From NCBI RefSeq assembly GCF_036373705.1, contig NW_027102771.1, positions 1 to 64,000 on the forward strand: a stretch of DNA of 64,000 nucleotides, read 5' to 3'. The position numbers and the translations under genes are program-made. Positions 1 through 64,000 of the stretch are shown here, piece by piece. Each line of letters starts with the position of its first letter. The stretch's first letter is position 1. The DNA comes from Amia ocellicauda (Eukaryota > Chordata > Actinopteri > Amiiformes > Amiidae). The notes below the pieces were generated by a model that saw nothing but the letters and a program-made list of their open reading frames with translations, searched no databases and was not told where the DNA came from.

Positions 1-498
1 CAGTGTATTCTGTTTTGAACAAACAGATGTATTTAGACTTCATCTAATATTCTGTATCAGTTCATATTACTTCGCTCTATGCTATAAAATATTACATTTT
101 TACATAGATCTAAGAAAAAACGTATGTCCGTATGTAATACCAATTTTATGTTCACATTTCCCTCTGTGCCTTTACAGTTCTTCGTTGACATTTTTTCTTC
201 TTTTCTATTTATATTTCCTCCTCTGCATTTCGTCTACTCTGTAAATAGAGATATAAAGAGAAAAACACCACCTCACCTTTTCAACTCACGTTCTCTTTCA
301 TATTTTGCCTTTGCTTGTTGTAGTGATGAGAAGGGCCAGAATGCATTGTACATTCATTTGTGCGACATGTATGGAGGATAATCCAAGGCAGAATTAAAAA
401 TAAATGCAGAGAGAAGATAATAATAAATACATGAATTATACATGTTGAACACAGAAATAAATCAATGGAGATTCATATCAACGTATTTTTTAATTCGA
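1..498. other. AT-rich spacer of the unit, no gene seen
   Basis: About 500 bp rich in T tracts on the plus strand (for example ATTTTTTCTTCTTTTC near 190-206) with TAATAATAA near 419-427. No RNA gene, protein family or known mobile element was recognised. It recurs in every unit. An 8-bp insertion (GGCTATCA) near unit position 366 marks one subfamily. Open frames here are AT-rich and low in complexity and cross the neighbouring tRNA-Ala of the previous unit. Confidence 0.7.
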
Positions 499-710
499 TT
501 TCTTAGCAGACACCATAGCCAGGGTGACTTACAGATGTTAACGAGATATTACCACATTTTGTTTTCCTTACACTTAACCCATTGGCATGGGTGGGCATTA
601 ACTGGTGCAATCCAGCTAAAGTCCCTTGCTCAAGAGTAGTAAGTGTACCAGAGACTGCACACACCGTGCTGTGCTACAGGGTACAGAGCCCAAACCACTA
701 CTCCACACTG
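499..710 (-). mobile_element. Degraded tRNA-derived SINE (fish type), reversed; one per unit
   Basis: Read on the minus strand it starts CAGTGTGGAGTAGTGGTT, continues with GGGCTCTG, a weak B-box-like GTGCAATCTC, then TTGAGCAAGG and ends TAAGTCACCCTGG...GTCTGCTAAGAAAT. This order matches a widespread ray-finned fish SINE as I remember it (head like a tRNA with A and B boxes; tail AAGTCGCCCTGGATAAGGGCGTCTGCTAAG). Both promoter boxes have decayed, so it should be inactive. The same relic lies at the same place in all 41 units, so it was present before the array grew. It has no coding part, as is normal for a SINE. Coordinates of the other copies are given under each unit. Confidence 0.75.
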
Positions 711-1141
711 TATTCAAAAGTGATTATCTGTTCAAATGAATGTAGTGTTGTGGAAGTGTCTTATTGTAACAGAGTCTTATTATGAAAGAATTGAGATTAA
801 ACGGATTAAGCAACATGTCAGGTTATTGGGTGTCAATGACACATTAACAGTGTCGACAAGGTGTGATACAAGAGCGCATTTCTGTTGACTACGTTTCAGG
901 TGAGAGGCAGCAGTCGGGTACAGGTTGAATTGAATGAGCAGATGGAGCCATGAAGACATTGAATGTATGTTGCACCTCAGTCACACTGGTGCATTGGTTT
1001 CATAATCATCATGGAATGAGATTGGAGTGTGGTAGCGGTGACTTTGATGGTCCTCCCATGCCTGGTCCGGCACACTATGATGTAGTGCTGCTGGTCGCCA
1101 GATATGAGAAGAAAACAGTGAGAGTTGGTTGTAGATGCTGT
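711..1141. other. Spacer between SINE and tRNA-Arg, no gene seen
   Basis: About 430 bp. It holds a small inverted repeat, GTGTCAATGACAC (6-bp arms, 1-base centre) near 829-841, and the 3' trailer and terminator of tRNA-Arg at its right end. Short open frames exist on both strands, but they overlap one another and the tRNA gene and look like chance. Nothing else was recognised. Confidence 0.65.
1112..1115 (-). terminator. Pol III terminator of tRNA-Arg (T4)
   Basis: AAAA on the plus strand is TTTT on the transcribed minus strand, 26 nt past the end of tRNA-Arg. A run of four or more T is the usual RNA polymerase III stop. The same run lies at the same distance from every Arg gene in the array. 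Confidence 0.8.
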
Positions 1142-1214
1142 CGAGCCAGGTAGGAGTCGAACCTACAGTCTTCTGATTCGTAGTCAGACGCGTTATCCAT
1201 TGCGCCACTGGCCC
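1142..1214 (-). tRNA. trnR(acg): tRNA-Arg (ACG), unit 1, reference copy
   Basis: Decodes CGU (and, once A34 is changed to inosine, CGC and CGA) with arginine. The 73-nt gene reads GGGCCAGTGGCGCAATGG from its 5' end. It folds as a cloverleaf: acceptor GGGCCAG/CTGGCTC, anticodon stem TCTGA/TCAGA, loop CTACGAA with ACG at 34-36 (plus-strand 1179-1181), T stem GTAGG/CCTAC with loop TTCGACT, discriminator G. The internal promoter is intact: A box TGGCGCAATGG and a perfect B box GGTTCGACTCC. There is no intron and CCA is not encoded. The body resembles vertebrate tRNA-Arg(ACG), except that position 37 is A where I remember G. It lies head to head with tRNA-Ala, 142 bp apart. Confidence 0.96.
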
Positions 1215-1356
1215 CACGTTTGGACGCACTCAAGCAATCCGATGGAAACAGCTTCTTCTGTCCTGGAACAGGGTATCAGTGAACCCAAAGGGATGCAAAG
1301 TTCAGAGCGAACCTGCAGCCGGCGCTGCACAGGGCGGTGCTGCCACAGGAAGCAGC
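1215..1356. promoter_or_regulatory. Shared 5' region between divergent tRNA-Arg and tRNA-Ala
   Basis: The 142-bp gap holds the 5' flanks of both genes. It is GC-rich on the Ala side. A perfect 6-bp inverted repeat, TGCAGC-CGGC-GCTGCA, lies at 1314-1329, 27 bp before the Ala gene. No clear TATA box is seen; both genes have internal type 2 Pol III promoters. In seven units an 87-bp deletion removes most of this region together with the 5' end of Ala. A regulatory role is inferred from position only. Confidence 0.5.
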
Positions 1357-1429
1357 GGGGAATTAGCTCAGATGGTAGAGCGCTCGCTTAGCATGCGAGA
1401 GGTGGCGGGACCGATGCCCGCATTCTCCA
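1357..1429 (+). tRNA. trnA(agc): tRNA-Ala (AGC), unit 1, reference copy
   Basis: Decodes GCU (with inosine 34 also GCC and GCA) with alanine. 73 nt: acceptor GGGGAAT/ATTCTCC with the G3:U70 pair that alanyl-tRNA synthetase reads, D stem GCTC/GAGC, anticodon stem CTCGC/GCGAG, loop TTAGCAT with AGC at 1390-1392, T stem GCGGG/CCCGC, discriminator A. No intron, no encoded CCA. The A box TAGCTCAGATGG is good. The B box reads GGACCGATGCC, with C at position 55 (1411), where the vertebrate gene as I remember it has T (GGATCGATGCC). Position 55 is almost always U (later pseudouridine), so this copy could be weaker than normal. The change is in every Ala copy of the array. Confidence 0.94.
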
Positions 1430-1513
1430 GAGCTCCTTCATCTGCTACCAGACCCGTCGTCAGCCCGCAGGACAGCCCTGCTGAGATCCTCACAAGCATA
1501 CGAGGGGTCATCA

Positions 1514-1518
1514 TTTTT
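1514..1518 (+). terminator. First T5 run after tRNA-Ala
   Basis: The first run of four or more T past tRNA-Ala is TTTTT, 84 nt after the gene. If it is the true stop, the primary transcript has an unusually long 3' trailer. The same spacing holds in all standard units. Confidence 0.6.
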
Positions 1519-2730
1519 CACTTCTTGATCACAACCACCATACCATTCGTAAATATATCCACCCCAATGTATTCACAACAAGAACCAAACAGTGTATTCT
1601 GTTTTGAACAAGCAGATGTATTTAGACTTCTTCAAATAGTCTGTTTCAGTTCATATTACTTCGCTCTATGCTATAAAATATTACATTTTTACATAGATCT
1701 AAGAAAAATCGTATGTCCGTATGTAATACCAATTTTATGTTCACATTTCCCTCTGTGCATTTACAGTTCTTCGTTGACATTTTTTCTTCTTTTCTATTTA
1801 TATTTCCTCCTCTGCATTTCGTCTACTCTGTAAATAGAGATATAAAGAGAAAAACACCACCTCACCTTTTCAACTCACGTTCTCTTTCATATTTTGGCTT
1901 TGCTTGTTGTAGTGATGAGAAGGGCCAGAATGCATTGTACATTCATTTGTGCGACATGTATGGAGGATAATCCAAGGCAGAATAAAAAATAAATGCAGAG
2001 AGAAGATAATAATAAATACATGAATTATACATGTTGAACACAGAAATAAATCAATGGAGATTCATATCAACGTATTTTTTAATTCGATTTCTTAGCAGAC
2101 ACCATAGCCAGGGTGACTTACAGATGTTAACGAGATATTACCACATTTTGTTTTCCTTACACTTAACCCATTGGCATGGGTGGGCATTAACTGGTGCAAT
2201 CTAGCTAAAGTCCCTTGCTCAAGAGTAGTAAGTGTACCAGAGATTGCACACACCGTGCTGTGCTACAGGGTACAGAGCCCAAACCACTACTCCACACTGT
2301 ATTCAAAAGTGATTGTCTATTCAAATGAATGTAGTGTTGTGGAAGTGTCTTATTGTAACAGAGTCTTATTATGAAAGAATTGAGATTAAACGGATTAAGC
2401 AACATGTCAGGATATTGGGTGTCAATGACACATTAACAGTGTCGACAAGGTGTGATACAAGTGCGCATTTCTGTTGACTACGTTTCAGGTGAGAGGCAGC
2501 AGTCGGGTACAGGTTGAATTGAATGAGCAGATGGAGCCATGAAGACATTGAATGTATGTTGCACCTCAGTCACACTGGTGCAATGGTTTGATAATCATCA
2601 TGGAATGAGATTGGAGTGTGGTAGCGGTGACTTTGATGGTCCTCCCATGCCTGGTCCGGCACACTATGATGTAGTGCTGCTGGTCGCCAGATATGAGAAG
2701 AAAACAGTGAGAGTTGGTTGTAGATGCTGT

Positions 2731-2803
2731 CGAGCCAGGTAGGAGTCGAACCTACAGTCTTCTGATTCGTAGTCAGACGCGTTATCCATTGCGCCACTGG
2801 CCC
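2731..2803 (-). tRNA. trnR(acg): tRNA-Arg (ACG), unit 2
   Basis: Identical to the unit 1 copy by eye; T4 stop 26 nt downstream. Confidence 0.95.
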
Positions 2804-2945
2804 CACGTTTGGACGCACTCAAGCAATCCGATGGAAACAGCTTCTTCTGTCCTGGAACAGGGTATCAGTGAACCCAAAGGGATGCAAAGTTCAGAGCGAA
2901 CCTGCAGCCGGCGCTGCACAGGGCGGTGCTGCCACAGGAAGCAGC

Positions 2946-3018
2946 GGGGAATTAGCTCAGATGGTAGAGCGCTCGCTTAGCATGCGAGAGGTGGCGGGAC
3001 CGATGCCCGCATTCTCCA
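2946..3018 (+). tRNA. trnA(agc): tRNA-Ala (AGC), unit 2
   Basis: Identical to the unit 1 copy by eye, including C55. Confidence 0.93.
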
Positions 3019-4319
3019 GAGCTCCTTCATCTGCTACCAGACCCGTCGTCAGCCCGCAGGACAGCCCTGCTGAGATCCTCACAAGCATACGAGGGGTCAT
3101 CATTTTTCACTTCTTGATCACAACCACCATACCATTCGTAAATATATCCACCCCAATGTATTCACAACAAGAACAATACAGTGTATTCTGTTTTGAACAA
3201 ACAGATGTATTTAGACTTCATCTAATATTCTGTATCAGTTCATATTACTTCGCTCTATGCTATAAAATATTACATTTTTACATAGATCTAAGAAAAAACG
3301 TATGTCCGTATGTAATACCAATTTTATGTTCACATTTCCCTCTGTGCATTTACAGTTCTTCGTTGACATTTTTTCTTCTTTTCTATTTATATTTCCTCCT
3401 CTGCATTTCGTCTACTCTGTAAATAGAGATATAAAGAGAAAAACACCACCTCACCTTTTCAACTCACGTTCTCTTTCATATTTTGCCTTTGCTTGTTGTA
3501 GTGATGAGAAGGGCCAGAATGCATTGTACATTCATTTGTGCGACATGTATGGAGGATAATCCAAGGCAGAATTAAAAATAAATGCAGAGAGAAGATAATA
3601 ATAAATACATGAATTATACATGTTGAACACAGAAATAAATCAATGGAGATTCATATCAACATATTTTTTAATTCGATTTCTTAGCAGACACCATAGCCAG
3701 GGTGACTTACAGATGTTAACGAGATATTACCACATTTTGTTTTCCTTACACTTAACCCATTGGCATGGGTGGGCATTAACTGGTGCAATCTAGCTAAAGT
3801 CCCTTGCTCAAGAGTAGTAAGTGTACCAGAGATTGCACACACCGTGCTGTGCTACAGGGTACAGAGCCCAAACCACTACTCCACACTGTATTCAAAAGTG
3901 ATTATCTGTTCAAATGAATGTAGTGTTGTGGAAGTGTCTTATTGTAACAGAGTCTTATTATGAAAGAATTGAGATTAAACGGATTAAGCAACATGTCAGG
4001 TTATTGGGTGTCAATGACACATTAACAGTGTCGACAAGGTGTGATACAAGTGCGCATTTCTGTTGACTACGTTTCAGGTGAGAGGCAGCAGTCGGGTACA
4101 GGTTGAATTGAATGAGCAGATGGAGCCATGAAGACATTGAATGTATGTTGCACCTCAGTCACACTGGTGCATTGGTTTCATAATCATCATGGAATGAGAT
4201 TGGAGTGTGGTAGCGGTGACTTTGATGGTCCTCCCATGCCTGGTCCGGCACACTATGATGTAGTGCTGCTGGTCGCCAGATATGAGAAGAAAACAGTGAG
4301 AGTTGGTTGTAGATGCTGT

Positions 4320-4392
4320 CGAGCCAGGTAGGAGTCGAACCTACAGTCTTCTGATTCGTAGTCAGACGCGTTATCCATTGCGCCACTGGCCC
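4320..4392 (-). tRNA. trnR(acg): tRNA-Arg (ACG), unit 3
   Basis: Reference sequence, no change seen. Confidence 0.95.
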
Positions 4393-4534
4393 CACGTTTG
4401 GACGCACTCAAGCAATCCGATGGAAACAGCTTCTTCTGTCCTGGAACAGGGTATCAGTGAACCCAAAGGGATGCAAAGTTCAGAGCGAACCTGCAGCCGG
4501 CGCTGCACAGGGCGGTGCTGCCACAGGAAGCAGC

Positions 4535-4607
4535 GGGGAATTAGCTCAGATGGTAGAGCGCTCGCTTAGCATGCGAGAGGTGGCGGGACCGATGCCCGCA
4601 TTCTCCA
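4535..4607 (+). tRNA. trnA(agc): tRNA-Ala (AGC), unit 3
   Basis: Reference sequence with C55. Confidence 0.93.
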
Positions 4608-5908
4608 GAGCTCCTTCATCTGCTACCAGACCCGTCGTCAGCCCGCAGGACAGCCCTGCTGAGATCCTCACAAGCATACGAGAGGTCATCATTTTTCACT
4701 TCTTGATCACAACCACCATACCATTCGTAAATATATCCACCCCAATGTATTCACAACAAGAACCAAACAGTGTATTCTGTTTTGAACAAACAGATGTATT
4801 TAGACTTCATCTAATATTCTGTTTCAGTTCATATTACTTCGCTCTATGCTATAAAATATTACATTTTTACATAGATCTAAGAAAAATCGTATGTCCGTAT
4901 GTAATACCAATTTTATGTTCACATTTCCCTCTGTGCCTTTACAGTTCTTCGTTGACATTTTTTCTTCTTTTCTATTTATATTTCCTCCTCTGCATTTCGT
5001 CTACTCTGTAAATAGAGATATAAAGAGAAAAACACCACCTCACCTTTTCAACTCACGTTCTCTTTCATATTTTGCCTTTGCTTGTTGTAGTGATGAGAAG
5101 GGCCAGAATGCATTGTACATTCATTTGTGCGACATGTATGGAGGATAATCCAAGGCAGAATTAAAAATAAATGCAGAGAGAAGATAATAATAAATACATG
5201 AATTATACATGTTGAACACAGAAATAAATCAATGGAGATTCATATCAACGTATTTTTTAATTCGATTTCTTAGCAGACACCATAGCCAGGGTGACTTACA
5301 GATGTTAACGAGATATTACCACATTTTGTTTTCCTTACACTTAACCCATTGGCATGGGTGGGCATTAACTGGTGCAATCTAGCTAAAGTCCCTTGCTCAA
5401 GAGTAGTAAGTGTACCAGAGATTGCACACACCGTGCTGTGCTACAGGGTACAGAGCCCAAACCACTACTCCACACTGTATTCAAAAGTGATTGTCTATTC
5501 AAATGAATGTAGTGTTGTGGAAGTGTCTTATTGTAACAGAGTCTTATTATGAAAGAATTGAGATTAAACGGATTAAGCAACATGTCAGGATATTGGGTGT
5601 CAATGACACATTAACAGTGTCGACAAGGTGTGATACAAGTGCGCATTTCTGTTGACTACGGTTCAGGTGAGAGGCAGCAGTCGGGTACAGGTTGAATTGA
5701 ATGAGCAGATGGAGCCATGAACACATTGAATGTATGTTGCACCTCAGTCACACTGGTGCAATGGTTTGATAATCATCATGGAATGAGATTGGAGTGTGGT
5801 AGCGGTGACTTTGATGGTCCTCCCATGCCTGGTCCGGCACACTATGATGTAGTGCTGCTGGTCGCCAGATATGAGAAGAAAACAGCGAGAGTTGGGTGTA
5901 GATGCTGT

Positions 5909-5981
5909 CGAGCCAGGTAGGAGTCGAACCTACAGTCTTCTGATTCGTAGTCAGACGCGTTATCCATTGCGCCACTGGCCC
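5909..5981 (-). tRNA. trnR(acg): tRNA-Arg (ACG), unit 4
   Basis: Reference sequence; the 3' flank changes to GGGTGTAGATG. Confidence 0.95.
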
Positions 5982-6123
5982 CACGTTTGGACGCACTCAA
6001 GCAATCCGATGGAAACTGCTTCTTCTGTCCTGGAACAGGGTATCAGTGCACCCAAAGGGATGCAAAGTTCAGAGCGAACCTGCAGCCGGCGCTGCACAGG
6101 GCGGTGCTGCCACAGGAAGCAGC

Positions 6124-6196
6124 GGGGAATTAGCTCAGATGGTAGAGCGCTCGCTTAGCATGCGAGAGGTGGCGGGACCGATGCCCGCATTCTCCA
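6124..6196 (+). tRNA. trnA(agc): tRNA-Ala (AGC), unit 4
   Basis: Reference sequence with C55. Confidence 0.93.
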
Positions 6197-7497
6197 GAGC
6201 TCCTTCATCTGCTACCAGACCCGTCGTCAGCCCGCAGGACAGCCCTGCTGAGATCCTCACAAGCATACGAGAGGTCATCATTTTTCACTTCTTGATCACA
6301 ACCACCATACCATTCGTAAATATATCCACCCCAATGTATTCACAACAAGAACCAAACAGTGTATTCTGTTTTGAACAAACAGATGTATTTAGACTTCATC
6401 TAATATTCTGTTTCAGTTCATATTACTTCGCTCTATGCTATAAAATATTACATTTTTACATAGATCTAAGAAAAATCGTATGTCCGTATGTAATACCAAT
6501 TTTATGTTCACATTTCCCTCTGTGCCTTTACAGTTCTTCGTTGACATTTTTTCTTCTTTTCTATTTATATTTCCTCCTCTGCATTTCGTCTACTCTGTAA
6601 ATAGAGATATAAAGAGAAAAACACCACCTCACCTTTTCAACTCACGTTCTCTTTCATATTTTGCCTTTGCTTGTTGTAGTGATGAGAAGGGCCAGAATGC
6701 ATTGTACATTCATTTGTGCGACATGTATGGAGGATAATCCAAGGCAGAATTAAAAATAAATGCAGAGAGAAGATAATAATAAATACATGAATTATACATG
6801 TTGAACACAGAAATAAATCAATGGAGATTCATATCAACGTATTTTTTAATTCGATTTCTTAGCAGACACCATAGCCAGGGTGACTTACAGATGTTAACGA
6901 GATATTACCACATTTTGTTTTCCTTACACTTAACCCATTGGCATGGGTGGGCATTAACTGGTGCAATCTAGCTAAAGTCCCTTGCTCAAGAGTAGTAAGT
7001 GTACCAGAGATTGCACACACCGTGCTGTGCTACAGGGTACAGAGCCCAAACCACTACTCCACACTGTATTCAAAAGTGATTGTCTATTCAAATGAATGTA
7101 GTGTTGTGGAAGTGTCTTATTGTAACAGAGTCTTATTATGAAAGAATTGAGATTAAACGGATTAAGCAACATGTCAGGATATTGGGTGTCAATGACACAT
7201 TAACAGTGTCGACAAGGTGTGATACAAGTGCGCATTTCTGTTGACTACGTTTCAGGTGAGAGGCAGCAGTCGGGTACAGGTTGAATTGAATGAGCAGATG
7301 GAGCCATGAACACATTGAATGTATGTTGCACCTCAGTCACACTGGTGCAATGGTTTGATAATCATCATGGAATGAGATTGGAGTGTGGTAGCGGTGACTT
7401 TGATGGTCCTCCCATGCCTGGTCCGGCACACTATGATGTAGTGCTGCTGGTCGCCAGATATGAGAAGAAAACAGTGAGAGTTGGTTGTAGATGCTGT

Positions 7498-7570
7498 CGA
7501 GCCAGGTAGGAGTCGAACCTACAGTCTTCTGATTCGTAGTCAGACGCGTTATCCATTGCGCCACTGGCCC
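7498..7570 (-). tRNA. trnR(acg): tRNA-Arg (ACG), unit 5
   Basis: Reference sequence, no change seen. Confidence 0.95.
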
Positions 7571-7712
7571 CACGTTTGGACGCACTCAAGCAATCCGATG
7601 GAAACAGCTTCTTCTGTCCTGGAACAGGGTATCAGTGAACCCAAAGGGATGCAAAGTTCAGAGCGAACCTGCAGCCGGCGCTGCACAGGGCGGTGCTGCC
7701 ACAGGAAGCAGC

Positions 7713-7785
7713 GGGGAATTAGCTCAGATGGTAGAGCGCTCGCTTAGCATGCGAGAGGTGGCGGGACCGATGCCCGCATTCTCCA
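7713..7785 (+). tRNA. trnA(agc): tRNA-Ala (AGC), unit 5
   Basis: Gene as reference; the trailer changes to CCCGTCTTCAGC, the form found in most later units. Confidence 0.93.
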
Positions 7786-9086
7786 GAGCTCCTTCATCTG
7801 CTACCAGACCCGTCTTCAGCCCGCAGGACAGCCCTGCTGAGATCCTCACAAGCATACGAGGGGTCGTCATTTTTCACTTCTTGATCACAACCACCATACC
7901 ATTCGTAAATATATCCACCCCAATGTATTCACAACAAGAACAATACAGTGTATTCTGTTTTGAACAAACAGATGTATTTAGACTTCATCTAATATTCTGT
8001 ATCAGTTCATATTACTTCGCTCTATGCTATAAAATATTACATTTTTACATAGATCTAAGAAAAAACGTATGTCCGTATGTAATACCAATTTTATGTTCAC
8101 ATTTCCCTCTGTGCCTTTACATTTCTTCGTTGACATTTTTTCTTCTTTTCTATTTATATTTCCTCCTCTGCATTTCGTCTACTCTGTAAATAGAGATATA
8201 AAGAGAAAAACACCACCTCACCTTTTCAACTCACGTTCTCTTTCATATTTTGCCTTTGCTTGTTGTAGTGATGAGAAGGGCCAGAATGCATTGTACATTC
8301 ATTTGTGCGACATGTATGGAGGATAATCCAAGGCAGAATTAAAAATAAATGCAGAGAGAAGATAATAATAAATACATGAATTATACATGTTGAACACAGA
8401 AATAAATCAATGGAGATTCATATCAACGTATTTTTTAATTCGATTTCTTAGCAGACACCATAGCCAGGGTGACTTACAGATGTTAACGAGATATTACCAC
8501 ATTTTGTTTTCCTTACACTTAACCCATTGGCATGGGTGGGCATTAACTGGTGCAATCTAGCTAAAGTCCCTTGCTCAAGAGTAGTAAGTGTACCAGAGAT
8601 TGCACACACCGTGCTGTGCTACAGGGTACAGAGCCCAAACCACTACTCCACACTGTATTCAAAAGTGATTGTCTATTCAAATGAATGTAGTGTTGTGGAA
8701 GTGTCTTATTGTAACAGAGTCTTATTATGAAAGAATTGAGATTAAACGGATTAAGCAACATGTCAGGATATTGGGTGTCAATGACACATTAACAGTGTCG
8801 ACAAGGTGTGATACAAGTGCGCATTTCTGTTGACTACGGTTCAGGTGAGAGGCAGCAGTCGGGTACAGGTTGAATTGAATGAGCAGATGGAGCCATGAAC
8901 ACATTGAATGTATGTTGCACCTCAGTCACACTGGTGCAATGGTTTGATAATCATCATGGAATGAGATTGGAGTGTGGTAGCGGTGACTTTGATGGTCCTC
9001 CCATGCCTGGTCCGGCACACTATGATGTAGTGCTGCTGGTCGCCAGATATGAGAAGAAAACAGCGAGAGTTGGGTGTAGATGCTGT

Positions 9087-9159
9087 CGAGCCAGGTAGGA
9101 GTCGAACCTACAGTCTTCTGATTCGTAGTCAGACGCGTTATCCATTGCGCCACTGGCCC
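9087..9159 (-). tRNA. trnR(acg): tRNA-Arg (ACG), unit 6
   Basis: Reference sequence. Confidence 0.95.
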
Positions 9160-9301
9160 CACGTTTGGACGCACTCAAGCAATCCGATGGAAACTGCTTC
9201 TTCTGTCCTGGAACAGGGTATCAGTGCACCCAAAGGGATGCAAAGTTCAGAGCGAACCTGCAGCCGGCGCTGCACAGGGCGGTGCTGCCACAGGAAGCAG
9301 C

Positions 9302-9374
9302 GGGGAATTAGCTCAGATGGTAGAGCGCTCGCTTAGCATGCGAGAGGTGGCGGGACCGATGCCCGCATTCTCCA
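9302..9374 (+). tRNA. trnA(agc): tRNA-Ala (AGC), unit 6
   Basis: Reference sequence with C55. Confidence 0.93.
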
Positions 9375-10675
9375 GAGCTCCTTCATCTGCTACCAGACCC
9401 GTCTTCAGCCCGCAGGACAGCCCTGCTGAGATCCTCACAAGCATACGAGGGGTCGTCATTTTTCACTTCTTGATCACAACCACCATACCATTCGTAAATA
9501 TATCCACCCCAATGTATTCACAACAAGAACAATACAGTGTATTCTGTTTTGAACAAACAGATGTATTTAGACTTCATCAAATATTCTGTATCAGTTCATA
9601 TTACTTCGCTCTATGCTATAAAATATTACATTTTTACATAGATCTAAGAAAAAACGTATGTCCGTATGTAATACCAATTTTATGTTCACATTTCCCTCTG
9701 TGCATTTACAGTTCTTCGTTGACATTTTTTCTTCTTTTCTATTTATATTTCCTCCTCTGCATTTCGTCTACTCTGTAAATAGAGATATAAAGAGAAAAAC
9801 ACCACCTCACCTTTTCAACTCACGTTCTCTTTCATATTTTGCCTTTGCTTGTTGTAGTGATGAGAAGGGCCAGAATGCATTGTACATTCACTTGTGCGAC
9901 ATGTATGTAGGATAATCCAAGGCAGAATTAAAAATAAATGCAGAGAGAAGATAATAATAAATACATGAATTATACATGTTGAACATAGAAATAAATCAAT
10001 GGAGATTCATATCAACGTATTTTTTAATTCGATTTCTTAGCAGACACCAAAGCCAGGGTGACTTACAGATGTTAACGAGATATTACCACATTTTGTTTTC
10101 CTTACACTTAACCCATTGGCATGGGTGGGCATTAACTGGTGCAATCTAGCTAAAGTCCCTTGCTCAAGAGTAGTAAGTGTACCAGAGATTGCACACACCG
10201 TGCTGTGCGACAGGGTACAGAGCCCAAACCACTACTCCACACTGTATTCAAAAGTGATTGTCTATTCAAATGAATGTAGTGTTGTGGAAGTGTCTTATTG
10301 TAACAGAGTCTTATTATGAAAGAATTGAGATTAAACGGATTAAGCAACATGTCAGGTTATTGGGTGTCAATGACACATTAACAGTGTCGACAAGGTGTGA
10401 TACAAGTGCGCATTTCTGTTGACTACGGTTCAGGTGAGAGGCAGCAGTCGGGTACAGGTTGAATTGAATGAGCAGATGGAGCCATGAACACATTGAATGT
10501 ATGTTGCACCTCAGTCACACTGGTGCAATGGTTTGATAATCATCATGGAATGAGATTGGAGTGTGGTAGCGGTGACTTTGATGGTCCTCCCATGCCTGGT
10601 CCGGCACACTATGATGTAGTGCTGCTGGTCGCCAGATATGAGAAGAAAACAGCGAGAGTTGGGTGTAGATGCTGT

Positions 10676-10748
10676 CGAGCCAGGTAGGAGTCGAACCTAC
10701 AGTCTTCTGATTCGAAGTCAGACGCGTTATCCATTGCGCCACTGGCCC
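10676..10748 (-). tRNA. trnR(tcg): tRNA-Arg (TCG), unit 7, anticodon-switched
   Basis: Identical to the ACG copies except at 10715, where position 34 changes from A to T. The loop becomes CTTCGAA and the anticodon TCG, which reads CGA. The promoter boxes and all stems are untouched. Both anticodons specify arginine. Confidence 0.95.
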
Positions 10749-10890
10749 CACGTTTGGACGCACTCAAGCAATCCGATGGAAACAGCTTCTTCTGTCCTGG
10801 AACAGGGTATCAGTGCACCCAAAGGGATGCAAAGTTCAGAGCGAACCTGCAGCCGGCGCTGCACAGGGCGGTGCTGCCACAGGAAGCAGC

Positions 10891-10963
10891 GGGGAATTAG
10901 CTCAGATGGTAGAGCGCTCGCTTAGCATGCGAGAGGTGGCGGGACCGATGCCCGCATTCTCCA
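10891..10963 (+). tRNA. trnA(agc): tRNA-Ala (AGC), unit 7
   Basis: Full-length copy in a TCG unit, so the anticodon change came before the Ala deletion. Confidence 0.93.
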
Positions 10964-12271
10964 GAGCTCCTTCATCTGCTACCAGACCCGTCTTCAGCCC
11001 GCAGGACAGCCCTGCTGAGATCCTCACAAGCATACGAGGGGTCGTCGTTTTTCACTTCTTGATCACAACCACCATACCATTCGTAAATATATCCACCCCA
11101 ATGTATTCACAACAAGAACAATACAGTGTATTCTGTTTTGAACAAACAGATGTATTTAGACTTCTTCAAATATTCTGTATCAGTTCATATTACTTCGCTC
11201 TATGCTATAAAATATTACATTTTTACATAGATCTAAGAAAAAGCGTATGTCCGTATGTAATACCAATTTTATGTTCACATTTCCCTCTGTGCATTTACAG
11301 TTCTTCGTTGACATTTTTTCTTCTTTCCTATTTATATTTCCTCCTCTGCATTTCGTCTACTCTGTAAATAGAGATATAAAGAGAAAAACACCACCTCACC
11401 TTTTCAACTCACGTTCTCTTTCATATTTTGGCTTTGCCTGTTGTAGTGATGAGAAGGGCCAGAATGCATTGTACATTCATTTGTGCGACAGGCTATCATG
11501 TATGGAGGATAATCCAAGGCAGAATTAAAAATAAATGCAGAGAGAAGATAATAATATATACATTAATTATACATGTTGAGCATAGAAATAAATCAATGGA
11601 GATTCATATCAACATATCGTTAACTCGATTTCTTAGCAGACACCAAAGCCAGGGTGACTTACAGATGTTAACGAGATATTACCACATTTTGTTTTCCTTA
11701 CACTTAACCCATTGGCATGGGTGGGCATTAACTGGTGCAATCTAGCTAAAGTCCCTTGCTCAAGAGTAGTAAGTGTACCAGAGATTGCACACACCGTGCT
11801 GTGCTACAGGGTACAGAGCCCAAACCACTACTCCACACTGTATTCAAAAGTGATTATCTGTTCAAATGAATGTAGTTTTGTGGAAGTGTCTTATTGTAAC
11901 AGAGTCTTATTATGAAAGAATTGAGATTAAACGGATTAAGCAACATGTCAGGATATTGGGTGTCAAAAACACATTAACAGTGTCGACAAGGTGTGATACA
12001 AGTGCGCATTTCTGTTGACTACGGTTCAGGTGAGAGGCAGCAGTCGGGTACAGGTTGAATTGAATGAGCAGATGGAGCCATGAACACATTGAATGTATGT
12101 TGCACCTCAGTCACACTGGTGCAATGGTTTGATAATCATCATGGAATGAGATTGGAGTGTGGTAGCGGTGACTTTGATGGTCCTCCCATGCCTGGTCCGG
12201 CACACTATGATGTAGTGCTGCTGGTCGCCAGATATGAGAAGAAAACAGCGAGAGTTGGGTGTAGATGCTGT

Positions 12272-12344
12272 CGAGCCAGGTAGGAGTCGAACCTACAGTC
12301 TTCTGATTCGAAGTCAGACGCGTTATCCATTGCGCCACTGGCCC
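12272..12344 (-). tRNA. trnR(tcg): tRNA-Arg (TCG), unit 8
   Basis: Position 34 changed at 12311. The 87-bp deletion brings the damaged Ala to within 55 bp of its 5' end. Confidence 0.95.
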
Positions 12345-12399
12345 CACGTTTGGACGCACTCAAGCAATCCGATGGAAACAGCTTCTTCTGTCCTGGAAC

Positions 12400-12472
12400 A
12401 GGGTATTAGCTCAGATGGTAGAGCGCTCGCTTAGCATGCGAGAGGTGGCGGGACCGATGCCCGCATTCTCCA
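12400..12472 (+). pseudogene. tRNA-Ala (AGC) with replaced 5' acceptor strand, unit 8
   Basis: An 87-bp deletion joins GAACAGGGTAT to TAGCTCAG, so the first seven bases read AGGGTAT instead of GGGGAAT. Five of seven acceptor pairs survive by chance, including G3:U70; A1-C72 and T5-T68 are mismatches. The rest, including anticodon AGC and both promoter boxes, is as in the reference. It may still be transcribed but probably gives a poor substrate. A new TTTT at 12500-12503 lies 27 nt past the end, a stop absent from other copies except unit 26. Confidence 0.85.
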
Positions 12473-13773
12473 GAGCTCCTTCATCTGCTACCAGACCCGT
12501 TTTCAGCCCGCAGGACAGCCCTGCTGAGATCCTCACAAGCATACGAGGGGTCGTCATTTTTCACTTCTTGATCACAACCACCATACCATTCGTAAATATA
12601 TCCACCCCAATGTATTCACAACAAGAACAATACAGTGTATTCTGTTTTGAACAAACAGATGTATTTAGACTTCTTCAAATATTCTGTATCAGTTCATATT
12701 ACTTCGCTCTATGCTATAAAATATTACATTTTTACATAGATCTAAGAAAAAGCGTATGTCCGTATGTAATACCAATTTTATGTTCACATTTCCCTCTGTG
12801 CATTTACAGTTCTTCGTTGACATTTTTTCTTCTTTCCTATTTATATTTCCTCCTCTGCATTTCGTCTACTCTGTAAATAGAGATATAAAGAGAAAAACAC
12901 CACCTCACCTTTTCAACTCACTTTCTCTTTCATATTTTGGCTTTGCCTGTTGTAGTGATGAGAAGGGCCAGAATGCATTGTACATTCACTTGTGCGACAT
13001 GTATGGAGGATAATCCAAGGCAGAATTAAAAATAAATGCAGAGAGAAGATAATAATAAATACATGAATTATACATGTTGAACACAGAAATAAATCAATGG
13101 AGATTCATATCAACGTATTTTTTAATTCGATTTCTTAGCAGACACCATAGCCAGGGTGACTTACAGATGTTAACGAGATATTACCACATTTTGTTTTCCT
13201 TACACTTAACCCATTGGCATGGGTGGGCATTAACTGGTGCAATCTAGCTAAAGTCCCTTGCTCAAGAGTAGTAAGTGTACCAGAGATTGCACACACCGTG
13301 CTGTGCTACAGGGTACAGAGCCCAAACCACTACTCCACACTGTATTCAAAAGTGATTGTCTATTCAAATGAATGTAGTGTTGTGGAAGTGTCTTATTGTA
13401 ACAGAGTCTTATTATGAAAGAATTGAGATTAAACGGATTAAGCAACATGTCAGGATATTGGGTGTCAATGACACATTAACAGTGTCGACAAGGTGTGATA
13501 CAAGTGCGCATTTCTGTTGACTACGTTTCAGGTGAGAGGCAGCAGTCGGGTACAGGTTGAATTGAATGAGCAGATGGAGCCATGAAGACATTGAATGTAT
13601 GTTGCACCTCAGTCACACTGGTGCAATGGTTTGATAATCATCATGGAATGAGATTGGAGTGTGGTAGCGGTGACTTTGATGGTCCTCCCATGCCTGGTCC
13701 GGCACACTATGATGTAGTGTTGCTGGTCGCCAGATATGAGAAGAAAACAGTGAGAGTTGGTTGTAGATGCTGT

Positions 13774-13846
13774 CGAGCCAGGTAGGAGTCGAACCTACAG
13801 TCTTCTGATTCGTAGTCAGACGCGTTATGCATTGCGCCACTGGCCC
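13774..13846 (-). tRNA. trnR(acg): tRNA-Arg (ACG) with G19 to C, unit 9
   Basis: At 13829 the second base of the D-loop GG pair is changed to C. G19 normally pairs with C56 to join the D and T loops and is also the last base of the A box. Folding and transcription could both suffer. Shared with unit 27. Confidence 0.85.
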
Positions 13847-13988
13847 CACGTTTGGACGCACTCAAGCAATCCGATGGAAACAGCTTCTTCTGTCCTGGAA
13901 CAGGGTATCAGTGAACCCAAAGGGATGCAAAGTTCAGAGCGAACCTGCAGCCGGCGCTGCACAGGGCGGTGCTGCCACAGGAAGCAGC

Positions 13989-14061
13989 GGGGAATTAGCT
14001 CAGATGGTAGAGCGCTCGCTTAGCATGCGAGAGGTGGCGGGACCGATGCCCGCATTCTCCA
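13989..14061 (+). tRNA. trnA(agc): tRNA-Ala (AGC), unit 9
   Basis: Reference sequence with C55. Confidence 0.93.
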
Positions 14062-15361
14062 GAGCTCCTTCATCTGCTACCAGACCCGTCTTCAGCCCGC
14101 AGGACAGCCCTGCTGAGATCCTCACAAGCATACGAGGGGTCGTCATTTTTCACTTCTTGATCACAACCACCATACCATTCGTAAATATATCCACCCCAAT
14201 GTATTCACAACAAGAACAATACAGTGTATTCTGTTTTGAACAAACAGATGTATTTAGACTTCATCTAATATTCTGTATCAGTTCATATTACTTCGCTCTA
14301 TGCTATAAAATATTACATTTTTACATAGATCTAAGAAAAAACGTATGTCCGTATGTAATACCAATTTTATGTTCACATTTCCCTCTGTGCCTTTACAGTT
14401 CTTCGTTGACATTTTTTCTTCTTTTCTATTTATATTTCCTCCTCTGCATTTCGTCTACTCTGTAAATAGAGATATAAAGAGAAAAACACCACCTCACCTT
14501 TTCAACTCACGTTCTCTTTCATATTTTGCCTTTGCTTGTTGTAGTGATGAGAAGGGCCAGAATGCATTGTACATTCATTTGTGCGACATGTATGGAGGAT
14601 AATCCAAGGCAGAATTAAAAATAAATGCAGAGAGAAGATAATAATAAATACATTAATTATACATGTTGAGCATAGAAATAAATCAATGGAGATTCATATC
14701 AACGTATCTTTAACTCGATTTCTTAGCAGACACCAAAGCCAGGGTGACTTACAGATGTTAACGAGATATTACCACATTTTGTTTTCCTTACACTTAACCC
14801 ATTGGCATGGGTGGGCATTAACTGGTGCAATCTAGCTAAAGTCCCTTGCTCAAGAGTAGTAAGTGTACCAGAGATTGCACACACCGTGCTGTGCTACAGG
14901 GTACAGAGCCCAAACCACTACTCCACACTGTATTCAAAAGTGATTATCTGTTCAAATGAATGTAGTTTTGTGGAAGTGTCTTATTGTAACAGAGTCTTAT
15001 TATGAAAGAATTGAGATTAAACGGATTAAGCAACATGTCAGGATATTGGGTGTCAAAAACACATTAACAGTGTCGACAAGGTGTGATACAAGTGCGCATT
15101 TCTGTTGACTACGGTTCAGGTGAGAGGCAGCAGTCGGGTACAGGTTGAATTGAATGAGCAGATGGAGCCATGAACACATTGAATGTATGTTGCACCTCAG
15201 TCACACTGGTGCAATGGTTTGATAATCATCATGGAATGAGATTGGAGTGTGGTAGCGGTGACTTTGATGGTCCTCCCATGCCTGGTCCGGCACACTATGA
15301 TGTAGTGCTGCTGGTCGCCAGATATGAGAAGAAAACAGCGAGAGTTGGGTGTAGATGCTGT

Positions 15362-15434
15362 CGAGCCAGGTAGGAGTCGAACCTACAGTCTTCTGATTCG
15401 TAGTCAGACGCGTTATCCATTGCGCCACTGGGCC
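15362..15434 (-). tRNA. trnR(acg): tRNA-Arg (ACG) with acceptor mismatch, unit 10
   Basis: At 15432 position 3 changes from G to C, facing C70, so one acceptor pair is lost. The partner copy in unit 28 lacks this change, so it is newer than the duplication that links them, or is a sequence error. Confidence 0.88.
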
Positions 15435-15576
15435 CACGTTTGGACGCACTCAAGCAATCCGATGGAAACTGCTTCTTCTGTCCTGGAACAGGGTATCAGT
15501 GAACCCAAAGGGATGCAAAGTTCAGAGCGAACCTGCAGCCGGCGCTGCACAGGGCGGTGCTGCCACAGGAAGCAGC

Positions 15577-15649
15577 GGGGAATTAGCTCAGATGGTAGAG
15601 CGCTCGCTTAGCATGCGAGAGGTGGCGGGACCGATGCCCGCATTCTCCA
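15577..15649 (+). tRNA. trnA(agc): tRNA-Ala (AGC), unit 10
   Basis: Reference sequence with C55. Confidence 0.93.
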
Positions 15650-16950
15650 GAGCTCCTTCATCTGCTACCAGACCCGTCTTCAGCCCGCAGGACAGCCCTG
15701 CTGAGATCCTCACAAGCATACGAGGGGTCGTCATTTTTCACTTCTTGATCACAACCACCATACCATTCGTAAATATATCCACCCCAATGTATTCACAACA
15801 AGAACAATACAGTGTATTCTGTTTTGAACAAACAGATGTATTTAGACTTCATCAAATATTCTGTATCAGTTCATATTACTTCGCTCTATGCTATAAAATA
15901 TTACATTTTTACATAGATCTAAGAAAAAACGTATGTCCGTATGTAATACCAATTTTATGTTCACATTTCCCTCTGTGCATTTACAGTTCTTCGTTGACAT
16001 TTTTTCTTCTTTTCTATTTATATTTCCTCCTCTGCATTTCGTCTACTCTGTAAATAGAGATATAAAGAGAAAAACACCACCTCACCTTTTCAACTCACGT
16101 TCTCTTTCATATTTTGCCTTTGCTTGTTGTAGTGATGAGAAGGGCCAGAATGCATTGTACATTCACTTGTGCGACATGTATGTAGGATAATCCAAGGCAG
16201 AATTAAAAATAAATGCAGAGAGAAGATAATAATAAATACATGAATTATACATGTTGAACATAGAAATAAATCAATGGAGATTCATATCAACGTATTTTTT
16301 AATTCGATTTCTTAGCAGACACCAAAGCCAGGGTGACTTACAGATGTTAACGAGATATTACCACATTTTGTTTTCCTTACACTTAACCCATTGGCATGGG
16401 TGGGCATTAACTGGTGCAATCTAGCTAAAGTCCCTTGCTCAAGAGTAGTAAGTGTACCAGAGATTGCACACACCGTGCTGTGCGACAGGGTACAGAGCCC
16501 AAACCACTACTCCACACTGTATTCAAAAGTGATTGTCTATTCAAATGAATGTAGTGTTGTGGAAGTGTCTTATTGTAACAGAGTCTTATTATGAAAGAAT
16601 TGAGATTAAACGGATTAAGCAACATGTCAGGTTATTGGGTGTCAATGACACATTAACAGTGTCGACAAGGTGTGATACAAGTGCGCATTTCTGTTGACTA
16701 CGGTTCAGGTGAGAGGCAGCAGTCGGGTACAGGTTGAATTGAATGAGCAGATGGAGCCATGAACACATTGAATGTATGTTGCACCTCAGTCACACTGGTG
16801 CAATGGTTTGATAATCATCATGGAATGAGATTGGAGTGTGGTAGCGGTGACTTTGATGGTCCTCCCATGCCTGGTCCGGCACACTATGATGTAGTGCTGC
16901 TGGTCGCCAGATATGAGAAGAAAACAGCGAGAGTTGGGTGTAGATGCTGT

Positions 16951-17023
16951 CGAGCCAGGTAGGAGTCGAACCTACAGTCTTCTGATTCGAAGTCAGACGC
17001 GTTATCCATTGCGCCACTGGCCC
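16951..17023 (-). tRNA. trnR(tcg): tRNA-Arg (TCG), unit 11
   Basis: Position 34 changed at 16990; otherwise reference. Confidence 0.95.
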
Positions 17024-17165
17024 CACGTTTGGACGCACTCAAGCAATCCGATGGAAACAGCTTCTTCTGTCCTGGAACAGGGTATCAGTGCACCCAAAGG
17101 GATGCAAAGTTCAGAGCGAACCTGCAGCCGGCGCTGCACAGGGCGGTGCTGCCACAGGAAGCAGC

Positions 17166-17238
17166 GGGGAATTAGCTCAGATGGTAGAGCGCTCGCTTAG
17201 CATGCGAGAGGTGGCGGGACCGATGCCCGCATTCTCCA
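17166..17238 (+). tRNA. trnA(agc): tRNA-Ala (AGC), unit 11
   Basis: Full-length copy in a TCG unit. Confidence 0.93.
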
Positions 17239-18546
17239 GAGCTCCTTCATCTGCTACCAGACCCGTCTTCAGCCCGCAGGACAGCCCTGCTGAGATCCTC
17301 ACAAGCATACGAGGGGTCGTCGTTTTTCACTTCTTGATCACAACCACCATACCATTCGTAAATATATCCACCCCAATGTATTCACAACAAGAACAATACA
17401 GTGTATTCTGTTTTGAACAAACAGATGTATTTAGACTTCTTCAAATATTCTGTATCAGTTCATATTACTTCGCTCTATGCTATAAAATATTACATTTTTA
17501 CATAGATCTAAGAAAAAGCGTATGTCCGTATGTAATACCAATTTTATGTTCACATTTCCCTCTGTGCATTTACAGTTCTTCGTTGACATTTTTTCTTCTT
17601 TCCTATTTATATTTCCTCCTCTGCATTTCGTCTACTCTGTAAATAGAGATATAAAGAGAAAAACACCACCTCACCTTTTCAACTCACGTTCTCTTTCATA
17701 TTTTGGCTTTGCCTGTTGTAGTGATGAGAAGGGCCAGAATGCATTGTACATTCATTTGTGCGACAGGCTATCATGTATGGAGGATAATCCAAGGCAGAAT
17801 TAAAAATAAATGCAGAGAGAAGATAATAATATATACATTAATTATACATGTTGAGCATAGAAATAAATCAATGGAGATTCATATCAACGTATCTTTAACT
17901 CGATTTCTTAGCAGACACCAAAGCCAGGGTGACTTACAGATGTTAACGAGATATTACCACATTTTGTTTTCCTTACACTTAACCCATTGGCATGGGTGGG
18001 CATTAACTGGTGCAATCTAGCTAAAGTCCCTTGCTCAAGAGTAGTAAGTGTACCAGAGATTGCACACACCGTGCTGTGCTACAGGGTACAGAGCCCAAAC
18101 CACTACTCCACACTGTATTCAAAAGTGATTATCTGTTCAAATGAATGTAGTTTTGTGGAAGTGTCTTATTGTAACAGAGTCTTATTATGAAAGAATTGAG
18201 ATTAAACGGATTAAGCAACATGTCAGGATATTGGGTGTCAAAAACACATTAACAGTGTCGACAAGGTGTGATACAAGTGCGCATTTCTGTTGACTACGGT
18301 TCAGGTGAGAGGCAGCAGTCGGGTACAGGTTGAATTGAATGAGCAGATGGAGCCATGAACACATTGAATGTATGTTGCACCTCAGTCACACTGGTGCAAT
18401 GGTTTGATAATCATCATGGAATGAGATTGGAGTGTGGTAGCGGTGACTTTGATGGTCCTCCCATGCCTGGTCCGGCACACTATGATGTAGTGCTGCTGGT
18501 CGCCAGATATGAGAAGAAAACAGCGAGAGTTGGGTGTAGATGCTGT

Positions 18547-18619
18547 CGAGCCAGGTAGGAGTCGAACCTACAGTCTTCTGATTCGAAGTCAGACGCGTTA
18601 TCCATTGCGCCACTGGCCC
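18547..18619 (-). tRNA. trnR(tcg): tRNA-Arg (TCG), unit 12
   Basis: Position 34 changed at 18586; otherwise reference. Confidence 0.95.
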
Positions 18620-18674
18620 CACGTTTGGACGCACTCAAGCAATCCGATGGAAACAGCTTCTTCTGTCCTGGAAC

Positions 18675-18747
18675 AGGGTATTAGCTCAGATGGTAGAGCG
18701 CTCGCTTAGCATGCGAGAGGTGGCGGGACCGATGCCCGCATTCTCCA
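18675..18747 (+). pseudogene. tRNA-Ala with replaced 5' acceptor strand, unit 12
   Basis: Same 87-bp deletion joint as unit 8; no TTTT in the trailer. Confidence 0.85.
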
Positions 18748-20048
18748 GAGCTCCTTCATCTGCTACCAGACCCGTCTTCAGCCCGCAGGACAGCCCTGCT
18801 GAGATCCTCACAAGCATACGAGGGGTCGTCATTTTTCACTTCTTGATCACAACCACCATACCATTCGTAAATATATCCACCCCAATGTATTCACAACAAG
18901 AACAATACAGTGTATTCTGTTTTGAACAAACAGATGTATTTAGACTTCATCAAATATTCTGTATCAGTTCATATTACTTCGCTCTATGCTATAAAATATT
19001 ACATTTTTACATAGATCTAAGAAAAAACGTATGTCCGTATGTAATACCAATTTTATGTTCACATTTCCCTCTGTGCATTTACAGTTCTTCGTTGACATTT
19101 TTTCTTCTTTTCTATTTATATTTCCTCCTCTGCATTTCGTCTACTCTGTAAATAGAGATATAAAGAGAAAAACACCACCTCACCTTTTCAACTCACTTTC
19201 TCTTTCATATTTTGGCTTTGCTTGTTGTAGTGATGAGAAGGGCCAGAATGCATTGTACATTCACTTGTGCGACATGTATGTAGGATAATCCAAGGCAGAA
19301 TTAAAAATAAATGCAGAGAGAAGATAATAATAAATACATGAATTATACATGTTGAACACAGAAATAAATCAATGGAGATTCATATCAACGTATTTTTTAA
19401 TTCGATTTCTTAGCAGACACCAAAGCCAGGGTGACTTACAGATGTTAACGAGATATTACCACATTTTGTTTTCCTTACACTTAACCCATTGGCATGGGTG
19501 GGCATTAACTGGTGCAATCTAGCTAAAGTCCCTTGCTCAAGAGTAGTAAGTGTACCAGAGATTGCACACACCGTGCTGTGCTACAGGGTACAGAGCCCAA
19601 ACCACTACTCCACACTGTATTCAAAAGTGATTGTCTATTCAAATGAATGTAGTGTTGTGGAAGTGTCTTATTGTAACAGAGTCTTATTATGAAAGAATTG
19701 AGATTAAACGGATAAAGCAACATGTCAGGTTATTGGGTGTCAATGACACATTAACAGTGTCGACAAGGTGTGATACAAGTGCGCATTTCTGCTGACTACG
19801 TTTCAGGTGAGAGGCAGCAGTCGGGTACAGGTTGAATTGAATGAGCAGATGGAGCCATGAACACATTGAATGTATGTTGCACCTCAGTCACACTGGTGCA
19901 ATGGTTTGATAATCATCATGGAATGAGATTGGAGTGTGGTAGCGGTGACTTTGATGGTCCTCCCATGCCTGGTCCGGCACACTATGATGTAGTGCTGCTG
20001 GTCGCCAGATATGAGAAGAAAACAGCGAGAGTTGGTTGTAGATGCTGT

Positions 20049-20121
20049 CGAGCCAGGTAGGAGTCGAACCTACAGTCTTCTGATTCGTAGTCAGACGCGT
20101 TATCCATTGCGCCACTGGCCC
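20049..20121 (-). tRNA. trnR(acg): tRNA-Arg (ACG), unit 13
   Basis: Gene as reference; the 5' flank has three changes (CGTTTAGATGCAGTC). Confidence 0.95.
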
Positions 20122-20263
20122 CACGTTTAGATGCAGTCAAGCAATCCGATGGAAACAGCTTCTTCTGTCCTGGAACAGGGTATCAGTGAACCCAAAGGGA
20201 TGCAAAGTTCAGAGCGAACCTGCAGCCGGCGCTGCACAGGGCGGTGCTGCCACAGGAAGCAGC

Positions 20264-20336
20264 GGGGAATTAGCTCAGATGGTAGAGCGCTCGCTTAGCA
20301 TGCGAGAGGTGGCGGGACCGATGCCCGCATTCTCCA
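20264..20336 (+). tRNA. trnA(agc): tRNA-Ala (AGC), unit 13
   Basis: Gene as reference; the trailer has GCTATCAGACC and CCTCCCAAGC, as in unit 30. Confidence 0.93.
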
Positions 20337-21637
20337 GAGCTCCTTCATCTGCTATCAGACCCGTCTTCAGCCCGCAGGACAGCCCTGCTGAGATCCTCCC
20401 AAGCATACGAGGGGTCGTCATTTTTCACTTCTTGATCACAACCACCATACCATTCGTAAATATATCCACCCCAATGTATTCACAACAAGAACAATACAGT
20501 GTATTCTGTTTTGAACAAACAGATGTATTTAGACTTCATCAAATATTCTGTATCAGTTCATATTACTTCGCTCTATGCTATAAAATATTACATTTTTACA
20601 TAGATCTAAGAAAAAACGTATGTCCGTATGTAATACCAATTTTATGTTCACATTTCCCTCTGTGCATTTACAGTTCTTCGTTGACATTTTTTCTTCTTTT
20701 CTATTTATATTTCCTCCTCTGCATTTCGTCTACTCTGTAAATAGAGATATAAAGAGAAAAACACCACCTCACCTTTTCAACTCACTTTCTCTTTCATATT
20801 TTGGCTTTGCTTGTTGTAGTGATGAGAAGGGCCAGAATGCATTGTACATTCACTTGTGCGACATGTATGTAGGATAATCCAAGGCAGAATTAAAAATAAA
20901 TGCAGAGAGAAGATAATAATAAATACATGAATTATACATGTTGAACATAGAAATAAATCAATGGAGATTCATATCAAAGTATTTTTTAATTCGATTTCTT
21001 AGCAGACACCAAAGCCAGGGTAAATTACAGATGTTAACGAGATATTACCACATTTTGTTTTCCTTACACTTAACCCATTGGCATGGGTGGGCATTAACTG
21101 GTGCAATCTAGCTAAAGTCCCTTGCTCAAGAGTAGTCAGCGAACCAGGGATTGCACACACCGTGCTGTGCGACAGGGTACAGAGCCCAAACCACTACTCC
21201 ACACTGTATTCAAAAGTGATTGTCTATTCAAATGAATGTAGTGTTGTGGAAGTGTCTTATTGTAACAGAGTCTTACTATGAAAGAATTGAGATTAAACGG
21301 ATTAAGCAACATGTCAGGTTATTGGGTGTCAATGACACATTAACAGTGTCGACAAGGTGTGATACAAGTGCGCATTTCTGTTGACTACGGTTCAGGTGAG
21401 AGGCAGCAGTCGGGTACAGGTTGAATTGAATGAGCAGATGGAGCCATGAACACATTGAATGTATGTTGCACCTCAGTCACACTGGTGCAATGGTTTGATA
21501 ATCATCATGGAATGAGATTGGAGTGTGGTAGCGGTGACTTTGATGGTCCTCCCATGCCTGGTCCGGCACACTATGATGTAGTGCTGCTGGTCGCCAGATA
21601 TGAGAAGAAAACAGCGAGAGTTGGGTGTAGATGCTGT

Positions 21638-21710
21638 CGAGCCAGGTAGGAGTCGAACCTACAGTCTTCTGATTCGTAGTCAGACGCGTTATCCATTGCG
21701 CCACTGGCCC
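21638..21710 (-). tRNA. trnR(acg): tRNA-Arg (ACG), unit 14
   Basis: Reference sequence. Confidence 0.95.
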
Positions 21711-21852
21711 CACGTTTGGACGCACTCAAGCAATCCGATGGAAACTGCTTCTTCTGTCCTGGAACAGGGTATCAGTGAACCCAAAGGGATGCAAAGTTCA
21801 GAGCGAACCTGCAGCCGGCGCTGCACAGGGCGGTGCTGCCACAGGAAGCAGC

Positions 21853-21925
21853 GGGGAATTAGCTCAGATGGTAGAGCGCTCGCTTAGCATGCGAGAGGTG
21901 GCGGGACCGATGCCCGCATTCTCCA
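21853..21925 (+). tRNA. trnA(agc): tRNA-Ala (AGC), unit 14
   Basis: Reference sequence with C55. Confidence 0.93.
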
Positions 21926-23226
21926 GAGCTCCTTCATCTGCTACCAGACCCGTCTTCAGCCCGCAGGACAGCCCTGCTGAGATCCTCACAAGCATACGAG
22001 GGGTCGTCATTTTTCACTTCTTGATCACAACCACCATACCATTCGTAAATATATCCACCCCAATGTATTCACAACAAGAACAATACAGTGTATTCTGTTT
22101 TGAACAAACAGATGTATTTAGACTTCATCTAATATTCTGTATCAGTTCATATTACTTCGCTCTATGCTATAAAATATTACATTTTTACATAGATCTAAGA
22201 AAAAACGTATGTCCGTATGTAATACCAATTTTATGTTCACATTTCCCTCTGTGCATTTACAGTTCTTCGTTGACATTTTTTCTTCTTTTCTATTTATATT
22301 TCCTCCTCTGCATTTCGTCTACTCTGTAAATAGAGATATAAAGAGAAAAACACCACCTCACCTTTTCAACTCACGTTCTCTTTCATATTTTGCCTTTGCT
22401 TGTTGTAGTGATGAGAAGGGCCAGAATGCATTGTACATTCATTTGTGCGACATGTATGGAGGATAATCCAAGGCAGAATTAAAAATAAATGCAGAGAGAA
22501 GATAATAATAAATACATGAATTATACATGTTGAACACAGAAATAAATCAATGGAGATTCATATCAACGTATTTTTTAATTCGATTTCTTAGCAGACACCA
22601 TAGCCAGGGTGACTTACAGATGTTAACGAGATATTACCACATTTTGTTTTCCTTACACTTAACCCATTGGCATGGGTGGGCATTAACTGGTGCAATCTAG
22701 CTAAAGTCCCTTGCTCAAGAGTAGTAAGTGTACCAGAGATTGCACACACCGTGCTGTGCTACAGGGTACAGAGCCCAAACCACTACTCCACACTGTATTC
22801 AAAAGTGATTGTCTATTCAAATGAATGTAGTGTTGTGGAAGTGTCTTATTGTAACAGAGTCTTACTATGAAAGAATTGAGATTAAACGGATTAAGCAACA
22901 TGTCAGGTTATTGGGTGTCAATGACACATTAACAGTGTCGACAAGGTGTGATACAAGTGCGCATTTCTGTTGACTACGGTTCAGGTGAGAGGCAGCAGTC
23001 GGGTACAGGTTGAATTGAATGAGCAGATGGAGCCATGAACACATTGAATGTATGTTGCACCTCAGTCACACTGGTGCAATGGTTTGATAATCATCATGGA
23101 ATGAGATTGGAGTGTGGTAGCGGTGACTTTGATGGTCCTCCCATGCCTGGTCCGGCACACTATGATGTAGTGCTGCTGGTCGCCAGATATGAGAAGAAAA
23201 CAGCGAGAGTTGGGTGTAGATGCTGT

Positions 23227-23299
23227 CGAGCCAGGTAGGAGTCGAACCTACAGTCTTCTGATTCGTAGTCAGACGCGTTATCCATTGCGCCACTGGCCC
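23227..23299 (-). tRNA. trnR(acg): tRNA-Arg (ACG), unit 15
   Basis: Reference sequence. Confidence 0.95.
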
Positions 23300-23441
23300 C
23301 ACGTTTGGACGCACTCAAGCAATCCGATGGAAACTGCTTCTTCTGTCCTGGAACAGGGTATCAGTGAACCCAAAGGGATGCAAAGTTCAGAGCGAACCTG
23401 CAGCCGGCGCTGCACAGGGCGGTGCTGCCACAGGAAGCAGC

Positions 23442-23514
23442 GGGGAATTAGCTCAGATGGTAGAGCGCTCGCTTAGCATGCGAGAGGTGGCGGGACCGAT
23501 GCCCGCATTCTCCA
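23442..23514 (+). tRNA. trnA(agc): tRNA-Ala (AGC), unit 15
   Basis: Reference sequence with C55. Confidence 0.93.
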
Positions 23515-24815
23515 GAGCTCCTTCATCTGCTACCAGACCCGTCTTCAGCCCGCAGGACAGCCCTGCTGAGATCCTCACAAGCATACGAGGGGTCGTCATT
23601 TTTCACTTCTTGATCACAACCACCATACCATTCGTAAATATATCCACCCCAATGTATTCACAACAAGAACAATACAGTGTATTCTGTTTTGAACAAACAG
23701 ATGTATTTAGACTTCATCTAATATTCTGTATCAGTTCATATTACTTCGCTCTATGCTATAAAATATTACATTTTTACATAGATCTAAGAAAAAACGTATG
23801 TCCGTATGTAATACCAATTTTATGTTCACATTTCCCTCTGTGCATTTACAGTTCTTCGTTGACATTTTTTCTTCTTTTCTATTTATATTTCCTCCTCTGC
23901 ATTTCGTCTACTCTGTAAATAGAGATATAAAGAGAAAAACACCACCTCACCTTTTCAACTCACGTTCTCTTTCATATTTTGCCTTTGCTTGTTGTAGTGA
24001 TGAGAAGGGCCAGAATGCATTGTACATTCATTTGTGCGACATGTATGGAGGATAATCCAAGGCAGAATTAAAAATAAATGCAGAGAGAAGATAATAATAA
24101 ATACATGAATTATACATGTTGAACACAGAAATAAATCAATGGAGATTCATATCAACGTATTTTTTAATTCGATTTCTTAGCAGACACCATAGCCAGGGTG
24201 ACTTACAGATGTTAACGAGATATTACCACATTTTGTTTTCCTTACACTTAACCCATTGGCATGGGTGGGCATTAACTGGTGCAATCTAGCTAAAGTCCCT
24301 TGCTCAAGAGTAGTAAGTGTACCAGAGATTGCACACACCGTGCTGTGCTACAGGGTACAGAGCCCAAACCACTACTCCACACTGTATTCAAAAGTGATTG
24401 TCTATTCAAATGAATGTAGTGTTGTGGAAGTGTCTTATTGTAACAGAGTCTTATTATGAAAGAATTGAGATTAAACGGATTAAGCAACATGTCAGGATAT
24501 TGGGTGTCAATGACACATTAACAGTGTCGACAAGGTGTGATACAAGTGCGCATTTCTGTTGACTACGTTTCAGGTGAGAGGCAGCAGTCGGGTACAGGTT
24601 GAATTGAATGAGCAGATGGAGCCATGAAGACATTGAATGTATGTTGCACCTCAGTCACACTGGTGCAATGGTTTGATAATCATCATGGAATGAGATTGGA
24701 GTGTGGTAGCGGTGACTTTGATGGTCCTCCCATGCCTGGTCAGGCACACTATGATGTAGTGCTGCTGGTCGCCAGATATGAGAAGAAAACAGTGAGAGTT
24801 GGTTGTAGATGCTGT

Positions 24816-24888
24816 CGAGCCAGGTAGGAGTCGAACCTACAGTCTTCTGATTCGTAGTCAGACGCGTTATCCATTGCGCCACTGGCCC
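24816..24888 (-). tRNA. trnR(acg): tRNA-Arg (ACG), unit 16
   Basis: Reference sequence. Confidence 0.95.
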
Positions 24889-25030
24889 CACGTTTGGACG
24901 CACTCAAGCAATCCGATGGAAACAGCTTCTTCTGTCCTGGAACAGGGTATCAGTGAACCCAAAGGGATGCAAAGTTCAGAGCGAACCTGCAGCCGGCGCT
25001 GCACAGGGCGGTGCTGCCACAGGAAGCAGC

Positions 25031-25103
25031 GGGGAATTAGCTCAGATGGTAGAGCGCTCGCTTAGCATGCGAGAGGTGGCGGGACCGATGCCCGCATTCT
25101 CCA
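25031..25103 (+). tRNA. trnA(agc): tRNA-Ala (AGC), unit 16
   Basis: Reference sequence with C55. Confidence 0.93.
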
Positions 25104-26404
25104 GAGCTCCTTCATCTGCTACCAGACCCGTCTTCAGCCCGCAGGACAGCCCTGCTGAGATCCTCACAAGCATACGAGGGGTCGTCATTTTTCACTTCTT
25201 GATCACAACCACCATACCATTCGTAAATATATCCACCCCAATGTATTCACAACAAGAACAATACAGTGTATTCTGTTTTGAACAAACAGATGTATTTAGA
25301 CTTCATCTAATATTCTGTATCAGTTCATATTACTTCGCTCTATGCTATAAAATATTACATTTTTACATAGATCTAAGAAAAAACGTATGTCCGTATGTAA
25401 TACCAATTTTATGTTCACATTTCCCTCTGTGCCTTTACAGTTCTTCGTTGACATTTTTTCTTCTTTTCTATTTATATTTCCTCCTCTGCATTTCGTCTAC
25501 TCTGTAAATAGAGATATAAAGAGAAAAACACCACCTCACCTTTTCAACTCACGTTCTCTTTCATATTTTGCCTTTGCTTGTTGTAGTGATGAGAAGGGCC
25601 AGAATGCATTGTACATTCATTTGTGCGACATGTATGGAGGATAATCCAAGGCAGAATTAAAAATAAATGCAGAGAGAAGATAATAATAAATACATGAATT
25701 ATACATGTTGAACACAGAAATAAATCAATGGAGATTCATATCAACGTATTTTTTAATTCGATTTCTTAGCAGACACCATAGCCAGGGTGACTTACAGATG
25801 TTAACGAGATATTACCACATTTTGTTTTCCTTACACTTAACCCATTGGCATGGGTGGGCATTAACTGGTGCAATCTAGCTAAAGTCCCTTGCTCAAGAGT
25901 AGTAAGTGTACCAGAGATTGCACACACCGTGCTGTGCTACAGGGTACAGAGCCCAAACCACTACTCCACACTGTATTCAAAAGTGATTGTCTATTCAAAT
26001 GAATGTAGTGTTGTGGAAGTGTCTTATTGTAACAGAGTCTTATTATGAAAGAATTGAGATTAAACGGATTAAGCAACATGTCAGGATATTGGGTGTCAAT
26101 GACACATTAACAGTGTCGACAAGGTGTGATACAAGTGCGCATTTCTGTTGACTACGTTTCAGGTGAGAGGCAGCAGTCGGGTACAGGTTGAATTGAATGA
26201 GCAGATGGAGCCATGAACACATTGAATGTATGTTGCACCTCAGTCACACTGGTGCAATGGTTTGATAATCATCATGGAATGAGATTGGAGTGTGGTAGCG
26301 GTGACTTTGATGGTCCTCCCATGCCTGGTCAGGCACACTATGATGTAGTGCTGCTGGTCGCCAGATATGAGAAGAAAACAGTGAGAGTTGGTTGTAGATG
26401 CTGT

Positions 26405-26477
26405 CGAGCCAGGTAGGAGTCGAACCTACAGTCTTCTGATTCGTAGTCAGACGCGTTATCCATTGCGCCACTGGCCC
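26405..26477 (-). tRNA. trnR(acg): tRNA-Arg (ACG), unit 17
   Basis: Gene as reference; the 5' flank reads CCCCACGGTTGG. Confidence 0.95.
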
Positions 26478-26619
26478 CACGGTTGGACGCACTCAAGCAA
26501 TCCGATGGAAACAGCTTCTTCTGTCCTGGAACAGGGTATCAGTGAACCCAAAGGGATGCAAAGTTCAGAGCGAACCTGCAGCCGGCGCTGCACAGGGCGG
26601 TGCTGCCACAGGAAGCAGC

Positions 26620-26692
26620 GGGGAATTAGCTCAGATGGTAGAGCGCTCGCTTAGCATGCGAGAGGTGGCGGGACCGATGCCCGCATTCTCCA
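26620..26692 (+). tRNA. trnA(agc): tRNA-Ala (AGC), unit 17
   Basis: Reference sequence with C55; the trailer reverts to CCCGTCGTCAGC. Confidence 0.93.
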
Positions 26693-27993
26693 GAGCTCCT
26701 TCATCTGCTACCAGACCCGTCGTCAGCCCGCAGGACAGCCCTGCTGAGATCCTCACAAGCATACGAGGGGTCATCATTTTTCACTTCTTGATCACAACCA
26801 CCATACCATTCGTAAATATATCCACCCCAATGTATTCACAACAAGAACAATACAGTGTATTCTGTTTTGAACAAACAGATGTATTTAGACTTCATCTAAT
26901 ATTCTGTATCAGTTCATATTACTTCGCTCTATGCTATAAAATATTACATTTTTACATAGATCTAAGAAAAAACGTATGTCCGTATGTAATACCAATTTTA
27001 TGTTCACATTTCCCTCTGTGCATTTACAGTTCTTCGTTGACATTTTTTCTTCTTTTCTATTTATATTTCCTCCTCTGCATTTCGTCTACTCTGTAAATAG
27101 AGATATAAAGAGAAAAACACCACCTCACCTTTTCAACTCACGTTCTCTTTCATATTTTGCCTTTGCTTGTTGTAGTGATGAGAAGGGCCAGAATGCATTG
27201 TACATTCATTTGTGCGACATGTATGGAGGATAATCCAAGGCAGAATTAAAAATAAATGCAGAGAGAAGATAATAATAAATACATGAATTATACATGTTGA
27301 ACACAGAAATAAATCAATGGAGATTCATATCAACGTATTTTTTAATTCGATTTCTTAGCAGACACCATAGCCAGGGTGACTTACAGATGTTAACGAGATA
27401 TTACCACATTTTGTTTTCCTTACACTTAACCCATTGGCATGGGTGGGCATTAACTGGTGCAATCTAGCTAAAGTCCCTTGCTCAAGAGTAGTAAGTGTAC
27501 CAGAGATTGCACACACCGTGCTGTGCTACAGGGTACAGAGCCCAAACCACTACTCCACACTGTATTCAAAAGTGATTATCTGTTCAAATGAATGTAGTGT
27601 TGTGGAAGTGTCTTATTGTAACAGAGTCTTATTATGAAAGAATTGAGATTAAACGGATTAAGCAACATGTCAGGTTATTGGGTGTCAATGACACATTAAC
27701 AGTGTCGACAAGGTGTGATACAAGTGCGCATTTCTGTTGACTACGTTTCAGGTGAGAGGCAGCAGTCGGGTACAGGTTGAATTGAATGAGCAGATGGAGC
27801 CATGAAGACATTGAATGTATGTTGCACCTCAGTCACACTGGTGCATTGGTTTCATAATCATCATGGAATGAGATTGGAGTGTGGTAGCGGTGACTTTGAT
27901 GGTCCTCCCATGCCTGGTCAGGCACACTATGATGTAGTGCTGCTGGTCGCCAGATATGAGAAGAAAACAGTGAGAGTTGGTTGTAGATGCTGT

Positions 27994-28068
27994 CGAGCCA
28001 GGTAGGAGTCGAACCTCTACAGTCTTCTGATTCGTAGTCAGACGCGTTATCCATTGCGCCACTGGCCC
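27994..28068 (-). tRNA. tRNA-Arg (ACG) with T-arm insertion, probable pseudogene, unit 18
   Basis: 75 nt instead of 73. Two extra bases near 28016-28018 change the T stem 5' strand from GTAGG to GTAGAGG. Only three of five T-stem pairs remain next to the loop. Anticodon ACG and the B box GGTTCGACTCC are intact, so it may still be transcribed. Confidence 0.8.
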
Positions 28069-28210
28069 CACGTTTGGACGCACTCAAGCAATCCGATGGA
28101 AACAGCTTCTTCTGTCCTGGAACAGGGTATCAGTGAACCCAAAGGGATGCAAAGTTCAGAGCGAACCTGCAGCCGGCGCTGCACAGGGCGGTGCTGCCAC
28201 AGGAAGCAGC

Positions 28211-28283
28211 GGGGAATTAGCTCAGATGGTAGAGCGCTCGCTTAGCATGCGAGAGGTGGCGGAACCGATGCCCGCATTCTCCA
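28211..28283 (+). tRNA. tRNA-Ala (AGC) with lost G53-C61 pair, unit 18
   Basis: At 28263 position 53 is A instead of G. This removes a nearly invariant pair and one B-box base, on top of C55. Probably inactive. Confidence 0.8.
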
Positions 28284-29584
28284 GAGCTCCTTCATCTGCT
28301 ACCAGACCCGTCGTCAGCCCGCAGGACAGCCCTGCTGAGATCCTCACAAGCATACGAGGGGTCATCATTTTTCACTTCTTGATCACAACCACCATACCAT
28401 TCGTAAATATATCCACCCCAATGTATTCACAACAAGAACCAAACAGTGTATTCTGTTTTGAACAAGCAGATGTATTTAGACTTCTTCAAATAGTCTGTTT
28501 CAGTTCATATTACTTCGCTCTATGCTATAAAATATTACATTTTTACATAGATCTAAGAAAAATCGTATGTCCGTATGTAATACCAATTTTATGTTCACAT
28601 TTCCCTCTGTGCATTTACAGTTCTTCGTTGACATTTTTTCTTCTTTTCTATTTATATTTCCTCCTCTGCATTTCGTCTACTCTGTAAATAGAGATATAAA
28701 GAGAAAAACACCACCTCACCTTTTCAACTCACGTTCTCTTTAATATTTTGGCTTTGCTTGTTGTAGTGATGAGAAGGGCCAGAATGCATTGTACATTCAT
28801 TTGTGCGACATGTATGGAGGATAATCCAAGGCAGAATAAAAAATAAATGCAGAGAGAAGATAATAATAAATACATGAATTATACATGTTGAACACAGAAA
28901 TAAATCAATGGAGATTCATATCAACGTATTTTTTAATTCGATTTCTTAGCAGACACCATAGCCAGGGTGACTTACAGATGTTAACGAGATATTACCACAT
29001 TTTGTTTTCCTTACACTTAACCCATTGGCATGGGTGGGCATTAACTGGTGCAATCTAGCTAAAGTCCCTTGCTCAAGAGTAGTAAGTGTACCAGAGATTG
29101 CACACACCGTGCTGTGCTACAGGGTACAGAGCCCAAACCACTACTCCACACTGTATTCAAAAGTGATTATCTGTTCAAATGAATGTAGTGTTGTGGAAGT
29201 GTCTTATTGTAACAGAGTCTTATTATGAAAGAATTGAGATTAAACGGATTAAGCAACATGTCAGGTTATTGGGTGTCAATGACACATTAACAGTGTCGAC
29301 AAGGTGTGATACAAGTGCGCATTTCTGTTGACTACGGTTCAGGTGAGAGGCAGCAGTCGGGTACAGGTTGAATTGAATGAGCAGATGGAGCCATGAACAC
29401 ATTGAATGTATGTTGCACCTCAGTCACACTGGTGCAATGGTTTGATAATCATCATGGAATGAGATTGGAGTGTGGTAGCGGTGACTTTGATGGTCCTCCC
29501 ATGCCTGGTCCGGCACACTATGATGTAGTGCTGCTGGTCGCCAGATATGAGAAGAAAACAGTGAGAGTTGGTTGTAGATGCTGT

Positions 29585-29657
29585 CGAGCCAGGTAGGAGT
29601 CGAACCTACTGTCTTCTGATTCGTAGTCAGACGCGTTATCCATTGCGCCACTGGCCC
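29585..29657 (-). tRNA. trnR(acg): tRNA-Arg (ACG) with T48 to A, unit 19
   Basis: The change at 29610 alters position 48, which normally pairs with position 15 across the L-shape (A15-U48). All stems are intact, so the effect may be mild. Confidence 0.92.
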
Positions 29658-29799
29658 CACGTTTGGACGCACTCAAGCAATCCGATGGAAACAGCTTCTT
29701 CTGTCCTGGAACAGGGTATCAGTGAACCCAAAGGGATGCAAAGTTCAGAGCGAACCTGCAGCCGGCGCTGCACAGGGCGGTGCTGCCACAGGAAGCAGC

Positions 29800-29872
29800 G
29801 GGGAATTAGCTCAGATGGTAGAGCGCTCGCTTAGCATGCGAGAGGTGGCGGGACCGATGCCCGCATTCTCCA
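29800..29872 (+). tRNA. trnA(agc): tRNA-Ala (AGC), unit 19
   Basis: Reference sequence with C55. Confidence 0.93.
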
Positions 29873-31173
29873 GAGCTCCTTCATCTGCTACCAGACCCGT
29901 CTTCAGCCCGCAGGACAGCCCTGCTGAGATCCTCACAAGCATACGAGGGGTCGTCATTTTTCACTTCTTGATCACAACCACCATACCATTCGTAAATATA
30001 TCCACCCCAATGTATTCACAACAAGTACAATACAGTGTATTCTGTTTTGAACAAACAGATGTATTTAGACTTCATCTAATATTCTGTATCAGTTCATATT
30101 ACTTCGCTCTATGCTATAAAATATTACATTTTTACATAGATCTAAGAAAAAACGTATGTCCGTATGTAATACCAATTTTATGTTCACATTTCCCTCTGTG
30201 CCTTTACAGTTCTTCGTTGACATTTTTTCTTCTTTTCTATTTATATTTCCTCCTCTGCATTTCGTCTACTCTGTAAATAGAGATATATAGAGAAAAACAC
30301 CACCTCACCTTTTCAACTCACGTTCTCTTTCATATTTTGCCTTTGCTTGTTGTAGTGATGAGAAGGGCCAGAATGCATTGTACATTCATTTGTGCGACAT
30401 GTATGGAGGATAATCCAAGGCAGAATTAAAAATAAATGCAGAGAGAAGATAATAATAAATACATGAATTATACATGTTGAACACAGAAATAAATCAATGG
30501 AGATTCATATCAACGTATTTTTTAATTCGATTTCTTAGCAGACACCATAGCCAGGGTGACTTACAGATGTTAACGAGATATTACCACATTTTGTTTTCCT
30601 TACACTTAACCCATTGGCATGGGTGGGCATGAACTGGTGCAATCTAGCTAAAGTCCCTTGCTCAAGAGTAGTAAGTGTACCAGAGATTGCACACACCGTG
30701 CTGTGCTACAGGGTACAGAGCCCAAACCACTACTCCACACTGTATTCAAAAGTGATTATCTGTTCAAATGAATGTAGTGTTGTGGAAGTGTCTTATTGTA
30801 ACAGAGTCTTATTATGAAAGAATTGAGATTAAACGGATTAAGCAACATGTCAGGTTATTGGGTGTCAATGACACATTAACAGTGTCGACAAGGTGTGATA
30901 CAAGTGCGCATTTCTGTTGACTACGGTTCAGGTGAGAGGCAGCAGTCGGGTACAGGTTGAATTGAATGAGCAGATGGAGCCATGAACACATTGAATGTAT
31001 GTTGCACCTCAGTCACACTGGTGCAATGGTTTGATAATCATCATGGAATGAGATTGGAGTGTGGTAGCGGTGACTTTGATGGTCCTCCCATGCCTGGTCA
31101 GGCACACTATGATGTAGTGCTGCTGGTCGCCAGATATGAGAAGAAAACAGTGAGAGTTGGTTGTAGATGCTGT

Positions 31174-31246
31174 CGAGCCAGGTAGGAGTCGAACCTACAG
31201 TCTTCTGATTCGTAGTCAGACGCGTTATCCATTGCGCCACTGGCCC
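31174..31246 (-). tRNA. trnR(acg): tRNA-Arg (ACG), unit 20
   Basis: Reference sequence. Confidence 0.95.
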
Positions 31247-31388
31247 CACGTTTGGACGCACTCAAGCAATCCGATGGAAACAGCTTCTTCTGTCCTGGAA
31301 CAGGGTATCAGTGAACCCAAAGGGATGCAAAGTTCAGAGCGAACCTGCAGCCGGCGCTGCACAGGGCGGTGCTGCCACAGGAAGCAGC

Positions 31389-31461
31389 GGGGAATTAGCT
31401 CAGATGGTAGAGCGCTCGCTTAGCATGCGAGAGGTGGCGGGACCGATGCCCGCATTCTCCA
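31389..31461 (+). tRNA. trnA(agc): tRNA-Ala (AGC), unit 20
   Basis: Gene as reference. The distal T5 run is changed to CATTTCTCAC, so the first downstream run of four or more T moves further away. Confidence 0.93.
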
Positions 31462-32762
31462 GAGCTCCTTCATCTGCTACCAGACCCGTCTTCAGCCCGC
31501 AGGACAGCCCTGCTGAGATCCTCACAAGCATACGAGGGGTCGTCATTTCTCACTTCTTGATCACAACCACCATACCATTCGTAAATATATCCACCCCAAT
31601 GTATTCACAACAAGAACAATACAGTGTATTCTGTTTTGAACAAACAGATGTATTTAGACTTCATCTAATATTCTGTATCAGTTCATATTACTACGCTCTA
31701 TGCTATAAAATATTACATTTTTACATAGATCTAAGAAAAAACGTATGTCCGTATGTAATACCAATTTTATGTTCACATTTCCCTCTGTGCCTTTACAGTT
31801 CTTCGTTGACATTTTTTCTTCTTTTCTATTTATATTTCCTCCTCTGCATTTCGTCTACTCTGTAAATATAGATATAAAGAGAAAAACACCACCTCACCTT
31901 TTCAACTCACGTTCTCTTTCATATTTTGCCTTTGCTTGTTGTAGTGATGAGAAGGGCCAGAATGCATTGTACATTCATTTGTGCGACATGTATGGAGGAT
32001 AATCCAAGGCAGAATTAAAAATAAATGCAGAGAGAAGATAATAATAAATACATGAATTATACATGTTGAACACAGAAATAAATCAATGGAGATTCATATC
32101 AACGTATTTTTTAATTCGAGTTCTTAGCAGACACCATAGCCAGGGTGACTTACAGATGTTAACGAGATATTACCACATTTTGTTTTCCTTACACTTAACC
32201 CATTGGCATGGGTGGGCATGAACTGGTGCAATCTAGCTAAAGTCCCTTGCTCAAGAGTAGTAAGTGTACCAGAGATTGCACACACCGTGCTGTGCTACAG
32301 GGTACAGAGCCCAAACCACTACTCCACACTGTATTCAAAAGTGATTATCTGTTCAAATGAATGTAGTGTTGTGGAAGTGTCTTATTGTAACAGAGTCTTA
32401 TTATGAAAGAATTGAGATTAAACGGATTAAGCAACATGTCAGGTTATTGGGTGTCAATGACACATTAACAGTGTCGACAAGGTGTGATACAAGTGCGCAT
32501 TTCTGTTGACTACGGTTCAGGTGAGAGGCAGCAGTCGGGTACAGGTTGAATTGAATGAGCAGATGGAGCCATGAACACATTGAATGTATGTTGCACCTCA
32601 GTCACACTGGTGCAATGGTTTGATAATCATCATGGAATGAGATTGGAGTGTGGTAGCGGTGACTTTGATGGTCCTCCCATGCCTGGTCCGGCACACTATG
32701 ATGTAGTGCTGCTGGTCGCCAGATATGAGAAGAAAACAGTGAGAGTTGGTTGTAGATGCTGT

Positions 32763-32835
32763 CGAGCCAGGTAGGAGTCGAACCTACAGTCTTCTGATTC
32801 GTAGTCAGACGCGTTATCCATTGCGCCACTGGCCC
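32763..32835 (-). tRNA. trnR(acg): tRNA-Arg (ACG), unit 21
   Basis: Reference sequence. Confidence 0.95.
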
Positions 32836-32977
32836 CACGTTTGGACGCACTCAAGCAATCCGATGGAAACAGCTTCTTCTGTCCTGGAACAGGGTATCAG
32901 TGAACCCAAAGGGATGCAAAGTTCAGAGCGAACCTGCAGCCGGCGCTGCACAGGGCGGTGCTGCCACAGGAAGCAGC

Positions 32978-33050
32978 GGGGAATTAGCTCAGATGGTAGA
33001 GCGCTCGCTTAGCATGCGAGAGGTGGCGGGACCGATGCCCGCATTCTCCA
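32978..33050 (+). tRNA. trnA(agc): tRNA-Ala (AGC), unit 21
   Basis: Reference sequence with C55. Confidence 0.93.
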
Positions 33051-34351
33051 GAGCTCCTTCATCTGCTACCAGACCCGTCTTCAGCCCGCAGGACAGCCCT
33101 GCTGAGATCCTCACAAGCATACGAGGGGTCGTCATTTTTCACTTCTTGATCACAACCACCATACCATTCGTAAATATATCCACCCCAATGTATTCACAAC
33201 AAGAACAATACAGTGTATTCTGTTTTGAACAAACAGATGTATTTAGACTTCATCTAATATTCTGTATCAGTTCATATTACTTCGCTCTATGCTATAAAAT
33301 ATTACATTTTTACATAGATCTAAGAAAAAACGTATGTCCGTATGTAATACCAATTTTATGTTCACATTTCCCTCTGTGCCTTTACAGTTCTTCGTTGACA
33401 TTTTTTCTTCTTTTCTATTTATATTTCCTCCTCTGCATTTCGTCTACTCTGTAAATAGAGATATAAAGAGAAAAACACCACCTCACCTTTTCAACTCACG
33501 TTCTCTTTCATATTTTGCCTTTGCTTGTTGTAGTGATGAGAAGGGCCAGAATGCATTGTACATTCATTTGTGCGACATGTATGGAGGATAATCCAAGGCA
33601 GAATTAAAAATAAATGCAGAGAGAAGATAATAATAAATACATGAATTATACATGTTGAACACAGAAATAAATCAATGGAGATTCATATCAACGTATTTTT
33701 TAATTCGATTTCTTAGCAGACACCATAGCCAGGGTGACTTACAGATGTTAACGAGATATTACCACATTTTGTTTTCCTTACACTTAACCCATTGGCATGG
33801 GTGGGCATTAACTGGTGCAATCCAGCTAAAGTCCCTTGCTCAAGAGTAGTAAGTGTACCAGAGACTGCACACACCGTGCTGTGCTACAGGGTACAGAGCC
33901 CAAACCACTACTCCACACTGTATTCAAAAGTGATTGTCTATTCAAATGAATGTAGTGTTGTGGAAGTGTCTTATTGTAACAGAGTCTTATTATGAAAGAA
34001 TTGAGATTAAACGGATTAAGCAACATGTCAGGATATTGGGTGTCAATGACACATTAACAGTGTCGACAAGGTGTGATACAAGTGCGCATTTCTGTTGACT
34101 ACGTTTCAGGTGAGAGGCAGCAGTCGGGTACAGGTTGAATTGAATGAGCAGATGGAGCCATGAAGACATTGAATGTATGTTGCACCTCAGTCACACTGGT
34201 GCAATGGTTTGATAATCATCATGGAATGAGATTGGAGTGTGGTAGCGGTGACTTTGATGGTCCTCCCATGCCTGGTCCGGCACACTATGATGTAGTGCTG
34301 CTGGTCGCCAGATATGAGAAGAAAACAGTGAGAGTTGGTTGTAGATGCTGT

Positions 34352-34424
34352 CGAGCCAGGTAGGAGTCGAACCTACAGTCTTCTGATTCGTAGTCAGACG
34401 CGTTATCCATTGCGCCACTGGCCC
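34352..34424 (-). tRNA. trnR(acg): tRNA-Arg (ACG), unit 22
   Basis: Reference sequence. Confidence 0.95.
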
Positions 34425-34566
34425 CACGTTTGGACGCACTCAAGCAATCCGATGGAAACAGCTTCTTCTGTCCTGGAACAGGGTATCAGTGAACCCAAAG
34501 GGATGCAAAGTTCAGAGCGAACCTGCAGCCGGCGCTGCACAGGGCGGTGCTGCCACAGGAAGCAGC

Positions 34567-34639
34567 GGGGAATTAGCTCAGATGGTAGAGCGCTCGCTTA
34601 GCATGCGAGAGGTGGCGGGACCGATGCCCGCATTCTCCA
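34567..34639 (+). tRNA. trnA(agc): tRNA-Ala (AGC), unit 22
   Basis: Reference sequence with C55. Confidence 0.93.
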
Positions 34640-35940
34640 GAGCTCCTTCATCTGCTACCAGACCCGTCGTCAGCCCGCAGGACAGCCCTGCTGAGATCCT
34701 CACAAGCATACGAGGGGTCATCATTTTTCACTTCTTGATCACAACCACCATACCATTCGTAAATATATCCACCCCAATGTATTCACAACAAGAACAATAC
34801 AGTGTATTCTGTTTTGAACAAACAGATGTATTTAGACTTCATCTAATATTCTGTATCAGTTCATATTACTTCGCTCTATGCTATAAAATATTACATTTTT
34901 ACATAGATCTAAGAAAAAACGTATGTCCGTATGTAATACCAATTTTATGTTCACATTTCCCTCTGTGCATTTACAGTTCTTCGTTGACATTTTTTCTTCT
35001 TTTCTATTTATATTTCCTCCTCTGCATTTCGTCTACTCTGTAAATAGAGATATAAAGAGAAAAACACCACCTCACCTTTTCAACTCACGTTCTCTTTCAT
35101 ATTTTGCCTTTGCTTGTTGTAGTGATGAGAAGGGCCAGAATGCATTGTACATTCATTTGTGCGACATGTATGGAGGATAATCCAAGGCAGAATTAAAAAT
35201 AAATGCAGAGAGAAGATAATAATAAATACATGAATTATACATGTTGAACACAGAAATAAATCAATGGAGATTCATATCAACATATTTTTTAATTCGATTT
35301 CTTAGCAGACACCATAGCCAGGGTGACTTACAGATGTTAACGAGATATTACCACATTTTGTTTTCCTTACACTTAACCCATTGGCATGGGTGGGCATTAA
35401 CTGGTGCAATCTAGCTAAAGTCCCTTGCTCAAGAGTAGTAAGTGTACCAGAGATTGCACACACCGTGCTGTGCTACAGGGTACAGAGCCCAAACCACTAC
35501 TCCACACTGTATTCAAAAGTGATTATCTGTTCAAATGAATGTAGTGTTGTGGAAGTGTCTTATTGTAACAGAGTCTTATTATGAAAGAATTGAGATTAAA
35601 CGGATTAAGCAACATGTCAGGATATTGGGTGTCAATGACACATTAACAGTGTCGACAAGGTGTGATACAAGTGCGCATTTCTGTTGACTACGTTTCAGGT
35701 GAGAGGCAGCAGTCGGGTACAGGTTAAATTGAATGAGCAGATGGAGCCATGAACACATTGAATGTATGTTGCACCTCAGTCACACTGGTGCAATGGTTTG
35801 ATAATCATCATGGAATGAGATTGGAGTGTGGTAGCGGTGACTTTGATGGTCCTCCCATGCCTGGTCCGGCACACTATGATGTAGTGCTGCTGGTCGCCAG
35901 ATATGAGAAGAAAACAGTGAGAGTTGGTTGTAGATGCTGT

Positions 35941-36013
35941 CGAGCCAGGTAGGAGTCGAACCTACAGTCTTCTGATTCGTAGTCAGACGCGTTATCCATT
36001 GCGCCACTGGCCC
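35941..36013 (-). tRNA. trnR(acg): tRNA-Arg (ACG), unit 23
   Basis: Reference sequence. Confidence 0.95.
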
Positions 36014-36155
36014 CACGTTTGGACGCACTCAAGCAATCCGATGGAAACAGCTTCTTCTGTCCTGGAACAGGGTATCAGTGAACCCAAAGGGATGCAAAGT
36101 TCAGAGCGAACCTGCAGCCGGCGCTGCACAGGGCGGTGCTGCCACAGGAAGCAGC

Positions 36156-36228
36156 GGGGAATTAGCTCAGATGGTAGAGCGCTCGCTTAGCATGCGAGAG
36201 GTGGCGGGACCGATGCCCGCATTCTCCA
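36156..36228 (+). tRNA. trnA(agc): tRNA-Ala (AGC), unit 23
   Basis: Reference sequence with C55. Confidence 0.93.
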
Positions 36229-37529
36229 GAGCTCCTTCATCTGCTACCAGACCCGTCTTCAGCCCGCAGGACAGCCCTGCTGAGATCCTCACAAGCATAC
36301 GAGGGGTCGTCATTTTTCACTTCTTGATCACAACCACCATACCATTCGTAAATATATCCACCCCAATGTATTCACAACAAGAACAATACAGTGTATTCTG
36401 TTTTGAACAAACAGATGTATTTAGACTTCATCTAATATTCTGTATCAGTTCATATTACTTCGCTCTATGCTATAAAATATTACATTTTTACATAGATCTA
36501 AGAAAAAACGTATGTCCGTATGTAATACCAATTTTATGTTCACATTTCCCTCTGTGCCTTTACATTTCTTCGTTGACATTTTTTCTTCTTTTCTATTTAT
36601 ATTTCCTCCTCTGCATTTCGTCTACTCTGTAAATAGAGATATAAAGAGAAAAACACCACCTCACCTTTTCAACTCACGTTCTCTTTCATATTTTGCCTTT
36701 GCTTGTTGTAGTGATGAGAAGGGCCAGAATGCATTGTACATTCATTTGTGCGACATGTATGGAGGATAATCCAAGGCAGAATTAAAAATAAATGCAGAGA
36801 GAAGATAATAATAAATACATGAATTATACATGTTGAACACAGAAATAAATCAATGGAGATTCATATCAACGTATTTTTTAATTCGATTTCTTAGCAGACA
36901 CCATAGCCAGGGTGACTTACAGATGTTAACGAGATATTACCACATTTTGTTTTCCTTACACTTAACCCATTGGCATGGGTGGGCATTAACTGGTGCAATC
37001 TAGCTAAAGTCCCTTGCTCAAGAGTAGTAAGTGTACCAGAGATTGCACACACCGTGCTGTGCTACAGGGTACAGAGCCCAAACCACTACTCCACACTGTA
37101 TTCAAAAGTGATTGTCTATTCAAATGAATGTAGTGTTGTGGAAGTGTCTTATTGTAACAGAGTCTTATTATGAAAGAATTGAGATTAAACGGATTAAGCA
37201 ACATGTCAGGATATTGGGTGTCAATGACACATTAACAGTGTCGACAAGGTGTGATACAAGTGCGCATTTCTGTTGACTACGGTTCAGGTGAGAGGCAGCA
37301 GTCGGGTACAGGTTGAATTGAATGAGCAGATGGAGCCATGAACACATTGAATGTATGTTGCACCTCAGTCACACTGGTGCAATGGTTTGATAATCATCAT
37401 GGAATGAGATTGGAGTGTGGTAGCGGTGACTTTGATGGTCCTCCCATGCCTGGTCCGGCACACTATGATGTAGTGCTGCTGGTCGCCAGATATGAGAAGA
37501 AAACAGTGAGAGTTGGGTGTAGATGCTGT

Positions 37530-37602
37530 CGAGCCAGGTAGGAGTCGAACCTACAGTCTTCTGATTCGTAGTCAGACGCGTTATCCATTGCGCCACTGGC
37601 CC
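37530..37602 (-). tRNA. trnR(acg): tRNA-Arg (ACG), unit 24
   Basis: Reference sequence. Confidence 0.95.
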
Positions 37603-37744
37603 CACGTTTGGACGCACTCAAGCAATCCGATGGAAACTGCTTCTTCTGTCCTGGAACAGGGTATCAGTGCACCCAAAGGGATGCAAAGTTCAGAGCGAAC
37701 CTGCAGCCGGCGCTGCACAGGGCGGTGCTGCCACAGGAAGCAGC

Positions 37745-37817
37745 GGGGAATTAGCTCAGATGGTAGAGCGCTCGCTTAGCATGCGAGAGGTGGCGGGACC
37801 GATGCCCGCATTCTCCA
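37745..37817 (+). tRNA. trnA(agc): tRNA-Ala (AGC), unit 24
   Basis: Reference sequence with C55. Confidence 0.93.
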
Positions 37818-39118
37818 GAGCTCCTTCATCTGCTACCAGACCCGTCTTCAGCCCGCAGGACAGCCCTGCTGAGATCCTCACAAGCATACGAGGGGTCGTC
37901 ATTTTTCACTTCTTGATCACAACCACCATACCATTCGTAAATATATCCACCCCAATGTATTCACAACAAGAACAATACAGTGTATTCTGTTTTGAACAAA
38001 CAGATGTATTTAGACTTCATCAAATATTCTGTATCAGTTCATATTACTTCGCTCTATGCTATAAAATATTACATTTTTACATAGATCTAAGAAAAAACGT
38101 ATGTCCGTATGTAATACCAATTTTATGTTCACATTTCCCTCTGTGCATTTACAGTTCTTCGTTGACATTTTTTCTTCTTTTCTATTTATATTTCCTCCTC
38201 TGCATTTCGTCTACTCTGTAAATAGAGATATAAAGAGAAAAACACCACCTCACCTTTTCAACTCACGTTCTCTTTCATATTTTGCCTTTGCTTGTTGTAG
38301 TGATGAGAAGGGCCAGAATGCATTGTACATTCACTTGTGCGACATGTATGTAGGATAATCCAAGGCAGAATTAAAAATAAATGCAGAGAGAAGATAATAA
38401 TAAATACATGAATTATACATGTTGAACATAGAAATAAATCAATGGAGATTCATATCAACGTATTTTTTAATTCGATTTCTTAGCAGACACCAAAGCCAGG
38501 GTGACTTACAGATGTTAACGAGATATTACCACATTTTGTTTTCCTTACACTTAACCCATTGGCATGGGTGGGCATTAACTGGTGCAATCTAGCTAAAGTC
38601 CCTTGCTCAAGAGTAGTAAGTGTACCAGAGATTGCACACACCGTGCTGTGCGACAGGGTACAGAGCCCAAACCACTACTCCACACTGTATTCAAAAGTGA
38701 TTGTCTATTCAAATGAATGTAGTGTTGTGGAAGTGTCTTATTGTAACAGAGTCTTATTATGAAAGAATTGAGATTAAACGGATTAAGCAACATGTCAGGT
38801 TATTGGGTGTCAATGACACATTAACAGTGTCGACAAGGTGTGATACAAGTGCGCATTTCTGTTGACTACGGTTCAGGTGAGAGGCAGCAGTCGGGTACAG
38901 GTTGAATTGAATGAGCAGATGGAGCCATGAACACATTGAATGTATGTTGCACCTCAGTCACACTGGTGCAATGGTTTGATAATCATCATGGAATGAGATT
39001 GGAGTGTGGTAGCGGTGACTTTGATGGTCCTCCCATGCCTGGTCCGGCACACTATGATGTAGTGCTGCTGGTCGCCAGATATGAGAAGAAAACAGCGAGA
39101 GTTGGGTGTCGATGCTGT

Positions 39119-39191
39119 CGAGCCAGGTAGGAGTCGAACCTACAGTCTTCTGATTCGAAGTCAGACGCGTTATCCATTGCGCCACTGGCCC
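39119..39191 (-). tRNA. trnR(tcg): tRNA-Arg (TCG), unit 25
   Basis: Position 34 changed at 39158. The 3' flank has GGGTGTCGATG, one base different from unit 7. Confidence 0.95.
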
Positions 39192-39333
39192 CACGTTTGG
39201 ACGCACTCAAGCAATCCGATGGAAACAGCTTCTTCTGTCCTGGAACAGGGTATCAGTGCACCCAAAGGGATGCAAAGTTCAGAGCGAACCTGCAGCCGGC
39301 GCTGCACAGGGCGGTGCTGCCACAGGAAGCAGC

Positions 39334-39406
39334 GGGGAATTAGCTCAGATGGTAGAGCGCTCGCTTAGCATGCGAGAGGTGGCGGGACCGATGCCCGCAT
39401 TCTCCA
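39334..39406 (+). tRNA. trnA(agc): tRNA-Ala (AGC), unit 25
   Basis: Full-length copy in a TCG unit. Confidence 0.93.
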
Positions 39407-40714
39407 GAGCTCCTTCATCTGCTACCAGACCCGTCTTCAGCCCGCAGGACAGCCCTGCTGAGATCCTCACAAGCATACGAGGGGTCGTCGTTTTTCACTT
39501 CTTGATCACAACCACCATACCATTCGTAAATATATCCACCCCAATGTATTCACAACAAGAACAATACAGTGTATTCTGTTTTGAACAAACAGATGTATTT
39601 AGACTTCTTCAAATATTCTGTATCAGTTCATATTACTTCGCTCTATGCTATAAAATATTACATTTTTACATAGATCTAAGAAAAAGCGTATGTCCGTATG
39701 TAATACCAATTTTATGTTCACATTTCCCTCTGTGCATTTACAGTTCTTCGTTGACATTTTTTCTTCTTTCCTATTTATATTTCCTCCTCTGCATTTCGTC
39801 TACTCTGTAAATAGAGATATAAAGAGAAAAACACCACCTCACCTTTTCAACTCACGTTCTCTTTCATATTTTGGCTTTGCCTGTTGTAGTGATGAGAAGG
39901 GCCAGAATGCATTGTACATTCATTTGTGCGACAGGCTATCATGTATGGAGGATAATCCAAGGCAGAATTAAAAATAAATGCAGAGAGAAGATAATAATAT
40001 ATACATTAATTATACATGTTGAGCATAGAAATAAATCAATGGAGATTCATATCAACATATCGTTAACTCGATTTCTTAGCAGACACCAAAGCCAGGGTGA
40101 CTTACAGATGTTAACGAGATATTACCACATTTTGTTTTCCTTACACTTAACCCATTGGCATGGGTGGGCATTAACTGGTGCAATCTAGCTAAAGTCCCTT
40201 GCTCAAGAGTAGTAAGTGTACCAGAGATTGCACACACCGTGCTGTGCTACAGGGTACAGAGCCCAAACCACTACTCCACACTGTATTCAAAAGTGATTAT
40301 CTGTTCAAATGAATGTAGTTTTGTGGAAGTGTCTTATTGTAACAGAGTCTTATTATGAAAGAATTGAGATTAAACGGATTAAGCAACATGTCAGGATATT
40401 GGGTGTCAAAAACACATTAACAGTGTCGACAAGGTGTGATACAAGTGCGCATTTCTGTTGACTACGGTTCAGGTGAGAGGCAGCAGTCGGGTACAGGTTG
40501 AATTGAATGAGCAGATGGAGCCATGAACACATTGAATGTATGTTGCACCTCAGTCACACTGGTGCAATGGTTTGATAATCATCATGGAATGAGATTGGAG
40601 TGTGGTAGCGGTGACTTTGATGGTCCTCCCATGCCTGGTCCGGCACACTATGATGTAGTGCTGCTGGTCGCCAGATATGAGAAGAAAACAGCGAGAGTTG
40701 GGTGTAGATGCTGT

Positions 40715-40787
40715 CGAGCCAGGTAGGAGTCGAACCTACAGTCTTCTGATTCGAAGTCAGACGCGTTATCCATTGCGCCACTGGCCC
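40715..40787 (-). tRNA. trnR(tcg): tRNA-Arg (TCG), unit 26
   Basis: Position 34 changed at 40754. Confidence 0.95.
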
Positions 40788-40842
40788 CACGTTTGGACGC
40801 ACTCAAGCAATCCGATGGAAACAGCTTCTTCTGTCCTGGAAC

Positions 40843-40915
40843 AGGGTATTAGCTCAGATGGTAGAGCGCTCGCTTAGCATGCGAGAGGTGGCGGGACCGA
40901 TGCCCGCATTCTCCA
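40843..40915 (+). pseudogene. tRNA-Ala with replaced 5' acceptor strand, unit 26
   Basis: Deletion joint as in unit 8, and the same new TTTT in the trailer at 40943-40946. Confidence 0.85.
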
Positions 40916-42216
40916 GAGCTCCTTCATCTGCTACCAGACCCGTTTTCAGCCCGCAGGACAGCCCTGCTGAGATCCTCACAAGCATACGAGGGGTCGTCAT
41001 TTTTCACTTCTTGATCACAACCACCATACCATTCGTAAATATATCCACCCCAATGTATTCACAACAAGAACAATACAGTGTATTCTGTTTTGAACAAACA
41101 GATGTATTTAGACTTCTTCAAATATTCTGTATCAGTTCATATTACTTCGCTCTATGCTATAAAATATTACATTTTTACATAGATCTAAGAAAAAGCGTAT
41201 GTCCGTATGTAATACCAATTTTATGTTCACATTTCCCTCTGTGCATTTACAGTTCTTCGTTGACATTTTTTCTTCTTTCCTATTTATATTTCCTCCTCTG
41301 CATTTCGTCTACTCTGTAAATAGAGATATAAAGAGAAAAACACCACCTCACCTTTTCAACTCACTTTCTCTTTCATATTTTGGCTTTGCCTGTTGTAGTG
41401 ATGAGAAGGGCCAGAATGCATTGTACATTCACTTGTGCGACATGTATGGAGGATAATCCAAGGCAGAATTAAAAATAAATGCAGAGAGAAGATAATAATA
41501 AATACATGAATTATACATGTTGAACACAGAAATAAATCAATGGAGATTCATATCAACGTATTTTTTAATTCGATTTCTTAGCAGACACCATAGCCAGGGT
41601 GACTTACAGATGTTAACGAGATATTACCACATTTTGTTTTCCTTACACTTAACCCATTGGCATGGGTGGGCATTAACTGGTGCAATCTAGCTAAAGTCCC
41701 TTGCTCAAGAGTAGTAAGTGTACCAGAGATTGCACACACCGTGCTGTGCTACAGGGTACAGAGCCCAAACCACTACTCCACACTGTATTCAAAAGTGATT
41801 GTCTATTCAAATGAATGTAGTGTTGTGGAAGTGTCTTATTGTAACAGAGTCTTATTATGAAAGAATTGAGATTAAACGGATTAAGCAACATGTCAGGATA
41901 TTGGGTGTCAATGACACATTAACAGTGTCGACAAGGTGTGATACAAGTGCGCATTTCTGTTGACTACGTTTCAGGTGAGAGGCAGCAGTCGGGTACAGGT
42001 TGAATTGAATGAGCAGATGGAGCCATGAAGACATTGAATGTATGTTGCACCTCAGTCACACTGGTGCAATGGTTTGATAATCATCATGGAATGAGATTGG
42101 AGTGTGGTAGCGGTGACTTTGATGGTCCTCCCATGCCTGGTCCGGCACACTATGATGTAGTGTTGCTGGTCGCCAGATATGAGAAGAAAACAGTGAGAGT
42201 TGGTTGTAGATGCTGT

Positions 42217-42289
42217 CGAGCCAGGTAGGAGTCGAACCTACAGTCTTCTGATTCGTAGTCAGACGCGTTATGCATTGCGCCACTGGCCC
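42217..42289 (-). tRNA. trnR(acg): tRNA-Arg (ACG) with G19 to C, unit 27
   Basis: D-loop change at 42272, as in unit 9, so it is older than the block duplication. Confidence 0.85.
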
Positions 42290-42431
42290 CACGTTTGGAC
42301 GCACTCAAGCAATCCGATGGAAACAGCTTCTTCTGTCCTGGAACAGGGTATCAGTGAACCCAAAGGGATGCAAAGTTCAGAGCGAACCTGCAGCCGGCGC
42401 TGCACAGGGCGGTGCTGCCACAGGAAGCAGC

Positions 42432-42504
42432 GGGGAATTAGCTCAGATGGTAGAGCGCTCGCTTAGCATGCGAGAGGTGGCGGGACCGATGCCCGCATTC
42501 TCCA
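42432..42504 (+). tRNA. trnA(agc): tRNA-Ala (AGC), unit 27
   Basis: Reference sequence with C55. Confidence 0.93.
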
Positions 42505-43804
42505 GAGCTCCTTCATCTGCTACCAGACCCGTCTTCAGCCCGCAGGACAGCCCTGCTGAGATCCTCACAAGCATACGAGGGGTCGTCATTTTTCACTTCT
42601 TGATCACAACCACCATACCATTCGTAAATATATCCACCCCAATGTATTCACAACAAGAACAATACAGTGTATTCTGTTTTGAACAAACAGATGTATTTAG
42701 ACTTCATCTAATATTCTGTATCAGTTCATATTACTTCGCTCTATGCTATAAAATATTACATTTTTACATAGATCTAAGAAAAAACGTATGTCCGTATGTA
42801 ATACCAATTTTATGTTCACATTTCCCTCTGTGCCTTTACAGTTCTTCGTTGACATTTTTTCTTCTTTTCTATTTATATTTCCTCCTCTGCATTTCGTCTA
42901 CTCTGTAAATAGAGATATAAAGAGAAAAACACCACCTCACCTTTTCAACTCACGTTCTCTTTCATATTTTGCCTTTGCTTGTTGTAGTGATGAGAAGGGC
43001 CAGAATGCATTGTACATTCATTTGTGCGACATGTATGGAGGATAATCCAAGGCAGAATTAAAAATAAATGCAGAGAGAAGATAATAATAAATACATTAAT
43101 TATACATGTTGAGCATAGAAATAAATCAATGGAGATTCATATCAACGTATCTTTAACTCGATTTCTTAGCAGACACCAAAGCCAGGGTGACTTACAGATG
43201 TTAACGAGATATTACCACATTTTGTTTTCCTTACACTTAACCCATTGGCATGGGTGGGCATTAACTGGTGCAATCTAGCTAAAGTCCCTTGCTCAAGAGT
43301 AGTAAGTGTACCAGAGATTGCACACACCGTGCTGTGCTACAGGGTACAGAGCCCAAACCACTACTCCACACTGTATTCAAAAGTGATTATCTGTTCAAAT
43401 GAATGTAGTTTTGTGGAAGTGTCTTATTGTAACAGAGTCTTATTATGAAAGAATTGAGATTAAACGGATTAAGCAACATGTCAGGATATTGGGTGTCAAA
43501 AACACATTAACAGTGTCGACAAGGTGTGATACAAGTGCGCATTTCTGTTGACTACGGTTCAGGTGAGAGGCAGCAGTCGGGTACAGGTTGAATTGAATGA
43601 GCAGATGGAGCCATGAACACATTGAATGTATGTTGCACCTCAGTCACACTGGTGCAATGGTTTGATAATCATCATGGAATGAGATTGGAGTGTGGTAGCG
43701 GTGACTTTGATGGTCCTCCCATGCCTGGTCCGGCACACTATGATGTAGTGCTGCTGGTCGCCAGATATGAGAAGAAAACAGCGAGAGTTGGGTGTAGATG
43801 CTGT

Positions 43805-43877
43805 CGAGCCAGGTAGGAGTCGAACCTACAGTCTTCTGATTCGTAGTCAGACGCGTTATCCATTGCGCCACTGGCCC
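43805..43877 (-). tRNA. trnR(acg): tRNA-Arg (ACG), unit 28
   Basis: Reference sequence; lacks the acceptor mismatch of its partner in unit 10. Confidence 0.95.
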
Positions 43878-44019
43878 CACGTTTGGACGCACTCAAGCAA
43901 TCCGATGGAAACTGCTTCTTCTGTCCTGGAACAGGGTATCAGTGAACCCAAAGGGATGCAAAGTTCAGAGCGAACCTGCAGCCGGCGCTGCACAGGGCGG
44001 TGCTGCCACAGGAAGCAGC

Positions 44020-44092
44020 GGGGAATTAGCTCAGATGGTAGAGCGCTCGCTTAGCATGCGAGAGGTGGCGGGACCGATGCCCGCATTCTCCA
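44020..44092 (+). tRNA. trnA(agc): tRNA-Ala (AGC), unit 28
   Basis: Reference sequence with C55. Confidence 0.93.
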
Positions 44093-45393
44093 GAGCTCCT
44101 TCATCTGCTACCAGACCCGTCTTCAGCCCGCAGGACAGCCCTGCTGAGATCCTCACAAGCATACGAGGGGTCGTCATTTTTCACTTCTTGATCACAACCA
44201 CCATACCATTCGTAAATATATCCACCCCAATGTATTCACAACAAGAACAATACAGTGTATTCTGTTTTGAACAAACAGATGTATTTAGACTTCATCAAAT
44301 ATTCTGTATCAGTTCATATTACTTCGCTCTATGCTATAAAATATTACATTTTTACATAGATCTAAGAAAAAACGTATGTCCGTATGTAATACCAATTTTA
44401 TGTTCACATTTCCCTCTGTGCATTTACAGTTCTTCGTTGACATTTTTTCTTCTTTTCTATTTATATTTCCTCCTCTGCATTTCGTCTACTCTGTAAATAG
44501 AGATATAAAGAGAAAAACACCACCTCACCTTTTCAACTCACGTTCTCTTTCATATTTTGCCTTTGCTTGTTGTAGTGATGAGAAGGGCCAGAATGCATTG
44601 TACATTCACTTGTGCGACATGTATGTAGGATAATCCAAGGCAGAATTAAAAATAAATGCAGAGAGAAGATAATAATAAATACATGAATTATACATGTTGA
44701 ACATAGAAATAAATCAATGGAGATTCATATCAACGTATTTTTTAATTCGATTTCTTAGCAGACACCAAAGCCAGGGTGACTTACAGATGTTAACGAGATA
44801 TTACCACATTTTGTTTTCCTTACACTTAACCCATTGGCATGGGTGGGCATTAACTGGTGCAATCTAGCTAAAGTCCCTTGCTCAAGAGTAGTAAGTGTAC
44901 CAGAGATTGCACACACCGTGCTGTGCGACAGGGTACAGAGCCCAAACCACTACTCCACACTGTATTCAAAAGTGATTGTCTATTCAAATGAATGTAGTGT
45001 TGTGGAAGTGTCTTATTGTAACAGAGTCTTATTATGAAAGAATTGAGATTAAACGGATTAAGCAACATGTCAGGTTATTGGGTGTCAATGACACATTAAC
45101 AGTGTCGACAAGGTGTGATACAAGTGCGCATTTCTGTTGACTACGGTTCAGGTGAGAGGCAGCAGTCGGGTACAGGTTGAATTGAATGAGCAGATGGAGC
45201 CATGAACACATTGAATGTATGTTGCACCTCAGTCACACTGGTGCAATGGTTTGATAATCATCATGGAATGAGATTGGAGTGTGGTAGCGGTGACTTTGAT
45301 GGTCCTCCCATGCCTGGTCCGGCACACTATGATGTAGTGCTGCTGGTCGCCAGATATGAGAAGAAAACAGCGAGAGTTGGGTGTAGATGCTGT

Positions 45394-45466
45394 CGAGCCA
45401 GGTAGGAGTCGAACCTACAGTCTTCTGATTCGAAGTCAGACGCGTTATCCATTGCGCCACTGGCCC
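45394..45466 (-). tRNA. trnR(tcg): tRNA-Arg (TCG), unit 29
   Basis: Position 34 changed at 45433; lies in the zone where the unit 11 and unit 12 types join. Confidence 0.95.
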
Positions 45467-45521
45467 CACGTTTGGACGCACTCAAGCAATCCGATGGAAA
45501 CAGCTTCTTCTGTCCTGGAAC

Positions 45522-45594
45522 AGGGTATTAGCTCAGATGGTAGAGCGCTCGCTTAGCATGCGAGAGGTGGCGGGACCGATGCCCGCATTCTCCA
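45522..45594 (+). pseudogene. tRNA-Ala with replaced 5' acceptor strand, unit 29
   Basis: Same 87-bp deletion joint; trailer as unit 12. Confidence 0.85.
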
Positions 45595-46895
45595 GAGCTC
45601 CTTCATCTGCTACCAGACCCGTCTTCAGCCCGCAGGACAGCCCTGCTGAGATCCTCACAAGCATACGAGGGGTCGTCATTTTTCACTTCTTGATCACAAC
45701 CACCATACCATTCGTAAATATATCCACCCCAATGTATTCACAACAAGAACAATACAGTGTATTCTGTTTTGAACAAACAGATGTATTTAGACTTCATCAA
45801 ATATTCTGTATCAGTTCATATTACTTCGCTCTATGCTATAAAATATTACATTTTTACATAGATCTAAGAAAAAACGTATGTCCGTATGTAATACCAATTT
45901 TATGTTCACATTTCCCTCTGTGCATTTACAGTTCTTCGTTGACATTTTTTCTTCTTTTCTATTTATATTTCCTCCTCTGCATTTCGTCTACTCTGTAAAT
46001 AGAGATATAAAGAGAAAAACACCACCTCACCTTTTCAACTCACTTTCTCTTTCATATTTTGGCTTTGCTTGTTGTAGTGATGAGAAGGGCCAGAATGCAT
46101 TGTACATTCACTTGTGCGACATGTATGTAGGATAATCCAAGGCAGAATTAAAAATAAATGCAGAGAGAAGATAATAATAAATACATGAATTATACATGTT
46201 GAACACAGAAATAAATCAATGGAGATTCATATCAACGTATTTTTTAATTCGATTTCTTAGCAGACACCAAAGCCAGGGTGACTTACAGATGTTAACGAGA
46301 TATTACCACATTTTGTTTTCCTTACACTTAACCCATTGGCATGGGTGGGCATTAACTGGTGCAATCTAGCTAAAGTCCCTTGCTCAAGAGTAGTAAGTGT
46401 ACCAGAGATTGCACACACCGTGCTGTGCTACAGGGTACAGAGCCCAAACCACTACTCCACACTGTATTCAAAAGTGATTGTCTATTCAAATGAATGTAGT
46501 GTTGTGGAAGTGTCTTATTGTAACAGAGTCTTATTATGAAAGAATTGAGATTAAACGGATAAAGCAACATGTCAGGTTATTGGGTGTCAATGACACATTA
46601 ACAGTGTCGACAAGGTGTGATACAAGTGCGCATTTCTGCTGACTACGTTTCAGGTGAGAGGCAGCAGTCGGGTACAGGTTGAATTGAATGAGCAGATGGA
46701 GCCATGAACACATTGAATGTATGTTGCACCTCAGTCACACTGGTGCAATGGTTTGATAATCATCATGGAATGAGATTGGAGTGTGGTAGCGGTGACTTTG
46801 ATGGTCCTCCCATGCCTGGTCCGGCACACTATGATGTAGTGCTGCTGGTCGCCAGATATGAGAAGAAAACAGCGAGAGTTGGTTGTAGATGCTGT

Positions 46896-46968
46896 CGAGC
46901 CAGGTAGGAGTCGAACCTACAGTCTTCTGATTCGTAGTCAGACGCGTTATCCATTGCGCCACTGGCCC
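46896..46968 (-). tRNA. trnR(acg): tRNA-Arg (ACG), unit 30
   Basis: Gene as reference; 5' flank variant as in unit 13. Confidence 0.95.
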
Positions 46969-47110
46969 CACGTTTAGATGCAGTCAAGCAATCCGATGGA
47001 AACAGCTTCTTCTGTCCTGGAACAGGGTATCAGTGAACCCAAAGGGATGCAAAGTTCAGAGCGAACCTGCAGCCGGCGCTGCACAGGGCGGTGCTGCCAC
47101 AGGAAGCAGC

Positions 47111-47183
47111 GGGGAATTAGCTCAGATGGTAGAGCGCTCGCTTAGCATGCGAGAGGTGGCGGGACCGATGCCCGCATTCTCCA
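47111..47183 (+). tRNA. trnA(agc): tRNA-Ala (AGC), unit 30
   Basis: Gene as reference; trailer variants as in unit 13. Confidence 0.93.
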
Positions 47184-48484
47184 GAGCTCCTTCATCTGCT
47201 ATCAGACCCGTCTTCAGCCCGCAGGACAGCCCTGCTGAGATCCTCCCAAGCATACGAGGGGTCGTCATTTTTCACTTCTTGATCACAACCACCATACCAT
47301 TCGTAAATATATCCACCCCAATGTATTCACAACAAGAACAATACAGTGTATTCTGTTTTGAACAAACAGATGTATTTAGACTTCATCAAATATTCTGTAT
47401 CAGTTCATATTACTTCGCTCTATGCTATAAAATATTACATTTTTACATAGATCTAAGAAAAAACGTATGTCCGTATGTAATACCAATTTTATGTTCACAT
47501 TTCCCTCTGTGCATTTACAGTTCTTCGTTGACATTTTTTCTTCTTTTCTATTTATATTTCCTCCTCTGCATTTCGTCTACTCTGTAAATAGAGATATAAA
47601 GAGAAAAACACCACCTCACCTTTTCAACTCACTTTCTCTTTCATATTTTGGCTTTGCTTGTTGTAGTGATGAGAAGGGCCAGAATGCATTGTACATTCAC
47701 TTGTGCGACATGTATGTAGGATAATCCAAGGCAGAATTAAAAATAAATGCAGAGAGAAGATAATAATAAATACATGAATTATACATGTTGAACATAGAAA
47801 TAAATCAATGGAGATTCATATCAAAGTATTTTTTAATTCGATTTCTTAGCAGACACCAAAGCCAGGGTAAATTACAGATGTTAACGAGATATTACCACAT
47901 TTTGTTTTCCTTACACTTAACCCATTGGCATGGGTGGGCATTAACTGGTGCAATCTAGCTAAAGTCCCTTGCTCAAGAGTAGTCAGCGAACCAGGGATTG
48001 CACACACCGTGCTCTGCGACAGGGTACAGAGCCCAAACCACTACTCCACACTGTATTCAAAAGTGATTGTCTATTCAAATGAATGTAGTGTTGTGGAAGT
48101 GTCTTATTGTAACAGAGTCTTACTATGAAAGAATTGAGATTAAACGGATTAAGCAACATGTCAGGTTATTGGGTGTCAATGACACATTAACAGTGTCGAC
48201 AAGGTGTGATACAAGTGCGCATTTCTGTTGACTACCGTTCAGGTGAGAGGCAGCAGTCGGGTACAGGTTGAATTGAATGAGCAGATGGAGCCATGAACAC
48301 ATTGAATGTATGTTGCACCTCAGTCACACTGGTGCAATGGTTTGATAATCATCATGGAATGAGATTGGAGTGTGGTAGCGGTGACTTTGATGGTCCTCCC
48401 ATGCCTGGTCCGGCACACTATGATGTAGTGCTGCTGGTCGCCAGATATGAGAAGAAAACAGCGAGAGTTGGGTGTAGATGCTGT

Positions 48485-48557
48485 CGAGCCAGGTAGGAGT
48501 CGAACCTACAGTCTTCTGATTCGTAGTCAGACGCGTTATCCATTGCGCCACTGGCCC
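48485..48557 (-). tRNA. trnR(acg): tRNA-Arg (ACG), unit 31
   Basis: Reference sequence. Confidence 0.95.
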
Positions 48558-48699
48558 CACGTTTGGACGCACTCAAGCAATCCGATGGAAACTGCTTCTT
48601 CTGTCCTGGAACAGGGTATCAGTGAACCCAAAGGGATGCAAAGTTCAGAGCGAACCTGCAGCCGGCGCTGCACAGGGCGGTGCTGCCACAGGAAGCAGC

Positions 48700-48772
48700 G
48701 GGGAATTAGCTCAGATGGTAGAGCGCTCGCTTAGCATGCGAGAGGTGGCGGGACCGATGCCCGCATTCTCCA
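48700..48772 (+). tRNA. trnA(agc): tRNA-Ala (AGC), unit 31
   Basis: Reference sequence with C55. Confidence 0.93.
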
Positions 48773-50073
48773 GAGCTCCTTCATCTGCTACCAGACCCGT
48801 CTTCAGCCCGCAGGACAGCCCTGCTGAGATCCTCACAAGCATACGAGGGGTCGTCATTTTTCACTTCTTGATCACAACCACCATACCATTCGTAAATATA
48901 TCCACCCCAATGTATTCACAACAAGAACAATACAGTGTATTCTGTTTTGAACAAACAGATGTATTTAGACTTCATCTAATATTCTGTATCAGTTCATATT
49001 ACTTCGCTCTATGCTATAAAATATTACATTTTTACATAGATCTAAGAAAAAACGTATGTCCGTATGTAATACCAATTTTATGTTCACATTTCCCTCTGTG
49101 CATTTACAGTTCTTCGTTGACATTTTTTCTTCTTTTCTATTTATATTTCCTCCTCTGCATTTCGTCTACTCTGTAAATAGAGATATAAAGAGAAAAACAC
49201 CACCTCACCTTTTCAACTCACTTTCTCTTTCATATTTTGGCTTTGCTTGTTGTAGTGATGAGAAGGGCCAGAATGCATTGTACATTCACTTGTGCGACAT
49301 GTATGTAGGATAATCCAAGGCAGAATTAAAAATAAATGCAGAGAGAAGATAATAATAAATACATGAATTATACATGTTGAACACAGAAATAAATCAATGG
49401 AGATTCATATCAACGTATTTTTTAATTCGATTTCTTAGCAGACACCAAAGCCAGGGTGACTTACAGATGTTAACGAGATATTACCACATTTTGTTTTCCT
49501 TACACTTAACCCATTGGCATGGGTGGGCATTAACTGGTGCAATCTAGCTAAAGTCCCTTGCTCAAGAGTAGTAAGTGTACCAGAGATTGCACACACCGTG
49601 CTGTGCTACAGGGTACAGAGCCCAAACCACTACTCCACACTGTATTCAAAAGTGATTGTCTATTCAAATGAATGTAGTGTTGTGGAAGTGTCTTATTGTA
49701 ACAGAGTCTTATTATGAAAGAATTGAGATTAAACGGATTAAGCAACATGTCAGGTTATTGGGTGTCAATGACACATTAACAGTGTCGACAAGGTGTGATA
49801 CAAGTGCGCATTTCTGTTGACTACGGTTCAGGTGAGAGGCAGCAGTCGGGTACAGGTTGAATTGAATGAGCAGATGGAGCCATGAACACATTGAATGTAT
49901 GTTGCACCTCAGTCACACTGGTGCAATGGTTTGATAATCATCATGGAATGAGATTGGAGTGTGGTAGCGGTGACTTTGATGGTCCTCCCATGCCTGGTCC
50001 GGCACACTATGATGTAGTGCTGCTGGTCGCCAGATATGAGAAGAAAACAGCGAGAGTTGGGTGTAGATGCTGT

Positions 50074-50146
50074 CGAGCCAGGTAGGAGTCGAACCTACAG
50101 TCTTCTGATTCGAAGTCAGACGCGTTATCCATTGCGCCACTGGCCC
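50074..50146 (-). tRNA. trnR(tcg): tRNA-Arg (TCG), unit 32
   Basis: Position 34 changed at 50113. Confidence 0.95.
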
Positions 50147-50201
50147 CACGTTTGGACGCACTCAAGCAATCCGATGGAAACAGCTTCTTCTGTCCTGGAA
50201 C

Positions 50202-50274
50202 AGGGTATTAGCTCAGATGGTAGAGCGCTCGCTTAGCATGCGATAGGTGGCGGGACCGATGCCCGCATTCTCCA
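50202..50274 (+). pseudogene. tRNA-Ala, 5' acceptor replaced plus anticodon-stem change, unit 32
   Basis: Same deletion joint, and a further change at 50244 (G43 to T) breaks the C27-G43 pair. Shared with units 35 and 40: a decayed line of the truncated gene. Confidence 0.87.
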
Positions 50275-51582
50275 GAGCTCCTTCATCTGTTACCAGACCC
50301 GTCTTCAGCCTGCAGGACAGCCCTGCTGAGATCCTCACAAGCATACGAGGGGTCGTCGTTTTTCACTTCTTGATCACAACCACCATACCATTCGTAAATA
50401 TATCCACCCCAATGTATTCACAACAAGAACAATACAGTGTATTCTGTTTTGAACAAACAGATGTATTTAGACTTCATCAAATATTCTGTATCAGTTCATA
50501 TTACTTCGCTCTATGCTATAAAATATTACATTTTTACATAGATCTAAGAAAAAACGTATGTCCGTATGTAATACCAATTTTATGTTCACATTTCCCTCTG
50601 TGCATTTACAGTTCTTCGTTGACATTCTTTCTTCTTTTCTATTTATATTTCCTCCTCTGCATTTCGTCTACTCTGTAAATAGAGATATAAAGAGAAAAAC
50701 ACCACCTCACCTTTTCAACTCACGTTCTCTTTCATATTTTGGCTTTACTTGTTGTAGTGATAAAAAGGGCCAGAATGCATTGTACATTCATTTGTGCGAC
50801 AGGCTATCATGTATGGAGGATAATCCAAGGCAGAATTAAAAATAAATGCAGAGAGAAGATAATAATATATACATTAATTATACATGTTGAGCATAGAAAT
50901 AAATCAATGGAGATTCATATCAACGTATCTTTAACTCGATTTCTTAGCAGACACCAAAGCCAGGGTGACTTACAGATGTTAACGAGATATTACCACATTT
51001 TGTTTTCCTTACACTTAACCCATTGGCATGGGTGGGCATTAACTGGTGCAATCTAGCTAAAGTCCCTTGCTCAAGAGTAGTAAGTGTACCAGAGATTGCA
51101 CACACCGTGCTGTGCTACAGGGTACAGAGCCCAAACCACTACTCCACACTGTATTCAAAAGTGATTGTCTATTCAAATGAATGTAGTGTTGTGGAAGTGT
51201 CTTATTGTAACAGAGTCTTATTATGAAAGAATTGAGATTAAACGGATTAAGCAACATGTCAGGTTATTGGGTGTCAATGACACATTAACAGTGTCGACAA
51301 GGTGTGATACAAGTGCGCATTTCTGTTGACTACGGTTCAGGTGAGAGGCAGCAGTCGGGTACAGGTTGAATTGAATGAGCAGATGGAGCCATGAACACAT
51401 TGAATGTATGTTGCACCTCGGTCACACTGGTGCAATGGTTTGATAATCATCATGGAATGAGATTGGAGTGTGGTAGCGGTGACTTTGATGGTCCTCCCAT
51501 GCCTGGTCCGGCACACTATGATGTAGTGCTGCTGGTCGCCAGATATGAGAAGAAAACAGCGAGAGTTGGATGTAGATGCTTT

Positions 51583-51655
51583 CGAGCCAGGTAGGAGTCG
51601 AACCTACAGTCTTCTGATTCGTAGTCAGACGCGTTATCCATTGCGCCACTGGCCC
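51583..51655 (-). tRNA. trnR(acg): tRNA-Arg (ACG), unit 33
   Basis: Gene as reference; flanks changed to GATGCTTT on the 3' side and GGCCCAACG at the 5' edge. Confidence 0.95.
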
Positions 51656-51797
51656 AACGTTTGGACGCACTCAATCAATCCGATGGAAACAGCTTCTTCT
51701 GTCCTGGAACAGGGTATCAGTGAACCCAAAGGGATGCAAAGTTCAGAGCGAACCTGCAGCCGGCGCTGCACAGGGCGGTGCTGCCACAGGAAGCAGC

Positions 51798-51870
51798 GGG
51801 GAATTAGCTCAGATGGTAGAGCGCTCGCTTAGCATGCGAGAGGTGGCGGGACCGATGCCCGCATTCTCCA
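51798..51870 (+). tRNA. trnA(agc): tRNA-Ala (AGC), unit 33
   Basis: Reference sequence with C55. Confidence 0.93.
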
Positions 51871-53171
51871 GAGCTCCTTCATCTGCTACCAGACCCGTCT
51901 TCAGCCCGCAGGACAGCCCTGCTGAGATCCTCACAAGCATACGAGGGGTCGTCATTTTTCACTTCTTGATCACAACCACCATACCATTCGTAAATATATC
52001 CACCCCAATGTATTCACAACAAGAACAATACAGTGTATTCTGTTTTGAACAAACAGATGTATTTAGACTTCATCTAATATTCTGTATCAGTTCATATTAC
52101 TTCGCTCTATGCTATAAAATATTACATTTTTACATAGATCTAAGAAAAAACGTATGTCCGTATGTAATACCAATTTTATGTTCACATTTCCCTCTGTGCC
52201 TTTACAGTTCTTCGTTGACATTTTTTCTTCTTTTCTATTTATATTTCCTCCTCTGCATTTCGTCTACTCTGTAAATAGAGATATAAAGAGAAAAACACCA
52301 CCTCACCTTTTCAACTCACGTTCTCTTTCATATTTTGCCTTTGCTTGTTGTAGTGATGAGAAGGGCCAGAATGCATTGTACATTCATTTGTGCGACATGT
52401 ATGGAGGATAATCCAAGGCAGAATTAAAAATAAATGCAGAGAGAAGATAATAATAAATACATGAATTATACATGTTGAACACAGAAATAAATCAATGGAG
52501 ATTCATATCAACGTATTTTTTAATTCGATTTCTTAGCAGACACCATAGCCAGGGTGACTTACAGATGTTAACGAGATATTACCACATTTTGTTTTCCTTA
52601 CACTTAACCCATTGGCATGGGTGGGCATTAACTGGTGCAATCTAGCTAAAGTCCCTTGCTCAAGAGTAGTAAGTGTACCAGAGATTGCACACACCGTGCT
52701 GTGCTACAGGGTACAGAGCCCAAACCACTACTCCACACTGTATTCAAAAGTGATTGTCTATTCAAATGAATGTAGTGTTGTGGAAGTGTCTTATTGTAAC
52801 AGAGTCTTATTATGAAAGAATTGAGATTAAACGGATTAAGCAACATGTCAGGATATTGGGTGTCAATGACACATTAACAGTGTCGACAAGGTGTGATACA
52901 AGTGCGCATTTCTGTTGACTACGTTTCAGGTGAGAGGCAGCAGTCGGGTACAGGTTGAATTGAATGAGCAGACGGAGCCATGAAGACATTGAATGTATGT
53001 TGCACCTCAGTCACACTGGTGCAATGGTTTGATAATCATCATGGAATGAGATTGGAGTGTGGTAGCGGTGACTTTGATGGTCCTCCCATGCCTGGTCAGG
53101 CACACTATGATGTAGTGCTGCTGGTCGCCAGATATGAGAAGAAAACAGTGAGAGTTGGTTGTAGATGCTGT

Positions 53172-53244
53172 CGAGCCAGGTAGGAGTCGAACCTACAGTC
53201 TTCTGATTCGTAGTCAGACGCGTTATCCATTGCGCCACTGGCCC
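53172..53244 (-). tRNA. trnR(acg): tRNA-Arg (ACG), unit 34
   Basis: Reference sequence. Confidence 0.95.
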
Positions 53245-53386
53245 CACGTTTGGACGCACTCAAGCAATCCGATGGAAACAGCTTCTTCTGTCCTGGAACA
53301 GGGTATCAGTGAACCCAAAGGGATGCAAAGTTCAGAGCGAACCTGCAGCCGGCGCTGCACAGGGCGGTGCTGCCACAGGAAGCAGC

Positions 53387-53459
53387 GGGGAATTAGCTCA
53401 GATGGTAGAGCGCTCGCTTAGCATGCGAGAGGTGGCGGGACCGATGCCCGCATTCTCCA
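53387..53459 (+). tRNA. trnA(agc): tRNA-Ala (AGC), unit 34
   Basis: Reference sequence with C55. Confidence 0.93.
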
Positions 53460-54760
53460 GAGCTCCTTCATCTGCTACCAGACCCGTCTTCAGCCCGCAG
53501 GACAGCCCTGCTGAGATCCTCACAAGCATACGAGGGGTCGTCATTTTTCACTTCTTGATCACAACCACCATACCATTCGTAAATATATCCACCCCAATGT
53601 ATTCACAACAAGAACAATACAGTGTATTCTGTTTTGAACAAACAGATGTATTTAGACTTCATCTAATATTCTGTATCAGTTCATATTACTTCGCTCTATG
53701 CTATAAAATATTACATTTTTACATAGATCTAAGAAAAAACGTATGTCCGTATGTAATACCAATTTTATGTTCACATTTCCCTCTGTGCCTTTACAGTTCT
53801 TCGTTGACATTTTTTCTTCTTTTCTATTTATATTTCCTCCTCTGCATTTCGTCTACTCTGTAAATAGAGATATAAAGAGAAAAACACCACCTCACCTTTT
53901 CAACTCACTTTCTCTTTCATATTTTGGCTTTGCTTGTTGTAGTGATGAGAAGGGCCAGAATGCATTGTACATTCACTTGTGCGACATGTATGTAGGATAA
54001 TCCAAGGCAGAATTAAAAATAAATGCAGAGAGAAGATAATAATAAATACATGAATTATACATGTTGAACACAGAAATAAATCAATGGAGATTCATATCAA
54101 CGTATTTTTTAATTCGATTTCTTAGCAGACACCAAAGCCAGGGTGACTTACAGATGTTAACGAGATATTACCACATTTTGTTTTCCTTACACTTAACCCA
54201 TTGGCATGGGTGGGCATTAACTGGTGCAATCTAGCTAAAGTCCCTTGCTCAAGAGTAGTAAGTGTACCAGAGATTGCACACACCGTGCTGTGCGACAGGG
54301 TACAGAGCCCAAACCACTACTCCACACTGTATTCAAAAGTGATTGTCTATTCAAATGAATGTAGTGTTGTGGAAGTGTCTTATTGTAACAGAGTCTTATT
54401 ATGAAAGAATTGAGATTAAACGGATTAAGCAACATGTCAGGTTATTGGGTGTCAATGACACATTAACAGTGTCGACAAGGTGTGATACAAGTGCGCATTT
54501 CTGTTGACTACGGTTCAGGTGAGAGGCAGCAGTCGGGTACAGGTTGAATTGAATGAGCAGATGGAGCCATGAACACATTGAATGTATGTTGCACCTCAGT
54601 CACACTGGTGCAATGGTTTGATAATCATCATGGAATGAGATTGGAGTGTGGTAGCGGTGACTTTGATGGTCCTCCCATGCCTGGTCCGGCACACTATGAT
54701 GTAGTGCTGCTGGTCGCCAGATATGAGAAGAAAACAGCGAGAGTTGGGTGTAGATGCTGT

Positions 54761-54833
54761 CGAGCCAGGTAGGAGTCGAACCTACAGTCTTCTGATTCGA
54801 AGTCAGACGCGTTATCCATTGCGCCACTGGCCC
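54761..54833 (-). tRNA. trnR(tcg): tRNA-Arg (TCG), unit 35
   Basis: Position 34 changed at 54800. Confidence 0.95.
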
Positions 54834-54888
54834 CACGTTTGGACGCACTCAAGCAATCCGATGGAAACAGCTTCTTCTGTCCTGGAAC

Positions 54889-54961
54889 AGGGTATTAGCT
54901 CAGATGGTAGAGCGCTCGCTTAGCATGCGATAGGTGGCGGGACCGATGCCCGCATTCTCCA
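54889..54961 (+). pseudogene. tRNA-Ala, 5' acceptor replaced plus anticodon-stem change, unit 35
   Basis: Deletion joint plus G43 to T at 54931. Confidence 0.87.
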
Positions 54962-56269
54962 GAGCTCCTTCATCTGTTACCAGACCCGTCTTCAGCCTGC
55001 AGGACAGCCCTGCTGAGATCCTCACAAGCATACGAGGGGTCGTCGTTTTTCACTTCTTGATCACAACCACCATACCATTCGTAAATATATCCACCCCAAT
55101 GTATTCACAACAAGAACAATACAGTGTATTCTGTTTTGAACAAACAGATGTATTTAGACTTCATCAAATATTCTGTATCAGTTCATATTACTTCGCTCTA
55201 TGCTATAAAATATTACATTTTTACATAGATCTAAGAAAAAACGTATGTCCGTATGTAATACCAATTTTATGTTCACATTTCCCTCTGTGCATTTACAGTT
55301 CTTCGTTGACATTCTTTCTTCTTTTCTATTTATATTTCCTCCTCTGCATTTCGTCTACTCTGTAAATAGAGATATAAAGAGAAAAACACCACCTCACCTT
55401 TTCAACTCACGTTCTCTTTCATATTTTGGCTTTACTTGTTGTAGTGATAAAAAGGGCCAGAATGCATTGTACATTCATTTGTGCGACAGGCTATCATGTA
55501 TGGAGGATAATCCAAGGCAGAATTAAAAATAAATGCAGAGAGAAGATAATAATATATACATTAATTATACATGTTGAGCATAGAAATAAATCAATGGAGA
55601 TTCATATCAACGTATCTTTAACTCGATTTCTTAGCAGACACCAAAGCCAGGGTGACTTACAGATGTTAACGAGATATTACCACATTTTGTTTTCCTTACA
55701 CTTAACCCATTGGCATGGGTGGGCATTAACTGGTGCAATCTAGCTAAAGTCCCTTGCTCAAGAGTAGTAAGTGTACCAGAGATTGCACACACCGTGCTGT
55801 GCTACAGGGTACAGAGCCCAAACCACTACTCCACACTGTATTCAAAAGTGATTGTCTATTCAAATGAATGTAGTGTTGTGGAAGTGTCTTATTGTAACAG
55901 AGTCTTATTATGAAAGAATTGAGATTAAACGGATTAAGCAACATGTCAGGTTATTGGGTGTCAATGACACATTAACAGTGTCGACAAGGTGTGATACAAG
56001 TGCGCATTTCTGTTGACTACGGTTCAGGTGAGAGGCAGCAGTCGGGTACAGGTTGAATTGAATGAGCAGATGGAGCCATGAACACATTGAATGTATGTTG
56101 CACCTCAGTCACACTGGTGCAATGGTTTGATAATCATCATGGAATGAGATTGGAGTGTGGTAGCGGTGACTTTGATGGTCCTCCCATGCCTGGTCCGGCA
56201 CACTATGATGTAGTGCTGCTGGTCGCCAGATATGAGAAGAAAACAGCGAGAGTTGGATGTAGATGCTTT

Positions 56270-56342
56270 CGAGCCAGGTAGGAGTCGAACCTACAGTCTT
56301 CTGATTCGTAGTCAGACGCGTTATCCATTGCGCCACTGGCCC
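56270..56342 (-). tRNA. trnR(acg): tRNA-Arg (ACG), unit 36
   Basis: Gene as reference; flanks as in unit 33. Confidence 0.95.
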
Positions 56343-56484
56343 AACGTTTGGACGCACTCAATCAATCCGATGGAAACAGCTTCTTCTGTCCTGGAACAGG
56401 GTATCAGTGAACCCAAAGGGATGCAAAGTTCAGAGCGAACCTGCAGCCGGCGCTGCACAGGGCGGTGCTGCCACAGGAAGCAGC

Positions 56485-56557
56485 GGGGAATTAGCTCAGA
56501 TGGTAGAGCGCTCGCTTAGCATGCGAGAGGTGGCGGGACCGATGCCCGCATTCTCCA
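56485..56557 (+). tRNA. trnA(agc): tRNA-Ala (AGC), unit 36
   Basis: Reference sequence with C55. Confidence 0.93.
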
Positions 56558-57858
56558 GAGCTCCTTCATCTGCTACCAGACCCGTCTTCAGCCCGCAGGA
56601 CAGCCCTGCTGAGATCCTCACAAGCATACGAGGGGTCGTCATTTTTCACTTCTTGATCACAACCACCATACCATTCGTAAATATATCCACCCCAATGTAT
56701 TCACAACAAGAACAATACAGTGTATTCTGTTTTGAACAAACAGATGTATTTAGACTTCATCTAATATTCTGTATCAGTTCATATTACTTCGCTCTATGCT
56801 ATAAAATATTACATTTTTACATAGATCTAAGAAAAAACGTATGTCCGTATGTAATACCAATTTTATGTTCACATTTCCCTCTGTGCCTTTACAGTTCTTC
56901 GTTGACATTTTTTCTTCTTTTCTATTTATATTTCCTCCTCTGCATTTCGTCTACTCTGTAAATAGAGATATAAAGAGAAAAACACCACCTCACCTTTTCA
57001 ACTCACGTTCTCTTTCATATTTTGCCTTTGCTTGTTGTAGTGATGAGAAGGGCCAGAATGCATTGTACATTCATTTGTGCGACATGTATGGAGGATAATC
57101 CAAGGCAGAATTAAAAATAAATGCAGAGAGAAGATAATAATAAATACATGAATTATACATGTTGAACACAGAAATAAATCAATGGAGATTCATATCAACG
57201 TATTTTTTAATTCGATTTCTTAGCAGACACCATAGCCAGGGTGACTTACAGATGTTAACGAGATATTACCACATTTTGTTTTCCTTACACTTAACCCATT
57301 GGCATGGGTGGGCATTAACTGGTGCAATCTAGCTAAAGTCCCTTGCTCAAGAGTAGTAAGTGTACCAGAGATTGCACACACCGTGCTGTGCTACAGGGTA
57401 CAGAGCCCAAACCACTACTCCACACTGTATTCAAAAGTGATTGTCTATTCAAATGAATGTAGTGTTGTGGAAGTGTCTTATTGTAACAGAGTCTTATTAT
57501 GAAAGAATTGAGATTAAACGGATTAAGCAACATGTCAGGATATTGTGTGTCAATGACACATTAACAGTGTCGACAAGGTGTGATACAAGTGCGCATTTCT
57601 GTTGACTACGTTTCAGGTGAGAGGCAGCAGTCGGGTACAGGTTGAATTGAATGAGCAGATGGAGCCATGAACACATTGAATGTATGTTGCACCTCAGTCA
57701 CACTGGTGCAATGGTTTGATAATCATCATGGAATGAGATTGGAGTGTGGTAGCGGTGACTTTGATGGTCCTCCCATGCCTGGTCCGGCACACTATGATGT
57801 AGTGCTGCTGGTCGCCAGATATGAGAAGAAAACAGTGAGAGTTGGTTGTAGATGCTGT

Positions 57859-57931
57859 CGAGCCAGGTAGGAGTCGAACCTACAGTCTTCTGATTCGTAG
57901 TCAGACGCGTTATCCATTGCGCCACTGGCCC
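57859..57931 (-). tRNA. trnR(acg): tRNA-Arg (ACG), unit 37
   Basis: Reference sequence. Confidence 0.95.
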
Positions 57932-58073
57932 CACGTTTGGACGCACTCAAGCAATCCGATGGAAACAGCTTCTTCTGTCCTGGAACAGGGTATCAGTGAA
58001 CCCAAAGGGATGCAAAGTTCAGAGCGAACCTGCAGCCGGCGCTGCACAGGGCGGTGCTGCCACAGGAAGCAGC

Positions 58074-58146
58074 GGGGAATTAGCTCAGATGGTAGAGCGC
58101 TCGCTTAGCATGCGAGAGGTGGCGGGACCGATGCCCGCATTCTCCA
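58074..58146 (+). tRNA. trnA(agc): tRNA-Ala (AGC), unit 37
   Basis: Reference sequence with C55. Confidence 0.93.
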
Positions 58147-59454
58147 GAGCTCCTTCATCTGCTACCAGACCCGTCTTCAGCCCGCAGGACAGCCCTGCTG
58201 AGATCCTCACAAGCATACGAGGGGTCGTCATTTTTCACTTCTTGATCACAACCACCATACCATTCGTAAATATATCCACCCCAATGTATTCACAACAAGA
58301 ACAATACAGTGTATTCTGTTTTGAACAAACAGATGTATTTAGACTTCATCTAATATTCTGTATCAGTTCATATTACTTCGCTCTATGCTATAAAATATTA
58401 CATTTTTACATAGATCTAAGAAAAAACGTATGTCCGTATGTAATACCAATTTTATGTTCACATTTCCCTCTGTGCCTTTACAGTTCTTCGTTGACATTTT
58501 TTCTTCTTTTCTATTTATATTTCCTCCTCTGCATTTCGTCTACTCTGTAAATAGAGATATAAAGAGAAAAACACCACCTCACCTTTTCAACTCACGTTCT
58601 CTTTCATATTTTGGCTTTACTTGTTGTAGTGATAAAAAGGGCCAGAATGCATTGTACATTCATTTGTGCGACAGGCTATCATGTATGGAGGATAATCCAA
58701 GGCAGAATTAAAAATAAATGCAGAGAGAAGATAATAATATATACATTAATTATACATGTTGAGCATAGAAATAAATCAATGGAGATTCATATCAACGTAT
58801 CTTTAACTCGATTTCTTAGCAGACACCAAAGCCAGGGTGACTTACAGATGTTAACGAGATATTACCACATTTTGTTTTCCTTACACTTAACCCATTGGCA
58901 TGGGTGGGCATTAACTGGTGCAATCTAGCTAAAGTCCCTTGCTCAAGAGTAGTAAGTGTACCAGAGATTGCACACACCGTGCTGTGCTACAGGGTACAGA
59001 GCCCAAACCACTACTCCACACTGTATTCAAAAGTGATTGTCTATTCAAATGAATGTAGTGTTGTGGAAGTGTCTTATTGTAACAGAGTCTTATTATGAAA
59101 GAATTGAGATTAAACGGATTAAGCAACATGTCAGGTTATTGGGTGTCAATGACACATTAACAGTGTCGACAAGGTGTGATACAAGTGCGCATTTCTGTTG
59201 ACTACGGTTCAGGTGAGAGGCAGCAGTCGGGTACAGGTTGAATTGAATGAGCAGATGGAGCCATGAACACATTGAATGTATGTTGCACCTCGGTCACACT
59301 GGTGCAATGGTTTGATAATCATCATGGAATGAGATTGGAGTGTGGTAGCGGTGACTTTGATGGTCCTCCCATGCCTGGTCCGGCACACTATGATGTAGTG
59401 CTGCTGGTCGCCAGATATGAGAAGAAAACAGCGAGAGTTGGATGTAGATGCTTT

Positions 59455-59527
59455 CGAGCCAGGTAGGAGTCGAACCTACAGTCTTCTGATTCGTAGTCAG
59501 ACGCGTTATCCATTGCGCCACTGGCCC
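59455..59527 (-). tRNA. trnR(acg): tRNA-Arg (ACG), unit 38
   Basis: Gene as reference; flanks as in unit 33. Confidence 0.95.
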
Positions 59528-59669
59528 AACGTTTGGACGCACTCAATCAATCCGATGGAAACAGCTTCTTCTGTCCTGGAACAGGGTATCAGTGAACCCA
59601 AAGGGATGCAAAGTTCAGAGCGAACCTGCAGCCGGCGCTGCACAGGGCGGTGCTGCCACAGGAAGCAGC

Positions 59670-59742
59670 GGGGAATTAGCTCAGATGGTAGAGCGCTCGC
59701 TTAGCATGCGAGAGGTGGCGGGACCGATGCCCGCATTCTCCA
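59670..59742 (+). tRNA. trnA(agc): tRNA-Ala (AGC), unit 38
   Basis: Reference sequence with C55. Confidence 0.93.
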
Positions 59743-61043
59743 GAGCTCCTTCATCTGCTACCAGACCCGTCTTCAGCCCGCAGGACAGCCCTGCTGAGAT
59801 CCTCACAAGCATACGAGGGGTCGTCATTTTTCACTTCTTGATCACAACCACCATACCATTCGTAAATATATCCACCCCAATGTATTCACAACAAGAACAA
59901 TACAGTGTATTCTGTTTTGAACAAACAGATGTATTTAGACTTCATCTAATATTCTGTATCAGTTCATATTACTTCGCTCTATGCTATAAAATATTACATT
60001 TTTACATAGATCTAAGAAAAAACGTATGTCCGTATGTAATACCAATTTTATGTTCACATTTCCCTCTGTGCCTTTACAGTTCTTCGTTGACATTTTTTCT
60101 TCTTTTCTATTTATATTTCCTCCTCTGCATTTCGTCTACTCTGTAAATAGAGATATAAAGAGAAAAACACCACCTCACCTTTTCAACTCACGTTCTCTTT
60201 CATATTTTGCCTTTGCTTGTTGTAGTGATGAGAAGGGCCAGAATGCATTGTACATTCATTTGTGCGACATGTATGGAGGATAATCCAAGGCAGAATTAAA
60301 AATAAATGCAGAGAGAAGATAATAATAAATACATGAATTATACATGTTGAACACAGAAATAAATCAATGGAGATTCATATCAACGTATTTTTTAATTCGA
60401 TTTCTTAGCAGACACCATAGCCAGGGTGACTTACAGATGTTAACGAGATATTACCACATTTTGTTTTCCTTACACTTAACCCATTGGCATGGGTGGGCAT
60501 TAACTGGTGCAATCTAGCTAAAGTCCCTTGCTCAAGAGTAGTAAGTGTACCAGAGATTGCACACACCGTGCTGTGCTACAGGGTACAGAGCCCAAACCAC
60601 TACTCCACACTGTATTCAAAAGTGATTGTCTATTCAAATGAATGTAGTGTTGTGGAAGTGTCTTATTGTAACAGAGTCTTATTATGAAAGAATTGAGATT
60701 AAACGGATTAAGCAACATGTCAGGATATTGGGTGTCAATGACACATTAACAGTGTCGACAAGGTGTGATACAAGTGCGCATTTCTGTTGACTACGTTTCA
60801 GGTGAGAGGCAGCAGTCGGGTACAGGTTGAATTGAATGAGCAGACGGAGCCATGAAGACATTGAATGTATGTTGCACCTCAGTCACACTGGTGCAATGGT
60901 TTGATAATCATCATGGAATGAGATTGGAGTGTGGTAGCGGTGACTTTGATGGTCCTCCCATGCCTGGTCAGGCACACTATGATGTAGTGCTGCTGGTCGC
61001 CAGATATGAGAAGAAAACAGTGAGAGTTGGTTGTAGATGCTGT

Positions 61044-61116
61044 CGAGCCAGGTAGGAGTCGAACCTACAGTCTTCTGATTCGTAGTCAGACGCGTTATCC
61101 ATTGCGCCACTGGCCC
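61044..61116 (-). tRNA. trnR(acg): tRNA-Arg (ACG), unit 39
   Basis: Reference sequence. Confidence 0.95.
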
Positions 61117-61258
61117 CACGTTTGGACGCACTCAAGCAATCCGATGGAAACAGCTTCTTCTGTCCTGGAACAGGGTATCAGTGAACCCAAAGGGATGCAA
61201 AGTTCAGAGCGAACCTGCAGCCGGCGCTGCACAGGGCGGTGCTGCCACAGGAAGCAGC

Positions 61259-61331
61259 GGGGAATTAGCTCAGATGGTAGAGCGCTCGCTTAGCATGCGA
61301 GAGGTGGCGGGACCGATGCCCGCATTCTCCA
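61259..61331 (+). tRNA. trnA(agc): tRNA-Ala (AGC), unit 39
   Basis: Reference sequence with C55. Confidence 0.93.
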
Positions 61332-62632
61332 GAGCTCCTTCATCTGCTACCAGACCCGTCTTCAGCCCGCAGGACAGCCCTGCTGAGATCCTCACAAGCA
61401 TACGAGGGGTCGTCATTTTTCACTTCTTGATCACAACCACCATACCATTCGTAAATATATCCACCCCAATGTATTCACAACAAGAACAATACAGTGTATT
61501 CTGTTTTGAACAAACAGATGTATTTAGACTTCATCTAATATTCTGTATCAGTTCATATTACTTCGCTCTATGCTATAAAATATTACATTTTTACATAGAT
61601 CTAAGAAAAAACGTATGTCCGTATGTAATACCAATTTTATGTTCACATTTCCCTCTGTGCCTTTACAGTTCTTCGTTGACATTTTTTCTTCTTTTCTATT
61701 TATATTTCCTCCTCTGCATTTCGTCTACTCTGTAAATAGAGATATAAAGAGAAAAACACCACCTCACCTTTTCAACTCACTTTCTCTTTCATATTTTGGC
61801 TTTGCTTGTTGTAGTGATGAGAAGGGCCAGAATGCATTGTACATTCACTTGTGCGACATGTATGTAGGATAATCCAAGGCAGAATTAAAAATAAATGCAG
61901 AGAGAAGATAATAATAAATACATGAATTATACATGTTGAACACAGAAATAAATCAATGGAGATTCATATCAACGTATTTTTTAATTCGATTTCTTAGCAG
62001 ACACCAAAGCCAGGGTGACTTACAGATGTTAACGAGATATTACCACATTTTGTTTTCCTTACACTTAACCCATTGGCATGGGTGGGCATTAACTGGTGCA
62101 ATCTAGCTAAAGTCCCTTGCTCAAGAGTAGTAAGTGTACCAGAGATTGCACACACCGTGCTGTGCGACAGGGTACAGAGCCCAAACCACTACTCCACACT
62201 GTATTCAAAAGTGATTGTCTATTCAAATGAATGTAGTGTTGTGGAAGTGTCTTATTGTAACAGAGTCTTATTATGAAAGAATTGAGATTAAACGGATTAA
62301 GCAACATGTCAGGTTATTGGGTGTCAATGACACATTAACAGTGTCGACAAGGTGTGATACAAGTGCGCATTTCTGTTGACTACGGTTCAGGTGAGAGGCA
62401 GCAGTCGGGTACAGGTTGAATTGAATGAGCAGATGGAGCCATGAACACATTGAATGTATGTTGCACCTCAGTCACACTGGTGCAATGGTTTGATAATCAT
62501 CATGGAATGAGATTGGAGTGTGGTAGCGGTGACTTTGATGGTCCTCCCATGCCTGGTCCGGCACACTATGATGTAGTGCTGCTGGTCGCCAGATATGAGA
62601 AGAAAACAGCGAGAGTTGGGTGTAGATGCTGT

Positions 62633-62705
62633 CGAGCCAGGTAGGAGTCGAACCTACAGTCTTCTGATTCGAAGTCAGACGCGTTATCCATTGCGCCACT
62701 GGCCC
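62633..62705 (-). tRNA. trnR(tcg): tRNA-Arg (TCG), unit 40
   Basis: Position 34 changed at 62672. Confidence 0.95.
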
Positions 62706-62760
62706 CACGTTTGGACGCACTCAAGCAATCCGATGGAAACAGCTTCTTCTGTCCTGGAAC

Positions 62761-62833
62761 AGGGTATTAGCTCAGATGGTAGAGCGCTCGCTTAGCATGC
62801 GATAGGTGGCGGGACCGATGCCCGCATTCTCCA
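62761..62833 (+). pseudogene. tRNA-Ala, 5' acceptor replaced plus anticodon-stem change, unit 40
   Basis: Deletion joint plus G43 to T at 62803. Confidence 0.87.
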
Positions 62834-62993
62834 GAGCTCCTTCATCTGTTACCAGACCCGTCTTCAGCCTGCAGGACAGCCCTGCTGAGATCCTCACAAG
62901 CATACGAGGGGTCGTCGTTTTTCACTTCTTGATCACAACCACCATACCATTCGTAAATATATCCACCCCAATGTATTCACAACAAGAACAATA

Positions 62994-64000
62994 CAGTGTA
63001 TTCTGTTTTGAACAAACAGATGTATTTAGACTTCATCAAATATTCTGTATCAGTTCATATTACTTCGCTCTATGCTATAAAATATTACATTTTTACATAG
63101 ATCTAAGAAAAAACGTATGTCCGTATGTAATACCAATTTTATGTTCACATTTCCCTCTGTGCATTTACAGTTCTTCGTTGACATTCTTTCTTCTTTTCTA
63201 TTTATATTTCCTCCTCTGCATTTCGTCTACTCTGTAAATAGAGATATAAAGAGAAAAACACCACCTCACCTTTTCAACTCACGTTCTCTTTCATATTTTG
63301 GCTTTACTTGTTGTAGTGATAAAAAGGGCCAGAATGCATTGTACATTCATTTGTGCGACAGGCTATCATGTATGGAGGATAATCCAAGGCAGAATTAAAA
63401 ATAAATGCAGAGAGAAGATAATAATATATACATTAATTATACATGTTGAGCATAGAAATAAATCAATGGAGATTCATATCAACGTATCTTTAACTCGATT
63501 TCTTAGCAGACACCAAAGCCAGGGTGACTTACAGATGTTAACGAGATATTACCACATTTTGTTTTCCTTACACTTAACCCATTGGCATGGGTGGGCATTA
63601 ACTGGTGCAATCTAGCTAAAGTCCCTTGCTCAAGAGTAGTAAGTGTACCAGAGATTGCACACACCGTGCTGTGCTACAGGGTACAGAGCCCAAACCACTA
63701 CTCCACACTGTATTCAAAAGTGATTGTCTATTCAAATGAATGTAGTGTTGTGGAAGTGTCTTATTGTAACAGAGTCTTATTATGAAAGAATTGAGATTAA
63801 ACGGATTAAGCAACATGTCAGGTTATTGGGTGTCAATGACACATTAACAGTGTCGACAAGGTGTGATACAAGTGCGCATTTCTGTTGACTACGGTTCAGG
63901 TGAGAGGCAGCAGTCGGGTACAGGTTGAATTGAATGAGCAGATGGAGCCATGAACACATTGAATGTATGTTGCACCTCAGTCACACTGGTGCAATGGTTT
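62994..64000 (+). repeat. Array unit 41, partial (1007 bp), cut by the window end
   Basis: Contains the first spacer with the 8-bp insertion, SINE 63499-63710 and part of the second spacer. The window ends before its tRNA genes. Copy of unit 36. Confidence 0.95.

Follow-up and report, generated by a model that had tools for sequence, protein, structure and literature searches.

The 64,000-bp stretch of Amia DNA analyzed here (the window) is a tandem array of 40 full units and part of a 41st (1..64000), and every unit carries a tRNA-Arg gene on the reverse strand and a tRNA-Ala gene on the forward strand, with their 5' ends facing each other. We consider it probable, though well short of certain, that this array is a single-locus tRNA-gene macrosatellite that changes by whole units, with an Arg gene that Pol III can use, an Ala gene of weak or no activity, and mostly redundant copies.

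Organization and genomic context of the array

Units start at positions 1, 1590, 3179 and so on to 62994, most of them in steps of 1589 bp and the others in steps of 1502, 1509, 1588, 1591, or 1596 bp. Unit 1 (1..1589, forward strand) served as the reference unit. It contains tRNA-Arg (ACG) at 1142..1214 on the reverse strand and tRNA-Ala (AGC) at 1357..1429 on the forward strand, separated by a 142-bp intergenic region (1215..1356) that lies head to head between both 5' ends. Pairwise identity among the 40 units averages 98.8%, with a minimum of 97.7% (gaps left out), and the GC content of the window is 42% by base counts. The Rfam tRNA model detected 80 tRNAs above its cut-off in the window (40 Arg and 40 Ala), which is all 80 of those expected, and ARAGORN called 76 (40 Arg and 36 Ala). 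These unit starts and gene calls bear out the claim of an earlier note that 40 full copies with divergent tRNA-Arg and tRNA-Ala fill the window. Tandem Repeats Finder, run with a longest period of 500, detected nothing because the repeat exceeds that maximal period. High-identity units arranged head to tail across tens of kilobases, with tRNA genes in each unit as detected by Rfam in the window, are the hallmarks of a tandem tDNA array; this is a real one and belongs to a known kind.

The window units are heterogeneous, with an 87-bp deletion in 7 of 40, an 8-bp insertion in some, and a variable Arg anticodon. The 87-bp deletion spans the greater part of the intergenic region and extends into the Ala gene, removing its 5' end. 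It occurs together with an 8-bp insertion and an Arg TCG anticodon in 1509-bp units (11124..12632, forward strand; also 17399-18907 and 39567-41075) and without the insertion in 1502-bp units (44253..45754, forward strand; also 48933-50434, 53620-55121, and 61492-62993). Units of 1596 bp carry the 8-bp insertion near unit position 365 and lack 1 bp elsewhere (50435..52030, forward strand; also 55122-56717 and 58307-59902, with the next, from 62994, crossing the window end). A scan of positions 1-1700 yielded a weak full-length match to the UnaL2 LINE 3' element in the spacer (490..545, reverse strand; 22.9 bits against a cut-off of 55, E = 0.25), possibly a decayed SINE/LINE tail.

The array occupies the window's contig (C136, 78,939 bp) from end to end. 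It is also present on a 36.2-Mb contig (C20), where it has one edge at 4,346,821 and is still continuing at 4,530,000, the last position examined; this is very likely the same array. The earlier observation that no edge is in sight therefore holds for the window and for all of C136 but not for C20. A ZP-domain (choriogenin-like) exon lies approximately 10 kb from the array edge, and a non-LTR reverse transcriptase is also found near it. A pattern for the Ala gene matched the genome 239 times (188 reverse-strand and 51 forward). The C20 stretch examined accounts for 116 of the 188 reverse matches and C136 for 50 of the 51 forward matches, with 72 reverse and 1 forward falling outside the examined sequence. 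Among the approximately 100 matches listed for two genome-wide patterns (239 and 205 matches), all lie on C20 and C136, and the array is apparently a single locus.

Alignment of the two contigs placed C136 in order along C20 units 52-102, pairing 46 of 49 C136 units and leaving 3 units of C136 and 5 of C20 unmatched. Of the paired units, 34 of 46 are identical, and the pairs together hold 22 differences (a gap run counted as one). Across 12,071 bp, the end of C136 is an exact match to the beginning of the left C20 contig. In addition, a 200-N gap in C20 conceals an exact 10,933-bp overlap of the right C20 contig with the left one. Given these two overlaps, C136 and the right C20 contig are alternative paths joining one shared contig. 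Because of the unit-by-unit match to C20 and the exact 12,071-bp overlap, C136 most likely represents the other haplotype, not additional copies. It could instead be an assembly duplicate, as base differences between C136 and C20 are very few (~0.03%). We rejected 239 as the per-haplotype number of Ala genes, since part of C20 is most likely represented a second time by C136 and the C20 gap duplicates about 7 units; the number of units per chromosome is probably about 180.

Features and variation of the two tRNA genes

The comparison covered 163 units, which are not independent, as 49 of them belong to C136 and about 7 of those on C20 enter the count a second time. The Arg gene of unit 1, called by ARAGORN, scores 63.7 bits with Rfam; among its 40 copies in the window, 35 score 63.7 or 66.5 bits and 5 score 53.2-61.3. 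ARAGORN assigned the anticodon ACG to 30 of the 40 and TCG to 10 (10676..10748, reverse strand; others at 12272, 16951, 18547, 39119, 40715, 45394, 50074, 54761, and 62633). TCG is present in 21 of the 163 units, or about 1 in 8. The T-loop is TTCGACT, and the first T-run past the gene is TTTT at offset 26 (1112..1115, reverse strand), a likely Pol III terminator. This offset is shared by 160 of 163 units, and the remaining 3 have no T-run within 400 nt. The Arg gene has the features scored for a functional nuclear tRNA gene (a cloverleaf, a T-run close by, and T55-C56 in its T-loop) and is plausibly transcribed.

The Ala gene presents a different picture. All 40 copies in the window form a cloverleaf above the Rfam cut-off, scoring 53.2 bits in 32 (including unit 1, also called by ARAGORN), 47.4 in 1, and 42.3 or 38.4 in 7, and the anticodon is AGC in all 36 copies called by ARAGORN. 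A functional tRNA gene is expected to carry T55 in the T-loop and to be followed by a close T-run, and tRNA-Ala normally has T55. The Ala gene departs from this rule on both counts: its T-loop is ACCGATG, position 55 is C in 166 of 166 copies read, and the first T-run past it in unit 1, TTTTT (1514..1518, forward strand), is at offset 84. The same offset is found in 155 of 163 units (27 in 4 and 172 in 4). Transcription of the Ala gene is, on these features, doubtful.

Lower variation of the tRNA genes than of the flanking spacer was looked for across the 163 units (102 distinct sequences) and was not found for either gene. Variable sites number 7 of 73 in Arg, 6 of 73 in Ala, and 83 of 1101 in the rest of the spacer (Fisher P = 0.49 for Arg and 0.82 for Ala against spacer), and 74% (Arg) and 60% (Ala) of 73-bp windows have equal or fewer variable sites. 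The two genes contain 14 substitutions, 8 of them in stems (3 Arg and 5 Ala), and all 8 disrupt their pair, a raw count given without a chance expectation. The 87-bp deletion is present in 14 of 163 units and a 2-bp T-arm insertion in tRNA-Arg in 6 of 163 (1 of 40 in the window, 27994..28068, reverse strand). Each of these changes is recurrent; therefore, damaged genes have spread along with their units.

The CpG observed/expected ratio of the unit is 0.61; the tRNA genes have 0.94-1.05 and the remaining spacer 0.48. Transitions affect 8 of 88 CpG sites versus 25 of 590 other C/G sites (raw counts without a significance test). This pattern does not appear to point to heavy methylation. We also considered strong local homogenization, which we rejected as mean differences between units are nearly flat with distance: 14.6 at distance 1 and 17.0 at 40 on C20, and 17.7 at distance 1 and 17.9 at 40 on C136, with a peak of 20.3 at 10.

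Interpretation of the array

In the macrosatellite reading, 1.59-kb units with divergent tRNA-Arg and tRNA-Ala would be repeated head to tail about 180 times per haplotype, and the two contigs differ by whole units gained, lost, or replaced, with unequal exchange as the presumed source of gain and loss. The Arg gene, with its normal T-loop and a T-run 26 nt downstream, would be usable by Pol III, and the Ala gene, with C55 in the B box and a T-run 84 nt downstream, would be weak or silent. Copy number would not set total output, so that most copies would be redundant and could mutate freely; the array copies do look individually dispensable. Several points count against this reading. Both genes keep their consensus form in 120 of 163 units, the units compared are not independent, and C136 could be an assembly duplicate. 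Gene diversity equal to that of the spacer is also possible in multicopy genes that are used, where one bad copy is cheap and transcription raises mutation, and the CpG pattern does not appear to indicate heavy methylation.

The array could alternatively supply abundant tRNA-Arg and tRNA-Ala at a stage of high demand, most likely oogenesis, as a parallel to the maternal 5S rRNA and snRNAs of zebrafish Chr4R Region-2. Its copy number and the regular Arg T-run agree with such a role, as does the consensus form of both genes in 120 of 163 units, which counts against long neglect but would also result if intact units were copied. However, genes as variable as the spacer, 8 of 8 broken stem pairs, Ala C55, and the distant Ala T-run speak against bulk supply, as do the 14 units with the 87-bp deletion, in which little of the intergenic region is left and the Ala gene has lost its 5' end. 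As a lone neighbor, the ZP-domain exon is not an indication of co-regulation. We therefore regard bulk supply as unlikely. The earlier note had proposed either large amounts of both tRNAs or a mostly silent satellite; its array and high copy number stand, and the silent-satellite option seems the better fit, with Arg transcription still plausible. We give little credence to the idea that the array is a stage-specific, germ-line-only pair of tRNA isodecoders (a maternal or testis set), putatively distinct in sequence from the somatic genes and with about 1 in 8 Arg copies switched to TCG. If true, a germ-line isodecoder set could be told from somatic tRNA by sequence, which would answer, in another fish, a question posed in PMC11075544, the only paper on maternal tRNA genes found in our literature search.

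A role in chromatin boundary formation or spatial organization, in which many TFIIIC sites would act as a barrier, a role suggested for the human 1q23.3 tDNA repeat, seems quite improbable. The layout resembles the human repeat (98% identical units with tRNA genes on both strands), but the unit is neither GC-rich nor CpG-island-like (42% GC in the window, CpG observed/expected 0.61), and a rough scan of unit 1 with two CTCF consensus strings revealed no good site: one string had 0 matches, and the looser string matched twice, with 3 mismatches each time. We find SINE-like or transposon-borne amplification, in which a mobile element headed by a tRNA would have been arrayed in tandem, highly improbable. 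The UnaL2 match lies on the Arg strand and a reverse transcriptase is close to the array edge, but the match is under the cut-off, the tRNAs are well formed, the units are strictly head to tail, and the genome-wide matches listed are confined to the two contigs. Inflation of a short array by misassembly is hardly credible: the overlap hidden in the C20 gap and the reappearance of part of the locus on C136 are in its favor, but 102 of 163 units are distinct, and their order is shared by two contigs, which is not expected from a short array.

Significance and comparison with known systems

Large tRNA gene arrays occur in some fish genomes, and the Amia array is a simple case, with two genes at apparently one locus. 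Its tRNAs may be distinguishable from those of other tRNA genes by Ala C55, the Arg T arm, and TCG, and two probable haplotypes can be compared unit by unit, making it a good place to study whether the tRNAs of such arrays come into use at all and how arrays change in size. The array also cautions against equating tRNA copy number in an assembly with tRNA supply, as the count here is raised both by an overlap left unmerged and by a contig that probably belongs to a second haplotype.

Among the literature matches listed (titles and abstract openings of open-access papers), none described an Arg/Ala array in fish and none was a paper on the Xenopus tDNA unit. According to the earlier note, the Xenopus repeat holds eight tRNA genes in approximately 3.2 kb; the Amia unit is likewise a tandem tRNA unit of a few kilobases but has two genes in 1.59 kb. 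The human chromosome 1q23.3 tDNA variable number tandem repeat consists of 9-43 units, each 7.3 kb long and containing five tRNA genes (Leu, Gly, Glu, Gly, and Asp), is GC-rich, and binds CTCF (PMC4041453). Both arrays have head-to-tail units of about 98% identity with several tRNA genes on both strands, whereas the Amia unit is shorter, has only Arg and Ala, is not GC-rich, and lacks a good CTCF-like site in the one unit scanned (unit 1). Copy number has been shown to vary between alleles of the human repeat (PMC4041453); in Amia, we infer such variation. Teleost genomes, including that of zebrafish, can contain tDNA clusters of fifty or more members, as stated in PMC2888827 and PMC11075544. 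The commonest Danio tDNA neighbors are K-N, K-S, and R-T, and nearly all pairs are parallel (PMC2888827), in contrast to the head-to-head Arg-Ala pair of Amia. Finally, the Arabidopsis SYY tRNA-Ser/Tyr cluster is silent in most tissues and active in the root cap (PMC12308677). Like the Amia array, it has tandem repeats, two tRNA types, and redundant copies, but it belongs to a plant and has established expression.

Extent and surroundings of the Arg/Ala array

The window holds 40 full units arranged head-to-tail, followed by the beginning of unit 41. Each unit carries a tRNA-Arg gene (Arg, minus strand) and a tRNA-Ala gene (Ala, plus strand), with 142 bp between their 5' ends in the consensus unit. 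Rfam detected 80 tRNAs in the window, and ARAGORN detected 76, missing four Ala genes. Mean identity among window units is 98.8%, and the array is far beyond chance. The count of forty full units in the earlier note was exact, and the tandem Arg/Ala array it described is real and was described correctly.

The array occupies the whole 78,939 bp of contig C136, of which the window forms bases 1-64,000; in C136, BLAST detected 50 Arg and 50 Ala genes and ARAGORN detected 96 tRNAs. We searched the genome (988 Mb, 385 contigs) with a 65-base Ala-gene pattern, allowing up to three mismatches, and obtained 239 matches (51 forward and 188 reverse); a backward control of this pattern yielded 0 matches genome-wide. 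A pattern in the spacer between the two genes gave 205 genome matches (control, 0). Among the matches listed (~100 per pattern), all were on C136 and C20, a 36.2-Mb contig. Within the stretch of C20 that we fetched (C20:4,330,001-4,530,000), the array starts at 4,346,821, runs in the opposite orientation to C136, has not yet ended at 4,530,000, and includes 116 Ala and 116 Arg genes. Beyond C136 and this stretch, the Ala pattern has 72 reverse matches and one forward match; the 72 reverse matches are most simply accounted for if the C20 array goes on to ~4.64 Mb.

The 16,820 bp to the left of the C20 array edge contain no tRNA detectable by ARAGORN and no unit-like sequence detectable by BLAST. 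A non-LTR retrotransposon reverse transcriptase lies on the minus strand at L012:4338-6413 (C20:4344338-4346413), with RVT_1 in two frames and zf-RVT in one, and its open frame comes within ~0.4 kb of the array edge. By eye, a near-identical stretch of its peptide occurs again at L011:1227-1502 (L011 and L012 are fetched pieces of C20). An exon encoding a ZP-N domain (8.9e-9) is located ~10 kb from the edge on the plus strand, at L011:6136-6636 (C20:4336136-4336636), and matches Choriogenin H in PDB (2.2e-15); a gene of choriogenin type is in keeping with a fish genome. A second ZP-N match, on the minus strand at L011:4445-5050, is below the cut-off (1.9e-4).

Copy number and probable haplotypes

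The fetched C20 stretch contains a single gap, of 200 N, at 4,366,657-4,366,856. Its flanks overlap exactly over 10,933 bp, indicating that two contigs were due to be joined and that ~7 units are counted twice; the longest repeated block in C20, seven units at offset 7, is this overlap. The end of C136 matches the start of the left C20 contig exactly over 12,071 bp. In a collinear alignment of C136 units 1-49 with C20 units 52-102, 46 of the 49 aligned and 34 of those 46 were identical, leaving three unmatched units in C136 and five in C20. The aligned units contain 22 differences in all, counting a gap run as one; any two C20 units differ on average at 16.3 places. Taken together, the overlaps and the unit-by-unit alignment suggest that C136 and the right contig of C20 are a pair of branches joined to one shared contig. 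Most likely, these are two haplotypes that differ mainly in whole units gained, lost, or replaced. C136 may instead be an assembly duplicate, a less likely alternative that is compatible with the low base difference between C136 and C20 (~0.03%). With two haplotypes, each would hold ~180 units (188 minus 7).

Unit classes and the state of the two genes

We examined 163 units, which are not independent because they comprise 49 from C136 and 114 from C20. Most units measure 1,589 bp, and an 8-bp insertion near unit position 365 marks the 1,596-bp and 1,509-bp units. An 87-bp deletion, present in 14 of the 163 units and 7 of the 40 in the window, takes out most of the intergenic space and the first bases of Ala; Rfam scores Ala at 42.3 or 38.4 bits in deletion units, compared with 53.2 bits in 32 of the 40 window copies. 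Blocks of units are repeated, each unit showing no more than one difference: five units at offset 18 in C136 and four at offset 8 in C20. In the spacer, window 490-545 (minus strand) shows weak similarity to the full length of the UnaL2 LINE 3' element (22.9 bits against a cut-off of 55; E = 0.25) and may be what is left of a retroposon tail; the surrounding 490-720 resembles a decayed fish SINE tail.

The Arg anticodon is TCG in 21 of 163 units and ACG in the others. In the window, ARAGORN reports TCG instead of ACG in 10 of 40 copies (at 10676 and in nine other Arg genes). All seven window units with the 87-bp deletion have the TCG form. Consensus Arg has a single non-standard pair, which lies in the D stem, and six of 163 units have a 2-bp insertion in the T arm. 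TTTT follows Arg at 26 nt in 160 units, and no T-run occurs within 400 nt after Arg in the remaining three. Every stem of consensus Ala is paired. Its T-loop reads ACCGATG, and all 166 copies have C55; T55 is almost universal in tRNA genes. The first T-run after Ala is 84 nt away in 155 of 163 units, 27 nt in four, and 172 nt in four. Judged from these features, Arg is plausibly transcribed and transcription of Ala is doubtful.

Among 102 distinct units, variable sites number 7/73 in Arg, 6/73 in Ala, and 83/1,101 in the remaining spacer (Fisher P = 0.49 for Arg and 0.82 for Ala). Both genes are ordinary among all 73-bp windows of the unit: the number of variable sites is no higher than in the gene in 74% of windows for Arg and in 60% for Ala. 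The two genes carry 14 substitutions; eight are in stems, and all eight break a pair (raw count). Counting in favor of use, both genes have the consensus form in 120 of 163 units. The genes also show no CpG depletion (observed/expected 1.05 in Arg and 0.94 in Ala, versus 0.48 for the remaining spacer), another point in favor of use; transitions affect 8 of 88 CpG sites versus 25 of 590 other C/G sites, a two-fold difference in raw proportions.

A probable single-locus macrosatellite among tandem tRNA arrays

We read the array as a single-locus tRNA-gene macrosatellite in which most copies would be redundant. Units would come and go through unequal exchange, taking along intact and damaged genes alike. 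The earlier note had offered bulk supply of both tRNAs or a mostly silent tRNA-bearing satellite; the first is not supported, and the second is favored.

Some teleost genomes are described as having tDNA clusters of fifty and more, and nearly all Danio tDNA pairs as parallel, with K-N, K-S, and R-T commonest (PMC2888827). A human tDNA repeat at 1q23.3 is treated in PMC4041453. The Arabidopsis SYY tRNA cluster is reported to be active in the root cap and silent in most tissues (PMC12308677), and for zebrafish Chr4R Region-2, maternal tRNAs are presented as a hypothesis still to be tested (PMC11075544). In fish, Dada transposons are reported to have tRNA-Ala genes among their targets, along with further genes for small RNAs (PMC8869645, PMC3706591); unit lengths in the window span only 1,502 to 1,596 bp, and the window therefore holds no Dada insertion. 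Among the open-access titles and abstract openings listed, none reports an Arg/Ala array; the array in Amia ocellicauda adds to the tandem tRNA-gene arrays already known.
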